From positions 52,436,676 through 52,500,675 of the forward strand of contig OX377205.1 of NCBI GenBank assembly GCA_947396885.1: a stretch of 64,000 nt of DNA. Direction: 5' to 3'. Positions 1-64,000 of the stretch are shown one piece after another. A program made the position numbers and the translations under genes. This DNA is from Heligmosomoides polygyrus polygyrus (taxonomy: Eukaryota > Nematoda > Chromadorea > Rhabditida > Heligmosomidae). Below the pieces are notes generated by a model, which made no database searches, was not told where the DNA came from, and saw nothing but the letters and a program-made list of their open reading frames with translations. Within the stretch, counting starts at the first letter, position 1. Each line of letters starts with the position of its first letter.

Positions 1-93
1 CGAACTCGCACTAGTGAGCTACATCGCAGCCAATGAGCACTCGGTCCGCAGCTCGTCGGAACTGCTCCAAGTTGGCTCCGCAGCAAAACGTCT

Positions 94-177
94 TGTCATC
101 CGCAGGATTCGAACCTGCGCCCCCCGAAGAGGACTGCGACCTGAACGCAGCGCCTTAGACCACACGGCCAGAATGAC
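94..177 (-). tRNA. tRNA-Leu (CAG), U14 variant
   Basis: U14 replaces the conserved A14 (box A, 8-14 pair); variable-arm A-U pair is G·U. Barcode EG/LI. Confidence 0.8.
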
Positions 178-214
178 ACACCACCTGCTGACTGCCCTCC
201 CTCTGCCGATCTCG

Positions 215-222
215 CACTAGTG
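215..222. other. CACTAGTG palindrome at the unit junction
   Basis: An 8-bp perfect palindrome with a central ACTAGT recurs once per unit in the spacer. It is broken at the starts of units 9693 (cactattg) and 55211, 56653, 60979 and 62009 (cactagag). No function is evident. Confidence 0.6.
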
Positions 223-290
223 AGCTACATCGCAGCCAATGAGCACTCGGTCCGCAGCTCGTCGGAACTGCTCCAAGTTGGCTCCGCAGC

Positions 291-294
291 AAAA
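291..294 (-). terminator. pol III TTTT terminator (reference copy)
   Basis: The 3' trailer on the minus strand is AGACG followed by TTTT, so termination would leave a short trailer for RNase Z. It is the minimal four-T signal and the only T run of four in a consensus unit (s+71 to s+74). Three units lose it. Confidence 0.85.
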
Positions 295-310
295 CGTCTT
301 GTCATCCGCA

Positions 311-321
311 GGATTCGAACC
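311..321 (-). promoter_or_regulatory. pol III box B (reference copy)
   Basis: Minus-strand GGTTCGAATCC is a perfect match to the B-box consensus GGTTCGANTCC bound by TFIIIC. It sits at s+91 to s+101 in each unit. About 40 units have GGTTCGTATCC, five have GGTCCGAATCC and three have GGTTTGAATCC. These lose conserved bases. Confidence 0.9.
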
Positions 322-365
322 TGCGCCCTCCGAAGAGGACTGCGACCTGAACGCAGCGCCTTAGA

Positions 366-376
366 CCACTCGGCCA
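366..376 (-). promoter_or_regulatory. pol III box A (reference copy)
   Basis: Minus-strand TGGCCGAGTGG matches the eukaryotic A-box consensus TRGCNNAGTGG at every fixed position. It spans tRNA positions 8-19 and sits at s+146 to s+156 in each unit. A14 within it is changed in five units, G18 in ten and G19 in three. Confidence 0.9.
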
Positions 377-505
377 GAATGACACATCATCCGATGACTG
401 CCCTCCCTCTGCCGAACTCGCACTAGTGAGCTACATCGCAGCCAATGAGCACTCGGTCCGCAGCTCGTCGGAACTGCTCCAAGTTGGCTCCGCAGCAAAA
501 CGTCT

Positions 506-589
506 TGTCATCCGCAGGATTCGAACCTGCGCCCTCCGAAGAGGACTGCGACCTGAACGCAGCGCCTTAGACCACTCGGCCAGAATGAC
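506..589 (-). tRNA. tRNA-Leu (CAG)
   Basis: Consensus body; EG/PI. Confidence 0.92.
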
Positions 590-711
590 ACATCATCCGC
601 TGACTGCCCTCCCTCTGCCGATCTCGCACTAGTGAGCTACATCGCAGCCAATGAGCACTCGGTCCGCAGCTCGTCGGAACTGCTCCAAGTTGGCTCCGCA
701 GCAAAACGTCT

Positions 712-795
712 TGTCATCCGCAGGACTCGAACCTGCGCCCTCCGAAGAGGACTGCGACCTGAACGCAGCGCCTTAGACCACTCGGCCAGAATGAC
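712..795 (-). tRNA. tRNA-Leu (CAG), G59
   Basis: G59, still a canonical box B; EG/LI. Confidence 0.92.
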
Positions 796-917
796 ACACC
801 ACCTGCTGACTGCCCTCCCTCTGCCGATCTCGCACTAGTGAGCTACATCGCAGCCAATGAGCACTCGGTCCGCAGCTCGTCGGAACTGCTTCAAGTTGGC
901 TCCGCAGCAAAACGTCT

Positions 918-1001
918 TGTCATCCGCAGGATTCGAACCTGCGCCCTCCGAAGAGGACTGCGACCTGAACGCAGCGCCTTAGACCACTCGGCCAGAATGA
1001 C
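918..1001 (-). tRNA. tRNA-Leu (CAG)
   Basis: Consensus body; spacer cttcaag; EG/PN. Confidence 0.92.
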
Positions 1002-1123
1002 ACATCATCCGCTGACTGCCCTCCCTCTGCCGAACTCGCACTAGTGAGCTACATCGCAGCCAATGAGCACTCGGTCCGCAGCTCGTCGGAACTGCTCCAA
1101 GTTGGCTCCGCAGCAAAACGTCT

Positions 1124-1207
1124 TGTCATCCGCAGGATTCGAACCTGCGCCCCCCGAAGAGGACTGCGACCTGAACGCAGCGCCTTAGACCACACGGCCA
1201 GAATGAC
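1124..1207 (-). tRNA. tRNA-Leu (CAG), U14 variant
   Basis: U14 and variable-arm G·U, as in the copy at 94-177; EG/LI. Confidence 0.8.
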
Positions 1208-1329
1208 ACACCACCTGCTGACTGCCCTCCCTCTGCCGATCTCGCACTAGTGAGCTACATCGCAGCCAATGAGCACTCGGTCCGCAGCTCGTCGGAACTG
1301 CTTCAAGTTGGCTCCGCAGCAAAACGTCT

Positions 1330-1413
1330 TGTCATCCGCAGGATTCGAACCTGCGCCCTCCGAAGAGGACTGCGACCTGAACGCAGCGCCTTAGACCACA
1401 CGGCCAGAATGAC
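1330..1413 (-). tRNA. tRNA-Leu (CAG), U14 variant
   Basis: U14 without the variable-arm change; EG/LI. Confidence 0.8.
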
Positions 1414-1535
1414 ACACCACCTGCTGACTGCCCTCCCTCTGCCGATCTCGCACTAGTGAGCTACATCGCAGCCAATGAGCACTCGGTCCGCAGCTCGTCG
1501 GAACTGCTTCAAGTTGGCTCCGCAGCAAAACGTCT

Positions 1536-1619
1536 TGTCATCCGCAGGATTCGAACCTGCGCCCTCCGAAGAGGACTGCGACCTGAACGCAGCGCCTTAG
1601 ACCACTCGGCCAGAATGAC
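1536..1619 (-). tRNA. tRNA-Leu (CAG)
   Basis: Consensus body; spacer cttcaag; EG/LI. Confidence 0.92.
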
Positions 1620-1741
1620 ACACCACCTGCTGACTGCCCTCCCTCTGCCGATCTCGCACTAGTGAGCTACATCGCAGCCAATGAGCACTCGGTCCGCAGC
1701 TCGTCGGAACTGCTCCAAGTCGGCTCCGCAGCAAAACGTCT

Positions 1742-1825
1742 TGTCATCCGCAGGATACGAACCTGCGCCCTCCGAAGAGGACTGCGACCTGAACGCAGCG
1801 CCTTAGACCACTCGGCCAGAATGAC
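1742..1825 (-). tRNA. tRNA-Leu (CAG), U58 variant
   Basis: U58 replaces the near-universal A58 of the T loop and box B; EG/PN. Confidence 0.75.
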
Positions 1826-1947
1826 ACATCATCCGCTGACTGCCCTCCCTCTGCCGAACTCGCACTAGTGAGCTACATCGCAGCCAATGAGCACTCGGTC
1901 CGCAGCTCGTCGGAACTGCTCCAAGTCGGCTCCGCAGCAAAACGTCT

Positions 1948-2031
1948 TGTCATCCGCAGGATACGAACCTGCGCCCTCCGAAGAGGACTGCGACCTGAAC
2001 GCAGCGCCTTAGACCACTCGGCCAGAATGAC
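1948..2031 (-). tRNA. tRNA-Leu (CAG), U58 variant
   Basis: U58; EG/PI. Second of three consecutive U58 units. Confidence 0.75.
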
Positions 2032-2153
2032 ACATCATCCGCTGACTGCCCTCCCTCTGCCGATCTCGCACTAGTGAGCTACATCGCAGCCAATGAGCAC
2101 TCGGTCCGCAGCTCGTCGGAACTGCTCCAAGTCGGCTCCGCAGCAAAACGTCT

Positions 2154-2237
2154 TGTCATCCGCAGGATACGAACCTGCGCCCTCCGAAGAGGACTGCGAC
2201 CTGAACGCAGCGCCTTAGACCACTCGGCCAGAATGAC
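2154..2237 (-). tRNA. tRNA-Leu (CAG), U58 variant
   Basis: U58; EG/MN. Third of three consecutive U58 units. Confidence 0.75.
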
Positions 2238-2359
2238 ACATCATCCGATGACTGCCCTCCCTCTGCCGAACTCGCACTAGTGAGCTACATCGCATCCAAT
2301 GAGCACTCGGTCCGCAGCTCGTCGGATCTGCTCCAAGTTGGCTCCACAGCAAAACGTCT

Positions 2360-2443
2360 TGTCATCCGCAGGATTCGAACCTGCGCCCTCCGAAGAGGAC
2401 TGCGACCTGAACGCAGCGCCTTAGACCACTCGGCCAGAATGAC
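2360..2443 (-). tRNA. tRNA-Leu (CAG)
   Basis: Consensus body; spacer gcatccaat; DA/PN. Confidence 0.92.
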
Positions 2444-2565
2444 ACATCATCCGCTGACTGCCCTCCCTCTGCCGAACTCGCACTAGTGAGCTACATCGCA
2501 GCCAATGAGCACTCGGTCCGCAGCACGTCGGAACTGCTCCAAGTTGGCTCCGCAGCAAAACGTCT

Positions 2566-2649
2566 TGTCATCCGCAGGATTCGAACCTGCGCCCTCCGAA
2601 GAGGACTGCGACCTGAACGCAGGGCCTTAGACCACTCGGCCAGAATGAC
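2566..2649 (-). tRNA. tRNA-Leu (CAG), C26
   Basis: C26 instead of G26 between D and anticodon stems; EG/LI. Confidence 0.88.
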
Positions 2650-2771
2650 ACACCACCTGCTGACTGCCCTCCCTCTGCCGATCTCGCACTAGTGAGCTAC
2701 ATCGCAGCCAATGAGCACTCGGTCCGCAGCTCGTCGGAACTGCTCCAAGTTGGCTCCGCAGCAAAACGTCT

Positions 2772-2855
2772 TGTCATCCGCAGGACTCGAACTTGCGCCC
2801 TCCGAAGAGGACTGCGACCTGAACGCAGCGCCTTAGACCACTCGGCCAGAATGAC
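2772..2855 (-). tRNA. tRNA-Leu (CAG), G59 and A52
   Basis: G59; A52 gives an A·C mismatch in the T stem and alters box B; EG/LI. Confidence 0.82.
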
Positions 2856-2977
2856 ACACCACCTGCTGACTGCCCTCCCTCTGCCGATCTCGCACTAGTG
2901 AGCTACATCGCAGCCAATGAGCACTCGGTCCGCAGCTCGTCGGAACTGCTCCAAGTTGGCTCCGCAGCAAAACGTCT

Positions 2978-3061
2978 TGTCATCCGCAGGACTCGAACCT
3001 GCGCCCTCCGAAGAGGACTGCGACCTGAACGCAGCGCCTTAGACCACTCGGCCAGAATGAC
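2978..3061 (-). tRNA. tRNA-Leu (CAG), G59
   Basis: G59; leader change ctctgtcg; EG/LI. Confidence 0.92.
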
Positions 3062-3183
3062 ACACCACCTGCTGACTGCCCTCCCTCTGTCGATCTCGCA
3101 CTAGTGAGCTACATCGCAGCCAATGAGCACTCGGTCCGCAGCTCGTCGGAACTGCTTCAAGTTGGCTCCGCAGCAAAACGTCT

Positions 3184-3267
3184 TGTCATCCGCAGGATTC
3201 GAACCTGCGCCCTCCGAAGAGGACTGCGACCTGAACGCAGCGCCTTAGACCACTCGGCCAGAATGAC
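3184..3267 (-). tRNA. tRNA-Leu (CAG)
   Basis: Consensus body; spacer cttcaag; EG/PN. Confidence 0.92.
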
Positions 3268-3389
3268 ACATCATCCGCTGACTGCCCTCCCTCTGCCGAA
3301 CTCGCACTAGTGAGCTACATCGCAGCCAATGAGCACTCGGTCCGCAGCTCGTCGGAACTGCTCCAAGTTGGCTCCGCAGCAAAACGTCT

Positions 3390-3473
3390 TGTCATCCGCA
3401 GGATTCGAACCTGCGCCCCCCGAAGAGGACTGCGACCTGAACGCAGCGCCTTAGACCACACGGCCAGAATGAC
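3390..3473 (-). tRNA. tRNA-Leu (CAG), U14 variant
   Basis: U14 and variable-arm G·U; EG/LI. Confidence 0.8.
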
Positions 3474-3595
3474 ACACCACCTGCTGACTGCCCTCCCTCT
3501 GCCGATCTCGCACTAGTGAGCTACATCGCAGCCAATGAGCACTCGGTCCGCAGCTCGTCGGAACTGCTCCAAGTTGGCTCCGCAGCAAAACGTCT

Positions 3596-3679
3596 TGTCA
3601 TCCGCAGGATTCGAACCTGCGCCCTCCGAAGAGGACTGCGACCTGAACGCAGCGCCTTAGACCACTCGGCCAGAATGAC
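3596..3679 (-). tRNA. tRNA-Leu (CAG)
   Basis: Consensus body; EG/MN. Confidence 0.92.
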
Positions 3680-3801
3680 ACATCATCCGATGACTGCCCT
3701 CCCTCTGCCGAACTCGCACTAGTGAGCTACATCGCAGCCAATGAGCACTCGGTCCGCAGCTCGTCGGAACTGCTCCAAGTTGGCTCCGCAGCAAAACGTC
3801 T

Positions 3802-3885
3802 TGTCATCCGCAGGATACGAACCTGCGCCCTCCGAAGAGGACTGCGACCTGAACGCAGCGCCTTAGACCACTCGGCCAGAATGAC
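3802..3885 (-). tRNA. tRNA-Leu (CAG), U58 variant
   Basis: U58; EG/LI. Confidence 0.75.
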
Positions 3886-4007
3886 ACACCACCTGCTGAC
3901 TGCCCTCCCTCTGCCGATCTCGCACTAGTGAGCTACATCGCAGCCAATGAGCACTCGGTCCGCAGCTCGTCGGAACTGCTCCAAGTTGGCTCCGCAGCAA
4001 AACGTCT

Positions 4008-4091
4008 TGTCATCCGCAGGATTCGAACTTGCGCCCCCCGAAGAGGACTGCGACCTGAACGCAGCGCCTTAGACCACACGGCCAGAATGAC
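4008..4091 (-). tRNA. tRNA-Leu (CAG), U14 and A52
   Basis: U14, A52 mismatch in the T stem, variable-arm G·U; EG/LI. Probably impaired. Confidence 0.75.
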
Positions 4092-4213
4092 ACACCACCT
4101 GCTGACTGCCCTCCCTCTGCCGATCTCGCACTAGTGAGCTACATCGCAGCCAATGAGCACTCGGTCCGCAGCTCGTCGGATCTGCTCCAAGTTGGCTCCA
4201 CAGCAAAACGTCT

Positions 4214-4297
4214 TGTCATCCGCAGGATTCGAACCTGCGCCCTCCGAAGAGGACTGCGACCTGAACGCAGGGCCTTAGACCACTCGGCCAGAATGGC
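4214..4297 (-). tRNA. tRNA-Leu (CAG), C2 and C26
   Basis: C2 gives C·A at acceptor pair 2-71; C26; DA/LI. Confidence 0.8.
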
Positions 4298-4419
4298 ACA
4301 CCACCTGCTGACTGCCCTCCCTCTGCCGATCTCGCACTAGTGAGCTACATCGCAGCCAATGAGCACTCGGTCCGCAGCTCGTCGGAACTGCTCCAAGTTG
4401 GCTCCGCAGCAAAACGTCT

Positions 4420-4503
4420 TGTCATCCGCAGGATTCGAACCTGCGCCCTCCGAAGAGGACTGCGACCTGAACGCAGCGCCTTAGACCACTCGGCCAGAAT
4501 GAC
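4420..4503 (-). tRNA. tRNA-Leu (CAG)
   Basis: Consensus body; EG/MN. Confidence 0.92.
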
Positions 4504-4625
4504 ACATCATCCGATGACTGCCCTCCCTCTGCCGAACTCGCACTAGTGAGCTACATCGCAGCCAATGAGCACTCGGTCCGCAGCTCGTCGGAACTGCTCC
4601 AAGTTGGCTCCGCAGCAAAACGTCT

Positions 4626-4709
4626 TGTCATCCGCAGGATTCGAACCTGCGCCCTCCGAAGAGGACTGCGACCTGAACGCAGCGCCTTAGACCACTCGGC
4701 CAGAATGAC
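4626..4709 (-). tRNA. tRNA-Leu (CAG)
   Basis: Consensus body; EG/LI. Confidence 0.92.
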
Positions 4710-4831
4710 ACACCACCTGCTGACTGCCCTCCCTCTGCCGATCTCGCACTAGTGAGCTACATCGCAGCCAATGAGCACTCGGTCCGCAGCTCGTCGGAAC
4801 TGCTCCAAGTTGGCTCCGCAGCAAAACGTCT

Positions 4832-4915
4832 TGTCATCCGCAGGATACGAACCTGCGCCCTCCGAAGAGGACTGCGACCTGAACGCAGCGCCTTAGACCA
4901 CTCGGCCAGAATGAC
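4832..4915 (-). tRNA. tRNA-Leu (CAG), U58 variant
   Basis: U58; EG/PN. Confidence 0.75.
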
Positions 4916-5037
4916 ACATCATCCGCTGACTGCCCTCCCTCTGCCGAACTCGCACTAGTGAGCTACATCGCAGCCAATGAGCACTCGGTCCGCAGCTCGT
5001 CGGATCTGCTCCAAGTTGGCTCCACAGCAAAACGTCT

Positions 5038-5121
5038 TGTCATCCGCAGGATTCGAACCTGCGCCCTCCGAAGAGGACTGCGACCTGAACGCAGCGCCTT
5101 AGACCACTCGGCCAGAATGAC
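5038..5121 (-). tRNA. tRNA-Leu (CAG)
   Basis: Consensus body; DA/PI. Confidence 0.92.
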
Positions 5122-5243
5122 ACATCATCCGCTGACTGCCCTCCCTCTGCCGATCTCGCACTAGTGAGCTACATCGCAGCCAATGAGCACTCGGTCCGCA
5201 GCTTGTCGTATCTGCTCCAAGTTGGCTCCACAGCAAAACGTCT

Positions 5244-5327
5244 TGTCATCCGCAGGATTCGAACCTGCGCCCTCCGAAGAGGACTGCGACCTGAACGCAG
5301 CGCCTTAGACCACTCGGCCAGAACGAC
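5244..5327 (-). tRNA. tRNA-Leu (CAG), G4
   Basis: G4 makes a G·U acceptor pair; spacer gcttgtcg; YA/LI. Confidence 0.9.
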
Positions 5328-5449
5328 ACACCACCTGCTGACTGCCCTCCCTCTGCCGATCTCGCACTAGTGAGCTACATCGCAGCCAATGAGCACTCGG
5401 TCCGCAGCTCGTCGGAACTGCTCCAAGTTGGCTCCGCAGCAAAACGTCT

Positions 5450-5532
5450 TGTCATCCGCAGGATTCGAACCTGCGCCCTCCGAAGAGGACTGCGACCTGA
5501 ACGCAGCCCTTAGACCACTCGGCCAGAATGAC
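5450..5532 (-). tRNA. tRNA-Leu (CAG), one-base D-stem deletion
   Basis: 83 nt: GGCGCTG is GGGCTG, so one base at positions 25-26 is lost and the 10-25 pair or base 26 goes with it. Likely impaired or pseudogene; EG/LI. Confidence 0.7.
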
Positions 5533-5654
5533 ACACCACCTGCTGACTGCCCTCCCTCTGCCGATCTCGCACTAGTGAGCTACATCGCAGCCAATGAGCA
5601 CTCGGACCGCAGCTCGTCGGATCTGCTCCAAGTTGGCTCCACAGCAAAACGACT

Positions 5655-5737
5655 TGTCATCCGCAGGATTCGAACCTGCGCCCTCCGAAGAGGACTGCGA
5701 CCTGAACGCAGCCCTTAGACCACTCGGCCAGAATGAC
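5655..5737 (-). tRNA. tRNA-Leu (CAG), one-base D-stem deletion
   Basis: Same deletion as the copy at 5450-5532; trailer change cgacttg; DA/LI. Confidence 0.7.
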
Positions 5738-5859
5738 ACACCACCTGCTGACTGCCCTCCCTCTGCCGATCTCGCACTAGTGAGCTACATCGCAGCCAAT
5801 GAGCACTCGGACCGCAGCTCGTCGGATCTGCTCCAAGTTGGCTCCACAGCAAAACGACT

Positions 5860-5943
5860 TGTCATCCGCAGGATTCGAACCTGCGCCCTCCGAAGAGGAC
5901 TGCGACCTGAACGCAGCGCCTTAGACCACTCGGCCAGAATGAC
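5860..5943 (-). tRNA. tRNA-Leu (CAG)
   Basis: Consensus body; trailer change cgacttg; DA/PI. Confidence 0.92.
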
Positions 5944-6065
5944 ACATCATCCGCTGACTGCCCTCCCTCTGCCGATCTCGCACTAGTGAGCTACATCGCA
6001 GCCAATGAGCACTCGGTCCGCAGCTCGTCGTATCTGCTCCAAGTTGGCTCCACAGCAAAACGTCT

Positions 6066-6149
6066 TGTCATCCGCAGGATTCGAACCTGCGCCCTCCGAA
6101 GAGGACTGCGACCTGAACGCAGCGCCTTAGACCACTCGGCCAGAATGAC
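6066..6149 (-). tRNA. tRNA-Leu (CAG)
   Basis: Consensus body; YA/MN. Confidence 0.92.
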
Positions 6150-6271
6150 ACATCATCCGATGACTGCCCTCCCTCTGCCGAACTCGCACTAGTGAGCTAC
6201 ATCGCAGCCAATGAGCACTCGGTCCGCAGCTCGTCGGAACTGCTCCAAGTTGGCTCCGCAGCAAAACGTCT

Positions 6272-6355
6272 TGTCATCCGCAGGATTCGAACCTGCGCCC
6301 TCCGAAGAGGATTGCGACCTGAACGCAGCGCCTTAGACCACTCGGCCAGAATGAC
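6272..6355 (-). tRNA. tRNA-Leu (CAG), A43
   Basis: A43 gives C27·A43 at the outer anticodon-stem pair; EG/LI. Confidence 0.85.
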
Positions 6356-6477
6356 ACACCACCTGCTGACTGCCCTCCCTCTGCCGATCTCGCACTAGTG
6401 AGCTACATCGCAGCCAATGAGCACTCGGTCCGCAGCTCGTCGGAACTGCTCCAAGTTGGCTCCGCAGCAAAACGTCT

Positions 6478-6561
6478 TGTCATCCGCAGGATTCGAACCT
6501 GCGCCCTCCGAAGAGGATTGCGACCTGAACGCAGCGCCTTAGACCACTCGGCCAGAATGAC
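6478..6561 (-). tRNA. tRNA-Leu (CAG), A43
   Basis: A43; EG/LI. Confidence 0.85.
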
Positions 6562-6683
6562 ACACCACCTGCTGACTGCCCTCCCTCTGCCGATCTCGCA
6601 CTAGTGAGCTACATCGCAGCCAATGAGCACTCGGTCCGCAGCTCGTCGTATCTGCTCCAAGTTGGCTCCACAGCAAAACGTCT

Positions 6684-6767
6684 TGTCATCCGCAGGATTC
6701 GAACCTGCGCCCTCCGAAGAGGACTGCGACCTGAACGCAGCGCCTTAGACCACTCGGCCAGAATGAC
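6684..6767 (-). tRNA. tRNA-Leu (CAG)
   Basis: Consensus body; YA/MN. Confidence 0.92.
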
Positions 6768-6889
6768 ACATCATCCGATGACTGCCCTCCCTCTGCCGAA
6801 CTCGCACTAGTGAGCTACATCGCAGCCAATGAGCACTCGGTCCGCAGCTCGTCGGAACTGCTCCAAGTTGGCTCCGCAGCAAAACGTCT

Positions 6890-6973
6890 TGTCATCCGCA
6901 GGATTCGAACCTGCGCCCTCCGAAGAGGATTGCGACCTGAACGCAGCGCCTTAGACCACTCGGCCAGAATGAC
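6890..6973 (-). tRNA. tRNA-Leu (CAG), A43
   Basis: A43; EG/LI. Confidence 0.85.
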
Positions 6974-7095
6974 ACACCACCTGCTGACTGCCCTCCCTCT
7001 GCCGATCTCGCACTAGTGAGCTACATCGCAGCCAATGAGCACTCGGTCCGCAGCTCGTCGGAACTGCTCCAAGTTGGCTCCGCAGCAAAACGTCT

Positions 7096-7179
7096 TGTCA
7101 TCCGCAGGATTCGAACCTGCGCCCTCCGAAGAGGATTGCGACCTGAACGCAGCGCCTTAGACCACTCGGCCAGAATGAC
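7096..7179 (-). tRNA. tRNA-Leu (CAG), A43
   Basis: A43; EG/LI. Confidence 0.85.
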
Positions 7180-7301
7180 ACACCACCTGCTGACTGCCCT
7201 CCCTCTGCCGATCTCGCACTAGTGAGCTACATCGCAGCCAATGAGCACTCGGACCGCAGCTCGTCGGATCTGCTCCAAGTTGGCTCCGCAGCAAAACGTC
7301 T

Positions 7302-7385
7302 TGTCATCCGCAGGATTCGAACCTGCGCCCTCCGAAGAGGACTGCGACCTGAACGCAGCGCCTTAGACCACTCGGCCAGAATGAC
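7302..7385 (-). tRNA. tRNA-Leu (CAG)
   Basis: Consensus body; DG/LI, a mixed spacer type. Confidence 0.92.
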
Positions 7386-7507
7386 ACACCACCTGCTGAC
7401 TGCCCTCCCTCTGCCGATCTCGCACTAGTGAGCTACATCGCAGCCAATGAGCACTCGGTCCGCAGCTCGTCGGAAGTGCTCCAAGTTGGCTCCACAGCAA
7501 AACGTCT

Positions 7508-7591
7508 TGTCATCCGCAGGATTCGAACCTGCGCCCTCCGAAGAGGACTGCGACCTGAACGCAGCGCCTTAGACCACTCGGCCAGAATGAC
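7508..7591 (-). tRNA. tRNA-Leu (CAG)
   Basis: Consensus body; spacer gaagtgctcc; EA/PN. Confidence 0.92.
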
Positions 7592-7713
7592 ACATCATCC
7601 GCTGACTGCCCTCCCTCTGCCGAACTCGCACTAGTGAGCTACATCGCAGCCAATGAGCACTCGGTCCGCAGCTCGTCGGATCTGCTCCAAGTTGGCTCCA
7701 CAGCAAAACGTCT

Positions 7714-7797
7714 TGTCATCCGCAGGATTCGAACCTGCGCCCTCCGAAGAGGACTGCGACCTGAACGCAGCGCCTTAGACCACTCGGCCAGAACGAC
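7714..7797 (-). tRNA. tRNA-Leu (CAG), G4
   Basis: G4·U69; DA/LI. Confidence 0.9.
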
Positions 7798-7919
7798 ACA
7801 CCACCTGCTGACTGCCCTCCCTCTGCCGATCTCGCACTAGTGAGCTACATCGCAGCCAATGAGCACGCGGTCCGCAGCTCGTCGGAACTGCTCCAAGTTG
7901 GCTCCGCAGCAAAACGTCT

Positions 7920-8003
7920 TGTCATCCGCAGGATTCGAACCTGCGCCCTCCGAAGAGGACTGCGACCTGAACGCAGCGCCTTAGACCACTCGGCCAGAAC
8001 GAC
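7920..8003 (-). tRNA. tRNA-Leu (CAG), G4
   Basis: G4·U69; spacer gagcacgcgg; EG/PI. Confidence 0.9.
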
Positions 8004-8125
8004 ACATCATCCGCTGACTGCCCTCCCTCTGCCGATCTCGCACTAGTGAGCTACATCGCAGCCAATGAGCACTCGGACCGCAGCTCGTCGGATCTGCTCC
8101 AAGTTGGCTCCACAGCAAAACGACT

Positions 8126-8208
8126 TGTCATCCGCAGGATTCGAACCTGCGCCCTCCGAAGAGGACTGCGACCTGAACGCAGCCCTTAGACCACTCGGCC
8201 AGAATGAC
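8126..8208 (-). tRNA. tRNA-Leu (CAG), one-base D-stem deletion
   Basis: Third copy of the 83-nt deletion form; DA/LI. Confidence 0.7.
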
Positions 8209-8330
8209 ACACCACCTGCTGACTGCCCTCCCTCTGCCGATCTCGCACTAGTGAGCTACATCGCAGCCAATGAGCACTCGGACCGCAGCTCGTCGGATCT
8301 GCTCCAAGTTGGCTCCACAGCAAAACGACT

Positions 8331-8414
8331 TGTCATCCGCAGGATTCGAACCTGCGCCCTCCGAAGAGGACTGCGACCTGAACGCAGCGCCTTAGACCAC
8401 TCGGCCAGAATGAC
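8331..8414 (-). tRNA. tRNA-Leu (CAG)
   Basis: Consensus body; trailer change cgacttg; DA/PI. Confidence 0.92.
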
Positions 8415-8536
8415 ACATCATCCGCTGACTGCCCTCCCTCTGCCGATCTCGCACTAGTGAGCTACATCGCAGCCAATGAGCACTCGGTCCGCAGCTCGTC
8501 GTATCTGCTCCAAGTTGGCTCCACAGCAAAACGTCT

Positions 8537-8620
8537 TGTCATCCGCAGGATTCGAACCTGCGCCCTCCGAAGAGGATTGCGACCTGAACGCAGCGCCTTA
8601 GACCACTCGGCCAGAATGAC
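8537..8620 (-). tRNA. tRNA-Leu (CAG), A43
   Basis: A43; YA/LI, a recombinant of spacer and gene type. Confidence 0.85.
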
Positions 8621-8742
8621 ACACCACCTGCTGACTGCCCTCCCTCTGCCGATCTCGCACTAGTGAGCTACATCGCAGCCAATGAGCACTCGGTCCGCAG
8701 CTCGTCGTATCTGCTCCAAGTTGGCTCCACAGCAAAACGTCT

Positions 8743-8826
8743 TGTCATCCGCAGGATTCGAACCTGCGCCCTCCGAAGAGGACTGCGACCTGAACGCAGC
8801 GCCTTAGACCACTCGGCCAGAATGAC
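8743..8826 (-). tRNA. tRNA-Leu (CAG)
   Basis: Consensus body; YA/MN. Confidence 0.92.
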
Positions 8827-8948
8827 ACATCATCCGATGACTGCCCTCCCTCTGCCGAACTCGCACTAGTGAGCTACATCGCAGCCAATGAGCACTCGGT
8901 CCGCAGCTCGTCGGAACTGCTCCAAGTTGGCTCCGCAGCAAAACGTCT

Positions 8949-9032
8949 TGTCATCCGCAGGATTCGAACCTGCGCCCTCCGAAGAGGATTGCGACCTGAA
9001 CGCAGCGCCTTAGACCACTCGGCCAGAATGAC
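8949..9032 (-). tRNA. tRNA-Leu (CAG), A43
   Basis: A43; EG/LI. Confidence 0.85.
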
Positions 9033-9154
9033 ACACCACCTGCTGACTGCCCTCCCTCTGCCGATCTCGCACTAGTGAGCTACATCGCAGCCAATGAGCA
9101 CTCGGTCCGCAGCTCGTCGGAACTGCTCCAAGTTGGCTCCGCAGCAAAACGTCT

Positions 9155-9238
9155 TGTCATCCGCAGGATTCGAACCTGCGCCCTCCGAAGAGGATTGCGA
9201 CCTGAACGCAGCGCCTTAGACCACTCGGCCAGAATGAC
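9155..9238 (-). tRNA. tRNA-Leu (CAG), A43
   Basis: A43; EG/LI. Confidence 0.85.
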
Positions 9239-9360
9239 ACACCACCTGCTGACTGCCCTCCCTCTGCCGATCTCGCACTAGTGAGCTACATCGCAGCCAA
9301 TGAGCACTCGGTCCGCAGCTCGTCGGAACTGCTCCAAGTTGGCTCCGCAGCAAAACGTCT

Positions 9361-9444
9361 TGTCATCCGCAGGATTCGAACCTGCGCCCTCCGAAGAGGA
9401 TTGCGACCTGAACGCAGCGCCTTAGACCACTCGGCCAGAATGAC
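9361..9444 (-). tRNA. tRNA-Leu (CAG), A43
   Basis: A43; EG/LN. Would be reached by read-through from 9567-9650. Confidence 0.85.
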
Positions 9445-9566
9445 ACACCACCTGCTGACTGCCCTCCCTCTGCCGAACTCGCACTAGTGGGCTACATCGC
9501 AGCCAATGAGCACTCGGTCCGCAGCTCGTCGGATCTGCTCCAAGTTGGCTCCACAGCAATACGTGT

Positions 9567-9650
9567 TGTCATCCGCAGGATTCGAACCTGCGCCCTCCGA
9601 AGAGGACTGCGACCTGAACGCAGCGCCTTAGACCACTCGGCCAGAATGAC
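9567..9650 (-). tRNA. tRNA-Leu (CAG), terminator lost
   Basis: Consensus body, but the trailer reads ACACGTATTG: TTTT is TATT. No other T run of four before the next gene; DA/PN. Confidence 0.9.
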
Positions 9651-9772
9651 ACATCATCCGCTGATTGCCCTCCCTCTGCCGAACTCGCACTATTGAGCTA
9701 CATCGCAGCCAATGAGCACTCGGTCCGCAGCTCGTCGTATCTGCTCCAAGTTGGCTCCGCAGCAAAACGTCT

Positions 9773-9856
9773 TGTCATCCGCAGGATTCGAACCTGCGCC
9801 CTCCGAAGAGGACTGCGACCTGAACGCAGCGCCTTAGACCACTCGGCCAGAATGAC
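9773..9856 (-). tRNA. tRNA-Leu (CAG)
   Basis: Consensus body; YG/LI; tcacactag before the next unit. Confidence 0.92.
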
Positions 9857-9978
9857 ACACCACCTGCTGACTGCCCTCCCTCTGCCGATCTCACACTAGT
9901 GAGCTACATCGCAGCCAATGAGCACTCGGTCCGCAGCTCGTCGGAACTGCTCCAAGTTGGCTCCGCAGCAAAACGTCT

Positions 9979-10062
9979 TGTCATCCGCAGGATACGAACC
10001 TGCGCCCTCCGAAGAGGACTGCGACCTGAACGCAGCGCCTTAGACCACTCGGCCAGAATGAC
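9979..10062 (-). tRNA. tRNA-Leu (CAG), U58 variant
   Basis: U58; leader cacctcatccgatg; EG/MN. Confidence 0.75.
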
Positions 10063-10184
10063 ACCTCATCCGATGACTGCCCTCCCTCTGCCGAACTCGC
10101 ACTAGTGAGCTACATCGCAGCCAATGAGCACTCGGTCCGCAGCTCGTCGGAACTGCTCCAAGTCGGCTCCGCAGCAAAACGTCT

Positions 10185-10268
10185 TGTCCTCCGCAGGATA
10201 CGAACCTGCGCCCTCCGAAGAGGACTGCGACCTGAACGCAGCGCCTTAGACCACTCGGCCAGAATGAC
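10185..10268 (-). tRNA. tRNA-Leu (CAG), U58 and G69
   Basis: U58 plus G69, an A4·G69 acceptor mismatch; EG/LI. Probably impaired. Confidence 0.7.
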
Positions 10269-10390
10269 ACACCACCTGCTGACTGCTCTCCCTCTGCCGA
10301 TCTCGCACTAGTGGGCTACATCGCAGCCAATGAGCACTCGGTCCGCAGCTCGTCGGATCTGCTCCAAGTTGGCTCCACAGCAATACGTGT

Positions 10391-10474
10391 TGTCATCCGC
10401 AGGATTCGAACCTGCGCCCTCCGAAGAGGACTGCGACCTGAACGCAGCGCCTTAGACCACTCGGCCAGAATGAC
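10391..10474 (-). tRNA. tRNA-Leu (CAG), terminator lost
   Basis: Consensus body; TATT in place of TTTT, same form as 9567-9650; DA/PI. Confidence 0.9.
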
Positions 10475-10596
10475 ACATCATCCGCTGACTGCCCTCCCTC
10501 AGCCGATCTCGCACTAGTGAGCTACATCGCAGCCAATGAGCACTCGGTCCGCAGCTCGTCGGATCTGCTCCAAGTTGGCTCCACAGCAAAACGTCT

Positions 10597-10680
10597 TGTC
10601 ATCCGCAGGATTCGAACCTGCGCCCTCCGAAGAGGACTGCGACCTGAACGCAGCGCCTTAGACCACTCGGCCAGAATGAC
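10597..10680 (-). tRNA. tRNA-Leu (CAG)
   Basis: Consensus body; DA/PI. Confidence 0.92.
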
Positions 10681-10802
10681 ACATCATCCGCTGACTGCCC
10701 TCCCTCTGCCGATCTCGCACTAGTGAGCTACATCGCAGCCAATGAGCACTCGGTCCGCAGCTCGTCGTATCTGCTCCAAGTTGGCTCCGCAGCAAAACGT
10801 CT

Positions 10803-10886
10803 TGTCATCCGCAGGATTCGAACCTGCGCCCTCCGAAGAGGACTGCGACCTAAACGCAGCGCCTTAGACCACTCGGCCAGAATGAC
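10803..10886 (-). tRNA. tRNA-Leu (UAG), anticodon switched
   Basis: C34 is U, so the anticodon is UAG, which reads CUA (Leu). The rest of the body is consensus, with both boxes and TTTT intact. Leader catatcatccgctg; YG/PN. A single-base origin from the CAG form is inferred from the otherwise identical sequence. Confidence 0.88.
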
Positions 10887-11008
10887 ATATCATCCGCTGA
10901 CTGCCCTCCCTCTGCCGAACTCGCACTAGTGAGCTACATCGCAGCCAATGAGCACTCGGTCCGCATCTCGTCGGAACTGCTCCAAGTTGGCTCCGCAGCA
11001 AAACGTCT

Positions 11009-11092
11009 TGTCATCCGCAGGATTCGAACCTGCGCCCTCCGAAGAGGACTGCGACCTGAACGCAGGGCCTTAGACCACTCGGCCAGAATGAC
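11009..11092 (-). tRNA. tRNA-Leu (CAG), C26
   Basis: C26; spacer cgcatctcg; EG/LI. Confidence 0.88.
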
Positions 11093-11214
11093 ACACCACC
11101 TGCTGACTGCCCTCCCTCTGCCGATCTCGCACTAGTGAGCTACATCGCAGCCAATGAGCACTCGGTCCGCAGCTCGTCGGAACTGCTCCAAGTTGGCTCC
11201 GCAGCAAAACGTCT

Positions 11215-11298
11215 TGTCATCCGCAGGACTCGAACCTGCGCCCTCCGAAGAGGACTGCGACCTGAACGCAGCGCCTTCGACCACTCGGCCAGAATGAC
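11215..11298 (-). tRNA. tRNA-Leu (CAG), G59 and G20b
   Basis: G59 and a D-loop U to G change; EG/LI. Confidence 0.88.
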
Positions 11299-11420
11299 AC
11301 ACCACCTGCTGACTGCCCTCCCTCTGCCGATCTCGCACTAGTGAGCTACATCGCAGCCAATGAGCACTCGGTCCGCAGCTCGTCGGAACTGCTTCAAGTT
11401 GGCTCCGCAGCAAAACGTCT

Positions 11421-11504
11421 TGTCATCCGCAGGATTCGAACCTGGGCCCTCCGAAGAGGACTGCGACCTGAACGCAGCGCCCTAGACCACTCGGCCAGAA
11501 TGAC
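11421..11504 (-). tRNA. tRNA-Leu (CAG), C49 and G22
   Basis: C49 gives C·C at the outer T-stem pair; G22 in the D arm; EG/PN. Confidence 0.8.
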
Positions 11505-11626
11505 ACATCATCCGCTGACTGCCCTCCCTCTGCCGAACTCGCACTAGTGAGCTACATCGCAGCCAATGAGCACTCGGTCCGCAGCTCGTCGGATCTGCTC
11601 CAAGTTGGCTCCACAGCAAAACGTCT

Positions 11627-11710
11627 TGTCATCCGCAGGATTCGAACCTGCGCCCTCCGAAGAGGACTGCGACCTGAACGCAGGGCCTTAGACCACTCGG
11701 CCAGAATGAC
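11627..11710 (-). tRNA. tRNA-Leu (CAG), C26
   Basis: C26; DA/LI. Confidence 0.88.
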
Positions 11711-11832
11711 ACACCACCTGCTGACTGCCCTCCCTCTGCCGATCTCGCACTAGTGAGCTACATCGCAGCCAATGAGCACTCGGTCCGCAGCTCGTCGGAT
11801 CTGCTCCAAGTTGGCTCCACAGCAAAACGTCT

Positions 11833-11916
11833 TGTCATCCGCAGGATTCGAACCTGCGCCCTCCGAAGAGGACTGCGACCTGAACGCAGCGCCTTAGACC
11901 ACTCGGCCAGAATGAC
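11833..11916 (-). tRNA. tRNA-Leu (CAG)
   Basis: Consensus body; DA/LN. Confidence 0.92.
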
Positions 11917-12038
11917 ACACCACCTGCTGACTGCCCTCCCTCTGCCGAACTCGCACTAGTGAGCTACATCGCAGCCAATGAGCACTCGGTCCGCAGCTCG
12001 TCGGATCTGCTCCAAGTTGGCTCCACAGCAAAACGTCT

Positions 12039-12122
12039 TGTCATCCGCAGGATTCGAACCTGCGCCCTCCGAAGAGGACTGCGACCTGAACGCAGCGCCT
12101 TAGACCACTCGGCCAGAATGAC
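12039..12122 (-). tRNA. tRNA-Leu (CAG)
   Basis: Consensus body; DA/LI. Confidence 0.92.
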
Positions 12123-12244
12123 ACACCACCTGCTGACTGCCCTCCCTCTGCCGATCTCGCACTAGTGAGCTACATCGCAGCCAATGAGCACTCGGTCCGC
12201 AGCTCGTCGGATCTGCTCCAAGTTGGCTCCACAGCAAAACGTCT

Positions 12245-12328
12245 TGTCATCCGCAGGATTCGAACCTGCGCCCTCCGAAGAGGACTGCGACCTGAACGCA
12301 GCGCCTTAGACCACTCGGCCAGAATGAC
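12245..12328 (-). tRNA. tRNA-Leu (CAG)
   Basis: Consensus body; DA/LI. Confidence 0.92.
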
Positions 12329-12450
12329 ACACCACCTGCTGACTGCCCTCCCTCTGCCGATCTCGCACTAGTGAGCTACATCGCAGCCAATGAGCACTCG
12401 GTCCGCAGCTCGTCGGATCTGCTCCAAGTTGGCTCCACAGCAAAACGTCT

Positions 12451-12534
12451 TGTCATCCGCAGGATTCGAACCTGCGCCCTCCGAAGAGGACTGCGACCTG
12501 AACGCAGGGCCTTAGACCACTCGGCCAGAATGAC
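12451..12534 (-). tRNA. tRNA-Leu (CAG), C26
   Basis: C26; DA/LI. Confidence 0.88.
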
Positions 12535-12656
12535 ACACCACCTGCTGACTGCCCTCCCTCTGCCGATCTCGCACTAGTGAGCTACATCGCAGCCAATGAG
12601 CACTCGGTCCGCAGCTCGTCGGAACTGCTCCAAGTTGGCTCCGCAGCAAAACGTCT

Positions 12657-12740
12657 TGTCATCCGCAGGATTCGAACCTGCGCCCTCCGAAGAGGACTGC
12701 GACCTGAACGCAGCGCCTTAGACCACTCGGCCAGAATGAC
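12657..12740 (-). tRNA. tRNA-Leu (CAG)
   Basis: Consensus body; leader gaactggcactag; EG/PN. Confidence 0.92.
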
Positions 12741-12862
12741 ACATCATCCGCTGACTGCCCTCCCTCTGCCGAACTGGCACTAGTGAGCTACATCGCAGCC
12801 AATGAGCACTCGGTCCGCAGCTCGTCGGAACTGCTTCAAGTTGGCTCCGCAGCAAAACGTCT

Positions 12863-12946
12863 TGTCATCCGCAGGATTCGAACCTGCGCCCTCCGAAGAG
12901 GACTGCGACCTGAAAGCAGCGCCTTAGACCTCTCGGCCAGAATGAC
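12863..12946 (-). tRNA. tRNA-Leu (CAG), type A (U31, A16)
   Basis: U31 gives U·C at anticodon-stem pair 31-39; A16 in the D loop; EG/PN. Confidence 0.82.
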
Positions 12947-13068
12947 ACATCATCCGCTGACTGCCCTCCCTCTGCCGAACTCGCACTAGTGAGCTACATC
13001 GCAGCCAATGAGCACTCGGTCCGCAGCTCGTCGGAACTGCTCCAAGTTGGCTCCGCAGCAAAACGTCT

Positions 13069-13152
13069 TGTCATCCGCAGGACTCGAACCTGCGCCCTCC
13101 AAAGAGGACTGCGACCTGAACGCAGCGCCTTAGACCACTCGGCCAGAATGAC
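13069..13152 (-). tRNA. tRNA-Leu (CAG), type B (G59, UUUG loop)
   Basis: G59; variable loop UUUG instead of UUCG; EG/LI. Confidence 0.9.
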
Positions 13153-13274
13153 ACACCACCTGCTGACTGCCCTCCCTCTGCCGATCTCGCACTAGTGAGC
13201 TACATCGCAGCCAATGAGCACTCGGTCCGCAGCTCGTCGGAACTGCTTCAAGTTGGCTCCGCAGCAAAACGTCT

Positions 13275-13358
13275 TGTCATCCGCAGGATTCGAACCTGCG
13301 CCCTCCGAAGAGGACTGCGACCTGAAAGCAGCGCCTTAGACCTCTCGGCCAGAATGAC
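13275..13358 (-). tRNA. tRNA-Leu (CAG), type A
   Basis: U31, A16; EG/PI. Confidence 0.82.
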
Positions 13359-13480
13359 ACATCATCCGCTGACTGCCCTCCCTCTGCCGATCTCGCACTA
13401 GTGAGCTACATCGCAGCCAATGAGCACTCGGTCCGCAGCTCGTCGGAACTGCTCCAAGTTGGCTCCGCAGCAAAACGTCT

Positions 13481-13564
13481 TGTCATCCGCAGGACTCGAA
13501 CCTGCGCCCTCCAAAGAGGACTGCGACCTGAACGCAGCGCCTTAGACAACTCGGCCAGAATGAC
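13481..13564 (-). tRNA. tRNA-Leu (CAG), type B with U18
   Basis: G59, UUUG loop; U18 replaces invariant G18; EG/PN. Confidence 0.8.
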
Positions 13565-13686
13565 ACATCATCCGCTGACTGCCCTCCCTCTGCCGAACTC
13601 GCACTAGTGAGCTACATCGCAGCCAATGAGCACTCGGTCCGCAGCTCGTCGGAACTGCTTCAAGTTGGCTCCGCAGCAAAACGTCT

Positions 13687-13770
13687 TGTCATCCGCAGGA
13701 TTCGAACCTGCGCCCTCCGAAGAGGACTGCGACCTGAAAGCAGCGCCTTAGACCTCTCGGCCAGAATGAC
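13687..13770 (-). tRNA. tRNA-Leu (CAG), type A
   Basis: U31, A16; EG/PN. Confidence 0.82.
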
Positions 13771-13892
13771 ACATCATCCGCTGACTGCCCTCCCTCTGCC
13801 GAACTCGCACTAGTGAGCTACATCGCAGCCAATGAGCACTCGGTCCGCAGCTCGTCGGAACTGCTCCAAGTTGGCTCCGCAGCAAAACGTCT

Positions 13893-13976
13893 TGTCATCC
13901 GCAGGACTCGAACCTGCGCCCTCCAAAGAGGACTGCGACCTGAACGCAGCGCCTTAGACCACTCGGCCAGAATGAC
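13893..13976 (-). tRNA. tRNA-Leu (CAG), type B
   Basis: G59, UUUG loop; EG/LI. Confidence 0.9.
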
Positions 13977-14098
13977 ACACCACCTGCTGACTGCCCTCCC
14001 TCTGCCGATCTCGCACTAGTGAGCTACATCGCAGCCAATGAGCACTCGGTCCGCAGCTCGTCGGAACTGCTCCAAGTTGGCTCCGCAGCAAAACGTCT

Positions 14099-14182
14099 TG
14101 TCATCCGCAGGACTCGAACCTGCGCCCTCCAAAGAGGACTGCGACCTGAACGCAGCGCCTTAGACCTCTCGGCCAGAATGAC
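14099..14182 (-). tRNA. tRNA-Leu (CAG), B/A chimera
   Basis: 3' half is type B (G59, UUUG loop), 5' half has the type A base A16 without U31; EG/PI. Looks like an exchange inside the gene. Confidence 0.88.
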
Positions 14183-14304
14183 ACATCATCCGCTGACTGC
14201 CCTCCCTCTGCCGATCTCGCACTAGTGAGCTACATCGCAGCCAATGAGCACTCGGTCCGCAGCTCGTCGGAACTGCTTCAAGTTGGCTCCGCAGCAAAAC
14301 GTCT

Positions 14305-14388
14305 TGTCATCCGCAGGATTCGAACCTGCGCCCTCCGAAGAGGACTGCGACCTGAAAGCAGCGCCTTAGACCTCTCGGCCAGAATGAC
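14305..14388 (-). tRNA. tRNA-Leu (CAG), type A
   Basis: U31, A16; EG/PI. Confidence 0.82.
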
Positions 14389-14510
14389 ACATCATCCGCT
14401 GACTGCCCTCCCTCTGCCGATCTCGCACTAGTGAGCTACATCGCAGCCAATGAGCACTCGGTCCGCAGCTCGTCGGAACTGCTCCAAGTTGGCTCCGCAG
14501 CAAAACGTCT

Positions 14511-14594
14511 TGTCATCCGCAGGACTCGAACCTGCGCCCTCCAAAGAGGACTGCGACCTGAACGCAGCGCCTTAGACAACTCGGCCAGAATGAC
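14511..14594 (-). tRNA. tRNA-Leu (CAG), type B with U18
   Basis: G59, UUUG loop, U18; EG/PN. Confidence 0.8.
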
Positions 14595-14716
14595 ACATCA
14601 TCCGCTGACTGCCCTCCCTCTGCCGAACTCGCACTAGTGAGCTACATCGCAGCCAATGAGCACTCGGTCCGCAGCTCGTCGGAACTGCTCCAAGTTGGCT
14701 CCGCAGCAAAACGTCT

Positions 14717-14800
14717 TGTCATCCGCAGGACTCGAACCTGCGCCCTCCAAAGAGGACTGCGACCTGAACGCAGCGCCTTAGACCACTCGGCCAGAATGAC
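14717..14800 (-). tRNA. tRNA-Leu (CAG), type B
   Basis: G59, UUUG loop; EG/LI. Confidence 0.9.
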
Positions 14801-14922
14801 ACACCACCTGCTGACTGCCCTCCCTCTGCCGATCTCGCACTAGTGAGCTACATCGCAGCCAATGAGCACTCGGTCCGCAGCTCGTCGGAACTGCTTCAAG
14901 TTGGCTCCGCAGCAAAACGTCT

Positions 14923-15006
14923 TGTCATCCGCAGGATTCGAACCTGCGCCCTCCGAAGAGGACTGCGACCTGAAAGCAGCGCCTTAGACCTCTCGGCCAG
15001 AATGAC
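14923..15006 (-). tRNA. tRNA-Leu (CAG), type A
   Basis: U31, A16; EG/PI. Confidence 0.82.
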
Positions 15007-15128
15007 ACATCATCCGCTGACTGCCCTCCCTCTGCCGATCTCGCACTAGTGAGCTACATCGCAGCCAATGAGCACTCGGTCCGCAGCTCGTCGGAACTGC
15101 TCCAAGTTGGCTCCGCAGCAAAACGTCT

Positions 15129-15212
15129 TGTCATCCGCAGGACTCGAACCTGCGCCCTCCAAAGAGGACTGCGACCTGAACGCAGCGCCTTAGACAACTC
15201 GGCCAGAATGAC
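15129..15212 (-). tRNA. tRNA-Leu (CAG), type B with U18
   Basis: G59, UUUG loop, U18; EG/PN. Confidence 0.8.
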
Positions 15213-15334
15213 ACATCATCCGCTGACTGCCCTCCCTCTGCCGAACTCGCACTAGTGAGCTACATCGCAGCCAATGAGCACTCGGTCCGCAGCTCGTCGG
15301 AACTGCTTCAAGTTGGCTCCGCAGCAAAACGTCT

Positions 15335-15418
15335 TGTCATCCGCAGGATTCGAACCTGCGCCCTCCGAAGAGGACTGCGACCTGAAAGCAGCGCCTTAGA
15401 CCTCTCGGCCAGAATGAC
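15335..15418 (-). tRNA. tRNA-Leu (CAG), type A
   Basis: U31, A16; EG/PN. Confidence 0.82.
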
Positions 15419-15540
15419 ACATCATCCGCTGACTGCCCTCCCTCTGCCGAACTCGCACTAGTGAGCTACATCGCAGCCAATGAGCACTCGGTCCGCAGCT
15501 CGTCGGAACTGCTCCAAGTTGGCTCCGCAGCAAAACGTCT

Positions 15541-15624
15541 TGTCATCCGCAGGACTCGAACCTGCGCCCTCCAAAGAGGACTGCGACCTGAACGCAGCGC
15601 CTTAGACCACTCGGCCAGAATGAC
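15541..15624 (-). tRNA. tRNA-Leu (CAG), type B
   Basis: G59, UUUG loop; EG/PI. Confidence 0.9.
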
Positions 15625-15746
15625 ACATCATCCGCTGACTGCCCTCCCTCTGCCGATCTCGCACTAGTGAGCTACATCGCAGCCAATGAGCACTCGGTCC
15701 GCAGCTCGTCGGAACTGCTCCAAGTTGGCTCCGCAGCAAAACGTCT

Positions 15747-15830
15747 TGTCATCCGCAGGACTCGAACCTGCGCCCTCCAAAGAGGACTGCGACCTGAACG
15801 CAGCGCCTTAGACAACTCGGCCAGAATGAC
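15747..15830 (-). tRNA. tRNA-Leu (CAG), type B with U18
   Basis: G59, UUUG loop, U18; EG/PN. Confidence 0.8.
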
Positions 15831-15952
15831 ACATCATCCGCTGACTGCCCTCCCTCTGCCGAACTCGCACTAGTGAGCTACATCGCAGCCAATGAGCACT
15901 CGGTCCGCAGCTCGTCGGAACTGCTTCAAGTTGGCTCCGCAGCAAAACGTCT

Positions 15953-16036
15953 TGTCATCCGCAGGATTCGAACCTGCGCCCTCCGAAGAGGACTGCGACC
16001 TGAAAGCAGCGCCTTAGACCTCTCGGCCAGAATGAC
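15953..16036 (-). tRNA. tRNA-Leu (CAG), type A
   Basis: U31, A16; EG/PI. Last type A copy. Confidence 0.82.
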
Positions 16037-16158
16037 ACATCATCCGCTGACTGCCCTCCCTCTGCCGATCTCGCACTAGTGAGCTACATCGCAGCCAATG
16101 AGCACTCGGTCCGCAGCTCGTCGGAACTGCTTCAAGTTGGCTCCGCAGCAAAACGTCT

Positions 16159-16242
16159 TGTCATCCGCAGGATTCGAACCTGCGCCCTCCGAAGAGGACT
16201 GCGACCTGAACGCAGGGCCTTAGACCACTCGGCCAGAATGAC
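16159..16242 (-). tRNA. tRNA-Leu (CAG), C26
   Basis: C26; spacer cttcaag; EG/LI. Confidence 0.88.
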
Positions 16243-16364
16243 ACACCACCTGCTGACTGCCCTCCCTCTGCCGATCTCGCACTAGTGAGCTACATCGCAG
16301 CCAATGAGCACTCGGTCCGCAGCTCGTCGGAACTGCTTCAAGTTGGCTCCGCAGCAAAACGTCT

Positions 16365-16448
16365 TGTCATCCGCAGGATTCGAACCTGCGCCCTCCGAAG
16401 AGGACTGCGACCTAAACGCAGCGCCTTAGACCACTCGGCCAGAATGAC
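16365..16448 (-). tRNA. tRNA-Leu (UAG), anticodon switched
   Basis: Second UAG copy: U34, otherwise consensus, with the same catatcatccgctg leader as 10803-10886 but an E-type cttcaag spacer; EG/PN. Confidence 0.88.
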
Positions 16449-16570
16449 ATATCATCCGCTGACTGCCCTCCCTCTGCCGAACTCGCACTAGTGAGCTACA
16501 TCGCAGCCAATGAGCACTCGGTCCGCATCTCGTCGGAACTGCTCCAAGTTGGCTCCGCAGCAAAACGTCT

Positions 16571-16654
16571 TGTCATCCGCAGGACTCGAACCTGCGCCCT
16601 CCGAAGAGGACTGCGACCTGAACGCAGCGCCTTCGACCACTCGGCCAGAATGAC
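16571..16654 (-). tRNA. tRNA-Leu (CAG), G59 and G20b
   Basis: Gene matches the copy at 11215-11298 while the spacer cgcatctcg matches the unit at 10929: a fusion unit; EG/LI. Confidence 0.88.
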
Positions 16655-16776
16655 ACACCACCTGCTGACTGCCCTCCCTCTGCCGATCTCGCACTAGTGA
16701 GCTACATCGCAGCCAATGAGCACTCGGTCCGCAGCTCGTCGGAACTGCTTCAAGTTGGCTCCGCAGCAAAACGTCT

Positions 16777-16860
16777 TGTCATCCGCAGGATTCGAACCTG
16801 CGCCCTCCGAAGAGGACTGCGACCTGAACGCAGCGCCCTAGACCACTCGGCCAGAATGAC
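16777..16860 (-). tRNA. tRNA-Leu (CAG), G22
   Basis: G22 (G13·G22); EG/PN. Lacks the C49 of its relative at 11421-11504. Confidence 0.88.
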
Positions 16861-16982
16861 ACATCATCCGCTGACTGCCCTCCCTCTGCCGAACTCGCAC
16901 TAGTGAGCTACATCGCAGCCAATGAGCACTCGGTCCGCAGCTCGTCGGATCTGCTCCAAGTTGGCTCCACAGCAAAACGTCT

Positions 16983-17066
16983 TGTCATCCGCAGGATTCG
17001 AACCTGCGCCCTCCGAAGAGGACTGCGACCTGAACGCAGGGCCTTAGACCACTCGGCCAGAATGAC
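16983..17066 (-). tRNA. tRNA-Leu (CAG), C26
   Basis: C26; DA/LI. Confidence 0.88.
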
Positions 17067-17188
17067 ACACCACCTGCTGACTGCCCTCCCTCTGCCGATC
17101 TCGCACTAGTGAGCTACATCGCAGCCAATGAGCACTCGGTCCGCAGCTCGTCGGATCTGCTCCAAGTTGGCTCCACAGCAAAACGTCT

Positions 17189-17272
17189 TGTCATCCGCAG
17201 GATTCGAACCTGCGCCCTCCGAAGAGGACTGCGACCTGAACGCAGCGCCTTAGACCACTCGGCCAGAATGAC
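17189..17272 (-). tRNA. tRNA-Leu (CAG)
   Basis: Consensus body; DA/LN. Confidence 0.92.
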
Positions 17273-17394
17273 ACACCACCTGCTGACTGCCCTCCCTCTG
17301 CCGAACTCGCACTAGTGAGCTACATCGCAGCCAATGAGCACTCGGTCCGCAGCTCGTCGGATCTGCTCCAAGTTGGCTCCACAGCAAAACGTCT

Positions 17395-17478
17395 TGTCAT
17401 CCGCAGGATTCGAACCTGCGCCCTCCGAAGAGGACTGCGACCTGAACGCAGCGCCTTAGACCACTCGGCCAGAATGAC
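17395..17478 (-). tRNA. tRNA-Leu (CAG)
   Basis: Consensus body; DA/PN. Confidence 0.92.
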
Positions 17479-17600
17479 ACATCATCCGCTGACTGCCCTC
17501 CCTCTGCCGAACTCGCACTAGTGAGCTACATCGCAGCCAATGAGCACTCGGTCCGCAGCTCGTCGGATCTGCTCCAAGTTGGCTCCACAGCAAAACGTCT

Positions 17601-17684
17601 TGTCATCCGCAGGATTCGAACCTGCGCCCTCCGAAGAGGACTGCGACCTGAACGCAGGGCCTTAGACCACTCGGCCAGAATGAC
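17601..17684 (-). tRNA. tRNA-Leu (CAG), C26
   Basis: C26; DA/LI. Confidence 0.88.
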
Positions 17685-17806
17685 ACACCACCTGCTGACT
17701 GCCCTCCCTCTGCCGATCTCGCACTAGTGAGCTACATCGCAGCCAATGAGCACTCGGTCCGCAGCTCGTCGGATCTGCTCCAAGTTGGCTCCACAGCAAA
17801 ACGTCT

Positions 17807-17890
17807 TGTCATCCGCAGGATTCGAACCTGCGCCCTCCGAAGAGGACTGCGACCTGAACGCAGCGCCTTAGACCACTCGGCCAGAATGAC
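17807..17890 (-). tRNA. tRNA-Leu (CAG)
   Basis: Consensus body; DA/LN. Confidence 0.92.
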
Positions 17891-18012
17891 ACACCACCTG
17901 CTGACTGCCCTCCCTCTGCCGAACTCGCACTAGTGAGCTACATCGCAGCCAATGAGCACTCGGTCCGCAGCTCGTCGGATCTGCTCCAAGTTGGCTCCAC
18001 AGCAAAACGTCT

Positions 18013-18096
18013 TGTCATCCGCAGGATTCGAACCTGCGCCCTCCGAAGAGGATTGCGACCTGAACGCAGCGCCTTAGACCACTCGGCCAGAATGAC
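18013..18096 (-). tRNA. tRNA-Leu (CAG), A43
   Basis: A43, far from the main A43 cluster; DA/LI. Confidence 0.85.
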
Positions 18097-18218
18097 ACAC
18101 CACCTGCTGACTGCCCTCCCTCTGCCGATCTCGCACTAGTGAGCTACATCGCAGCCAATGAGCACTCGGTCCGCAGCTCGTCGGATCTGCTCCAAGTTGG
18201 CTCCACAGCAAAACGTCT

Positions 18219-18302
18219 TGTCATCCGCAGGATTCGAACCTGCGCCCTCCGAAGAGGACTGCGACCTGAACGCAGCGCCTTAGACCACTCGGCCAGAATG
18301 AC
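18219..18302 (-). tRNA. tRNA-Leu (CAG)
   Basis: Consensus body; DA/LI. Confidence 0.92.
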
Positions 18303-18424
18303 ACACCACCTGCTGACTGCCCTCCCTCTGCCGATCTCGCACTAGTGAGCTACATCGCAGCCAATGAGCACTCGGTCCGCAGCTCGTCGGAACTGCTTCA
18401 AGTTGGCTCCGCAGCAAAACGTCT

Positions 18425-18508
18425 TGTCATCCGCAGGATTCGAACCTGCGCCCTCCGAAGAGGACTGCTACCTGAACGCAGGGCCATAGACCACTCGGCC
18501 AGAATGAC
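18425..18508 (-). tRNA. tRNA-Leu (CAG), A39, C26 and U22
   Basis: A39 breaks anticodon-stem pair 31-39 (G·A); C26; U22; EG/LI. Probably impaired. Confidence 0.72.
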
Positions 18509-18630
18509 ACACCACCTGCTGACTGCCCTCCCTCTGCCGATCTCGCACTAGTGAGCTACATCGCAGCCAATGAGCACTCGGTCCGCAGCTCGTCGGAACT
18601 GCTCCAAGTTGGCTTCGCAGCAAAACGTCT

Positions 18631-18714
18631 TGTCATCCGCAGGATTCGAACCTGCGCCCTCCGAAGAGGACTGCGACCTGAACGCAGCGCCTTAGACCAC
18701 TCGGCCAGAATGAC
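18631..18714 (-). tRNA. tRNA-Leu (CAG)
   Basis: Consensus body; spacer ggcttcgc, leader ccctcactc; EG/LI. Confidence 0.92.
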
Positions 18715-18836
18715 ACACCACCTGCTGACTGCCCTCACTCTGCCGATCTCGCACTAGTGAGCTACATCGCAGCCAATGAGCACTCGGTCCGCAGCTCGTC
18801 GGAACTGCTCCAAGTTGGCTCCACAGCAAAACGTCT

Positions 18837-18920
18837 TGTCATCCGCAGGATACGAACCTGCGCCCTCCGAAGAGGACTGCGACCTGAACGCAGCGCCTTA
18901 GATCACTCGGCCAGAATGAC
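18837..18920 (-). tRNA. tRNA-Leu (CAG), U58 and A19
   Basis: A19 loses the 19-56 contact and a box A base; U58 also present; EA/PN. Probably impaired. Confidence 0.7.
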
Positions 18921-19042
18921 ACATCATCCGCTGACTGCCCTCCCTCTGCCGAACTCGCACTAGTGAGCTACATCGCAGCCAATGAGCACTCGGTCCGCAG
19001 CTCGTCGGATCTGCTCCAAGTTGGCTCCACAGCAATACGTCT

Positions 19043-19126
19043 TGTCATCCGCAGGATTCGAACCTGGGCCCTCCGAAGAGGACTGCGACCTGAACGCAGC
19101 GCCTTAGACCACTCGGCCAGAATGAC
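19043..19126 (-). tRNA. tRNA-Leu (CAG), terminator lost, C49
   Basis: Trailer AGACGTATTG lacks TTTT; C49·C65 at the T stem; DA/PN. Confidence 0.8.
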
Positions 19127-19248
19127 ACATCATCCGCTGACTGCCCTCCCTCTGCCGAACTCGCACTAGTGAGCTACATCGCAGCCAATGAGCACTCGGT
19201 CCGCAGCTCGTCGGAACTGCTCCAAGTTGGCTCCGCAGCAAAACGTCT

Positions 19249-19332
19249 TGTCATCCGCAGGATTCGAACCTGCGCCCTCCGAAGAGGACTGCGACCTGAA
19301 CGCAGGGCCTTAGACCACTCGGCCAGAATGAC
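19249..19332 (-). tRNA. tRNA-Leu (CAG), C26
   Basis: C26; EG/LI. Confidence 0.88.
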
Positions 19333-19454
19333 ACACCACCTGCTGACTGCCCTCCCTCTGCCGATCTCGCACTAGTGAGCTACATCGCAGCCAATGAGCA
19401 CTCGGTCCGCAGCTCGTCGGAACTGCTCCAAGTTGGCTCCACAGCAAAACGTCT

Positions 19455-19538
19455 TGTCATCCGCAGGATTCGAACCTGCGCCCTCCGAAGAGGACTGCGA
19501 CCTGAACGCAGCGCCTTAGACCACTCGGCCAGAATGAC
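19455..19538 (-). tRNA. tRNA-Leu (CAG)
   Basis: Consensus body; EA/PN. Confidence 0.92.
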
Positions 19539-19660
19539 ACATCATCCGCTGACTGCCCTCCCTCTGCCGAACTCGCACTAGTGAGCTACATCGCAGCCAA
19601 TGAGCACTCGGTCCGCAGCTCGTCGGAACTGCTCCAAGTTGGCTCCGCAGCAAAACGTCT

Positions 19661-19744
19661 TGTCATCCGCAGGACTCGAACCTGCGCCCTCCGAAGAGGA
19701 CTGCGACCTGAACGCAGCGCCTTAGACCACTCGGCCAGAATGAC
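19661..19744 (-). tRNA. tRNA-Leu (CAG), G59
   Basis: G59; EG/LI. Confidence 0.92.
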
Positions 19745-19866
19745 ACACCACCTGCTGACTGCCCTCCCTCTGCCGATCTCGCACTAGTGAGCTACATCGC
19801 AGCCAATGAGCACTCGGTCCGCAGCTCGTCGGAACTGCTCCAAGTTGGCTCCACAGCAAAACGTCT

Positions 19867-19950
19867 TGTCATCCGCAGGATACGAACCTGCGCCCTCCGA
19901 AGAGGACTGCGACCTGAACGCAGCGCCTTAGATCACTCGGCCAGAATGAC
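19867..19950 (-). tRNA. tRNA-Leu (CAG), U58 and A19
   Basis: A19 and U58, as at 18837-18920; EA/PN. Confidence 0.7.
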
Positions 19951-20072
19951 ACATCATCCGCTGACTGCCCTCCCTCTGCCGAACTCGCACTAGTGAGCTA
20001 CATCGCAGCCAATGAGCACTCGGTCCGCAGCTCGTCGGATCTGCTCCAAGTTGGCTTCGCAGCAAAACGTCT

Positions 20073-20156
20073 TGTCATCCGCAGGATTCGAACCTGCGCC
20101 CTCCGAAGAGGACTGCGACCTGAACGCAGCGCCTTAGACCCCTCGGCCAGAATGAC
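20073..20156 (-). tRNA. tRNA-Leu (CAG), G16
   Basis: G16 in the D loop; spacer ggcttcgc; DG/MI. Confidence 0.9.
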
Positions 20157-20278
20157 ACATCATCCGATGACTGCCCTCCCTCTGCCGATCTCGCACTAGT
20201 GAGCTACATCGCAGCCAATGAGCACTCGGTCCGCAGCTCGTCGGATCTGCTCCAAGTTGGCTCCACAGCAAAACGTCT

Positions 20279-20362
20279 TGTCATCCGCAGGATTCAAACC
20301 TGCGCCCTCCGAAGAGGACTGCGACCTGAACGCAGCGCCTTAGACCACTCGGCCAGAATGAC
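20279..20362 (-). tRNA. tRNA-Leu (CAG), U56
   Basis: U56 replaces invariant C56 of the T loop and box B; DA/MN. Confidence 0.75.
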
Positions 20363-20484
20363 ACATCATCCGATGACTGCCCTCCCTCTGCCGAACTCGC
20401 ACTAGTGAGCTACATCGCAGCCAATGAGCACTCGGTCCGCAGCTCGTCGGAACTGCTCCAAGTTGGCTTCGCAGCAAAACGTCT

Positions 20485-20568
20485 TGTCATCCGCAGGATT
20501 CGAACCTGCGCCCTCCGAAGAGGACTGCGACCTGAACGCAGCGCCTTAGACCACTCGGCCAGAATGAC
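20485..20568 (-). tRNA. tRNA-Leu (CAG)
   Basis: Consensus body; spacer ggcttcgc; EG/LI. Confidence 0.92.
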
Positions 20569-20690
20569 ACACCACCTGCTGACTGCCCTCCCTCTGCCGA
20601 TCTCGCACTAGTGAGCTACATCGCAGCCAATGAGCACTCGGTCCGCAGCTCGTCGGAACTGCTCCAAGTTGGCTCCGCAGCAAAACGTCT

Positions 20691-20774
20691 TGTCATCCGC
20701 AGGATTCGAACCTGCGCCCTCCGAAGAGGACTGCGACCTGAACGCAGCGCCTTAGACCACTCGGCCAGAATGAC
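20691..20774 (-). tRNA. tRNA-Leu (CAG)
   Basis: Consensus body; EG/PN. Confidence 0.92.
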
Positions 20775-20896
20775 ACATCATCCGCTGACTGCCCTCCCTC
20801 TGCCGAACTCGCACTAGTGAGCTACATCGCAGCCAATGAGCACTCGGTCCGCAGCTCGTCGGATCTGCTCGAAGTTGGCTACACAGCAAAACGTCT

Positions 20897-20980
20897 TGTC
20901 ATCCGCAGGATTCGAACCTGCGCCCTCCGAAGAGGACTGCGACCTGAACGCAGCGCCTTGGACCACTCGGCCAGAATGAC
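20897..20980 (-). tRNA. tRNA-Leu (CAG), C20b
   Basis: D-loop U to C; spacer gctcgaagttggctac; DA/LI. Confidence 0.9.
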
Positions 20981-21102
20981 ACACCACCTGCTGACTGCCC
21001 TCCCTCTGCCGATCTCGCACTAGTGAGCTACATCGCAGCCAATGAGCACTCGGTCCGCAGCTCGTCGGAACTGCTCCAAGTTGGCTCCGCAGCAAAACGT
21101 CT

Positions 21103-21186
21103 TGTCATCCGCAGGATTCGAACCTGCGCCCTCCGAAGAGGACTGCGACCTGAACGCAGCGCCTTAGACCACTCGGCCAGAATGAC
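21103..21186 (-). tRNA. tRNA-Leu (CAG)
   Basis: Consensus body; EG/PN. Confidence 0.92.
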
Positions 21187-21308
21187 ACATCATCCGCTGA
21201 CTGCCCTCCCTCTGCCGAACTCGCACTAGTGAGCTACATCGCAGCCAATGAGCACTCGGTCCGCAGCTCGTCGGATCTGCTCGAAGTTGGCTACACAGCA
21301 AAACGTCT

Positions 21309-21392
21309 TGTCATCCGCAGGATTCGAACCTGCGCCCTCCGAAGAGGACTGCGACCTGAACGCAGCGCCTTGGACCACTCGGCCAGAATGAC
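21309..21392 (-). tRNA. tRNA-Leu (CAG), C20b
   Basis: Duplicate of 20897-20980; DA/LI. Confidence 0.9.
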
Positions 21393-21514
21393 ACACCACC
21401 TGCTGACTGCCCTCCCTCTGCCGATCTCGCACTAGTGAGCTACATCGCAGCCAATGAGCACTCGGTCCGCAGCTCGTCGGAACTGCTCCAAGTTGGCTCC
21501 GCAGCAAAACGTCT

Positions 21515-21598
21515 TGTCATCCGCAGGACTCGAACCTGCGCCCTCCGAAGAGGACTGCGACCTGAACGCAGCGCCTTAGACCACTCGGCCAGAATGAC
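21515..21598 (-). tRNA. tRNA-Leu (CAG), G59
   Basis: G59; EG/MN. Confidence 0.92.
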
Positions 21599-21720
21599 AC
21601 ATCATCCGATGACTGCCCTCCCTCTGCCGAACTCGCACTAGTGAGCTACATCGCAGCCAATGAGCACTCGGTCCGCAGCTCGTCGGAACTGCTCCAAGTT
21701 GGCTCCACAGCAAAACGTCT

Positions 21721-21804
21721 TGTCATCCGCAGGATACGAACCTGCGCCCTCCGAAGAGGACTGCGACCTGAACGCAGCGCCTTAGATCACTCGGCCAGAA
21801 TGAC
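21721..21804 (-). tRNA. tRNA-Leu (CAG), U58 and A19
   Basis: A19 and U58; EA/PN. Third copy of this form. Confidence 0.7.
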
Positions 21805-21926
21805 ACATCATCCGCTGACTGCCCTCCCTCTGCCGAACTCGCACTAGTGAGCTACATCGCAGCCAATGAGCACTCGGTCCGCAGCTCGTCGGATCTGCTC
21901 CAAGTTGGCTTCGCAGCAAAACGTCT

Positions 21927-22010
21927 TGTCATCCGCAGGATTCGAACCTGCGCCCTCCGAAGAGGACTGCGACCTGAACGCAGCGCCTTAGACCCCTCGG
22001 CCAGAATGAC
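21927..22010 (-). tRNA. tRNA-Leu (CAG), G16
   Basis: G16; DG/MI. Unit 1 of the 12-unit repeat. Confidence 0.9.
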
Positions 22011-22132
22011 ACATCATCCGATGACTGCCCTCCCTCTGCCGATCTCGCACTAGTGAGCTACATCGCAGCCAATGAGCACTCGGTCCGCAGCTCGTCGGAT
22101 CTGCTCCAAGTTGGCTCCACAGCAAAACGTCT

Positions 22133-22216
22133 TGTCATCCGCAGGATTCAAACCTGCGCCCTCCGAAGAGGACTGCGACCTGAACGCAGCGCCTTAGACC
22201 ACTCGGCCAGAATGAC
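22133..22216 (-). tRNA. tRNA-Leu (CAG), U56
   Basis: U56; DA/PN. Confidence 0.75.
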
Positions 22217-22338
22217 ACATCATCCGCTGACTGCCCTCCCTCTGCCGAACTCGCACTAGTGAGCTACATCGCAGCCAATGAGCACTCGGTCCGCAGCTCG
22301 TCGGATCTGCTCGAAGTTGGCTACACAGCAAAACGTCT

Positions 22339-22422
22339 TGTCATCCGCAGGATTCGAACCTGCGCCCTCCGAAGAGGACTGCGACCTGAACGCAGCGTCT
22401 TAGACCACTCGGCCAGAATGAC
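22339..22422 (-). tRNA. tRNA-Leu (CAG), A24
   Basis: A24 gives C11·A24 in the D stem; spacer gctcgaagttggctac; DA/PI. Confidence 0.82.
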
Positions 22423-22544
22423 ACATCATCCGCTGACTGCCCTCCCTCTGCCGATCTCGCACTAGTGAGCTACATCGCAGCCAATGAGCACTCGGTCCGC
22501 AGCTCGTCGTATCTGCTCCAAGTTGGCTCCACAGCAAAACGTCT

Positions 22545-22628
22545 TGTCATCCGCAGGATTTGAACCTGCGCCCTCCGAAGAGGACTGCGACCTGAATGCG
22601 GCGCCTTAGACCACTCGGCCAGAATGAC
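22545..22628 (-). tRNA. tRNA-Leu (CAG), A57, C28, A31
   Basis: A57 is a normal purine at that site; C28·A42 and A31·C39 weaken the anticodon stem; YA/PN. Confidence 0.78.
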
Positions 22629-22750
22629 ACATCATCCGCTGACTGCCCTCCCTCTGCCGAACTCGCACTAGTGAGCTACAACGCAGCCAATGAGCACTCG
22701 GTCCGCAGCTCGTCGTATCTGCTCCAAGTTGGCTCCACAGCAAAACGTCT

Positions 22751-22834
22751 TGTCATCCGCAGGATTTGAACCTGCGCCCTCCGAAGAGGACTGCGACCTG
22801 AATGCGGCGCCTTAGACCACTCGGCCAGAATGAC
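22751..22834 (-). tRNA. tRNA-Leu (CAG), A57, C28, A31
   Basis: Same body as 22545-22628; spacer ctacaacgc; YA/PN. Confidence 0.78.
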
Positions 22835-22956
22835 ACATCATCCGCTGACTGCCCTCCCTCTGCCGAACTCGCACTAGTGAGCTACATCGCAGCCAATGAG
22901 CACTCGGTCCGCAGCTCGTCGTATCTGCTCCAAGTTGGCTCCACAGCAAAACGTCT

Positions 22957-23040
22957 TGTCATCCGCAGGATTTGAACCTGCGCCCTCCGAAGAGGACTGC
23001 GACCTGAATGCGGCGCCTTAGACCACTCGGCCAGAATGAC
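22957..23040 (-). tRNA. tRNA-Leu (CAG), A57, C28, A31
   Basis: Third consecutive copy of this body; YA/PN. Confidence 0.78.
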
Positions 23041-23162
23041 ACATCATCCGCTGACTGCCCTCCCTCTGCCGAACTCGCACTAGTGAGCTACATCGCAGCC
23101 AATGAGCACTCGGTCCGCAGCTCGTCGTATCTGCTCCAAGTTGGCTCCGCAGCAAAACGTCT

Positions 23163-23246
23163 TGTCATCCGCAGGATTCGAACCTGCGCCCTCCGAAGAG
23201 GACTGCGACCTGAACGCAGCGTCTTAGACCACTCGGCCAGAATGAC
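23163..23246 (-). tRNA. tRNA-Leu (CAG), A24
   Basis: C11·A24; YG/MN. Confidence 0.82.
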
Positions 23247-23368
23247 ACATCATCCGATGACTGCCCTCCCTCTGCCGAACTCGCACTAGTGAGCTACATC
23301 GCAGCCAATGAGCACTCGGTCCGCAGCTCGTCGGAACTGCTCCAAGTTGGCTCCGCAGCAAAACGTCT

Positions 23369-23452
23369 TGTCATCCGCAGGATACGAACCTGCGCCCTCC
23401 GAAGAGGACTGCGACCTGAACGCAGCGCCTTAGACCACTCGGCCAGAATGAC
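23369..23452 (-). tRNA. tRNA-Leu (CAG), U58 variant
   Basis: U58; EG/PN. Confidence 0.75.
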
Positions 23453-23574
23453 ACATCATCCGCTGACTGCCCTCCCTCTGCCGAACTCGCACTAGTGAGC
23501 TACATCGCAGCCAATGAGCACTCGGTCCGCAGCTCGTCGGAACTGCTCCAAGTTGGCTCCGCAGCAAAACGTCT

Positions 23575-23658
23575 TGTCATCCGCAGGATTCGAACCTGCG
23601 CCCTCCGAAGAGGACTGCGACCTGAACGCAGCGCCTTAGACCACTCGGCCAGATTGAC
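23575..23658 (-). tRNA. tRNA-Leu (CAG), A5
   Basis: A5·A68 acceptor mismatch; EG/MN. Confidence 0.82.
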
Positions 23659-23780
23659 ACATCATCCGATGACTGCCCTCCCTCTGCCGAACTCGCACTA
23701 GTGAGCTACAACGCAGCCAATGAGCACTCGGTCCGCAGCTCGTCGGAACTGCTCCAAGTTGGCTCCGCAGCAAAACGTCT

Positions 23781-23864
23781 TGTCATCCGCAGGATTCGAA
23801 CCTGCGCCCTCCGAAGAGGACGGCGACCTGAACGCAGCGCCTTAGACCACTCGGCCAGAATGAC
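23781..23864 (-). tRNA. tRNA-Leu (CAG), C42
   Basis: U28·C42 anticodon-stem mismatch; spacer ctacaacgc; EG/LI. Confidence 0.82.
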
Positions 23865-23986
23865 ACACCACCTGCTGACTGCCCTCCCTCTGCCGATCTC
23901 GCACTAGTGAGCTACATCGCAGCCAATGAGCACTCGGTCCGCAGCTCGTCGGATCTGCTCCAAGTTGGCTCCACAGCAAAACGTCT

Positions 23987-24070
23987 TGTCATCCGCAGGA
24001 TTCGAACCTGCGCCCTCCGAAGAGGACTGCGACCTGAACGCAGCGCCTTAGACCACTCGGCCAGAATGAC
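23987..24070 (-). tRNA. tRNA-Leu (CAG)
   Basis: Consensus body; DA/MN. Confidence 0.92.
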
Positions 24071-24192
24071 ACATCATCCGATGACTGCCCTCCCTCTGCC
24101 GAACTCGCACTAGTGAGCTACATCGCAGCCAATGAGCACTCGGTCCGCAGCTCGTCGGAACTGCTCCAAGTTGGCTCCGCAGCAAAACGTCT

Positions 24193-24276
24193 TGTCATCC
24201 GCAGGATTCGAACCTGCGCCCTCCGAAGTGGACTGCGACCTGAACGCAGCGCCTTAGACCACTCGGCCAGAATGAC
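24193..24276 (-). tRNA. tRNA-Leu (CAG), variable-arm A·A
   Basis: U to A in the variable arm gives an A·A mismatch; EG/PN. Confidence 0.85.
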
Positions 24277-24398
24277 ACATCATCCGCTGACTGCCCTCCC
24301 TCTGCCGAACTCGCACTAGTGAGCTACATCGCAGCCAATGAGCACTCGGTCCGCAGCTCGTCGGATCTGCTCCAAGTTGGCTTCGCAGCAAAACGTCT

Positions 24399-24482
24399 TG
24401 TCATCCGCAGGATTCGAACCTGCGCCCTCCGAAGAGGACTGCGACCTGAACGCAGCGCCTTAGACCCCTCGGCCAGAATGAC
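24399..24482 (-). tRNA. tRNA-Leu (CAG), G16
   Basis: Duplicate of 21927-22010; DG/MI. Confidence 0.9.
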
Positions 24483-24604
24483 ACATCATCCGATGACTGC
24501 CCTCCCTCTGCCGATCTCGCACTAGTGAGCTACATCGCAGCCAATGAGCACTCGGTCCGCAGCTCGTCGGATCTGCTCCAAGTTGGCTCCACAGCAAAAC
24601 GTCT

Positions 24605-24688
24605 TGTCATCCGCAGGATTCAAACCTGCGCCCTCCGAAGAGGACTGCGACCTGAACGCAGCGCCTTAGACCACTCGGCCAGAATGAC
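24605..24688 (-). tRNA. tRNA-Leu (CAG), U56
   Basis: Duplicate of 22133-22216; DA/PN. Confidence 0.75.
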
Positions 24689-24810
24689 ACATCATCCGCT
24701 GACTGCCCTCCCTCTGCCGAACTCGCACTAGTGAGCTACATCGCAGCCAATGAGCACTCGGTCCGCAGCTCGTCGGATCTGCTCGAAGTTGGCTACACAG
24801 CAAAACGTCT

Positions 24811-24894
24811 TGTCATCCGCAGGATTCGAACCTGCGCCCTCCGAAGAGGACTGCGACCTGAACGCAGCGTCTTAGACCACTCGGCCAGAATGAC
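24811..24894 (-). tRNA. tRNA-Leu (CAG), A24
   Basis: Duplicate of 22339-22422; DA/PI. Confidence 0.82.
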
Positions 24895-25016
24895 ACATCA
24901 TCCGCTGACTGCCCTCCCTCTGCCGATCTCGCACTAGTGAGCTACATCGCAGCCAATGAGCACTCGGTCCGCAGCTCGTCGTATCTGCTCCAAGTTGGCT
25001 CCACAGCAAAACGTCT

Positions 25017-25100
25017 TGTCATCCGCAGGATTTGAACCTGCGCCCTCCGAAGAGGACTGCGACCTGAATGCGGCGCCTTAGACCACTCGGCCAGAATGAC
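25017..25100 (-). tRNA. tRNA-Leu (CAG), A57, C28, A31
   Basis: Duplicate of 22545-22628; YA/PN. Confidence 0.78.
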
Positions 25101-25222
25101 ACATCATCCGCTGACTGCCCTCCCTCTGCCGAACTCGCACTAGTGAGCTACAACGCAGCCAATGAGCACTCGGTCCGCAGCTCGTCGTATCTGCTCCAAG
25201 TTGGCTCCACAGCAAAACGTCT

Positions 25223-25306
25223 TGTCATCCGCAGGATTTGAACCTGCGCCCTCCGAAGAGGACTGCGACCTGAATGCGGCGCCTTAGACCACTCGGCCAG
25301 AATGAC
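25223..25306 (-). tRNA. tRNA-Leu (CAG), A57, C28, A31
   Basis: Duplicate of 22751-22834, including ctacaacgc; YA/PN. Confidence 0.78.
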
Positions 25307-25428
25307 ACATCATCCGCTGACTGCCCTCCCTCTGCCGAACTCGCACTAGTGAGCTACATCGCAGCCAATGAGCACTCGGTCCGCAGCTCGTCGTATCTGC
25401 TCCAAGTTGGCTCCACAGCAAAACGTCT

Positions 25429-25512
25429 TGTCATCCGCAGGATTTGAACCTGCGCCCTCCGAAGAGGACTGCGACCTGAATGCGGCGCCTTAGACCACTC
25501 GGCCAGAATGAC
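25429..25512 (-). tRNA. tRNA-Leu (CAG), A57, C28, A31
   Basis: Duplicate of 22957-23040; YA/PN. Confidence 0.78.
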
Positions 25513-25634
25513 ACATCATCCGCTGACTGCCCTCCCTCTGCCGAACTCGCACTAGTGAGCTACATCGCAGCCAATGAGCACTCGGTCCGCAGCTCGTCGT
25601 ATCTGCTCCAAGTTGGCTCCGCAGCAAAACGTCT

Positions 25635-25718
25635 TGTCATCCGCAGGATTCGAACCTGCGCCCTCCGAAGAGGACTGCGACCTGAACGCAGCGTCTTAGA
25701 CCACTCGGCCAGAATGAC
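25635..25718 (-). tRNA. tRNA-Leu (CAG), A24
   Basis: Duplicate of 23163-23246; YG/MN. Confidence 0.82.
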
Positions 25719-25840
25719 ACATCATCCGATGACTGCCCTCCCTCTGCCGAACTCGCACTAGTGAGCTACATCGCAGCCAATGAGCACTCGGTCCGCAGCT
25801 CGTCGGAACTGCTCCAAGTTGGCTCCGCAGCAAAACGTCT

Positions 25841-25924
25841 TGTCATCCGCAGGATACGAACCTGCGCCCTCCGAAGAGGACTGCGACCTGAACGCAGCGC
25901 CTTAGACCACTCGGCCAGAATGAC
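25841..25924 (-). tRNA. tRNA-Leu (CAG), U58 variant
   Basis: U58; EG/PN. First unit of the five-unit repeat. Confidence 0.75.
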
Positions 25925-26046
25925 ACATCATCCGCTGACTGCCCTCCCTCTGCCGAACTCGCACTAGTGAGCTACATCGCAGCCAATGAGCACTCGGTCC
26001 GCAGCTCGTCGGAACTGCTCCAAGTTGGCTCCGCAGCAAAACGTCT

Positions 26047-26130
26047 TGTCATCCGCAGGATTCGAACCTGCGCCCTCCGAAGAGGACTGCGACCTGAACG
26101 CAGCGCCTTAGACCACTCGGCCAGATTGAC
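26047..26130 (-). tRNA. tRNA-Leu (CAG), A5
   Basis: A5·A68; EG/MN. Confidence 0.82.
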
Positions 26131-26252
26131 ACATCATCCGATGACTGCCCTCCCTCTGCCGAACTCGCACTAGTGAGCTACAACGCAGCCAATGAGCACT
26201 CGGTCCGCAGCTCGTCGGAACTGCTCCAAGTTGGCTCCGCAGCAAAACGTCT

Positions 26253-26336
26253 TGTCATCCGCAGGATTCGAACCTGCGCCCTCCGAAGAGGACGGCGACC
26301 TGAACGCAGCGCCTTAGACCACTCGGCCAGAATGAC
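26253..26336 (-). tRNA. tRNA-Leu (CAG), C42
   Basis: U28·C42; EG/LI. Confidence 0.82.
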
Positions 26337-26458
26337 ACACCACCTGCTGACTGCCCTCCCTCTGCCGATCTCGCACTAGTGAGCTACATCGCAGCCAATG
26401 AGCACTCGGTCCGCAGCTCGTCGGATCTGCTCCAAGTTGGCTCCACAGCAAAACGTCT

Positions 26459-26542
26459 TGTCATCCGCAGGATTCGAACCTGCGCCCTCCGAAGAGGACT
26501 GCGACCTGAACGCAGCGCCTTAGACCACTCGGCCAGAATGAC
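26459..26542 (-). tRNA. tRNA-Leu (CAG)
   Basis: Consensus body; DA/MN. Confidence 0.92.
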
Positions 26543-26664
26543 ACATCATCCGATGACTGCCCTCCCTCTGCCGAACTCGCACTAGTGAGCTACATCGCAG
26601 CCAATGAGCACTCGGTCCGCAGCTCGTCGGAACTGCTCCAAGTTGGCTCCGCAGCAAAACGTCT

Positions 26665-26748
26665 TGTCATCCGCAGGATTCGAACCTGCGCCCTCCGAAG
26701 TGGACTGCGACCTGAACGCAGCGCCTTAGACCACTCGGCCAGAATGAC
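26665..26748 (-). tRNA. tRNA-Leu (CAG), variable-arm A·A
   Basis: Variable-arm A·A; EG/PN. Confidence 0.85.
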
Positions 26749-26870
26749 ACATCATCCGCTGACTGCCCTCCCTCTGCCGAACTCGCACTAGTGAGCTACA
26801 TCGCAGCCAATGAGCACTCGGTCCGCAGCTCGTCGGAACTGCTCCAAGTTGGCTCCGCAGCAAAACGTCT

Positions 26871-26954
26871 TGTCATCCGCAGGATACGAACCTGCGCCCT
26901 CCGAAGAGGACTGCGACCTGAACGCAGCGCCTTAGACCACTCGGCCAGAATGAC
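26871..26954 (-). tRNA. tRNA-Leu (CAG), U58 variant
   Basis: U58; EG/PN. Confidence 0.75.
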
Positions 26955-27076
26955 ACATCATCCGCTGACTGCCCTCCCTCTGCCGAACTCGCACTAGTGA
27001 GCTACATCGCAGCCAATGAGCACTCGGTCCGCAGCTCGTCGGAACTGCTCCAAGTTGGCTCCGCAGCAAAACGTCT

Positions 27077-27160
27077 TGTCATCCGCAGGATTCGAACCTG
27101 CGCCCTCCGAAGAGGACTGCGACCTGAACGCAGCGCCTTAGACCACTCGGCCAGATTGAC
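27077..27160 (-). tRNA. tRNA-Leu (CAG), A5
   Basis: A5·A68; EG/MN. Confidence 0.82.
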
Positions 27161-27282
27161 ACATCATCCGATGACTGCCCTCCCTCTGCCGAACTCGCAC
27201 TAGTGAGCTACAACGCAGCCAATGAGCACTCGGTCCGCAGCTCGTCGGAACTGCTCCAAGTTGGCTCCGCAGCAAAACGTCT

Positions 27283-27366
27283 TGTCATCCGCAGGATTCG
27301 AACCTGCGCCCTCCGAAGAGGACGGCGACCTGAACGCAGCGCCTTAGACCACTCGGCCAGAATGAC
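27283..27366 (-). tRNA. tRNA-Leu (CAG), C42
   Basis: U28·C42; EG/LI. Confidence 0.82.
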
Positions 27367-27488
27367 ACACCACCTGCTGACTGCCCTCCCTCTGCCGATC
27401 TCGCACTAGTGAGCTACATCGCAGCCAATGAGCACTCGGTCCGCAGCTCGTCGGATCTGCTCCAAGTTGGCTCCACAGCAAAACGTCT

Positions 27489-27572
27489 TGTCATCCGCAG
27501 GATTCGAACCTGCGCCCTCCGAAGAGGACTGCGACCTGAACGCAGCGCCTTAGACCACTCGGCCAGAATGAC
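27489..27572 (-). tRNA. tRNA-Leu (CAG)
   Basis: Consensus body; DA/MN. Confidence 0.92.
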
Positions 27573-27694
27573 ACATCATCCGATGACTGCCCTCCCTCTG
27601 CCGAACTCGCACTAGTGAGCTACATCGCAGCCAATGAGCACTCGGTCCGCAGCTCGTCGGAACTGCTCCAAGTTGGCTCCGCAGCAAAACGTCT

Positions 27695-27778
27695 TGTCAT
27701 CCGCAGGATTCGAACCTGCGCCCTCCGAAGTGGACTGCGACCTGAACGCAGCGCCTTAGACCACTCGGCCAGAATGAC
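27695..27778 (-). tRNA. tRNA-Leu (CAG), variable-arm A·A
   Basis: Variable-arm A·A; EG/PN. Confidence 0.85.
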
Positions 27779-27900
27779 ACATCATCCGCTGACTGCCCTC
27801 CCTCTGCCGAACTCGCACTAGTGAGCTACATCGCAGCCAATGAGCACTCGGTCCGCAGCTCGTCGGAACTGCTCCAAGTTGGCTCCGCAGCAAAACGTCT

Positions 27901-27984
27901 TGTCATCCGCAGGATACGAACCTGCGCCCTCCGAAGAGGACTGCGACCTGAACGCAGCGCCTTAGACCACTCGGCCAGAATGAC
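27901..27984 (-). tRNA. tRNA-Leu (CAG), U58 variant
   Basis: U58; EG/PN. Confidence 0.75.
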
Positions 27985-28106
27985 ACATCATCCGCTGACT
28001 GCCCTCCCTCTGCCGAACTCGCACTAGTGAGCTACATCGCAGCCAATGAGCACTCGGTCCGCAGCTCGTCGGAACTGCTCCAAGTTGGCTCCGCAGCAAA
28101 ACGTCT

Positions 28107-28190
28107 TGTCATCCGCAGGATTCGAACCTGCGCCCTCCGAAGAGGACTGCGACCTGAACGCAGCGCCTTAGACCACTCGGCCAGAATGAC
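28107..28190 (-). tRNA. tRNA-Leu (CAG)
   Basis: Consensus body; EG/LI. Confidence 0.92.
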
Positions 28191-28312
28191 ACACCACCTG
28201 CTGACTGCCCTCCCTCTGCCGATCTCGCACTAGTGAGCTACATCGCAGCCAATGAGCACTCGGTCCGCAGCTCGTCGGAACTGCTCCACGTTGGCTCCGC
28301 AGCAAAACGTCT

Positions 28313-28396
28313 TGTCATCCGCAGGATTCGAACCTGCGCCCTCCGAAGAGGACTGCGACCTGAACGCAGCGCCTTAGACCACTCGGCCAGAATGAC
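28313..28396 (-). tRNA. tRNA-Leu (CAG)
   Basis: Consensus body; spacer ctccacgtt; EG/MN. Confidence 0.92.
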
Positions 28397-28518
28397 ACAT
28401 CATCCGATGACTGCCCTCCCTCTGCCGAACTCGCACTAGTGAGCTACATCGCAGCCAATGAGCACTCGGTCCGCAGCTCGTCGGAACTGCTCCAAGTTGG
28501 CTCCGCAGCAAAACGTCT

Positions 28519-28602
28519 TGTCATCCGCAGGATTCGAACCTGCGCCCTCCGAAGAGGACTGCGACCTGAACGCAGCGCCTTAGACCACTCGGCCAGAATG
28601 AC
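28519..28602 (-). tRNA. tRNA-Leu (CAG)
   Basis: Consensus body; EG/PN. Confidence 0.92.
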
Positions 28603-28724
28603 ACATCATCCGCTGACTGCCCTCCCTCTGCCGAACTCGCACTAGTGAGCTACATCGCAGCCAATGAGCACTCGGTCCGCAGCTCGTCGGAACTGCTCCA
28701 AGTTGGCTCCGCAGCAAAACGTCT

Positions 28725-28808
28725 TGTCATCCGCAGGATTCGAACCTGCGCCCTCCGAAGAGGACTGCGACCTGAACGCAGCGCCTTAGACCACTCGGCC
28801 ACAATGAC
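28725..28808 (-). tRNA. tRNA-Leu (CAG), G7
   Basis: G7·G66 at the inner acceptor pair; EG/MN. Confidence 0.82.
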
Positions 28809-28930
28809 ACATCATCCGATGACTGCCCTCCCTCTGCCGAACTCGCACTAGTGAGCTACATCGCAGCCAATGAGCACTCGGTCCGCAGCTCGTCGGAACT
28901 GCTCCAAGTTGGCTCCGCAGCAAAACGTTT

Positions 28931-29014
28931 TGTCATCCGCAGGATACGAACCTGCGCCCTCCGAAGAGGACTGCGACCAGAACGCAGCGTCTTAGACCAC
29001 TCGGCCAGAATGAC
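28931..29014 (-). tRNA. tRNA-Leu body with CUG (Gln-codon) anticodon
   Basis: A35 is U, so the anticodon loop is TTCTGGT and the anticodon CUG, which pairs with the glutamine codon CAG. The body keeps the Leu-type variable arm and A73. The copy also has U58 and C11·A24, and the AAACG trailer. If made and charged by LeuRS it would misread Gln codons as Leu; the other defects make a dead copy more likely. EG/LI. Confidence 0.7.
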
Positions 29015-29136
29015 ACACCACCTGCTGACTGCCCTCCCTCTGCCGATCTCGCACTAGTGAGCTACATCGCAGCCAATGAGCACTCGGTCCGCAGCTCGTC
29101 GTATCTGCTCCAAGTTGGCTCCACAGCAAAACGTCT

Positions 29137-29220
29137 TGTCATCCGCAGGATTCGAACCTGCGCCCTCCGAAGAGGACTGCGACCTGAACGCAGCGCCTTA
29201 GACCACTCGGCCAGAATGAC
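29137..29220 (-). tRNA. tRNA-Leu (CAG)
   Basis: Consensus body; YA/PN. Confidence 0.92.
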
Positions 29221-29342
29221 ACATCATCCGCTGACTGCCCTCCCTCTGCCGAACTCGCACTAGTGAGCTACATCGCAGCCAATGAGCACTCGGTCCGCAG
29301 CTCGTCGGAACTGCTCCAAGTTGGCTCCGCAGCAAAACGTCT

Positions 29343-29426
29343 TGTCATCCGCAGGATTCGAACCTGCGCCCTCCGAAGAGGACTGCGACCTGAACGCAGC
29401 GCCTTAGACCACTCGGCCAGAATGAC
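29343..29426 (-). tRNA. tRNA-Leu (CAG)
   Basis: Consensus body; leader ccctgtgcc; EG/LI. Confidence 0.92.
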
Positions 29427-29548
29427 ACACCACCTGCTGACTGCCCTCCCTGTGCCGATCTCGCACTAGTGAGCTACATCGCAGCCAATGAGCACTCGGT
29501 CCGCAGCTCGTCGGAACTGCTCCAAGTTGGCTCCGCAGCAAAACGTTT

Positions 29549-29632
29549 TGTCATCCGCAGGATACGAACCTGCGCCCTCCGAAGAGGACTGCGACCTGAA
29601 CGCAGCGCCTTAGACCACTCGGCCAGAATGAC
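29549..29632 (-). tRNA. tRNA-Leu (CAG), U58 variant
   Basis: U58 with the AAACG trailer; EG/LI. Confidence 0.75.
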
Positions 29633-29754
29633 ACACCACCTGCTGACTGCCCTCCCTCTGCCGATCTCGCACTAGTGAGCTACATCGCAGCCAATGAGCA
29701 CTCGGTCCGCAGCTCGTCGGATCTGCTCCAAGTTGGCTCCGCAGCAAAACGTCT

Positions 29755-29838
29755 TGTCATCCGCAGGATTCGAACCTGCGCCCTCCGAAGAGGACTGCGA
29801 CCTGAACGCAGCGCCTTAGACCACTCGGCCAGAATGAC
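29755..29838 (-). tRNA. tRNA-Leu (CAG)
   Basis: Consensus body; DG/MN. Confidence 0.92.
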
Positions 29839-29960
29839 ACATCATCCGATGACTGCCCTCCCTCTGCCGAACTCGCACTAGTGAGCTACATCGCAGCCAA
29901 TGAGCACTCGGTCCGCAGCTCGTCGGAACTGCTCCAAGTTGGCTCCGCAGCAAAACGTCT

Positions 29961-30044
29961 TGTCATCCGCAGGATTCGAACCTGCGCCCTCCGAAGAGGA
30001 CTGCGACCTGAACGCAGCGCCTTAGACCACTCGGCCAGAATGAC
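29961..30044 (-). tRNA. tRNA-Leu (CAG)
   Basis: Consensus body; EG/MN. Confidence 0.92.
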
Positions 30045-30166
30045 ACATCATCCGATGACTGCCCTCCCTCTGCCGAACTCGCACTAGTGAGCTACATCGC
30101 AGCCAATGAGCACTCGGTCCGCAGCTCGTCGGAACTGCTCCAAGTTGGCTCCGCAGCAAAACGTCT

Positions 30167-30250
30167 TGTCATCCGCAGGATTCGAACCTGCGCCCTCCGA
30201 AGAGGACTGCGACCTGAACGCAGCGCCTTAGACCACTCGGCCAGAATGAC
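30167..30250 (-). tRNA. tRNA-Leu (CAG)
   Basis: Consensus body; EG/MN. Confidence 0.92.
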
Positions 30251-30372
30251 ACATCATCCGATGACTGCCCTCCCTCTGCCGAACTCGCACTAGTGAGCTA
30301 CATCGCAGCCAATGAGCACTCGGTCCGCAGCTCGTCGGAACTGCTCCAAGTTGGCTCCGCAGCAAAACGTCT

Positions 30373-30456
30373 TGTCATCCGCAGGATTCGAACCTGCGCC
30401 CTCCGAAGAGGACTGCGACCTGAACGCAGCGCCTTAGACCACTCGGCCAGAATGAC
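30373..30456 (-). tRNA. tRNA-Leu (CAG)
   Basis: Consensus body; EG/PN. Confidence 0.92.
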
Positions 30457-30578
30457 ACATCATCCGCTGACTGCCCTCCCTCTGCCGAACTCGCACTAGT
30501 GAGCTACATCGCAGCCAATGAGCACTCGGTCCGCAGCTCGTCGGAACTGCTCCAAGTTGGCTCCGCAGCAAAACGTCT

Positions 30579-30662
30579 TGTCATCCGCAGGATTCGAACC
30601 TGCGCCCTCCGAAGAGGACTGCGACCTGAACGCAGCGCCTTAGACCACTCGGCCAGAATGAC
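30579..30662 (-). tRNA. tRNA-Leu (CAG)
   Basis: Consensus body; EG/MN. Confidence 0.92.
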
Positions 30663-30784
30663 ACATCATCCGATGACTGCCCTCCCTCTGCCGAACTCGC
30701 ACTAGTGAGCTACATCGCAGCCAATGAGCACTCGGTCCGCAGCTCGTCGGAACTGCTCCAAGTTGGCTCCGCAGCAAAACGTCT

Positions 30785-30868
30785 TGTCATCCGCAGGATT
30801 CGAACCTGCGCCCTCCGAAGAGGACTGCGACCTGAACGCAGCGCCTTAGACCACTCGGCCAGAATGAC
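30785..30868 (-). tRNA. tRNA-Leu (CAG)
   Basis: Consensus body; EG/PI. Confidence 0.92.
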
Positions 30869-30990
30869 ACATCATCCGCTGACTGCCCTCCCTCTGCCGA
30901 TCTCGCACTAGTGAGCTACATCGCAGCCAATGAGCACTCGGTCCGCAGCTCGTCGGATCTGCTCCAAGTTGGCTCCACAGCAAAACGTCT

Positions 30991-31074
30991 TGTCATCCGC
31001 AGGATTCGAACCTGCGCCCTCCGAAGAGGACTGCGACCTGAACGCAGCGCCTTAGACCACTCGGCCAGAATGAC
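30991..31074 (-). tRNA. tRNA-Leu (CAG)
   Basis: Consensus body; DA/LI. Confidence 0.92.
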
Positions 31075-31196
31075 ACACCACCTGCTGACTGCCCTCCCTC
31101 TGCCGATCTCGCACTAGTGAGCTACATCGCAGCCAATGAGCACTCGGTCCGCAGCTCGTCGAAACTGCTCCAAGTTGGCTCCGCAGCAAAACGTTT

Positions 31197-31280
31197 TGTC
31201 ATCCGCAGGATACGAACCTGCGCCCTCCGAAGAGGACTGCGACCTGAACGCAGCGCCTTAGACCACTCGGCCAGAATGAC
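31197..31280 (-). tRNA. tRNA-Leu (CAG), U58 variant
   Basis: U58 with AAACG trailer; spacer cgaaactg at the first barcode site; G/LI. Confidence 0.75.
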
Positions 31281-31402
31281 ACACCACCTGCTGACTGCCC
31301 TCCCTCTGCCGATCTCGCACTAGTGAGCTACATCGCAGCCAATGAGCACTCGGTCCGCAGCTCGTCGGATCTGCTCCAAGTTGGCTCCACAGCAAAACGT
31401 CT

Positions 31403-31486
31403 TGTCATCCGCAGGATTCGAACCTGCGCCCTCCGAAGAGGACTGCGACCTGAACGCAGCGCCTTAGACCACTCGGCCAGAATGAC
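31403..31486 (-). tRNA. tRNA-Leu (CAG)
   Basis: Consensus body; leader ccctgtgcc; DA/LI. Confidence 0.92.
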
Positions 31487-31608
31487 ACACCACCTGCTGA
31501 CTGCCCTCCCTGTGCCGATCTCGCACTAGTGAGCTACATCGCAGCCAATGAGCACTCGGTCCGCAGCTCGTCGGAACTGCTCCAAGTTGGCTCCGCAGCA
31601 AAACGTCT

Positions 31609-31692
31609 TGTCATCCGCAGGATTCGAACCTGCGCCCTCCGAAGAGGACTGCGACCTGAACGCAGCGCCTTAGACCACTCGGCCAGAATGAC
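31609..31692 (-). tRNA. tRNA-Leu (CAG)
   Basis: Consensus body; EG/LI. Confidence 0.92.
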
Positions 31693-31814
31693 ACACCACC
31701 TGCTGACTGCCCTCCCTCTGCCGATCTCGCACTAGTGAGCTACATCGCAGCCAATGAGCACTCGGTCCGCAGCTCGTCGGATCTGCTCCAAGTTGGCTCC
31801 ACAGCAAAACGTCT

Positions 31815-31898
31815 TGTCATCCGCAGGATTCGAACCTGCGCCCTCCGAAGAGGACTGCGACCTGAACGCAGCGCCTTAGACCACTCGGCCAGAATGAC
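31815..31898 (-). tRNA. tRNA-Leu (CAG)
   Basis: Consensus body; leader ccctgtgcc; DA/LI. Confidence 0.92.
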
Positions 31899-32020
31899 AC
31901 ACCACCTGCTGACTGCCCTCCCTGTGCCGATCTCGCACTAGTGAGCTACATCGCAGCCAATGAGCACTCGGTCCGCAGCTCGTCGTATCTGCTCCAAGTT
32001 GGCTCCACAGCAAAACGTCT

Positions 32021-32104
32021 TGTCATCCGCAGGATTCGAACCTGCGCCCTCCGAAGAGGACTGCGACCTGAACGCAGCGCCTTAGACCACTCGGCCAGAA
32101 TGAC
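32021..32104 (-). tRNA. tRNA-Leu (CAG)
   Basis: Consensus body; YA/PN. Confidence 0.92.
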
Positions 32105-32226
32105 ACATCATCCGCTGACTGCCCTCCCTCTGCCGAACTCGCACTAGTGAGCTACATCGCAGCCAATGAGCACTCGGTCCGCAGCTCGTCGGAACTGCTC
32201 CAAGTTGGCTCCGCAGCAAAACGTCT

Positions 32227-32310
32227 TGTCATCCGCAGGATTCGAACCTGCGCCCTCCGAAGACGACTGCGACCTGAACGCAGCGCCTTAGACCACTCGG
32301 CCAGAATGAC
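32227..32310 (-). tRNA. tRNA-Leu (CAG), variable-arm G·G
   Basis: C to G in the variable arm gives a G·G mismatch; EG/MN. Confidence 0.85.
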
Positions 32311-32432
32311 ACATCATCCGATGACTGCCCTCCCTCTGCCGAACTCGCACTAGTGAGCTACATCGCAGCCAATGAGCACTCGGTCCGCAGCTCGTCGGAA
32401 CTGCTCCAAGTTGGCTCCGCAGCAAAACGTCT

Positions 32433-32516
32433 TGTCATCCGCAGGATTCGAACCTGCGCCCTCCGAAGAGGACTGCGACCTGAACGCAGCGCCTTAGACC
32501 ACTCGGCCAGAATGAC
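32433..32516 (-). tRNA. tRNA-Leu (CAG)
   Basis: Consensus body; EG/LI. Confidence 0.92.
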
Positions 32517-32638
32517 ACACCACCTGCTGACTGCCCTCCCTCTGCCGATCTCGCACTAGTGAGCTACATCGCAGCCAATGAGCACTCGGTCCGCAGCTCG
32601 TCGGATCTGCTCCAAGTTGGCTCCACAGCAAAACGTCT

Positions 32639-32722
32639 TGTCATCCGCAGGATTCGAACCTGCGCCCTCCGAAGAGGACTGCGACCTGAACGCAGCGCCG
32701 TAGACCACTCGGCCAGAATGAC
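32639..32722 (-). tRNA. tRNA-Leu (CAG), C22
   Basis: C22 turns the usual G13·A22 into a Watson-Crick pair; leader ccctgtgcc; DA/LI. Confidence 0.88.
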
Positions 32723-32844
32723 ACACCACCTGCTGACTGCCCTCCCTGTGCCGATCTCGCACTAGTGAGCTACATCGCAGCCAATGAGCACTCGGTCCGC
32801 AGCTCGTCGGAACTGCTCCAAGTTGGCTCCGCAGCAAAACGTCT

Positions 32845-32928
32845 TGTCATCCGCAGGATTCGAACCTGCGCCCTCCGAAGAGGACTGCGACCTGAACGCA
32901 GCGCCTTAGACCACTCGGCCAGAATGAC
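32845..32928 (-). tRNA. tRNA-Leu (CAG)
   Basis: Consensus body; EG/MN. Confidence 0.92.
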
Positions 32929-33050
32929 ACATCATCCGATGACTGCCCTCCCTCTGCCGAACTCGCACTAGTGAGCTACATCGCAGCCAATGAGCACTCG
33001 GTCCGCAGCTCGTCGGAACTGCTCCAAGTTGGCTCCGCAGCAAAACGTCT

Positions 33051-33134
33051 TGTCATCCGCAGGATTCGAACCTGCGCCCTCCGAAGAGGACTGCGACCTG
33101 AACGCAGCGCCTTAGACCACTCGGCCAGAATGAC
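33051..33134 (-). tRNA. tRNA-Leu (CAG)
   Basis: Consensus body; EG/PI. Confidence 0.92.
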
Positions 33135-33256
33135 ACATCATCCGCTGACTGCCCTCCCTCTGCCGATCTCGCACTAGTGAGCTACATCGCAGCCAATGAG
33201 CACTCGGTCCGCAGCTCGTCGTATCTGCTCCAAGTTGGCTCCACAGCAAAACGTCT

Positions 33257-33340
33257 TGTCATCCGCAGGATTCGAACCTGCGTTCTCCGAAGAGGACTGC
33301 GACCTGAACGCAGCGCCTTAGACCACTCGGCCAGAATGAC
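33257..33340 (-). tRNA. tRNA-Leu (CAG), variable-arm GG to AA
   Basis: Two adjacent changes at the base of the variable arm (gcgttctcc on the plus strand); YA/PN. Confidence 0.85.
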
Positions 33341-33462
33341 ACATCATCCGCTGACTGCCCTCCCTCTGCCGAACTCGCACTAGTGAGCTACATCGCAGCC
33401 AATGAGCACTCGGTCCGCAGCTCGTCGGAACTGCTCCAAGTTGGCTCCGCAGCAAAACGTCT

Positions 33463-33470
33463 TGTCATCC
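33463..33470 (-). tRNA. tRNA-Leu 3' end, cut by the gap
   Basis: Last 8 nt of a copy (acceptor 3' strand and A73) before the N run; EG head. Confidence 0.8.
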
Positions 33471-33670
33471 NNNNNNNNNNNNNNNNNNNNNNNNNNNNNN
33501 NNNNNNNNNNNNNNNNNNNNNNNNNNNNNNNNNNNNNNNNNNNNNNNNNNNNNNNNNNNNNNNNNNNNNNNNNNNNNNNNNNNNNNNNNNNNNNNNNNNN
33601 NNNNNNNNNNNNNNNNNNNNNNNNNNNNNNNNNNNNNNNNNNNNNNNNNNNNNNNNNNNNNNNNNNNNNN
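33471..33670. other. assembly gap, 200 N
   Basis: Exactly 200 N. The left flank stops after tgtcatcc and the right flank resumes at gcaggattcg, which is the next base of the same unit, so the flanks join in perfect phase when the N run is removed. Confidence 0.99.
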
Positions 33671-33746
33671 GCAGGATTCGAACCTGCGCCCTCCGAAGAG
33701 GACTGCGACCTGAACGCAGCGCCTTAGACCACTCGGCCAGAATGAC
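33671..33746 (-). tRNA. tRNA-Leu (CAG) 5' part, cut by the gap
   Basis: First 76 nt of a copy with consensus sequence, missing the final 8 nt that lie left of the gap; LI leader. Confidence 0.85.
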
Positions 33747-33868
33747 ACACCACCTGCTGACTGCCCTCCCTCTGCCGATCTCGCACTAGTGAGCTACATC
33801 GCAGCCAATGAGCACTCGGTCCGCAGCTCGTCGGATCTGCTCCAAGTTGGCTCCACAGCAAAACGTCT

Positions 33869-33952
33869 TGTCATCCGCAGGATTCGAACCTGCGCCCTCC
33901 GAAGAGGACTGCGACCTGAACGCAGCGCCTTAGACCACTCGGCCAGAATGAC
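33869..33952 (-). tRNA. tRNA-Leu (CAG)
   Basis: Consensus body; DA/PI. Confidence 0.92.
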
Positions 33953-34074
33953 ACATCATCCGCTGACTGCCCTCCCTCTGCCGATCTCGCACTAGTGAGC
34001 TACATCGCAGCCAATGAGCACTCGGTCCGCAGCTCGTCGGATCTGCTCCAAGTTGGCTCCACAGCAAAACGTCT

Positions 34075-34158
34075 TGTCATCCGCAGGATTCGAACCTGCG
34101 CCCTCCGAAGAGGACTGCGACCTGAACGCAGCGCCTTAGACCACTCGGCCAGAATGAC
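34075..34158 (-). tRNA. tRNA-Leu (CAG)
   Basis: Consensus body; DA/LI. Confidence 0.92.
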
Positions 34159-34280
34159 ACACCACCTGCTGACTGCCCTCCCTCTGCCGATCTCGCACTA
34201 GTGAGCTACATCGCAGCCAATGAGCACTCGGTCCGCAGCTCGTCGGAACTGCTCCAAGTTGGCTCCGCAGCAAAACGTTT

Positions 34281-34364
34281 TGTCATCCGCAGGATACGAA
34301 CCTGCGCCCTCCGAAGAGGACTGCGACCTGAACGCAGCGCCTTAGACCACTCGGCCAGAATGAC
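34281..34364 (-). tRNA. tRNA-Leu (CAG), U58 variant
   Basis: U58 with AAACG trailer; EG/LI. Confidence 0.75.
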
Positions 34365-34486
34365 ACACCACCTGCTGACTGCCCTCCCTCTGCCGATCTC
34401 GCACTAGTGAGCTACATCGCAGCCAATGAGCACTCGGTCCGCAGCTCGTCGGATCTGCTCCAAGTTGGCTCCGCAGCAAAACGTCT

Positions 34487-34570
34487 TGTCATCCGCAGGA
34501 TTCGAACCTGCGCCCTCCGAAGAGGACTGCGACCTGAACGCAGCGCCTTAGACCACTCGGCCAGAATGAC
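34487..34570 (-). tRNA. tRNA-Leu (CAG)
   Basis: Consensus body; DG/PI. Confidence 0.92.
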
Positions 34571-34692
34571 ACATCATCCGCTGACTGCCCTCCCTCTGCC
34601 GATCTCGCACTAGTGAGCTACATCGCAGCCAATGAGCACTCGGTCCGCAGCTCGTCGGAACTGCTCCAAGTTGGCTCCGCAGCAAAACGTTT

Positions 34693-34776
34693 TGTCATCC
34701 GCAGGATACGAACCTGCCCCCTCCGAAGAGGACTGCGACCTGAACGCAGCGCCTTAGACCACTCGGCCAGAATGAC
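34693..34776 (-). tRNA. tRNA-Leu (CAG), U58 and G48
   Basis: G48 loses the 15-48 Levitt pair; U58; AAACG trailer; EG/LI. Confidence 0.7.
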
Positions 34777-34898
34777 ACACCACCTGCTGACTGCCCTCCC
34801 TCTGCCGATCTCGCACTAGTGAGCTACATCGCAGCCAATGAGCACTCGGTCCGCAGCTCGTCGGATCTGCTCCAAGTTGGCTCCGCAGCAAAACGTCT

Positions 34899-34982
34899 TG
34901 TCATCCGCAGGATTCGAACCTGCGCCCTCCGAAGAGGACTGCGACCTGAACGCAGCGCCTTAGACCACTCGGCCAGAATGAC
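34899..34982 (-). tRNA. tRNA-Leu (CAG)
   Basis: Consensus body; DG/PI. Confidence 0.92.
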
Positions 34983-35104
34983 ACATCATCCGCTGACTGC
35001 CCTCCCTCTGCCGATCTCGCACTAGTGAGCTACATCGCAGCCAATGAGCACTCGGTCCGCAGCTCGTCGGAACTGCTCCAAGTTGGCTCCGCAGCAAAAC
35101 GTTT

Positions 35105-35188
35105 TGTCATCCGCAGGATACGAACCTGCCCCCTCCGAAGAGGACTGCGACCTGAACGCAGCGCCTTAGACCACTCGGCCAGAATGAC
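35105..35188 (-). tRNA. tRNA-Leu (CAG), U58 and G48
   Basis: Duplicate of 34693-34776; EG/LI. Confidence 0.7.
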
Positions 35189-35310
35189 ACACCACCTGCT
35201 GACTGCCCTCCCTCTGCCGATCTCGCACTAGTGAGCTACATCGCAGCCAATGAGCACTCGGTCCGCAGCTCGTCGGATCTGCTCCAAGTTGGCTCCACAG
35301 CAAAACGTCT

Positions 35311-35394
35311 TGTCATCCGCAGGATTCGAACCTGCGCCCTCCGAAGAGGACTGCGACCTGAACGCAGCGCCTTAGACCACTCGGCCAGAATGAC
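35311..35394 (-). tRNA. tRNA-Leu (CAG)
   Basis: Consensus body; DA/LI. Confidence 0.92.
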
Positions 35395-35516
35395 ACACCA
35401 CCTGCTGACTGCCCTCCCTCTGCCGATCTCGCACTAGTGAGCTACATCGCAGCCAATGAGCACTCGGTCCGCAGCTCGTCGGAACTGCTCCAAGTTGGCT
35501 CCGCAGCAAAACGTCT

Positions 35517-35600
35517 TGTCATCCGCAGGATTCGAACCTGCGCCCTCCGAAGAGGACTGCGACCTGAACGCAGCGCCTTAGACCACTCGGCCAGAATGAC
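35517..35600 (-). tRNA. tRNA-Leu (CAG)
   Basis: Consensus body; EG/MN. Confidence 0.92.
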
Positions 35601-35722
35601 ACATCATCCGATGACTGCCCTCCCTCTGCCGAACTCGCACTAGTGAGCTACATCGCAGCCAATGAGCACTCGGTCCGCAGCTCGTCGGAACTGCTCCAAG
35701 TTGGCTCCGCAGCAAAACGTTT

Positions 35723-35806
35723 TGTCATCCGCAGGATACGAACCTGCGCCCTCCGAAGAGGACTGCGACCTGAACGCAGCGCCTTAGACCACTCGGCCAG
35801 AATGAC
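35723..35806 (-). tRNA. tRNA-Leu (CAG), U58 variant
   Basis: U58 with AAACG trailer; EG/LI. Confidence 0.75.
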
Positions 35807-35928
35807 ACACCACCTGCTGACTGCCCTCCCTCTGCCGATCTCGCACTAGTGAGCTACATCGCAGCCAATGAGCACTCGGTCCGCAGCTCGTCGTATCTGC
35901 TCCAAGTTGGCTCCACAGCAAAAGGTCT

Positions 35929-36012
35929 TGTCATCCGCAGGATTCGAACCTGCGCCCTCCGAAGAGGACTGCGACCTGAACGCAGCGCCTTAGACCACTC
36001 GGCCAGAATGAC
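35929..36012 (-). tRNA. tRNA-Leu (CAG)
   Basis: Consensus body; trailer AGACCTTTT, terminator kept; YA/PN. Confidence 0.92.
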
Positions 36013-36134
36013 ACATCATCCGCTGACTGCCCTCCCTCTGCCGAACTCGCACTAGTGAGCTACATCGCAGCCAATGAGCACTCGGTCCGCAGCTCGTCGG
36101 AACTGCTCCAAGTTGGCTCCGCAGCAAAACGTCT

Positions 36135-36218
36135 TGTCATCCGCAGGATTCGAACCTGCGCCCTCCGAAGAGGACTGCGACCTGAACGCAGCGCCTTAGA
36201 CCACTCGGCCAGAATGAC
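36135..36218 (-). tRNA. tRNA-Leu (CAG)
   Basis: Consensus body; EG/PI. Confidence 0.92.
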
Positions 36219-36340
36219 ACATCATCCGCTGACTGCCCTCCCTCTGCCGATCTCGCACTAGTGAGCTACATCGCAGCCAATGAGCACTCGGTCCGCAGCT
36301 CGTCGGAACTGCTCCAAGTTGGCTCCGCAGCAAAACGTTT

Positions 36341-36424
36341 TTTCATCCGCAGGATACGAACCTGCGCCCTCCGAAGAGGACTGCGACCTGAACGCAGCGC
36401 CTTAGACCACTCGGCCAGAATGAC
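36341..36424 (-). tRNA. tRNA-Leu (CAG), A72 and U58
   Basis: A72 gives G1·A72 at the terminal acceptor pair; U58; EG/LI. Probably impaired. Confidence 0.7.
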
Positions 36425-36546
36425 ACACCACCTGCTGACTGCCCTCCCTCTGCCGATCTCGCACTAGTGAGCTACATCGCAGCCAATGAGCACTCGGTCC
36501 GCAGCTCGTCGGATCTGCTCCAAGTTGGCTCCACAGCAAAACGTCT

Positions 36547-36630
36547 TGTCATCCGCAGGATTCGAACCTGCGCCCTCCGAAGAGGACTGCGACCTGAACG
36601 CAGCGCCTTAGACCACTCGGCCAGAATGAC
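36547..36630 (-). tRNA. tRNA-Leu (CAG)
   Basis: Consensus body; DA/PN. Confidence 0.92.
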
Positions 36631-36752
36631 ACATCATCCGCTGACTGCCCTCCCTCTGCCGAACTCGCACTAGTGAGCTACATCGCAGCCAATGAGCACT
36701 CGGTCCGCAGCTCGTCGGAACTGCTCCAAGTTGGCTCCACAGCAAAACGTCT

Positions 36753-36836
36753 TGTCATCCGCAGGATTCGAACCTGCGCCCTCCGAAGAGGACTGCGACC
36801 TGAACGCAGCGCCTTAGACCACTCGGCCAGAATGAC
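36753..36836 (-). tRNA. tRNA-Leu (CAG)
   Basis: Consensus body; EA/LI. Confidence 0.92.
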
Positions 36837-36958
36837 ACACCACCTGCTGACTGCCCTCCCTCTGCCGATCTCGCACTAGTGAGCTACATCGCAGCCAATG
36901 AGCACTCGGTCCGCAGCTCGTCGGATCTGCTCCAAGTTGGCTCCACAGCAAAACGTCT

Positions 36959-37042
36959 TGTCATCCGCAGGATTCGAACCTGCGCCCTCCGAAGAGGACT
37001 GCGACCTGAACGCAGCGCCTTAGACCACTCGGCCAGAATGAC
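36959..37042 (-). tRNA. tRNA-Leu (CAG)
   Basis: Consensus body; DA/MN. Confidence 0.92.
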
Positions 37043-37164
37043 ACATCATCCGATGACTGCCCTCCCTCTGCCGAACTCGCACTAGTGAGCTACATCGCAG
37101 CCAATGAGCACTCGGTCCGCAGCTCTTCGGAACTGCTCCAAGTTGGCTCCGCAGCAAAACGTCT

Positions 37165-37248
37165 TGTCATCCGCAGGATTCGAACCTGCGCCCTCCGAAG
37201 AGGACTGCGACCTGAACGCAGCGCCTTAGACCACTCGGCCAGAATGAC
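37165..37248 (-). tRNA. tRNA-Leu (CAG)
   Basis: Consensus body; spacer gctcttcgg; EG/PI. Confidence 0.92.
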
Positions 37249-37370
37249 ACATCATCCGCTGACTGCCCTCCCTCTGCCGATCTCGCACTAGTGAGCTACA
37301 TCGCAGCCAATGAGCACTCGGTCCGCAGCTCGTCGTATCTGCTCCAAGTTGGCTCCACAGCAAAACGTCT

Positions 37371-37454
37371 TGTCATCCGCAGGATTCGAACCTGCGCCCT
37401 CCGAAGAGGACTGCGACCTGAACGCAGCGCCTTAGACCACTCGGCCAGAATGAC
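37371..37454 (-). tRNA. tRNA-Leu (CAG)
   Basis: Consensus body; YA/PN. Confidence 0.92.
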
Positions 37455-37576
37455 ACATCATCCGCTGACTGCCCTCCCTCTGCCGAACTCGCACTAGTGA
37501 GCTACATCGCAGCCAATGAGCACTCGGTCCGCAGCTCGTCGGAACTGCTCCAAGTTGGCTCCGCAGCAAAACGTCT

Positions 37577-37660
37577 TGTCATCCGCAGGATTCGAACCTG
37601 CGCCCTCCGAAGAGGACTGCGACCTGAACGCAGCGCCTTAGACCACTCGGCCAGAATGAC
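37577..37660 (-). tRNA. tRNA-Leu (CAG)
   Basis: Consensus body; EG/LI. Confidence 0.92.
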
Positions 37661-37782
37661 ACACCACCTGCTGACTGCCCTCCCTCTGCCGATCTCGCAC
37701 TAGTGAGCTACATCGCAGCCAATGAGCACTCGGTCCGCAGCTCGTCGGATCTGCTCCAAGTTGGCTCCACAGCAAAACGTCT

Positions 37783-37866
37783 TGTCATCCGCAGGATTCG
37801 AACCTGCGCCCTCCGAAGAGGACTGCGACCTGAACGCAGCGCCTTAGACAACTCGGCCAGAATGAC
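37783..37866 (-). tRNA. tRNA-Leu (CAG), U18
   Basis: U18 replaces invariant G18 (18-55 contact, box A); DA/MN. Confidence 0.8.
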
Positions 37867-37988
37867 ACATCATCCGATGACTGCCCTCCCTCTGCCGAAC
37901 TCGCACTAGTGAGCTACATCGCAGCCAATGAGCACTCGGTCCGCAGCTCGTCGGAACTGCTCCAAGTTGGCTCCGCAGCAAAACGTCT

Positions 37989-38072
37989 TGTCATCCGCAG
38001 GATTCGGACCTGCGCCCTCCGAAGAGGACTGCGACCTGAACGCAGCGCCTTAGACCACTCGGCCAGAATGAC
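37989..38072 (-). tRNA. tRNA-Leu (CAG), C55
   Basis: C55 replaces the pseudouridine-55 site (T loop TCCGAAT); EG/PI. Confidence 0.78.
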
Positions 38073-38194
38073 ACATCATCCGCTGACTGCCCTCCCTCTG
38101 CCGATCTCGCACTAGTGAGCTACATCGCAGCCAATGAGCACTCGGTCCGCAGCTCGTCGTATCTGCTCCAAGTTGGCTCCACAGCAAAACGTCT

Positions 38195-38278
38195 TGTCAT
38201 CCGCAGGATTCGAACCTGCGCCCTCCGAAGAGGACTGCGACCTGAACGCAGCGCCTTAGACCACTCGGCCAGAATGAC
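38195..38278 (-). tRNA. tRNA-Leu (CAG)
   Basis: Consensus body; YA/PI. Confidence 0.92.
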
Positions 38279-38400
38279 ACATCATCCGCTGACTGCCCTC
38301 CCTCTGCCGATCTCGCACTAGTGAGCTACATCGCAGCCAATGAGCACTCGGTCCGCAGCTCGTCGGAACTGCTCCAAGTTGGCTCCGCAGCAAAACGTTT

Positions 38401-38484
38401 TTTCATCCGCAGGATACGAACCTGCGCCCTCCGAAGAGGACTGCGACCTGAACGCAGCGCCTTAGACCACTCGGCCAGAATGAC
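38401..38484 (-). tRNA. tRNA-Leu (CAG), A72 and U58
   Basis: G1·A72 and U58; EG/PN. Confidence 0.7.
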
Positions 38485-38606
38485 ACATCATCCGCTGACT
38501 GCCCTCCCTCTGCCGAACTCGCACTAGTGAGCTACATCGCAGCCAATGAGCACTCGGTCCGCAGCTCGTCGGAACTGCTCCAAGTTGGCTCCGCAGCAAA
38601 ACGTCT

Positions 38607-38690
38607 TGTCATCCGCAGGATTCGAACCTGCGCCCTCCGAAGAGGACTGCGACCTGAACGCAGCGCCTTAGACCACTCGGCCAGAATGAC
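38607..38690 (-). tRNA. tRNA-Leu (CAG)
   Basis: Consensus body; EG/LI. Confidence 0.92.
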
Positions 38691-38812
38691 ACACCACCTG
38701 CTGACTGCCCTCCCTCTGCCGATCTCGCACTAGTGAGCTACATCGCAGCCAATGAGCACTCGGTCCGCAGCTCGTCGGAACTGCTCCAAGTTGGCTCCGC
38801 AGCAAAACGTTT

Positions 38813-38896
38813 TGTCATCCGCAGGATACGAACCTGCCCCCTCCGAAGAGGACTGCGACCTGAACGCAGCGCCTTAGACCACTCGGCCAGAATGAC
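38813..38896 (-). tRNA. tRNA-Leu (CAG), U58 and G48
   Basis: U58, G48, AAACG trailer; EG/LI. Confidence 0.7.
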
Positions 38897-39018
38897 ACAC
38901 CACCTGCTGACTGCCCTCCCTCTGCCGATCTCGCACTAGTGAGCTACATCGCAGCCAATGAGCACTCGGTCCGCAGCTCGTCGGATCTGCTCCAAGTTGG
39001 CTCCACAGCAAAACGTCT

Positions 39019-39102
39019 TGTCATCCGCAGGATTCGAACCTGCGCCCTCCGAAGAGGACTGCGACCTGAACGCAGCGCCTTAGACCACTCGGCCAGAATG
39101 AC
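39019..39102 (-). tRNA. tRNA-Leu (CAG)
   Basis: Consensus body; DA/MN. Confidence 0.92.
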
Positions 39103-39224
39103 ACATCATCCGATGACTGCCCTCCCTCTGCCGAACTCGCACTAGTGAGCTACATCGCAGCCAATGAGCACTCGGTCCGCAGCTCGTCGGAACTGCTCCA
39201 AGTTGGCTCCGCAGCAAAACGTCT

Positions 39225-39308
39225 TGTCATCCGCAGGATTCGAACCTGCGCCCTCCGAAGAGGACTGCGACCTGAACGCAGCGCCTTAGACCACTCGGCC
39301 AGAATGAC
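39225..39308 (-). tRNA. tRNA-Leu (CAG)
   Basis: Consensus body; EG/PI. Confidence 0.92.
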
Positions 39309-39430
39309 ACATCATCCGCTGACTGCCCTCCCTCTGCCGATCTCGCACTAGTGAGCTACATCGCAGCCAATGAGCACTCGGTCCGCAGCTCGTCGTATCT
39401 GCTCCAAGTTGGCTCCACAGCAAAACGTCT

Positions 39431-39514
39431 TGTCATCCGCAGGATTCGAACCTGCGCCCTCCGAAGAGGACTGCGACCTGAATGCGGCGCCTTAGACCAC
39501 TCGGCCAGAATGAC
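39431..39514 (-). tRNA. tRNA-Leu (CAG), C28 and A31
   Basis: C28·A42 and A31·C39 in the anticodon stem, normal G57; YA/PI. Confidence 0.8.
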
Positions 39515-39636
39515 ACATCATCCGCTGACTGCCCTCCCTCTGCCGATCTCGCACTAGTGAGCTACATCGCAGCCAATGAGCACTCGGTCCGCAGCTCGCC
39601 GGAACTGCTCCAAGTTGGCTCCGCAGCAAAACGTCT

Positions 39637-39720
39637 TGTCATCCGCAGGATTCGAACCTGCGCCCTCCGAAGAGGACTGCGACCTGAACGCAGCGCCTTA
39701 GACCACTCGGCCAGAATGAC
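39637..39720 (-). tRNA. tRNA-Leu (CAG)
   Basis: Consensus body; spacer gctcgccgga; EG/PI. Confidence 0.92.
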
Positions 39721-39842
39721 ACATCATCCGCTGACTGCCCTCCCTCTGCCGATCTCGCACTAGTGAGCTACATCGCAGCCAATGAGCACTCGGTCCGCAG
39801 CTCGTCGGATCTGCTCCAAGTTGGCTCCGCAGCAAAACGTCT

Positions 39843-39926
39843 TGTCATCCGCAGGATTCGAACCTGCGCCCTCCGAAGAGGACTGCGACCTGAACGCAGC
39901 GCCTTAGACCACTCGGCCAGAATGAC
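39843..39926 (-). tRNA. tRNA-Leu (CAG)
   Basis: Consensus body; DG/MN. Confidence 0.92.
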
Positions 39927-40048
39927 ACATCATCCGATGACTGCCCTCCCTCTGCCGAACTCGCACTAGTGAGCTACATCGCAGCCAATGAGCACTCGGT
40001 CCGCAGCTCGCCGGAACTGCTCCAAGTTGGCTCCGCAGCAAAACGTCT

Positions 40049-40132
40049 TGTCATCCGCAGGATTCGAACCTGCGCCCTCCGAAGAGGACTGCGACCTGAA
40101 CGCAGCGCCTTAGACCACTCGGCCAGAATGAC
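40049..40132 (-). tRNA. tRNA-Leu (CAG)
   Basis: Consensus body; spacer gctcgccgga; EG/PI. Confidence 0.92.
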
Positions 40133-40254
40133 ACATCATCCGCTGACTGCCCTCCCTCTGCCGATCTCGCACTAGTGAGCTACATCGCAGCCAATGAGCA
40201 CTCGGTCCGCAGCTCGTCGGAACTGCTCCAAGTTGGCTCCGCAGCAAAACGTCT

Positions 40255-40338
40255 TGTCATCCGCAGGATACGAACCTGCGCCCTCCGAAGAGGACTGCGA
40301 CCTGAACGCAGCGCCTTAGACCACTCGGCCAGAATGAC
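40255..40338 (-). tRNA. tRNA-Leu (CAG), U58 variant
   Basis: U58 with the ordinary AGACG trailer; EG/LI. Confidence 0.75.
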
Positions 40339-40460
40339 ACACCACCTGCTGACTGCCCTCCCTCTGCCGATCTCGCACTAGTGAGCTACATCGCAGCCAA
40401 TGAGCACTCGGTCCGCAGCTCGTCGGATCTGCTCCAAGTTGGCTCCACAGCAAAACGTCT

Positions 40461-40544
40461 TGTCATCCGCAGGATTCGAACCTGCGCCCTCCGAAGAGGA
40501 CTGCGACCTGAACGCAGCGCCTTAGACCACTCGGCCAGAATGAC
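40461..40544 (-). tRNA. tRNA-Leu (CAG)
   Basis: Consensus body; DA/MN. Confidence 0.92.
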
Positions 40545-40666
40545 ACATCATCCGATGACTGCCCTCCCTCTGCCGAACTCGCACTAGTGAGCTACATCGC
40601 AGCCAATGAGCACTCGGTCCGCAGCTCGTCGGAACTGCTCCAAGTTGGCTCCGCAGCAAAACGTCT

Positions 40667-40750
40667 TGTCATCCGCAGGATTCGAACCTGCGCCCTCCGA
40701 AGAGGACTGCGACCTGAACGCAGCGCCTTAGACCACTCGGCCAGAATGAC
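40667..40750 (-). tRNA. tRNA-Leu (CAG)
   Basis: Consensus body; EG/LI. Confidence 0.92.
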
Positions 40751-40871
40751 ACACCACCTGCTGACTGCCCTCCCTCTGCCGATCTCGCACTAGTGAGCTA
40801 CATCGCAGCCAATGAGCACTCGGTCCGCAGCTGTCGGATCTGCTCCAAGTTGGCTCCACAGCAAAACGTCT

Positions 40872-40955
40872 TGTCATCCGCAGGATTCGAACCTGCGCCC
40901 TCCGAAGAGGACTGCGACCTGAACGCAGCGCCTTAGACAACTCGGCCAGAATGAC
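40872..40955 (-). tRNA. tRNA-Leu (CAG), U18
   Basis: U18; spacer one base short (cagctgtcgg); DA/MN. Confidence 0.8.
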
Positions 40956-41077
40956 ACATCATCCGATGACTGCCCTCCCTCTGCCGAACTCGCACTAGTG
41001 AGCTACATCGCAGCCAATGAGCACTCGGTCCGCAGCTCGTCGGAACTGCTCCAAGTTGGCTCCGCAGCAAAACGTCT

Positions 41078-41161
41078 TGTCATCCGCAGGATTCGAACCT
41101 GCGCCCTCCGAAGAGGACTGCGACCTGAACGCAGCGCCTTAGACCACTCGGCCAGAATGAC
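41078..41161 (-). tRNA. tRNA-Leu (CAG)
   Basis: Consensus body; leader ccgccgactg; EG/PI. Confidence 0.92.
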
Positions 41162-41283
41162 ACATCATCCGCCGACTGCCCTCCCTCTGCCGATCTCGCA
41201 CTAGTGAGCTACATCGCAGCCAATGAGCACTCGGTCCGCAGCTCGTCGTATCTGCTCCAAGTTGGCTCCACAGCAAAACGTCT

Positions 41284-41367
41284 TGTCATCCGCAGGATTC
41301 GAACCTGCGCCCTCCGAAGAGGACTGCGACCTGAACGCAGCGCCTTAGACCACTCGGCCAGAATGAC
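41284..41367 (-). tRNA. tRNA-Leu (CAG)
   Basis: Consensus body; YA/PI. Confidence 0.92.
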
Positions 41368-41489
41368 ACATCATCCGCTGACTGCCCTCCCTCTGCCGAT
41401 CTCGCACTAGTGAGCTACATCGCAGCCAATGAGCACTCGGTCCGCAGCTCGTCGTATCTGCTCCAAGTTGGCTCCACAGCAAAACGTCT

Positions 41490-41573
41490 TGTCATCCGCA
41501 GGATTCGAACCTGCGCCCTCCGAAGAGGACTGCGACCTGAACGCAGCGCCTTAGACCACTCGGCCAGAATGAC
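41490..41573 (-). tRNA. tRNA-Leu (CAG)
   Basis: Consensus body; YA/MN. Confidence 0.92.
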
Positions 41574-41695
41574 ACATCATCCGATGACTGCCCTCCCTCT
41601 GCCGAACTCGCACTAGTGAGCTACATCGCAGCCAATGAGCACTCGGTCCGCAGCTCGTCGGAACTGCTCCAAGTTGGCTCCGCAGCAAAACGTCT

Positions 41696-41779
41696 TGTCA
41701 TCCGCAGGATTCGAACCTGCGCCCTCCGAAGAGGACTGCGACCTGAACGCAGCGCCTTAGACCACTCGGCCAGAATGAC
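41696..41779 (-). tRNA. tRNA-Leu (CAG)
   Basis: Consensus body; EG/PI. Confidence 0.92.
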
Positions 41780-41901
41780 ACATCATCCGCTGACTGCCCT
41801 CCCTCTGCCGATCTCGCACTAGTGAGCTACATCGCAGCCAATGAGCACTCGGTCCGCAGCTCGTCGTATCTGCTCCAAGTTGGCTCCACAGCAAAACGTC
41901 T

Positions 41902-41985
41902 TGTCATCCGCAGGATTCGAACCTGCGCCCTCCGAAGAGGACTGCGACCTGAACGCAGCGCCTTAGACCACTCGGCCAGAATGAC
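41902..41985 (-). tRNA. tRNA-Leu (CAG)
   Basis: Consensus body; YA/PN. Confidence 0.92.
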
Positions 41986-42107
41986 ACATCATCCGCTGAC
42001 TGCCCTCCCTCTGCCGAACTCGCACTAGTGAGCTACATCGCAGCCAATGAGCACTCGGTCCGCAGCTCGTCGGAACTGCTCCAAGTTGGCTCCGCAGCAA
42101 AACGTCT

Positions 42108-42191
42108 TGTCATCCGCAGGATTCGAACCTGCGCCCTCCGAAGAGGACTGCGACCTGAACGCAGCGCCTTAGACCACTCGGCCAGAATGAC
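42108..42191 (-). tRNA. tRNA-Leu (CAG)
   Basis: Consensus body; EG/LI. Confidence 0.92.
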
Positions 42192-42313
42192 ACACCACCT
42201 GCTGACTGCCCTCCCTCTGCCGATCTCGCACTAGTGAGCTACATCGCAGCCAATGAGCACTCGGTCCGCAGCTCGTCGGATCTGCTCCAAGTTGGCTCCA
42301 CAGCAAAACGTCT

Positions 42314-42397
42314 TGTCATCCGCAGGATTCGAACCTGCGCCCTCCGAAGAGGACTGCGACCTGAACGCAGCGCCTTAGACAACTCGGCCAGAATGAC
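42314..42397 (-). tRNA. tRNA-Leu (CAG), U18
   Basis: U18; DA/MN. Confidence 0.8.
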
Positions 42398-42519
42398 ACA
42401 TCATCCGATGACTGCCCTCCCTCTGCCGAACTCGCACTAGTGAGCTACATCGCAGCCAATGAGCACTCGGTCCGCAGCTCGTCGGAACTGCTCCAAGTTG
42501 GCTCCGCAGCAAAACGTCT

Positions 42520-42603
42520 TGTCATCCGCAGGATTCGAACCTGCGCCCTCCGAAGAGGACTGCGACCTGAACGCAGCGCCTTAGACCACTCGGCCAGAAT
42601 GAC
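42520..42603 (-). tRNA. tRNA-Leu (CAG)
   Basis: Consensus body; EG/PI. Confidence 0.92.
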
Positions 42604-42725
42604 ACATCATCCGCTGACTGCCCTCCCTCTGCCGATCTCGCACTAGTGAGCTACATCGCAGCCAATGAGCACTCGGTCCGCAGCTCGTCGTATCTGCTCC
42701 AAGTTGGCTCCACAGCAAAACGTCT

Positions 42726-42809
42726 TGTCATCCGCAGGATTCGAACCTGCGCCCTCCGAAGAGGACTGCGACCTGAACGCAGCGCCTTAGACCACTCGGC
42801 CAGAATGAC
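42726..42809 (-). tRNA. tRNA-Leu (CAG)
   Basis: Consensus body; YA/PI. Confidence 0.92.
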
Positions 42810-42931
42810 ACATCATCCGCTGACTGCCCTCCCTCTGCCGATCTCGCACTAGTGAGCTACATCGCAGCCAATGAGCACTCGGTCCGCAGCTCGTCGGAAC
42901 TGCTCCAAGTTGGCTCCGCAGCAAAACGTTT

Positions 42932-43015
42932 TTTCATCCGCAGGATACGAACCTGCGCCCTCCGAAGAGGACTGCGACCTGAACGCAGCGCCTTAGACCA
43001 CTCGGCCAGAATGAC
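42932..43015 (-). tRNA. tRNA-Leu (CAG), A72 and U58
   Basis: G1·A72 and U58; EG/PN. Confidence 0.7.
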
Positions 43016-43137
43016 ACATCATCCGCTGACTGCCCTCCCTCTGCCGAACTCGCACTAGTGAGCTACATCGCAGCCAATGAGCACTCGGTCCGCAGCTCGT
43101 CGGAACTGCTCCAAGTTGGCTCCGCAGCAAAACGTTT

Positions 43138-43221
43138 TTTCATCCGCAGGATACGAACCTGCGCCCTCCGAAGAGGACTGCGACCTGAACGCAGCGCCTT
43201 AGACAACTCGGCCAGAATGAC
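43138..43221 (-). tRNA. tRNA-Leu (CAG), A72, U58 and U18
   Basis: Three defects at conserved sites in one copy; EG/MN. Very likely non-functional; looks like a recombinant of the A72/U58 and U18 types. Confidence 0.65.
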
Positions 43222-43343
43222 ACATCATCCGATGACTGCCCTCCCTCTGCCGAACTCGCACTAGTGAGCTACATCGCAGCCAATGAGCACTCGGTCCGCA
43301 GCTCGTCGGAACTGCTCCAAGTTGGCTCCGCAGCAAAACGTTT

Positions 43344-43427
43344 TGTCATCCGCAGGATACGAACCTGCGCCCTCCGAAGAGGACTGCGACCTGAACGCAG
43401 CGCCTTAGACCACTCGGCCAGAATGAC
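43344..43427 (-). tRNA. tRNA-Leu (CAG), U58 variant
   Basis: U58 with AAACG trailer; EG/LI. Confidence 0.75.
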
Positions 43428-43549
43428 ACACCACCTGCTGACTGCCCTCCCTCTGCCGATCTCGCACTAGTGAGCTACATCGCAGCCAATGAGCACTCGG
43501 TCCGCAGCTCGTCGGAACTGCTCCAAGTTGGCTCCACAGCAAAACGTCT

Positions 43550-43633
43550 TGTCATCCGCAGGATTCGAACCTGCGCCCTCCGAAGAGGACTGCGACCTGA
43601 ACGCAGCGCCTTAGACCACTCGGCCAGAATGAC
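43550..43633 (-). tRNA. tRNA-Leu (CAG)
   Basis: Consensus body; EA/LI. Confidence 0.92.
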
Positions 43634-43755
43634 ACACCACCTGCTGACTGCCCTCCCTCTGCCGATCTCGCACTAGTGAGCTACATCGCAGCCAATGAGC
43701 ACTCGGTCCGCAGCTCGTCGGAACTGCTCCAAGTTGGCTCCGCAGCAAAACGTCT

Positions 43756-43839
43756 TGTCATCCGCAGGATTCGAACCTGCGCCCTCCGAAGAGGACTGCG
43801 ACCTGAACGCAGCGCCTTAGACCACTCGGCCAGAATGAC
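43756..43839 (-). tRNA. tRNA-Leu (CAG)
   Basis: Consensus body; EG/LI. Confidence 0.92.
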
Positions 43840-43961
43840 ACACCACCTGCTGACTGCCCTCCCTCTGCCGATCTCGCACTAGTGAGCTACATCGCAGCCA
43901 ATGAGCACTCGGTCCGCAGCTCGTCGGAACTGCTCCAAGTTGGCTCCGCAGCAAAACGTTT

Positions 43962-44045
43962 TGTCATCCGCAGGATACGAACCTGCCCCCTCCGAAGAGG
44001 ACTGCGACCTGAACGCAGCGCCTTAGACCACTCGGCCAGAATGAC
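43962..44045 (-). tRNA. tRNA-Leu (CAG), U58 and G48
   Basis: U58, G48, AAACG trailer; EG/LI. Confidence 0.7.
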
Positions 44046-44167
44046 ACACCACCTGCTGACTGCCCTCCCTCTGCCGATCTCGCACTAGTGAGCTACATCG
44101 CAGCCAATGAGCACTCGGTCCGCAGCTCGTCGGATCTGCTCCAAGTTGGCTCCACAGCAAAACGTCT

Positions 44168-44251
44168 TGTCATCCGCAGGATTCGAACCTGCGCCCTCCG
44201 AAGAGGACTGCGACCTGAACGCAGCGCCTTAGACCACTCGGCCAGAATGAC
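44168..44251 (-). tRNA. tRNA-Leu (CAG)
   Basis: Consensus body; DA/MN. Confidence 0.92.
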
Positions 44252-44373
44252 ACATCATCCGATGACTGCCCTCCCTCTGCCGAACTCGCACTAGTGAGCT
44301 ACATCGCAGCCAATGAGCACTCGGTCCGCAGCTCGTCGGAACTGCTCCAAGTTGGCTCCGCAGCAAAACGTCT

Positions 44374-44457
44374 TGTCATCCGCAGGATTCGAACCTGCGC
44401 CCTCCGAAGAGGACTGCGACCTGAACGCAGCGCCTTAGACCACTCGGCCAGAATGAC
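44374..44457 (-). tRNA. tRNA-Leu (CAG)
   Basis: Consensus body; EG/PI. Confidence 0.92.
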
Positions 44458-44579
44458 ACATCATCCGCTGACTGCCCTCCCTCTGCCGATCTCGCACTAG
44501 TGAGCTACATCGCAGCCAATGAGCACTCGGTCCGCAGCTCGTCGTATCTGCTCCAAGTTGGCTCCACAGCAAAACGTCT

Positions 44580-44663
44580 TGTCATCCGCAGGATTCGAAC
44601 CTGCGCCCTCCGAAGAGGACTGCGACCTGAATGCGGCGCCTTAGACCACTCGGCCAGAATGAC
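44580..44663 (-). tRNA. tRNA-Leu (CAG), C28 and A31
   Basis: C28, A31; YA/PI. Confidence 0.8.
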
Positions 44664-44785
44664 ACATCATCCGCTGACTGCCCTCCCTCTGCCGATCTCG
44701 CACTAGTGAGCTACATCGCAGCCAATGAGCACTCGGTCCGCAGCTCGTCGGATCTGCTCCAAGTTGGCTCCACAGCAAAACGTCT

Positions 44786-44869
44786 TGTCATCCGCAGGAT
44801 TCGAACCTGCGCCCTCCGAAGAGGACTGCGACCTGAACGCAGCGCCTTAGACCACTCGGCCAGAATGAC
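44786..44869 (-). tRNA. tRNA-Leu (CAG)
   Basis: Consensus body; DA/MN. Confidence 0.92.
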
Positions 44870-44991
44870 ACATCATCCGATGACTGCCCTCCCTCTGCCG
44901 AACTCGCACTAGTGAGCTACATCGCAGCCAATGAGCACTCGGTCCGCAGCTCGTCGGAACTGCTCCAAGTTGGCTCCGCAGCAAAACGTCT

Positions 44992-45075
44992 TGTCATCCG
45001 CAGGATTCGAACCTGCGCCCTCCGAAGAGGACTGCGACCTGAACGCAGCGCCTTAGACCACTCGGCCAGAATGAC
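44992..45075 (-). tRNA. tRNA-Leu (CAG)
   Basis: Consensus body; EG/LI. Confidence 0.92.
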
Positions 45076-45197
45076 ACACCACCTGCTGACTGCCCTCCCT
45101 CTGCCGATCTCGCACTAGTGAGCTACATCGCAGCCAATGAGCACTCGGTCCGCAGCTCGTCGTATCTGCTCCAAGTTGGCTCCACAGCAAAACGTCT

Positions 45198-45281
45198 TGT
45201 CATCCGCAGGATACGAACCTGCGCCCTCCGAAGAGGACTGCGACCTGAACGCAGCGCCTTAGACCACTCGGCCAGAATGAC
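45198..45281 (-). tRNA. tRNA-Leu (CAG), U58 variant
   Basis: U58 with AGACG trailer in a Y-type unit; YA/LI. Confidence 0.75.
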
Positions 45282-45403
45282 ACACCACCTGCTGACTGCC
45301 CTCCCTCTGCCGATCTCGCACTAGTGAGCTACATCGCAGCCAATGAGCACTCGGTCCGCAGCTCGTCGGATCTGCTCCAAGTTGGCTCCACAGCAAAACG
45401 TCT

Positions 45404-45487
45404 TGTCATCCGCAGGATTCGAACCTGCGCCCTCCGAAGAGGACTGCGACCTGAACGCAGCGCCTTAGACAACTCGGCCAGAATGAC
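45404..45487 (-). tRNA. tRNA-Leu (CAG), U18
   Basis: U18; DA/MN. Confidence 0.8.
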
Positions 45488-45609
45488 ACATCATCCGATG
45501 ACTGCCCTCCCTCTGCCGAACTCGCACTAGTGAGCTACATCGCAGCCAATGAGCACTCGGTCCGCAGCTCGTCGGAACTGCTCCAAGTTGGCTCCGCAGC
45601 AAAACGTCT

Positions 45610-45693
45610 TGTCATCCGCAGGATTCGAACCTGCGCCCTCCGAAGAGGACTGCGACCTGAACGCAGCGCCTTAGACCACTCGGCCAGAATGAC
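45610..45693 (-). tRNA. tRNA-Leu (CAG)
   Basis: Consensus body; EG/PI. Confidence 0.92.
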
Positions 45694-45815
45694 ACATCAT
45701 CCGCTGACTGCCCTCCCTCTGCCGATCTCGCACTAGTGAGCTACATCGCAGCCAATGAGCACTCGGTCCGCAGCTCGTCGTATCTGCTCCAAGTTGGCTC
45801 CACAGCAAAACGTCT

Positions 45816-45899
45816 TGTCATCCGCAGGATTCGAACCTGCGCCCTCCGAAGAGGACTGCGACCTGAATGCGGCGCCTTAGACCACTCGGCCAGAATGAC
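45816..45899 (-). tRNA. tRNA-Leu (CAG), C28 and A31
   Basis: C28, A31; YA/MN. Confidence 0.8.
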
Positions 45900-46021
45900 A
45901 CATCATCCGATGACTGCCCTCCCTCTGCCGAACTCGCACTAGTGAGCTACATCGCAGCCAATGAGCACTCGGTCCGCAGCTCGTCGGAACTGCTCCAAGT
46001 TGGCTCCGCAGCAAAACGTTT

Positions 46022-46105
46022 TGTCATCCGCAGGATTCGAACCTGCGCCCTCCGAAGAGGACTGCGACCTGAACGCAGCGCCTTAAACCACTCGGCCAGA
46101 ATGAC
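46022..46105 (-). tRNA. tRNA-Leu (CAG), D-loop U20a
   Basis: D-loop C to U; AAACG trailer with normal A58; EG/PI. Confidence 0.9.
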
Positions 46106-46227
46106 ACATCATCCGCTGACTGCCCTCCCTCTGCCGATCTCGCACTAGTGAGCTACATCGCAGCCAATGAGCACTCGGTCCGCAGCTCGTCGGAACTGCT
46201 CCAAGTTGGCTCCGCAGCAAAACGTTT

Positions 46228-46311
46228 TGTCATCCGCAGGATTCGAACCTGCGCCCTCCGAAGAGGACTGCGACCTGAACGCAGCGCCTTAGACCACTCG
46301 GCCAGAATGAC
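46228..46311 (-). tRNA. tRNA-Leu (CAG)
   Basis: Consensus body; AAACG trailer with normal A58; EG/PI. Confidence 0.92.
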
Positions 46312-46433
46312 ACATCATCCGCTGACTGCCCTCCCTCTGCCGATCTCGCACTAGTGAGCTACATCGCAGCCAATGAGCACTCGGTCCGCAGCTCGTCGGA
46401 ACTGCTCCAAGTTGGCTCCGCAGCAAAACGTCT

Positions 46434-46517
46434 TGTCATCCGCAGGACTCGAACCTGCGCCCTCCGAAGAGGACTGCGACCTGAACGCGGCGCCTTAGAC
46501 CACTCGGCCAGAATGAC
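46434..46517 (-). tRNA. tRNA-Leu (CAG), G59 and C28
   Basis: C28·A42 without A31, the only such copy; G59; EG/PI. Confidence 0.85.
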
Positions 46518-46638
46518 ACATCATCCGCTGACTGCCCTCCCTCTGCCGATCTCGCACTAGTGAGCTACATCGCAGCCAATGAGCACTCGTCCGCAGCTCG
46601 TCGGATCTGCTCCAAGTTGGCTCCACAGCAAAACGTCT

Positions 46639-46722
46639 TGTCATCCGCAGGATTCGAACCTGCGCCCTCCGAAGAGGACTGCGACCTGAACGCAGCGCCT
46701 TAGACCACTCGGCCAGAATGAC
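46639..46722 (-). tRNA. tRNA-Leu (CAG)
   Basis: Consensus body; spacer one base short (actcgtccgc); DA/LI. Confidence 0.92.
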
Positions 46723-46844
46723 ACACCACCTGCTGACTGCCCTCCCTCTGCCGATCTCGCACTAGTGAGCTACATCGCAGCCAATGAGCACTCGGTCCGC
46801 AGCTCGTCGGATCTGCTCCAAGTTGGCTCCGCAGCAAAACGTCT

Positions 46845-46928
46845 TGTCATCCGCAGGATTCGAACCTGCGCCCTCCGAAGAGGACTGCGACCTGAACGCA
46901 GCGCCTTAGACCACTCGGCCAGAATGAC
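46845..46928 (-). tRNA. tRNA-Leu (CAG)
   Basis: Consensus body; DG/MN. Confidence 0.92.
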
Positions 46929-47050
46929 ACATCATCCGATGACTGCCCTCCCTCTGCCGAACTCGCACTAGTGAGCTACATCGCAGCCAATGAGCACTCG
47001 GTCCGCAGCTCGTCGGAACTGCTCCAAGTTGGCTCCGCAGCAAAACGTCT

Positions 47051-47134
47051 TGTCATCCGCAGGATTCGAACCTGCGCCCTCCGAAGAGGACTGCGACCTG
47101 AACGCAGCGCCTTAGACCACTCGGCCAGAATGAC
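47051..47134 (-). tRNA. tRNA-Leu (CAG)
   Basis: Consensus body; EG/PN. Confidence 0.92.
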
Positions 47135-47256
47135 ACATCATCCGCTGACTGCCCTCCCTCTGCCGAACTCGCACTAGTGAGCTACATCGCAGCCAATGAG
47201 CACTCGGTCCGCAGCTCGTCGGAACTGCTCCAAGTTGGCTCCGCAGCAAAACGTCT

Positions 47257-47340
47257 TGTCATCCGCAGGATTCGAACCTGCGCCCTCCGAAGAGGACTGC
47301 GACCTGAACGCAGCGCCTTAGACCACTCGGCCAGAATGAC
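47257..47340 (-). tRNA. tRNA-Leu (CAG)
   Basis: Consensus body; EG/PI. Confidence 0.92.
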
Positions 47341-47462
47341 ACATCATCCGCTGACTGCCCTCCCTCTGCCGATCTCGCACTAGTGAGCTACATCGCAGCC
47401 AATGAGCACTCGGTCCGCAGCTCGTCGGATCTGCTCCAAGTTGGCTCCACAGCAAAACGTCT

Positions 47463-47546
47463 TGTCATCCGCAGGATTCGAACCTGCGCCCTCCGAAGAG
47501 GACTGCGACCTGAACGCAGCGCCTTAGACCACTCGGCCAGAATGAC
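47463..47546 (-). tRNA. tRNA-Leu (CAG)
   Basis: Consensus body; DA/LI. Confidence 0.92.
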
Positions 47547-47668
47547 ACACCACCTGCTGACTGCCCTCCCTCTGCCGATCTCGCACTAGTGAGCTACATC
47601 GCAGCCAATGAGCACTCGGTCCGCAGCTCGTCGGAACTGCTCCAAGTTGGCTCCGCAGCAAAACGTTT

Positions 47669-47752
47669 TGTCATCCGCAGGATACGAACCTGCGCCCTCC
47701 GAAGAGGTCTGCGACCTGAACGCAGCGCCTTAGACCACTCGGCCAGAATGAC
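47669..47752 (-). tRNA. tRNA-Leu (CAG), U58 variant
   Basis: U58 with AAACG trailer; U to A at the first variable-arm base; EG/LI. Confidence 0.75.
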
Positions 47753-47874
47753 ACACCACCTGCTGACTGCCCTCCCTCTGCCGATCTCGCACTAGTGAGC
47801 TACATCGCAGCCAATGAGCACTCGGTCCGCAGCTCGTCGTATCTGCTCCAAGTTGGCTCCACAGCAAAACGTCT

Positions 47875-47958
47875 TGTCATCCGCAGGATTCGAACCTGCG
47901 CCCTCCGAAGAGGACTGCGACCTGAACGCAGCGCCTTAGACCACTCGGCCAGAATGAC
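47875..47958 (-). tRNA. tRNA-Leu (CAG)
   Basis: Consensus body; YA/PN. Confidence 0.92.
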
Positions 47959-48080
47959 ACATCATCCGCTGACTGCCCTCCCTCTGCCGAACTCGCACTA
48001 GTGAGCTACATCGCAGCCAATGAGCACTCGGTCCGCAGCTCGTCGGAACTGCTCCAAGTTGGCTCCGCAGCAAAACGTCT

Positions 48081-48164
48081 TGTCATCCGCAGGATTCGAA
48101 CCTGCGCCCTCCGAAGAGGACTGCGACCTGAACGCAGCGCCTTAGACCACTCGGCCAGAATGAC
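48081..48164 (-). tRNA. tRNA-Leu (CAG)
   Basis: Consensus body; EG/LI. Confidence 0.92.
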
Positions 48165-48286
48165 ACACCACCTGCTGACTGCCCTCCCTCTGCCGATCTC
48201 GCACTAGTGAGCTACATCGCAGCCAATGAGCACTCGGTCCGCAGCTCGTCGGATCTGCTCCAAGTTGGCTCCACAGCAAAACGTCT

Positions 48287-48370
48287 TGTCATCCGCAGGA
48301 TTCGAACCTGCGCCCTCCGAAGAGGACTGCGACCTGAACGCAGCGCCTTAGACAACTCGGCCAGAATGAC
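48287..48370 (-). tRNA. tRNA-Leu (CAG), U18
   Basis: U18; DA/MN. Confidence 0.8.
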
Positions 48371-48492
48371 ACATCATCCGATGACTGCCCTCCCTCTGCC
48401 GAACTCGCACTAGTGAGCTACATCGCAGCCAATGAGCACTCGGTCCGCAGCTCGTCGGAACTGCTCCAAGTTGGCTCCGCAGCAAAACGTCT

Positions 48493-48576
48493 TGTCATCC
48501 GCAGGATTCGAACCTGCGCCCTCCGAAGAGGACTGCGACCTGAACGCAGCGCCTTAGACCACTCGGCCAGAATGAC
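48493..48576 (-). tRNA. tRNA-Leu (CAG)
   Basis: Consensus body; EG/PI. Confidence 0.92.
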
Positions 48577-48698
48577 ACATCATCCGCTGACTGCCCTCCC
48601 TCTGCCGATCTCGCACTAGTGAGCTACATCGCAGCCAATGAGCACTCGGTCCGCAGCTCGTCGTATCTGCTCCAAGTTGGCTCCACAGCAAAACGTCT

Positions 48699-48782
48699 TG
48701 TCATCCGCAGGATTCGAACCTGCGCCCTCCGAAGAGGACTGCGACCTGAATGCGGCGCCTTAGACCACTCGGCCAGAATGAC
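48699..48782 (-). tRNA. tRNA-Leu (CAG), C28 and A31
   Basis: C28, A31; YA/MN. Confidence 0.8.
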
Positions 48783-48904
48783 ACATCATCCGATGACTGC
48801 CCTCCCTCTGCCGAACTCGCACTAGTGAGCTACATCGCAGCCAATGAGCACTCGGTCCGCAGCTCGTCGGAACTGCTCCAAGTTGGCTCCGCAGCAAAAC
48901 GTTT

Positions 48905-48988
48905 TGTCATCCGCAGGATTCGAACCTGCGCCCTCCGAAGAGGACTGCGACCTGAACGCAGCGCCTTAAACCACTCGGCCAGAATGAC
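48905..48988 (-). tRNA. tRNA-Leu (CAG), D-loop U20a
   Basis: Duplicate of 46022-46105; EG/PI. Confidence 0.9.
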
Positions 48989-49110
48989 ACATCATCCGCT
49001 GACTGCCCTCCCTCTGCCGATCTCGCACTAGTGAGCTACATCGCAGCCAATGAGCACTCGGTCCGCAGCTCGTCGGAACTGCTCCAAGTTGGCTCCGCAG
49101 CAAAACGTTT

Positions 49111-49194
49111 TGTCATCCGCAGGATTCGAACCTGCGCCCTCCGAAGAGGACTGCGACCTGAACGCAGCGCCTTAGACCACTCGGCCAGAATGAC
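49111..49194 (-). tRNA. tRNA-Leu (CAG)
   Basis: Consensus body; AAACG trailer with A58; EG/PI. Confidence 0.92.
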
Positions 49195-49316
49195 ACATCA
49201 TCCGCTGACTGCCCTCCCTCTGCCGATCTCGCACTAGTGAGCTACATCGCAGCCAATGAGCACTCGGTCCGCAGCTCGTCGGAACTGCTCCAAGTTGGCT
49301 CCGCAGCAAAACGTCT

Positions 49317-49400
49317 TGTCATCCGCAGGATTCGAACCTGCGCCCTCCGAAGAGGACTGCGACCTGAACGCAGCGCCTTAGACCACTCGGCCAGAATGAC
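49317..49400 (-). tRNA. tRNA-Leu (CAG)
   Basis: Consensus body; EG/MN. Confidence 0.92.
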
Positions 49401-49522
49401 ACATCATCCGATGACTGCCCTCCCTCTGCCGAACTCGCACTAGTGAGCTACATCGCAGCCAATGAGCACTCGGTCCGCAGCTCGTCGGAACTGCTCCAAG
49501 TTGGCTCCGCAGCAAAACGTCT

Positions 49523-49606
49523 TGTCATCCGCAGGATTCGAACCTGCGCCCTCCGAAGAGGACTGCGACCTGAACGCAGCGCCTTAGACCACTCGGCCAG
49601 AATGAC
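49523..49606 (-). tRNA. tRNA-Leu (CAG)
   Basis: Consensus body; EG/LI. Confidence 0.92.
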
Positions 49607-49728
49607 ACACCACCTGCTGACTGCCCTCCCTCTGCCGATCTCGCACTAGTGAGCTACATCGCAGCCAATGAGCACTCGGTCCGCAGCTCGTCGGATCTGC
49701 TCCAAGTTGGCTCCACAGCAAAACGTCT

Positions 49729-49812
49729 TGTCATCCGCAGGATTCGAACCTGCGCCCTCCGAAGAGGACTGCGACCTGAACGCAGCGCCTTAGACCACTC
49801 GGCCAGAATGAC
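49729..49812 (-). tRNA. tRNA-Leu (CAG)
   Basis: Consensus body; DA/MN. Confidence 0.92.
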
Positions 49813-49934
49813 ACATCATCCGATGACTGCCCTCCCTCTGCCGAACTCGCACTAGTGAGCTACATCGCAGCCAATGAGCACTCGGTCCGCAGCTCGTCGG
49901 AACTGCTCCAAGTTGGCTCCGCAGCAAAACGTCT

Positions 49935-50018
49935 TGTCATCCGCAGGATTCGAACCTGCGCCCTCCGAAGAGGACTGCGACCTGAACGCAGCGCCTTAGA
50001 CCACTCGGCCAGAATGAC
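49935..50018 (-). tRNA. tRNA-Leu (CAG)
   Basis: Consensus body; EG/PI. Confidence 0.92.
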
Positions 50019-50140
50019 ACATCATCCGCTGACTGCCCTCCCTCTGCCGATCTCGCACTAGTGAGCTACATCGCAGCCAATGAGCACTCGGTCCGCAGCT
50101 CGTCGTATCTGCTCCAAGTTGGCTCCACAGCAAAACGTCT

Positions 50141-50224
50141 TGTCATCCGCAGGATTCGAACCTGCGCCCTCCGAAGAGGACTGCGACCTGAATGCGGCGC
50201 CTTAGACCACTCGGCCAGAATGAC
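50141..50224 (-). tRNA. tRNA-Leu (CAG), C28 and A31
   Basis: C28, A31; YA/PN. Confidence 0.8.
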
Positions 50225-50346
50225 ACATCATCCGCTGACTGCCCTCCCTCTGCCGAACTCGCACTAGTGAGCTACATCGCAGCCAATGAGCACTCGGTCC
50301 GCAGCTCGTCGGATCTGCTCCAAGTTGGCTCCACAGCAAAACGTCT

Positions 50347-50430
50347 TGTCATCCGCAGGATACGAACCTGCGCCCTCCGAAGAGGACTGCGACCTGAACG
50401 CAGCGCCTTAGACCACTCGGCCAGAATGAC
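50347..50430 (-). tRNA. tRNA-Leu (CAG), U58 variant
   Basis: U58 with AGACG trailer in a D-type unit; DA/LI. Confidence 0.75.
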
Positions 50431-50552
50431 ACACCACCTGCTGACTGCCCTCCCTCTGCCGATCTCGCACTAGTGAGCTACATCGCAGCCAATGAGCACT
50501 CGGTCCGCAGCTCGTCGGATCTGCTCCAAGTTGGCTCCACAGCAAAACGTCT

Positions 50553-50636
50553 TGTCATCCGCAGGATTCGAACCTGCGCCCTCCGAAGAGGACTGCGACC
50601 TGAACGCAGCGCCTTAGACCACTCGGCCAGAATGAC
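50553..50636 (-). tRNA. tRNA-Leu (CAG)
   Basis: Consensus body; DA/MI. Confidence 0.92.
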
Positions 50637-50758
50637 ACATCATCCGATGACTGCCCTCCCTCTGCCGATCTCGCACTAGTGAGCTACATCGCAGCCAATG
50701 AGCACTCGGTCCGCAGCTCGTCGGAACTGCTCCAAGTTGGCTCCGCAGCAAAACGTCT

Positions 50759-50842
50759 TGTCATCCGCAGGATTCGAACCTGCGCCCTCCGAAGAGGACT
50801 GCGACCTGAACGCAGCGCCTTAGACCACTCGGCCAGAATGAC
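50759..50842 (-). tRNA. tRNA-Leu (CAG)
   Basis: Consensus body; EG/LI. Confidence 0.92.
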
Positions 50843-50964
50843 ACACCACCTGCTGACTGCCCTCCCTCTGCCGATCTCGCACTAGTGAGCTACATCGCAG
50901 CCAATGAGCACTCGGTCCGCAGCTCGTCGGAACTGCTCCAAGTTGGCTCCGCAGCAAAACGTCT

Positions 50965-51048
50965 TGTCATCCGCAGGATTCGAACCTGCGCCCTCCGAAG
51001 AGGACTGCGACCTGAACGCAGCGCCTTAGACCACTCGGCCAGAATGAC
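50965..51048 (-). tRNA. tRNA-Leu (CAG)
   Basis: Consensus body; EG/LI. Confidence 0.92.
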
Positions 51049-51170
51049 ACACCACCTGCTGACTGCCCTCCCTCTGCCGATCTCGCACTAGTGAGCTACA
51101 TCGCAGCCAATGAGCACTCGGTCCGCAGCTCGTCGGATCTGCTCCAAGTTGGCTCCACAGCAAAACGTCT

Positions 51171-51254
51171 TGTCATCCGCAGGATTCGAACCTGCGCCCT
51201 CCGAAGAGGACTGCGACCTGAACGCAGCGCCTTAGACCACTCGGCCAGAATGAC
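51171..51254 (-). tRNA. tRNA-Leu (CAG)
   Basis: Consensus body; DA/MN. Confidence 0.92.
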
Positions 51255-51376
51255 ACATCATCCGATGACTGCCCTCCCTCTGCCGAACTCGCACTAGTGA
51301 GCTACATCGCAGCCAATGAGCACTCGGTCCGCAGCTCGTCGGAACTGCTCCAAGTTGGCTCCGCAGCAAAACGTCT

Positions 51377-51460
51377 TGTCATCCGCAGGATTCGAACCTG
51401 CGCCCTCCGAAGAGGACTGCGACCTGAACGCAGCGCCTTAGACCACTCGGCCAGAATGAC
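51377..51460 (-). tRNA. tRNA-Leu (CAG)
   Basis: Consensus body; EG/PI. Confidence 0.92.
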
Positions 51461-51582
51461 ACATCATCCGCTGACTGCCCTCCCTCTGCCGATCTCGCAC
51501 TAGTGAGCTACATCGCAGCCAATGAGCACTCGGTCCGCAGCTCGTCGGATCTGCTCCAAGTTGGCTCCACAGCAAAACGTCT

Positions 51583-51666
51583 TGTCATCCGCAGGATTCG
51601 AACCTGCGCCCTCCGAAGAGGACTGCGACCTGAATGCGGCGCCTTAGACCACTCGGCCAGAATGAC
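51583..51666 (-). tRNA. tRNA-Leu (CAG), C28 and A31
   Basis: C28, A31 in a D-type unit; DA/PN. Confidence 0.8.
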
Positions 51667-51788
51667 ACATCATCCGCTGACTGCCCTCCCTCTGCCGAAC
51701 TCGCACTAGTGAGCTACATCGCAGCCAATGAGCACTCGGTCCGCAGCTCGTCGGAACTGCTCCAAGTTGGCTCCGCAGCAAAACGTTT

Positions 51789-51872
51789 TGTCATCCGCAG
51801 GATACGAACCTGCGCCCTCCGAAGAGGACTGCGACCTGAACGCAGCGCCTTAGACCACTCGGCCAGAATGAC
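51789..51872 (-). tRNA. tRNA-Leu (CAG), U58 variant
   Basis: U58 with AAACG trailer; EG/LI. Confidence 0.75.
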
Positions 51873-51994
51873 ACACCACCTGCTGACTGCCCTCCCTCTG
51901 CCGATCTCGCACTAGTGAGCTACATCGCAGCCAATGAGCACTCGGTCCGCAGCTCGTCGGATCTGCTCCAAGTTGGCTCCACAGCAAAATGTCT

Positions 51995-52078
51995 TGTCAT
52001 CCGCAGGATTCGAACCTGCGCCCTCCGAAGAGGACTGCGACCTGAACGCAGCGCCTTAGACCACTCGGCCAGAATGAC
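51995..52078 (-). tRNA. tRNA-Leu (CAG)
   Basis: Consensus body; trailer AGACATTTT; DA/MI. Confidence 0.92.
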
Positions 52079-52200
52079 ACATCATCCGATGACTGCCCTC
52101 CCTCTGCCGATCTCGCACTAGTGAGCTACATCGCAGCCAATGAGCACTCGGTCCGCAGCTCGTCGGAACTGCTCCAAGTTGGCTCCGCAGCAAAACGTCT

Positions 52201-52284
52201 TGTCATCCGCAGGATTCGAACCTGCGCCCTCCGAAGAGGACTGCGACCTGAACGCAGCGCCTTAGACCACTCGGCCAGAATGAC
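52201..52284 (-). tRNA. tRNA-Leu (CAG)
   Basis: Consensus body; EG/LI. Confidence 0.92.
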
Positions 52285-52406
52285 ACACCACCTGCTGACT
52301 GCCCTCCCTCTGCCGATCTCGCACTAGTGAGCTACATCGCAGCCAATGAGCACTCGGTCCGCAGCTCGTCGGATCTGCTCCAAGTTGGCTCCACAGCAAA
52401 ACGTCT

Positions 52407-52490
52407 TGTCATCCGCAGGATTCGAACCTGCGCCCTCCGAAGAGGACTGCGACCTGAACGCAGCGCCTTAGACCACTCGGCCAGAATGAC
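52407..52490 (-). tRNA. tRNA-Leu (CAG)
   Basis: Consensus body; DA/LI. Confidence 0.92.
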
Positions 52491-52612
52491 ACACCACCTG
52501 CTGACTGCCCTCCCTCTGCCGATCTCGCACTAGTGAGCTACATCGCAGCCAATGAGCACTCGGTCCGCAGCTCGTCGGATCTGCTCCAAGTTGGCTCCAC
52601 AGCAAAACGTCT

Positions 52613-52696
52613 TGTCATCCGCAGGATTCGAACCTGCGCCCTCCGAAGAGGACTGCGACCTGAACGCAGCGCCTTAGACCACTCGGCCAGAATGAC
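52613..52696 (-). tRNA. tRNA-Leu (CAG)
   Basis: Consensus body; DA/MN. Confidence 0.92.
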
Positions 52697-52818
52697 ACAT
52701 CATCCGATGACTGCCCTCCCTCTGCCGAACTCGCACTAGTGAGCTACATCGCAGCCAATGAGCACTCGGTCCGCAGCTCGTCGGAACTGCTCCAAGTTGG
52801 CTCCGCAGCAAAACGTCT

Positions 52819-52902
52819 TGTCATCCGCAGGATTCGAACCTGCGCCCTCCGAAGAGGACTGCGACCTGAACGCAGCGCCTTAGACCACTCGGCCAGAATG
52901 AC
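52819..52902 (-). tRNA. tRNA-Leu (CAG)
   Basis: Consensus body; EG/PI. Confidence 0.92.
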
Positions 52903-53024
52903 ACATCATCCGCTGACTGCCCTCCCTCTGCCGATCTCGCACTAGTGAGCTACATCGCAGCCAATGAGCACTCGGTCCGCAGCTCGTCGTATCTGCTCCA
53001 AGTTGGCTCCACAGCAAAACGTCT

Positions 53025-53108
53025 TGTCATCCGCAGGATTCGAACCTGCGCCCTCCGAAGAGGACTGCGACCTGAACGCAGCGCCTTAGACCACTCGGCC
53101 AGAATGAC
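53025..53108 (-). tRNA. tRNA-Leu (CAG)
   Basis: Consensus body; YA/MN. Confidence 0.92.
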
Positions 53109-53230
53109 ACATCATCCGATGACTGCCCTCCCTCTGCCGAACTCGCACTAGTGAGCTACATCGCAGCCAATGAGCACTCGGTCCGCAGCTCGTCGGAACT
53201 GCTCCAAGTTGGCTCCGCAGCAAAACGTCT

Positions 53231-53314
53231 TGTCATCCGCAGGATTCGAACCTGCGCCCTCCGAAGAGGACTGCGACCTGAACGCAGCGCCTTAGACCAC
53301 TCGGCCAGAATGAC
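53231..53314 (-). tRNA. tRNA-Leu (CAG)
   Basis: Consensus body; EG/LN. Confidence 0.92.
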
Positions 53315-53436
53315 ACACCACCTGCTGACTGCCCTCCCTCTGCCGAACTCGCACTAGTGAGCTACATCGCAGCCAATGAGCACTCGGTCCGCAGCTCGTC
53401 GGAACTGCTCCAAGTTGGCTCCGCAGCAAAACGTCT

Positions 53437-53520
53437 TGTCATCCGCAGGATTCGAACCTGCGCCCTCCGAAGAGGACTGCGACCTGAACGCAGCGCCTTA
53501 GACCACTCGGCCAGAATGAC
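53437..53520 (-). tRNA. tRNA-Leu (CAG)
   Basis: Consensus body; EG/PN. Confidence 0.92.
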
Positions 53521-53642
53521 ACATCATCCGCTGACTGCCCTCCCTCTGCCGAACTCGCACTAGTGAGCTACATCGCAGCCAATGAGCACTCGGTCCGCAG
53601 CTCGTCGGAACTGCTCCAAGTTGGCTCCACAGCAAAACGTCT

Positions 53643-53726
53643 TGTCATCCGCAGGATTCGAACCTGCGCCCTCCGAAGAGGACTGCGACCTGAACGCAGC
53701 GCCTTAGACCACTCGGCCAGAATGAC
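53643..53726 (-). tRNA. tRNA-Leu (CAG)
   Basis: Consensus body; leader ccctcggcc; EA/LI. Confidence 0.92.
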
Positions 53727-53848
53727 ACACCACCTGCTGACTGCCCTCCCTCGGCCGATCTCGCACTAGTGAGCTACATCGCAGCCAATGAGCACTCGGT
53801 CCGCAGCTCGTCGGATCTGCTCCAAGTTGGCTCCACAGCAAAACGTCT

Positions 53849-53932
53849 TGTCATCCGCAGGATTCGAACCTGCGCCCTCCGAAGAGGACTGCGACCTGAA
53901 CGCAGCGCCTTAGACCACTCGGCCAGAATGAC
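53849..53932 (-). tRNA. tRNA-Leu (CAG)
   Basis: Consensus body; DA/MN. Confidence 0.92.
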
Positions 53933-54054
53933 ACATCATCCGATGACTGCCCTCCCTCTGCCGAACTCGCACTAGTGAGCTACATCGCAGCCAATGAGCA
54001 CTCGGTCCGCAGCTCGTCGTATCTGCTCCAAGTTGGCTCCGCAGCAAAACGTCT

Positions 54055-54138
54055 TGTCATCCGCAGGATTCGGACCTGCGCCCTCCGAAGAGGACTGCGA
54101 CCTGAACGCAGCGCCTTAGACCACTCGGCCAGAATGAC
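54055..54138 (-). tRNA. tRNA-Leu (CAG), C55
   Basis: C55; YG/PN. Confidence 0.78.
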
Positions 54139-54260
54139 ACATCATCCGCTGACTGCCCTCCCTCTGCCGAACTCGCACTAGTGAGCTACATCGCAGCCAA
54201 TGAGCACTCGGTCCGCAGCTCGTCGGATCTGCTCCAAGTTGGCTCCACAGCAAAACGTCT

Positions 54261-54344
54261 TGTCATCCGCAGGATTCGAACCTGCGCCCTCCGAAGAGGA
54301 CTGCGACCTGAACGCAGCGCCTTAGACCACTCGGCCAGAATGAC
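54261..54344 (-). tRNA. tRNA-Leu (CAG)
   Basis: Consensus body; DA/PN. Confidence 0.92.
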
Positions 54345-54466
54345 ACATCATCCGCTGACTGCCCTCCCTCTGCCGAACTCGCACTAGTGAGCTACATCGC
54401 AGCCAATGAGCACTCGGTCCGCAGCTCGTCGGAACTGCTCCAAGTTGGCTCCGCAGCAAAACGTTT

Positions 54467-54550
54467 TGTCATCCGCAGGATACGAACCTGCGCCCTCCGA
54501 AGAGGACTGCGACCTGAACGCAGCGCCTTAGACCACTCGGCCAGAATGAC
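54467..54550 (-). tRNA. tRNA-Leu (CAG), U58 variant
   Basis: U58 with AAACG trailer; EG/LI. Confidence 0.75.
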
Positions 54551-54672
54551 ACACCACCTGCTGACTGCCCTCCCTCTGCCGATCTCGCACTAGTGAGCTA
54601 CATCGCAGCCAATGAGCACTCGGTCCGCAGCTCGTCGGATCTGCTCCAAGTTGGCTCCACAGCAAAACGTCT

Positions 54673-54756
54673 TGTCATCCGCAGGATTCGAACCTGCGCC
54701 CTCCGAAGAGGACTGCGACCTGAACGCAGCGCCTTAGACCACTCGGCCAGAATGAC
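54673..54756 (-). tRNA. tRNA-Leu (CAG)
   Basis: Consensus body; DA/LI. Confidence 0.92.
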
Positions 54757-54878
54757 ACACCACCTGCTGACTGCCCTCCCTCTGCCGATCTCGCACTAGT
54801 GAGCTACATCGCAGCCAATGAGCACTCGGTCCGCAGCTCGTCGGATCTGCTCCAAGTTGGCTCCACAGCAAAACGTCT

Positions 54879-54962
54879 TGTCATCCGCAGGATTCGAACC
54901 TGCGCCCTCCGAAGAGGACTGCGACTTGAACGCAGGGCCTTAGACCACTCGGCCAGAATGAC
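54879..54962 (-). tRNA. tRNA-Leu (CAA), anticodon switched
   Basis: G36 is A, so the loop is TTCAAGT and the anticodon CAA, which reads UUG (Leu). C26 is the only other body change; boxes and TTTT are intact. It has no intron, whereas tRNA-Leu(CAA) genes of many eukaryotes do. DA/LI. Confidence 0.85.
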
Positions 54963-55084
54963 ACACCACCTGCTGACTGCCCTCCCTCTGCCGATCTCGC
55001 ACTAGTGAGCTACATCGCAGCCAATGAGCACTCGGTCCGCAGCTCGTCGGATCTGCTCCAAGTTGGCTCCACAGCAAAACGTCT

Positions 55085-55168
55085 TGTCATCCGCAGGATT
55101 CGAACCTGCGCCCTCCGAAGAGGACTGCGACCTGAACGCAGCGCCTTAGACCACTCGGCCAGAATGAC
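55085..55168 (-). tRNA. tRNA-Leu (CAG)
   Basis: Consensus body; DA/MN. Confidence 0.92.
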
Positions 55169-55290
55169 ACATCATCCGATGACTGCCCTCCCTCTGCCGA
55201 ACTCGCACTAGAGAGCTACATCGCAGCCAATGAGCACTCGGTCCGCAGCTCGTCGGAACTGCTCCAAGTTGGCTCCGCAGCAAAACGTCT

Positions 55291-55374
55291 TGTCATCCGC
55301 AGGATTCGAACCTGCGCCCTCCGAAGAGGACTGCGACCTGAACGCAGCGCCTTAGACCACTCGGCCAGAATGAC
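55291..55374 (-). tRNA. tRNA-Leu (CAG)
   Basis: Consensus body; unit starts cactagag; EG/PI. Confidence 0.92.
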
Positions 55375-55496
55375 ACATCATCCGCTGACTGCCCTCCCTC
55401 TGCCGATCTCGCACTAGTGAGCTACATCGCAGCCAATGAGCACTCGGTCCGCAGCTCGTCGTATCTGCTCCAAGTTGGCTCCACAGCAAAACGTCT

Positions 55497-55580
55497 TGTC
55501 ATCCGCAGGATTCGAACCTGCGCCCTCCGAAGAGGACTGCGACCTGAATGCGGCGCCTTAGACCACTCGGCCAGAATGAC
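55497..55580 (-). tRNA. tRNA-Leu (CAG), C28 and A31
   Basis: C28, A31; YA/MN. Confidence 0.8.
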
Positions 55581-55702
55581 ACATCATCCGATGACTGCCC
55601 TCCCTCTGCCGAACTCGCACTAGTGAGCTACATCGCAGCCAATGAGCACTCGGTCCGCAGCTCGTCGGAACTGCTCCAAGTTGGCTCCGCAGCAAAACGT
55701 CT

Positions 55703-55786
55703 TGTCATCCGCAGGATTCGAACCTGCGCCCTCCGAAGAGGACTGCGACCTGAACGCAGCGCCTTAGACCACTCGGCCAGAATGAC
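55703..55786 (-). tRNA. tRNA-Leu (CAG)
   Basis: Consensus body; EG/PI. Confidence 0.92.
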
Positions 55787-55908
55787 ACATCATCCGCTGA
55801 CTGCCCTCCCTCTGCCGATCTCGCACTAGTGAGCTACATCGCAGCAAATGAGCACTCGGTCCGCAGCTCGTCGTATCTGCTCCAAGTTGGCTCCACAGCA
55901 AAACGTCT

Positions 55909-55992
55909 TGTCATCCGCAGGATTCGGACCTGCGCCCTCCGAAGAGGACTGCGACCTGAACGCAGCGCCTTAGACCACTCGGCCAGAATGAC
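55909..55992 (-). tRNA. tRNA-Leu (CAG), C55
   Basis: C55; spacer gcagcaaatg; YA/PN. Confidence 0.78.
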
Positions 55993-56114
55993 ACATCATC
56001 CGCTGACTGCCCTCCCTCTGCCGAACTCGCACTAGTGAGCTACATCGCAGCCAATGAGCACTCGGTCCGCAGCTCGTCGGATCTGCTCCAAGTTGGCTCC
56101 ACAGCAAAACGTCT

Positions 56115-56198
56115 TGTCATCCGCAGGATTCGAACCTGCGCCCTCCGAAGAGGACTGCGACCTGAATGCGGCGCCTTAGACCACTCGGCCAGAATGAC
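56115..56198 (-). tRNA. tRNA-Leu (CAG), C28 and A31
   Basis: C28, A31 in a D-type unit; DA/PN. Confidence 0.8.
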
Positions 56199-56320
56199 AC
56201 ATCATCCGCTGACTGCCCTCCCTCTGCCGAACTCGCACTAGTGAGCTACATCGCAGCCAATGAGCACTCGGTCCGCAGCTCGTCGGAACTGCTCCAAGTT
56301 GGCTCCGCAGCAAAACGTTT

Positions 56321-56404
56321 TGTCATCCGCAGGATACGAACCTGCGCCCTCCGAAGAGGACTGCGACTTGAACGCAGGGCCTTAGACCACTCGGCCAGAA
56401 TGAC
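56321..56404 (-). tRNA. tRNA-Leu (CAA), anticodon switched, U58
   Basis: Second CAA copy (A36, C26), here joined to the U58 and AAACG-trailer haplotype; EG/LI. Less likely to be active than 54879-54962. Confidence 0.72.
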
Positions 56405-56526
56405 ACACCACCTGCTGACTGCCCTCCCTCTGCCGATCTCGCACTAGTGAGCTACATCGCAGCCAATGAGCACTCGGTCCGCAGCTCGTCGGATCTGCTC
56501 CAAGTTGGCTCCACAGCAAAACGTCT

Positions 56527-56610
56527 TGTCATCCGCAGGATTCGAACCTGCGCCCTCCGAAGAGGACTGCGACCTGAACGCAGCGCCTTAGACCACTCGG
56601 CCAGAATGAC
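56527..56610 (-). tRNA. tRNA-Leu (CAG)
   Basis: Consensus body; DA/MN. Confidence 0.92.
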
Positions 56611-56732
56611 ACATCATCCGATGACTGCCCTCCCTCTGCCGAACTCGCACTAGAGAGCTACATCGCAGCCAATGAGCACTCGGTCCGCAGCTCGTCGGAA
56701 CTGCTCCAAGTTGGCTCCGCAGCAAAACGTCT

Positions 56733-56816
56733 TGTCATCCGCAGGATTCGAACCTGCGCCCTCCGAAGAGGACTGCGACCTGAACGCAGCGCCTTAGACC
56801 ACTCGGCCAGAATGAC
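56733..56816 (-). tRNA. tRNA-Leu (CAG)
   Basis: Consensus body; unit starts cactagag; EG/PI. Confidence 0.92.
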
Positions 56817-56938
56817 ACATCATCCGCTGACTGCCCTCCCTCTGCCGATCTCGCACTAGTGAGCTACATCGCAGCCAATGAGCACTCGGTCCGCAGCTCG
56901 TCGTATCTGCTCCAAGTTGGCTCCACAGCAAAACGTCT

Positions 56939-57022
56939 TGTCATCCGCAGGATTCGAACCTGCGCCCTCCGAAGAGGACTGCGACCTGAATGCGGCGCCT
57001 TAGACCACTCGGCCAGAATGAC
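56939..57022 (-). tRNA. tRNA-Leu (CAG), C28 and A31
   Basis: C28, A31; YA/PN. Confidence 0.8.
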
Positions 57023-57144
57023 ACATCATCCGCTGACTGCCCTCCCTCTGCCGAACTCGCACTAGTGAGCTACATCGCAGCCAATGAGCACTCGGTCCGC
57101 AGCTCGTCGGAACTGCTCCAAGTTGGCTCCGCAGCAAAACGTTT

Positions 57145-57228
57145 TGTCATCCGCAGGATACGAACCTGCGCCCTCCGAAGAGGACTGCGACCTGAACGCA
57201 GCGCCTTAGACCACTCGGCCAGAATGAC
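57145..57228 (-). tRNA. tRNA-Leu (CAG), U58 variant
   Basis: U58 with AAACG trailer; EG/LI. Confidence 0.75.
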
Positions 57229-57350
57229 ACACCACCTGCTGACTGCCCTCCCTCTGCCGATCTCGCACTAGTGAGCTACATCGCAGCCAATGAGCACTCG
57301 GTCCGCAGCTCGTCGGATCTGCTCCAAGTTGGCTCCACAGCAAAACGTCT

Positions 57351-57434
57351 TGTCATCCGCAGGATTCGAACCTGCGCCCTCCGAAGAGGACTGCGACCTG
57401 AACGCAGCGCCTTAGACCACTCGGCCAGAATGAC
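57351..57434 (-). tRNA. tRNA-Leu (CAG)
   Basis: Consensus body; DA/PI. Confidence 0.92.
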
Positions 57435-57556
57435 ACATCATCCGCTGACTGCCCTCCCTCTGCCGATCTCGCACTAGTGAGCTAAATCGCAGCCAATGAG
57501 CACTCGGTCCGCAGCTCGTCGTATCTGCTCCAAGTTGGCTCCACAGCAAAACGTCT

Positions 57557-57640
57557 TGTCATCCGCAGGATTCGAACCTGCGCCCTCCGAAGAGGACTGC
57601 GACCTGAATGCGGCGCCTTAGACCACTCGGCCAGAATGAC
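57557..57640 (-). tRNA. tRNA-Leu (CAG), C28 and A31
   Basis: C28, A31; spacer gctaaatcg; YA/PN. Confidence 0.8.
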
Positions 57641-57762
57641 ACATCATCCGCTGACTGCCCTCCCTCTGCCGAACTCGCACTAGTGAGCTACATCGCAGCC
57701 AATGAGCACTCGGTCCGCAGCTCGTCGGAACTGCTCCAAGTTGGCTCCGCAGCAAAACGTTT

Positions 57763-57846
57763 TGTCATCCGCAGGATACGAACCTGCGCCCTCCGAAGAG
57801 GACTGCGACCTGAACGCAGCGCCTTAGACCACTCGGCCAGAATGAC
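57763..57846 (-). tRNA. tRNA-Leu (CAG), U58 variant
   Basis: U58 with AAACG trailer; EG/LI. Confidence 0.75.
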
Positions 57847-57968
57847 ACACCACCTGCTGACTGCCCTCCCTCTGCCGATCTCGCACTAGTGAGCTACATC
57901 GCAGCCAATGAGCACTCGGTCCGCAGCTCGTCGGATCTGCTCCAAGTTGGCTCCACAGCAAAACGTCT

Positions 57969-58052
57969 TGTCATCCGCAGGATTCGAACCTGCCCCCTCC
58001 GAAGAGGACTGCGACCTGAACGCAGCGCCTTAGACCACTCGGCCAGAATGAC
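57969..58052 (-). tRNA. tRNA-Leu (CAG), G48
   Basis: G48 (15-48 pair) without U58, unlike the other G48 copies; DA/MN. Confidence 0.82.
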
Positions 58053-58174
58053 ACATCATCCGATGACTGCCCTCCCTCTGCCGAACTCGCACTAGTGAGC
58101 TACATCGCAGCCAATGAGCACTCGGTCCGCAGCTCGTCGGATCTGCTCCAAGTTGGCTCCACAGCAAAACGTCT

Positions 58175-58258
58175 TGTCATCCGCAGGATTCGAACCTGCG
58201 CCCTCCGAAGAGGACTGCGACCTGAACGCAGCGCCTTAGACCACTCGGCCAGAATGAC
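58175..58258 (-). tRNA. tRNA-Leu (CAG)
   Basis: Consensus body; DA/MN. Confidence 0.92.
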
Positions 58259-58380
58259 ACATCATCCGATGACTGCCCTCCCTCTGCCGAACTCGCACTA
58301 GTGAGCTACATCGCAGCCAATGAGCACTCGGTCCGCAGCTCGTCGGAACTGCTCCAAGTTGGCTCCGCAGCAAAACGTCT

Positions 58381-58464
58381 TGTCATCCGCAGGATTCGAA
58401 CCTGCGCCCTCCGAAGAGGACTGCGACCTGAACGCAGCGCCTTAGACCACTCGGCCAGAATGAC
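58381..58464 (-). tRNA. tRNA-Leu (CAG)
   Basis: Consensus body; EG/MN. Confidence 0.92.
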
Positions 58465-58586
58465 ACATCATCCGATGACTGCCCTCCCTCTGCCGAACTC
58501 GCACTAGTGAGCTACATCGCAGCCAATGAGCACTCGGTCCGCAGCTCGTCGGAACTGCTCCAAGTTGGCTCCGCAGCAAAACGTCT

Positions 58587-58670
58587 TGTCATCCGCAGGA
58601 TTCGAACCTGCGCCCTCCGAAGAGGACTGCGACCTGAACGCAGCGCCTTAGACCACTCGGCCAGAATGAC
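58587..58670 (-). tRNA. tRNA-Leu (CAG)
   Basis: Consensus body; EG/PI. Confidence 0.92.
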
Positions 58671-58792
58671 ACATCATCCGCTGACTGCCCTCCCTCTGCC
58701 GATCTCGCACTAGTGAGCTACATCGCAGCCAATGAGCACTCGGTCCGCAGCTCGTCGTATCTGCTCCAAGTTGGCTCCACAGCAAAACGTCT

Positions 58793-58876
58793 TGTCATCC
58801 GCAGGATTCGAACCTGCGCCCTCCGAAGAGGACTGCGACCTGAATGCGGCGCCTTAGACCACTCGGCCAGAATGAC
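58793..58876 (-). tRNA. tRNA-Leu (CAG), C28 and A31
   Basis: C28, A31; YA/PN. Confidence 0.8.
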
Positions 58877-58998
58877 ACATCATCCGCTGACTGCCCTCCC
58901 TCTGCCGAACTCGCACTAGTGAGCTACATCGCAGCCAATGAGCACTCGGTCCGCAGCTCGTCGGAACTGCTCCAAGTTGGCTCCGCAGCAAAACGTTT

Positions 58999-59082
58999 TG
59001 TCATCCGCAGGATACGAACCTGCGCCCTCCGAAGAGGACTGCGACCTGAACGCAGCGCCTTAGACCACTCGGCCAGAATGAC
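58999..59082 (-). tRNA. tRNA-Leu (CAG), U58 variant
   Basis: U58 with AAACG trailer; leader cgccacctgctg; EG/LI. Confidence 0.75.
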
Positions 59083-59204
59083 ACGCCACCTGCTGACTGC
59101 CCTCCCTCTGCCGATCTCGCACTAGTGAGCTACATCGCAGCCAATGAGCACTCGGTCCGCAGCTCGTCGGATCTGCTCCAAGTTGGCTCCACAGCAAAAT
59201 GTCT

Positions 59205-59288
59205 TGTCATCCGCAGGATTCGAACCTGCGCCCTCCGAAGAGGACTGCGACCTGAACGCAGCGCCTTAGACCACTCGGCCAGAATGAC
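59205..59288 (-). tRNA. tRNA-Leu (CAG)
   Basis: Consensus body; trailer AGACATTTT, as at 51995-52078; DA/MI. Confidence 0.92.
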
Positions 59289-59410
59289 ACATCATCCGAT
59301 GACTGCCCTCCCTCTGCCGATCTCGCACTAGTGAGCTACATCGCAGCCAATGAGCACTCGGTCCGCAGCTCGTCGGAACTGCTCCAAGTTGGCTCCGCAG
59401 CAAAACGTCT

Positions 59411-59494
59411 TGTCATCCGCAGGATTCGAACCTGCGCCCTCCGAAGAGGACTGCGACCTGAACGCAGCGCCTTAGACCACTCGGCCAGAATGAC
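59411..59494 (-). tRNA. tRNA-Leu (CAG)
   Basis: Consensus body; EG/LI. Confidence 0.92.
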
Positions 59495-59616
59495 ACACCA
59501 CCTGCTGACTGCCCTCCCTCTGCCGATCTCGCACTAGTGAGCTACATCGCAGCCAATGAGCACTCGGTCCGCAGCTCGTCGGATCTGCTCCAAGTTGGCT
59601 CCACAGCAAAACGTCT

Positions 59617-59700
59617 TGTCATCCGCAGGATTCGAACCTGCGCCCTCCGAAGAGGACTGCGACCTGAACGCAGCGCCTTAGACCACTCGGCCAGAATGAC
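59617..59700 (-). tRNA. tRNA-Leu (CAG)
   Basis: Consensus body; DA/MN. Confidence 0.92.
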
Positions 59701-59822
59701 ACATCATCCGATGACTGCCCTCCCTCTGCCGAACTCGCACTAGTGAGCTACATCGCAGCCAATGAGCACTCGGTCCGCAGCTCGTCGGAACTGCTCCAAG
59801 TTGGCTCCGCAGCAAAACGTCT

Positions 59823-59906
59823 TGTCATCCGCAGGATTCGAACCTGCGCCCTCCGAAGAGGACTGCGACCTGAACGCAGCGCCTTAGACCACTCGGCCAG
59901 AATGAC
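59823..59906 (-). tRNA. tRNA-Leu (CAG)
   Basis: Consensus body; EG/PI. Confidence 0.92.
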
Positions 59907-60028
59907 ACATCATCCGCTGACTGCCCTCCCTCTGCCGATCTCGCACTAGTGAGCTACATCGCAGCCAATGAGCACTCGGTCCGCAGCTCGTCGTATCTGC
60001 TCCAAGTTGGCTCCACAGCAAAACGTCT

Positions 60029-60112
60029 TGTCATCCGCAGGATTCGAACCTGCGCCCTCCGAAGAGGACTGCGACCTGAATGCGGCGCCTTAGACCACTC
60101 GGCCAGAATGAC
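60029..60112 (-). tRNA. tRNA-Leu (CAG), C28 and A31
   Basis: C28, A31; YA/PN. Confidence 0.8.
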
Positions 60113-60234
60113 ACATCATCCGCTGACTGCCCTCCCTCTGCCGAACTCGCACTAGTGAGCTACATCGCAGCCAATGAGCACTCGGTCCGCAGCTCGTCGG
60201 AACTGCTCCAAGTTGGCTCCGCAGCAAAACGTTT

Positions 60235-60318
60235 TGTCATCCGCAGGATACGAACCTGCGCCCTCCGAAGAGGACTGCGACCTGAACGCAGCGCCTTAGA
60301 CCACTCGGCCAGAATGAC
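60235..60318 (-). tRNA. tRNA-Leu (CAG), U58 variant
   Basis: U58 with AAACG trailer; EG/LI. Confidence 0.75.
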
Positions 60319-60440
60319 ACACCACCTGCTGACTGCCCTCCCTCTGCCGATCTCGCACTAGTGAGCTACATCGCAGCCAATGAGCACTCGGTCCGCAGCT
60401 CGTCGGATCTGCTCCAAGTTGGCTCCACAGCAAAACGTCT

Positions 60441-60524
60441 TGTCATCCGCAGGATTCGAACCTGCGCCCTCCGAAGAGGACTGCGACCTGAACGCAGCGC
60501 CTTAGACCACTCGGCCAGAATGAC
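60441..60524 (-). tRNA. tRNA-Leu (CAG)
   Basis: Consensus body; DA/MN. Confidence 0.92.
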
Positions 60525-60646
60525 ACATCATCCGATGACTGCCCTCCCTCTGCCGAACTCGCACTAGTGAGCTACATCGCAGCCAATGAGCACTCGGTCC
60601 GCAGCTCGTCGGAACTGCTCCAAGTTGGCTCCGCAGCAAAACGTCT

Positions 60647-60730
60647 TGTCATCCGCAGGATTCGAACCTGCGCCCTCCGAAGAGGACTGCGACCTGAACG
60701 CAGCGCCTTAGACCACTCGGCCAGAATGAC
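60647..60730 (-). tRNA. tRNA-Leu (CAG)
   Basis: Consensus body; EG/LI. Confidence 0.92.
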
Positions 60731-60852
60731 ACACCACCTGCTGACTGCCCTCCCTCTGCCGATCTCGCACTAGTGAGCTACATCGCAGCCAATGAGCACT
60801 CGGTCCGCAGCTCGTCGGATCTGCTCCAAGTTGGCTCCACAGCAAAACGTCT

Positions 60853-60936
60853 TGTCATCCGCAGGATTCGAACCTGCGCCCTCCGAAGAGGACTGCGACC
60901 TGAACGCAGCGCCTTAGACCACTCGGCCAGAATGAC
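60853..60936 (-). tRNA. tRNA-Leu (CAG)
   Basis: Consensus body; DA/MN. Confidence 0.92.
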
Positions 60937-61058
60937 ACATCATCCGATGACTGCCCTCCCTCTGCCGAACTCGCACTAGAGAGCTACATCGCAGCCAATG
61001 AGCACTCGGTCCGCAGCTCGTCGGAACTGCTCCAAGTTGGCTCCGCAGCAAAACGTCT

Positions 61059-61142
61059 TGTCATCCGCAGGATTCGAACCTGCGCCCTCCGAAGAGGACT
61101 GCGACCTGAACGCAGCGCCTTAGACCACTCGGCCAGAATGAC
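61059..61142 (-). tRNA. tRNA-Leu (CAG)
   Basis: Consensus body; unit starts cactagag; EG/PI. Confidence 0.92.
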
Positions 61143-61264
61143 ACATCATCCGCTGACTGCCCTCCCTCTGCCGATCTCGCACTAGTGAGCTACATCGCAG
61201 CCAATGAGCACTCGGTCCGCAGCTCGTCGGAACTGCTCCAAGTTGGCTCCGCAGCAAAACGTCT

Positions 61265-61348
61265 TGTCATCCGCAGGATTCGAACCTGCGCCCTCCGAAG
61301 AGGACTGCGACCTGAACGCAGCGCCTTAGACCACTCGGCCAGAATGAC
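61265..61348 (-). tRNA. tRNA-Leu (CAG)
   Basis: Consensus body; EG/PI. Confidence 0.92.
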
Positions 61349-61470
61349 ACATCATCCGCTGACTGCCCTCCCTCTGCCGATCTCGCACTAGTGAGCTACA
61401 TCGCAGCCAATGAGCACTCGGTCCGCAGCTCGTCGTATCTGCTCCAAGTTGGCTCCACAGCAAAACGTCT

Positions 61471-61554
61471 TGTCATCCGCAGGATTCGGACCTGCGCCCT
61501 CCGAAGAGGACTGCGACCTGAACGCAGCGCCTTAGACCACTCGGCCAGAATGAC
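61471..61554 (-). tRNA. tRNA-Leu (CAG), C55
   Basis: C55; YA/PN. Confidence 0.78.
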
Positions 61555-61676
61555 ACATCATCCGCTGACTGCCCTCCCTCTGCCGAACTCGCACTAGTGA
61601 GCTACATCGCAGCCAATGAGCACTCGGTCCGCAGCTCGTCGGATCTGCTCCAAGTTGGCTCCGCAGCAAAACGTCT

Positions 61677-61760
61677 TGTCATCCGCAGGATTCGAACCTG
61701 CGCCCTCCGAAGAGGACTGCGACCTGAACGCAGCGCCTTAGACCACTCGGCCAGAATGAC
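61677..61760 (-). tRNA. tRNA-Leu (CAG)
   Basis: Consensus body; DG/LI. Confidence 0.92.
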
Positions 61761-61882
61761 ACACCACCTGCTGACTGCCCTCCCTCTGCCGATCTCGCAC
61801 TAGTGAGCTACATCGCAGCCAATGAGCACTCGGTCCGCAGCTCGTCGGATCTGCTCCAAGTTGGCTCCACAGCAAAACGTCT

Positions 61883-61966
61883 TGTCATCCGCAGGATTCG
61901 AACCTGCGCCCTCCGAAGAGGACTGCGACCTGAACGCAGCGCCTTAGACCACTCGGCCAGAATGAC
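61883..61966 (-). tRNA. tRNA-Leu (CAG)
   Basis: Consensus body; DA/MN. Confidence 0.92.
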
Positions 61967-62088
61967 ACATCATCCGATGACTGCCCTCCCTCTGCCGAAC
62001 TCGCACTAGAGAGCTACATCGCAGCCAATGAGCACTCGGTCCGCAGCTCGTCGGAACTGCTCCAAGTTGGCTCCGCAGCAAAACGTCT

Positions 62089-62172
62089 TGTCATCCGCAG
62101 GATTCGAACCTGCGCCCTCCGAAGAGGACTGCGACCTGAACGCAGCGCCTTAGACCACTCGGCCAGAATGAC
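62089..62172 (-). tRNA. tRNA-Leu (CAG)
   Basis: Consensus body; unit starts cactagag; EG/PI. Confidence 0.92.
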
Positions 62173-62294
62173 ACATCATCCGCTGACTGCCCTCCCTCTG
62201 CCGATCTCGCACTAGTGAGCTACATCGCAGCCAATGAGCACTCGGTCCGCAGCTCGTCGGAACTGCTCCAAGTTGGCTCCGCAGCAAAACGTCT

Positions 62295-62378
62295 TGTCAT
62301 CCGCAGGATTCGAACCTGCGCCCTCCGAAGAGGACTGCGACCTGAACGCAGCGCCTTAGACCACTCGGCCAGAATGAC
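62295..62378 (-). tRNA. tRNA-Leu (CAG)
   Basis: Consensus body; EG/PI. Confidence 0.92.
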
Positions 62379-62500
62379 ACATCATCCGCTGACTGCCCTC
62401 CCTCTGCCGATCTCGCACTAGTGAGCTACATCGCAGCCAATGAGCACTCGGTCCGCAGCTCGTCGTATCTGCTCCAAGTTGGCTCCACAGCAAAACGTCT

Positions 62501-62584
62501 TGTCATCCGCAGGATTCGGACCTGCGCCCTCCGAAGAGGACTGCGACCTGAACGCAGCGCCTTAGACCACTCGGCCAGAATGAC
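62501..62584 (-). tRNA. tRNA-Leu (CAG), C55
   Basis: C55; YA/PN. Confidence 0.78.
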
Positions 62585-62706
62585 ACATCATCCGCTGACT
62601 GCCCTCCCTCTGCCGAACTCGCACTAGTGAGCTACATCGCAGCCAATGAGCACTCGGTCCGCAGCTCGTCGGATCTGCTCCAAGTTGGCTCCACAGCAAA
62701 ACGTCT

Positions 62707-62790
62707 TGTCATCCGCAGGATTCGAACCTGCGCCCTCCGAAGAGGACTGCGACCTGAATGCGGCGCCTTAGACCACTCGGCCAGAATGAC
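62707..62790 (-). tRNA. tRNA-Leu (CAG), C28 and A31
   Basis: C28, A31 in a D-type unit; DA/PN. First of three in a row. Confidence 0.8.
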
Positions 62791-62912
62791 ACATCATCCG
62801 CTGACTGCCCTCCCTCTGCCGAACTCGCACTAGTGAGCTACATCGCAGCCAATGAGCACTCGGTCCGCAGCTCGTCGGAACTGCTCCAAGTTGGCTCCGC
62901 AGCAAAACGTCT

Positions 62913-62996
62913 TGTCATCCGCAGGATTCGAACCTGCGCCCTCCGAAGAGGACTGCGACCTGAATGCGGCGCCTTAGACCACTCGGCCAGAATGAC
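62913..62996 (-). tRNA. tRNA-Leu (CAG), C28 and A31
   Basis: C28, A31 in an E-type unit; EG/PI. Confidence 0.8.
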
Positions 62997-63118
62997 ACAT
63001 CATCCGCTGACTGCCCTCCCTCTGCCGATCTCGCACTAGTGAGCTACATCGCAGCCAATGAGCACTCGGTCCGCAGCTCGTCGTATCTGCTCCAAGTTGG
63101 CTCCACAGCAAAACGTCT

Positions 63119-63202
63119 TGTCATCCGCAGGATTCGAACCTGCGCCCTCCGAAGAGGACTGCGACCTGAATGCGGCGCCTTAGACCACTCGGCCAGAATG
63201 AC
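63119..63202 (-). tRNA. tRNA-Leu (CAG), C28 and A31
   Basis: C28, A31 in the usual Y-type unit; YA/PN. Confidence 0.8.
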
Positions 63203-63324
63203 ACATCATCCGCTGACTGCCCTCCCTCTGCCGAACTCGCACTAGTGAGCTACATCGCAGCCAATGAGCACTCGGTCCGCAGCTCGTCGGAACTGCTCCA
63301 AGTTGGCTCCGCAGCAAAACGTTT

Positions 63325-63408
63325 TGTCATCCGCAGGATACGAACCTGCGCCCTCCGAAGAGGACTGCGACCTGAACGCAGCGCCTTAGACCACTCGGCC
63401 AGAATGAC
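63325..63408 (-). tRNA. tRNA-Leu (CAG), U58 variant
   Basis: U58 with AAACG trailer; EG/LI. Confidence 0.75.
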
Positions 63409-63530
63409 ACACCACCTGCTGACTGCCCTCCCTCTGCCGATCTCGCACTAGTGAGCTACATCGCAGCCAATGAGCACTCGGTCCGCAGCTCGTCGGATCT
63501 GCTCCAAGTTGGCTCCACAGCAAAACGTCT

Positions 63531-63614
63531 TGTCATCCGCAGGATTCGAACCTGCGCCCTCCGAAGAGGACTGCGACCTGAACGCAGCGCCTTAGACCAC
63601 TCGGCCAGAATGAC
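63531..63614 (-). tRNA. tRNA-Leu (CAG)
   Basis: Consensus body; DA/MN. Confidence 0.92.
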
Positions 63615-63736
63615 ACATCATCCGATGACTGCCCTCCCTCTGCCGAACTCGCACTAGTGAGCTACATCGCAGCCAATGAGCACTCGGTCCGCAGCTCGTC
63701 GGAACTGCTCCAAGTTGGCTCCGCAGCAAAACGTCT

Positions 63737-63820
63737 TGTCATCCGCAGGATTCGAACCTGCGCCCTCCGAAGAGGACTGCGACCTGAACGCAGCGCCTTA
63801 GACCACTCGGCCAGAATGAC
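63737..63820 (-). tRNA. tRNA-Leu (CAG)
   Basis: Consensus body; EG/PI. Confidence 0.92.
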
Positions 63821-63942
63821 ACATCATCCGCTGACTGCCCTCCCTCTGCCGATCTCGCACTAGTGAGCTACATCGCAGCCAATGAGCACTCGGTCCGCAG
63901 CTCGTCGGATCTGCTCCAAGTTGGCTCCACAGCAAAACGTCT

Positions 63943-64000
63943 TGTCATCCGCAGGATTCGAACCTGCGCCCTCCGAAGAGGACTGCGACCTGAACGCAGC
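63943..64000 (-). tRNA. tRNA-Leu (CAG), truncated by the window end
   Basis: The last 58 nt of the gene are present with consensus sequence, including the anticodon; the 5' 26 nt lie beyond the window. DA head. Confidence 0.88.

Follow-up and report, generated by a model that had tools for sequence, protein, structure and literature searches.

A tandem array of some 310 tRNA-Leu(CAG) genes with satellite-like turnover in Heligmosomoides polygyrus

The whole stretch of DNA analysed here (64,000 nucleotides, hereafter the window) is occupied by a single tandem array. TRF reported one array spanning positions 1-64000, with a period of 206, 310.7 copies and 96% matches, and at the default score threshold 206 was the only period reported; the autocorrelation maximum likewise fell at lag 206 (lags 1-4999 tested). 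ARAGORN identified 308 tRNA genes across the window, on the minus strand throughout, and our count of their anticodons gave 303 Leu-CAG, two Leu-TAG, two Leu-CAA and one with anticodon CTG. The unit comprises an 84-nt gene and a 122-nt spacer with a G+C content of 59%. No edge of the array lies within these 64 kb and, because both ends of the window fall mid-unit, the array extends beyond both of them. The sequence-only reading had described a tRNA-Leu(CAG) satellite of about 310 copies, running in one direction and without an edge, and this description is confirmed; its remark that nothing else lies in the window has to be corrected, as one gene is interrupted by a run of 200 N. The array, this gap and the elements of a representative unit are as follows:

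1..64000, minus strand: tandem array of about 310 copies of a 206-bp unit, one tRNA-Leu gene per unit (ARAGORN, TRF, autocorrelation, unit cutting)
300..383, minus strand: representative unit, 84-nt mature tRNA-Leu(CAG) region with a long variable arm and no encoded CCA (Rfam RF00005, 53.9 bits; sequence)
366..376, minus strand: internal promoter box A of the representative unit, TGGCCGAGTGG (sequence)
347..349, minus strand: anticodon CAG of the representative unit (ARAGORN, sequence)
311..321, minus strand: internal promoter box B of the representative unit, GGTTCGAATCC (sequence)
291..294, minus strand: T4 run 3' of the representative gene, likely a pol III terminator (sequence)
33471..33670, no strand: assembly gap of 200 N that interrupts one tRNA gene (the sequence on both sides stays exactly in phase with the repeat)

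In the scanned region (1-2100), all 10 complete copies matched Rfam RF00005 with 49.5-53.9 bits (gathering score 29). The tRNA folded from the unit consensus is unbroken: all 24 stem pairs set out do form, one of them as G-U, the pairs of the variable arm form as well, and the invariant tRNA bases are present. The consensus gene ends in GATGACA, followed by AGACG, so that no CCA is encoded. The units were then compared copy by copy, using the 301 full-length, N-free units out of 308 pieces; the seven pieces omitted are five 205-bp units, the gap piece and the end piece, and the final 119 bases of the window fall in no counted unit. The motifs which we take to be boxes A and B, having identified them in the representative unit against the general consensus, are widely kept. 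Box A occurs as the exact string in 274 units and in a relaxed form in 285, and box B as GGTTCGANTCC in 245, or in 251 if the sixth base may be G or A. The anticodon is CAG in 296 units, and TTTT lies within 25 nt downstream of the gene in 298. The covariance match and the long variable arm, together with box A, box B and the T-run in 285, 251 and 298 of the 301 units, respectively, and the absence of an encoded CCA, place the gene among eukaryotic nuclear tRNA-Leu genes.

Several other origins and contents were considered and rejected. One unit gave no blastn match to plasmids and phages, and two words of 27 nt, one taken from the spacer and one from the tRNA, had no exact match in viral contigs or in bacterial and archaeal contigs (from which records of the window's own genome or a very near one may be missing). 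With no plasmid, phage, viral or prokaryotic match in these collections and no encoded CCA, a bacterial, phage or plasmid origin was dismissed. The idea that the spacer holds another RNA gene was also discarded, as Rfam at E<=1 listed RF00005 alone for positions 1-2100 (eight weaker, overlapping matches of the same clan are not displayed), and so was a protein gene, since the window contains no ORF of at least 250 aa (ATG/GTG/TTG starts, closed ends).

Many of the copies are visibly altered. By our own criteria, which follow general tRNA rules and were set after the variant table had been seen, 118 of the 301 units carry a structural lesion and 183 are lesion-free, while structure, box A, box B, T4 and CAG are all kept in 178. 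A change at an invariant T-loop base is present in 40 units. Six of the 11 positions of box B are variable, and the box is altered in 50 (looser consensus) to 56 (stricter consensus) units. A length of 205 bp was measured for five units, and in three of these the gene itself has lost 1 nt. The earlier claim of a full gene every 206 bp is thus correct as to one gene per unit, and too generous as to the completeness of the genes and the regularity of the spacing. That about two fifths of the copies look damaged is what would be expected if most of them were surplus. Individual variant copies are located as follows:

5389..5798, minus strand: two adjoining units of 205 bp, each lacking 1 nt of its tRNA gene (unit cutting)
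8065-8269, minus strand: third 205-bp unit, with the same 1-nt gene deletion as the preceding pair (unit cutting)
28930..29015, minus strand: copy with anticodon CTG in a Leu tRNA body (ARAGORN; one of 301 units)

The 301 units comprise 124 distinct sequences, with a mean pairwise difference of 2.7%. In an inert satellite the unit would show no constraint; here we detected none at the level of single copies, but common alleles are fewer in the gene (see below). Segregating sites number 36 of 84 in the gene and 43 of 122 in the spacer (Fisher p=0.31; gene/spacer ratio 1.22, bootstrap 95% 0.85-1.72). Lesion-causing alleles account for 22 of 41, against 22.9 expected by chance (P=0.44), and they are not rarer than the others (median 3 versus 2 copies per allele, p=0.43). 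As site density is similar and lesions occur at chance level, per-copy constraint is undetectable. Alleles found in at least 30 copies, a cut-off picked once the variant table had been seen, are fewer in the gene (1 of 41) than in the spacer (8 of 49; p=0.036), although three of these eight spacer alleles (-8, -6 and -3) are fully linked and therefore represent one event. A rank test over all alleles gave p=0.14, the medians (3 for the gene, 2 for the spacer) pointing, if anywhere, in the opposite direction, and rare alleles per site are more numerous in the gene (0.48) than in the spacer (0.34). Since array copies share descent, the alleles are not all independent. The shortage of common gene alleles is a weak sign of array-wide constraint, given by one marginal test. 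A search for an outgroup array for comparison found none.

The arrangement of the variants points to the way in which the array changes. The longest exact repeat consists of two overlapping copies:

21788..24365, minus strand: first copy of a 2578-bp exact repeat whose copies lie 12 units (2472 bp) apart (exact-repeat search)
24260-26837, minus strand: second copy, overlapping the first by 106 bp (exact-repeat search)

This repeat is the trace of a recent 12-unit duplication. Further exact repeats of 1426, 1108 and 1048 bp lie at distances of 5, 17 and 8 units, respectively (lags up to 59 units searched). Close neighbours (not more than 30 units apart) are slightly more alike than distant pairs (more than 100 units apart), by 0.22 differences compared with 0.00 (sd 0.05) in shuffles, and certain variants are confined to one part of the array. 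A simple dimer pattern was rejected: lag 2 is low, but lags 7 and 13 are low too, and lag 1 is not. The units are near-identical and carry block duplications, a pattern from which we infer the exchange process itself.

It could be argued that the array is an assembly expansion or misjoin and that the true array is far shorter. There is a gap inside it, and tRNA counts are known to vary with the assembly, as for Peronospora effusa, with 7,391 versus 270 genes in two assemblies (PMC9584435). However, 124 distinct units and regionally confined variants do not resemble the product of one read reused, and the gap flanks are exactly in phase (the gene starts at 33256 and 33868 lie 612 apart, i.e. 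2x206 + 200), as though a single contig had been cut and rejoined. Moreover, in Phytophthora infestans read depth matched the assembly for representative tRNA families (PMC9584435). We regard such an artefact as extremely improbable.

With its head-to-tail order, one gene per unit and more than the roughly 100 copies that we set as a minimum, the locus is a single-isotype tandem tRNA array. Such arrays are already known in a few eukaryotes, and ours is a further case. P. infestans has monomeric tRNA arrays of up to hundreds of near-identical copies, among them 271 tRNA-Cys genes on Chr6; these are likewise single-gene tandem arrays with grouped variants, their growth is ascribed to unequal crossing-over, and the Leu array shown also contains an assembly gap. 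The Cys unit, however, measures 513 nt versus 206 bp here, and that Leu array is AAG, not CAG (PMC9584435). Nippostrongylus brasiliensis carries about 150 copies of a repeat of about 200 bp with one tRNA-Trp gene each, and a second repeat of 90 tRNA-Ser copies with an 80-bp spacer; the isotypes differ from ours and the copy numbers are lower (PMC5765664). The ncRNA arrays of Hydractinia are a close published precedent (PMC11067881), to be compared with a spacer of 122 nt here. In Entamoeba, tRNA units are also tandem and some are of a single type, but the spacers are A+T-rich and, in E. histolytica and E. dispar, contain short tandem repeats (PMC2652664). An Entamoeba-type array was consequently rejected for the G+C-rich spacer and the lone TRF period of our window. 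The human 1q23.3 repeat is also tRNA-bearing, tandem and variable in copy number, but its units are 7.3 kb long, number 9-43 per allele, and consist of tRNA genes for less than 6% (PMC4041453). The sequence-only reading was right that such arrays are known in some lineages only; Entamoeba, its example, is not the sole case, as the single-gene arrays of N. brasiliensis, with a near-equal unit size, demonstrate.

Based on our observations, we consider it likely that unequal exchange has turned a real tRNA-Leu(CAG) gene into an amplified array resembling a satellite, of which a part is transcribed and the copies are surplus. The segment that would have multiplied head to tail is 206 bp long and consists of a tRNA-Leu(CAG) gene of eukaryotic nuclear type together with its short flanks, and unequal exchange and conversion would keep the array similar while leaving its length free to vary, as in rDNA or a satellite. 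A fraction of the intact copies may be transcribed by pol III and supply Leu-CAG tRNA. As the copy number presumably exceeds the need, single copies could decay freely, and variants harmful to the tRNA would seldom become common array-wide.

An alternative explanation is dose amplification, in which the copies are selected for a high demand for tRNA-Leu(CAG), e.g. for CUG-rich proteins or in oocytes. The 178 units that look functional by our criteria agree with it. On the other hand, per-copy constraint is undetectable, lesions have accumulated in 118 units, and the change at the invariant T-loop base has reached 40. In P. infestans the correlation between tRNA copy number and codon use is only modest (R=0.41), and among the Pro and Ser families those that have expanded most decode rare codons (PMC9584435). 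Selection for dose therefore seems unlikely; of the two possibilities named in the sequence-only reading, the variation within the array agrees best with a satellite made up of a pol III gene, whereas a dose effect for CUG decoding gains little support.

The array might also be an inert satellite with a silent tRNA gene, or serve chromatin (TFIIIC binding, a boundary, nuclear positioning) and not translation. Its turnover is satellite-like and its single copies behave as neutral; CTCF binds to the human 1q23.3 repeat, for which a boundary function has been proposed (PMC4041453), and the authors of the P. infestans study mention a function in chromatin as an idea (PMC9584435). However, variation extends to box B, where TFIIIC binds, and the tRNA specified by the consensus is unbroken, something that an array dead for long would not have to preserve. 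We find this explanation quite improbable. In a specific form of it, hundreds of putative TFIIIC/pol III sites, about one nucleosome repeat apart, would make the array a chromatin or nuclear-positioning element, with the tRNA as a by-product and selection acting on the array, not on the copies; this seems to us highly doubtful.

The Leu-CAG array constitutes a large case, readable copy by copy, and joins the few lineages in which a tRNA gene has become satellite-like. It makes it possible to examine at which level selection acts, that of the single copy or that of the array as a whole. Its variant copies, a few of them with an altered anticodon, might also give rise to tRNAs that are new or that misread codons.

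Over the whole window (1-64000), TRF returned a single row with period 206, 310.7 copies and 96% matches, and the strongest autocorrelation of the window lies at a lag of 206 bp. ARAGORN predicted 308 tRNA genes, every one of them on the minus strand; a further gene is split by an assembly gap and another is truncated at the window end. As the array begins and stops mid-unit, both edges are located outside the window, and the sequence-only reading, which claimed about 310 copies in one direction and no edge, is borne out. The Rfam tRNA model, applied to bases 1-2100, matched all 10 complete copies there with 49.5-53.9 bits (gathering score 29); no second RNA family (E up to 1) was listed for these bases among matches that omit 8 overlapping weaker ones, all of the same clan. 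ORFs of at least 250 aa are absent across the window.

In gene orientation, each unit carries an 84-nt tRNA-Leu gene with a long variable arm and discriminator A, followed a few bases 3' by a T4 run, and the spacer of 122 nt has a G+C content of 59%. The gene contains box A TGGCCGAGTGG and box B GGTTCGAATCC, assigned by their general consensus sequences. CCA is not encoded in the gene, which together with the pol III signals points to a eukaryotic nuclear tRNA gene. A spacer word and a gene word had zero exact matches in viral_contigs and genome_contigs, and a blastn search with one unit hit no plasmid or phage (the collections searched perhaps lack the window's own genome), as expected of eukaryotic sequence. 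The consensus unit contains 18 CpG versus 17.6 expected; being undepleted, it bears no sign of long-term methylation-driven decay.

Cutting in phase gave 308 pieces, of which the 301 of 206 bp without N were counted; five 205-bp units, the gap piece and the end piece were excluded, as were the last 119 window bases. The exact consensus tRNA is present in 148 of the 301 units, and 183 have neither a broken stem pair nor an altered invariant base, by our own criteria, which were fixed after the variant table had been seen and use a general list of invariant tRNA bases. Of the 301 units, 178 combine an intact structure with both promoter boxes, the T4 run and the CAG anticodon. At least one lesion is present in 118/301 units, most commonly a change of the invariant A of the T loop (40 units); two anticodon-stem mismatches, almost always found together, are also common (22 and 21 units). 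The view that a full gene recurs every 206 bp was therefore too generous, as ARAGORN calls lesioned copies tRNAs as well.

By anticodon, the 308 calls divide into 303 Leu-CAG, two each of Leu-TAG and Leu-CAA, and a single CTG. The ARAGORN positions of the five variants are as follows:

10802-10887, minus strand, anticodon TAG
16364-16449, minus strand, anticodon TAG
28930-29015, minus strand, anticodon CTG, named Gln by ARAGORN, otherwise a Leu body
54878-54963, minus strand, anticodon CAA
56320-56405, minus strand, anticodon CAA

The four TAG and CAA copies have Leu anticodons, each a single base off CAG. Provided that it is expressed and continues to be charged with Leu, the CTG copy would misread Gln codons; comparable anticodon shifts have been described in the Drosophila simulans complex (PMC7919458).

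Were every copy important, the gene would be expected to vary less than the spacer. This is not the case: variable sites make up 36/84 of the gene and 43/122 of the spacer (Fisher p=0.31), a variability ratio of 1.22 (bootstrap interval 0.85-1.72). Lesion-causing alleles account for 22 of the 41 in the gene versus 22.9 (sd 2.8) expected when identical base changes are put at random positions (P=0.44), or 23.1 under a coarser transition/transversion null, and they do not occur in fewer copies than other alleles (p=0.43). In the opposite direction, alleles that reach 30 copies or more form a smaller share of the gene alleles (1/41) than of the spacer alleles (8/49, p=0.036), and mean minor frequency is lower in the gene (0.9% versus 2.5%). 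This signal is weak: the 30-copy cut-off was set after the variant table had been seen; of the eight common spacer alleles, three are in full linkage; a rank test covering every allele yields p=0.14, the median being higher in the gene; and the number of rare alleles per site is greater in the gene (0.48 versus 0.34). Taken together, these results suggest that individual copies can decay freely and that any constraint would fall on variants spreading through the array.

An exact repeat of 2578 bp occurs at 21788-24365 and 24260-26837, 12 units apart, and shorter exact repeats are found at distances of 5, 17 and 8 units. A change at gene position 111 is limited to roughly the first third of the window, and units no more than 30 apart are slightly more similar than those over 100 apart. 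Six lags (distances in units), picked post hoc, were each compared with 500 shuffles: lags 2, 7 and 13 fell below all shuffles (units more alike) and lag 4 below all but one, while lags 1 (p=0.56) and 3 (p=0.17) showed no departure. This amounts to a short-range order at lags 2, 7 and 13 that is lacking at 1 and 3. The pattern resembles exchange of multi-unit blocks more than a simple dimer. Spacer changes at -8, -6 and -3 upstream of the gene are completely linked (193 units versus 108), which suggests two founder unit types.

The sequence is interrupted once:

33471-33670, gap of 200 N inside one tRNA gene

The flanking gene starts are exactly 612 bp apart (2 x 206 + 200), so the sequence resumes in repeat phase, for which the chance is about 1 in 206. 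Most likely, the contig was cut here and rejoined with a fixed-size gap. Array length is an assembly estimate, though not obviously inflated, as the 301 units comprise 124 distinct sequences.

Real and striking as the array is, others of its type have been reported before from several lineages. Single-gene tRNA arrays are published (PMC9584435, PMC5765664): in N. brasiliensis, a repeat of roughly 200 bp that contains tRNA-Trp reaches close to 150 copies, and tRNA-Ser is present in 90 copies with a spacer of 80 bp (PMC5765664). The limitation of such arrays to some lineages holds; Entamoeba, the sole lineage named in a 2010 survey (PMC2888827), is not the only case, given those published for P. 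infestans and N. brasiliensis. Entamoeba spacers are described as A+T-rich, in contrast to the 59% G+C found here, and those of E. histolytica and E. dispar contain short tandem repeats (PMC2652664); the human 1q23.3 repeat has units of 7.3 kb (PMC4041453) versus 206 bp. No Leu-CAG array of 206-bp units was found in the open-licence papers searched; the supplementary tables of the array papers may contain one.

For P. infestans, concordance of assembly and read depth is reported for representative tRNA families, together with only a modest correlation of tRNA copy number with codon use (R=0.41, PMC9584435). What is new here is the copy-by-copy data, in which about two in five units are lesioned and no per-copy constraint is visible. 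The sequence-only reading offered dose and satellite as explanations; these data favour surplus amplification, in which a real gene would have been multiplied satellite-like by unequal exchange, over amplification strictly for CUG decoding.
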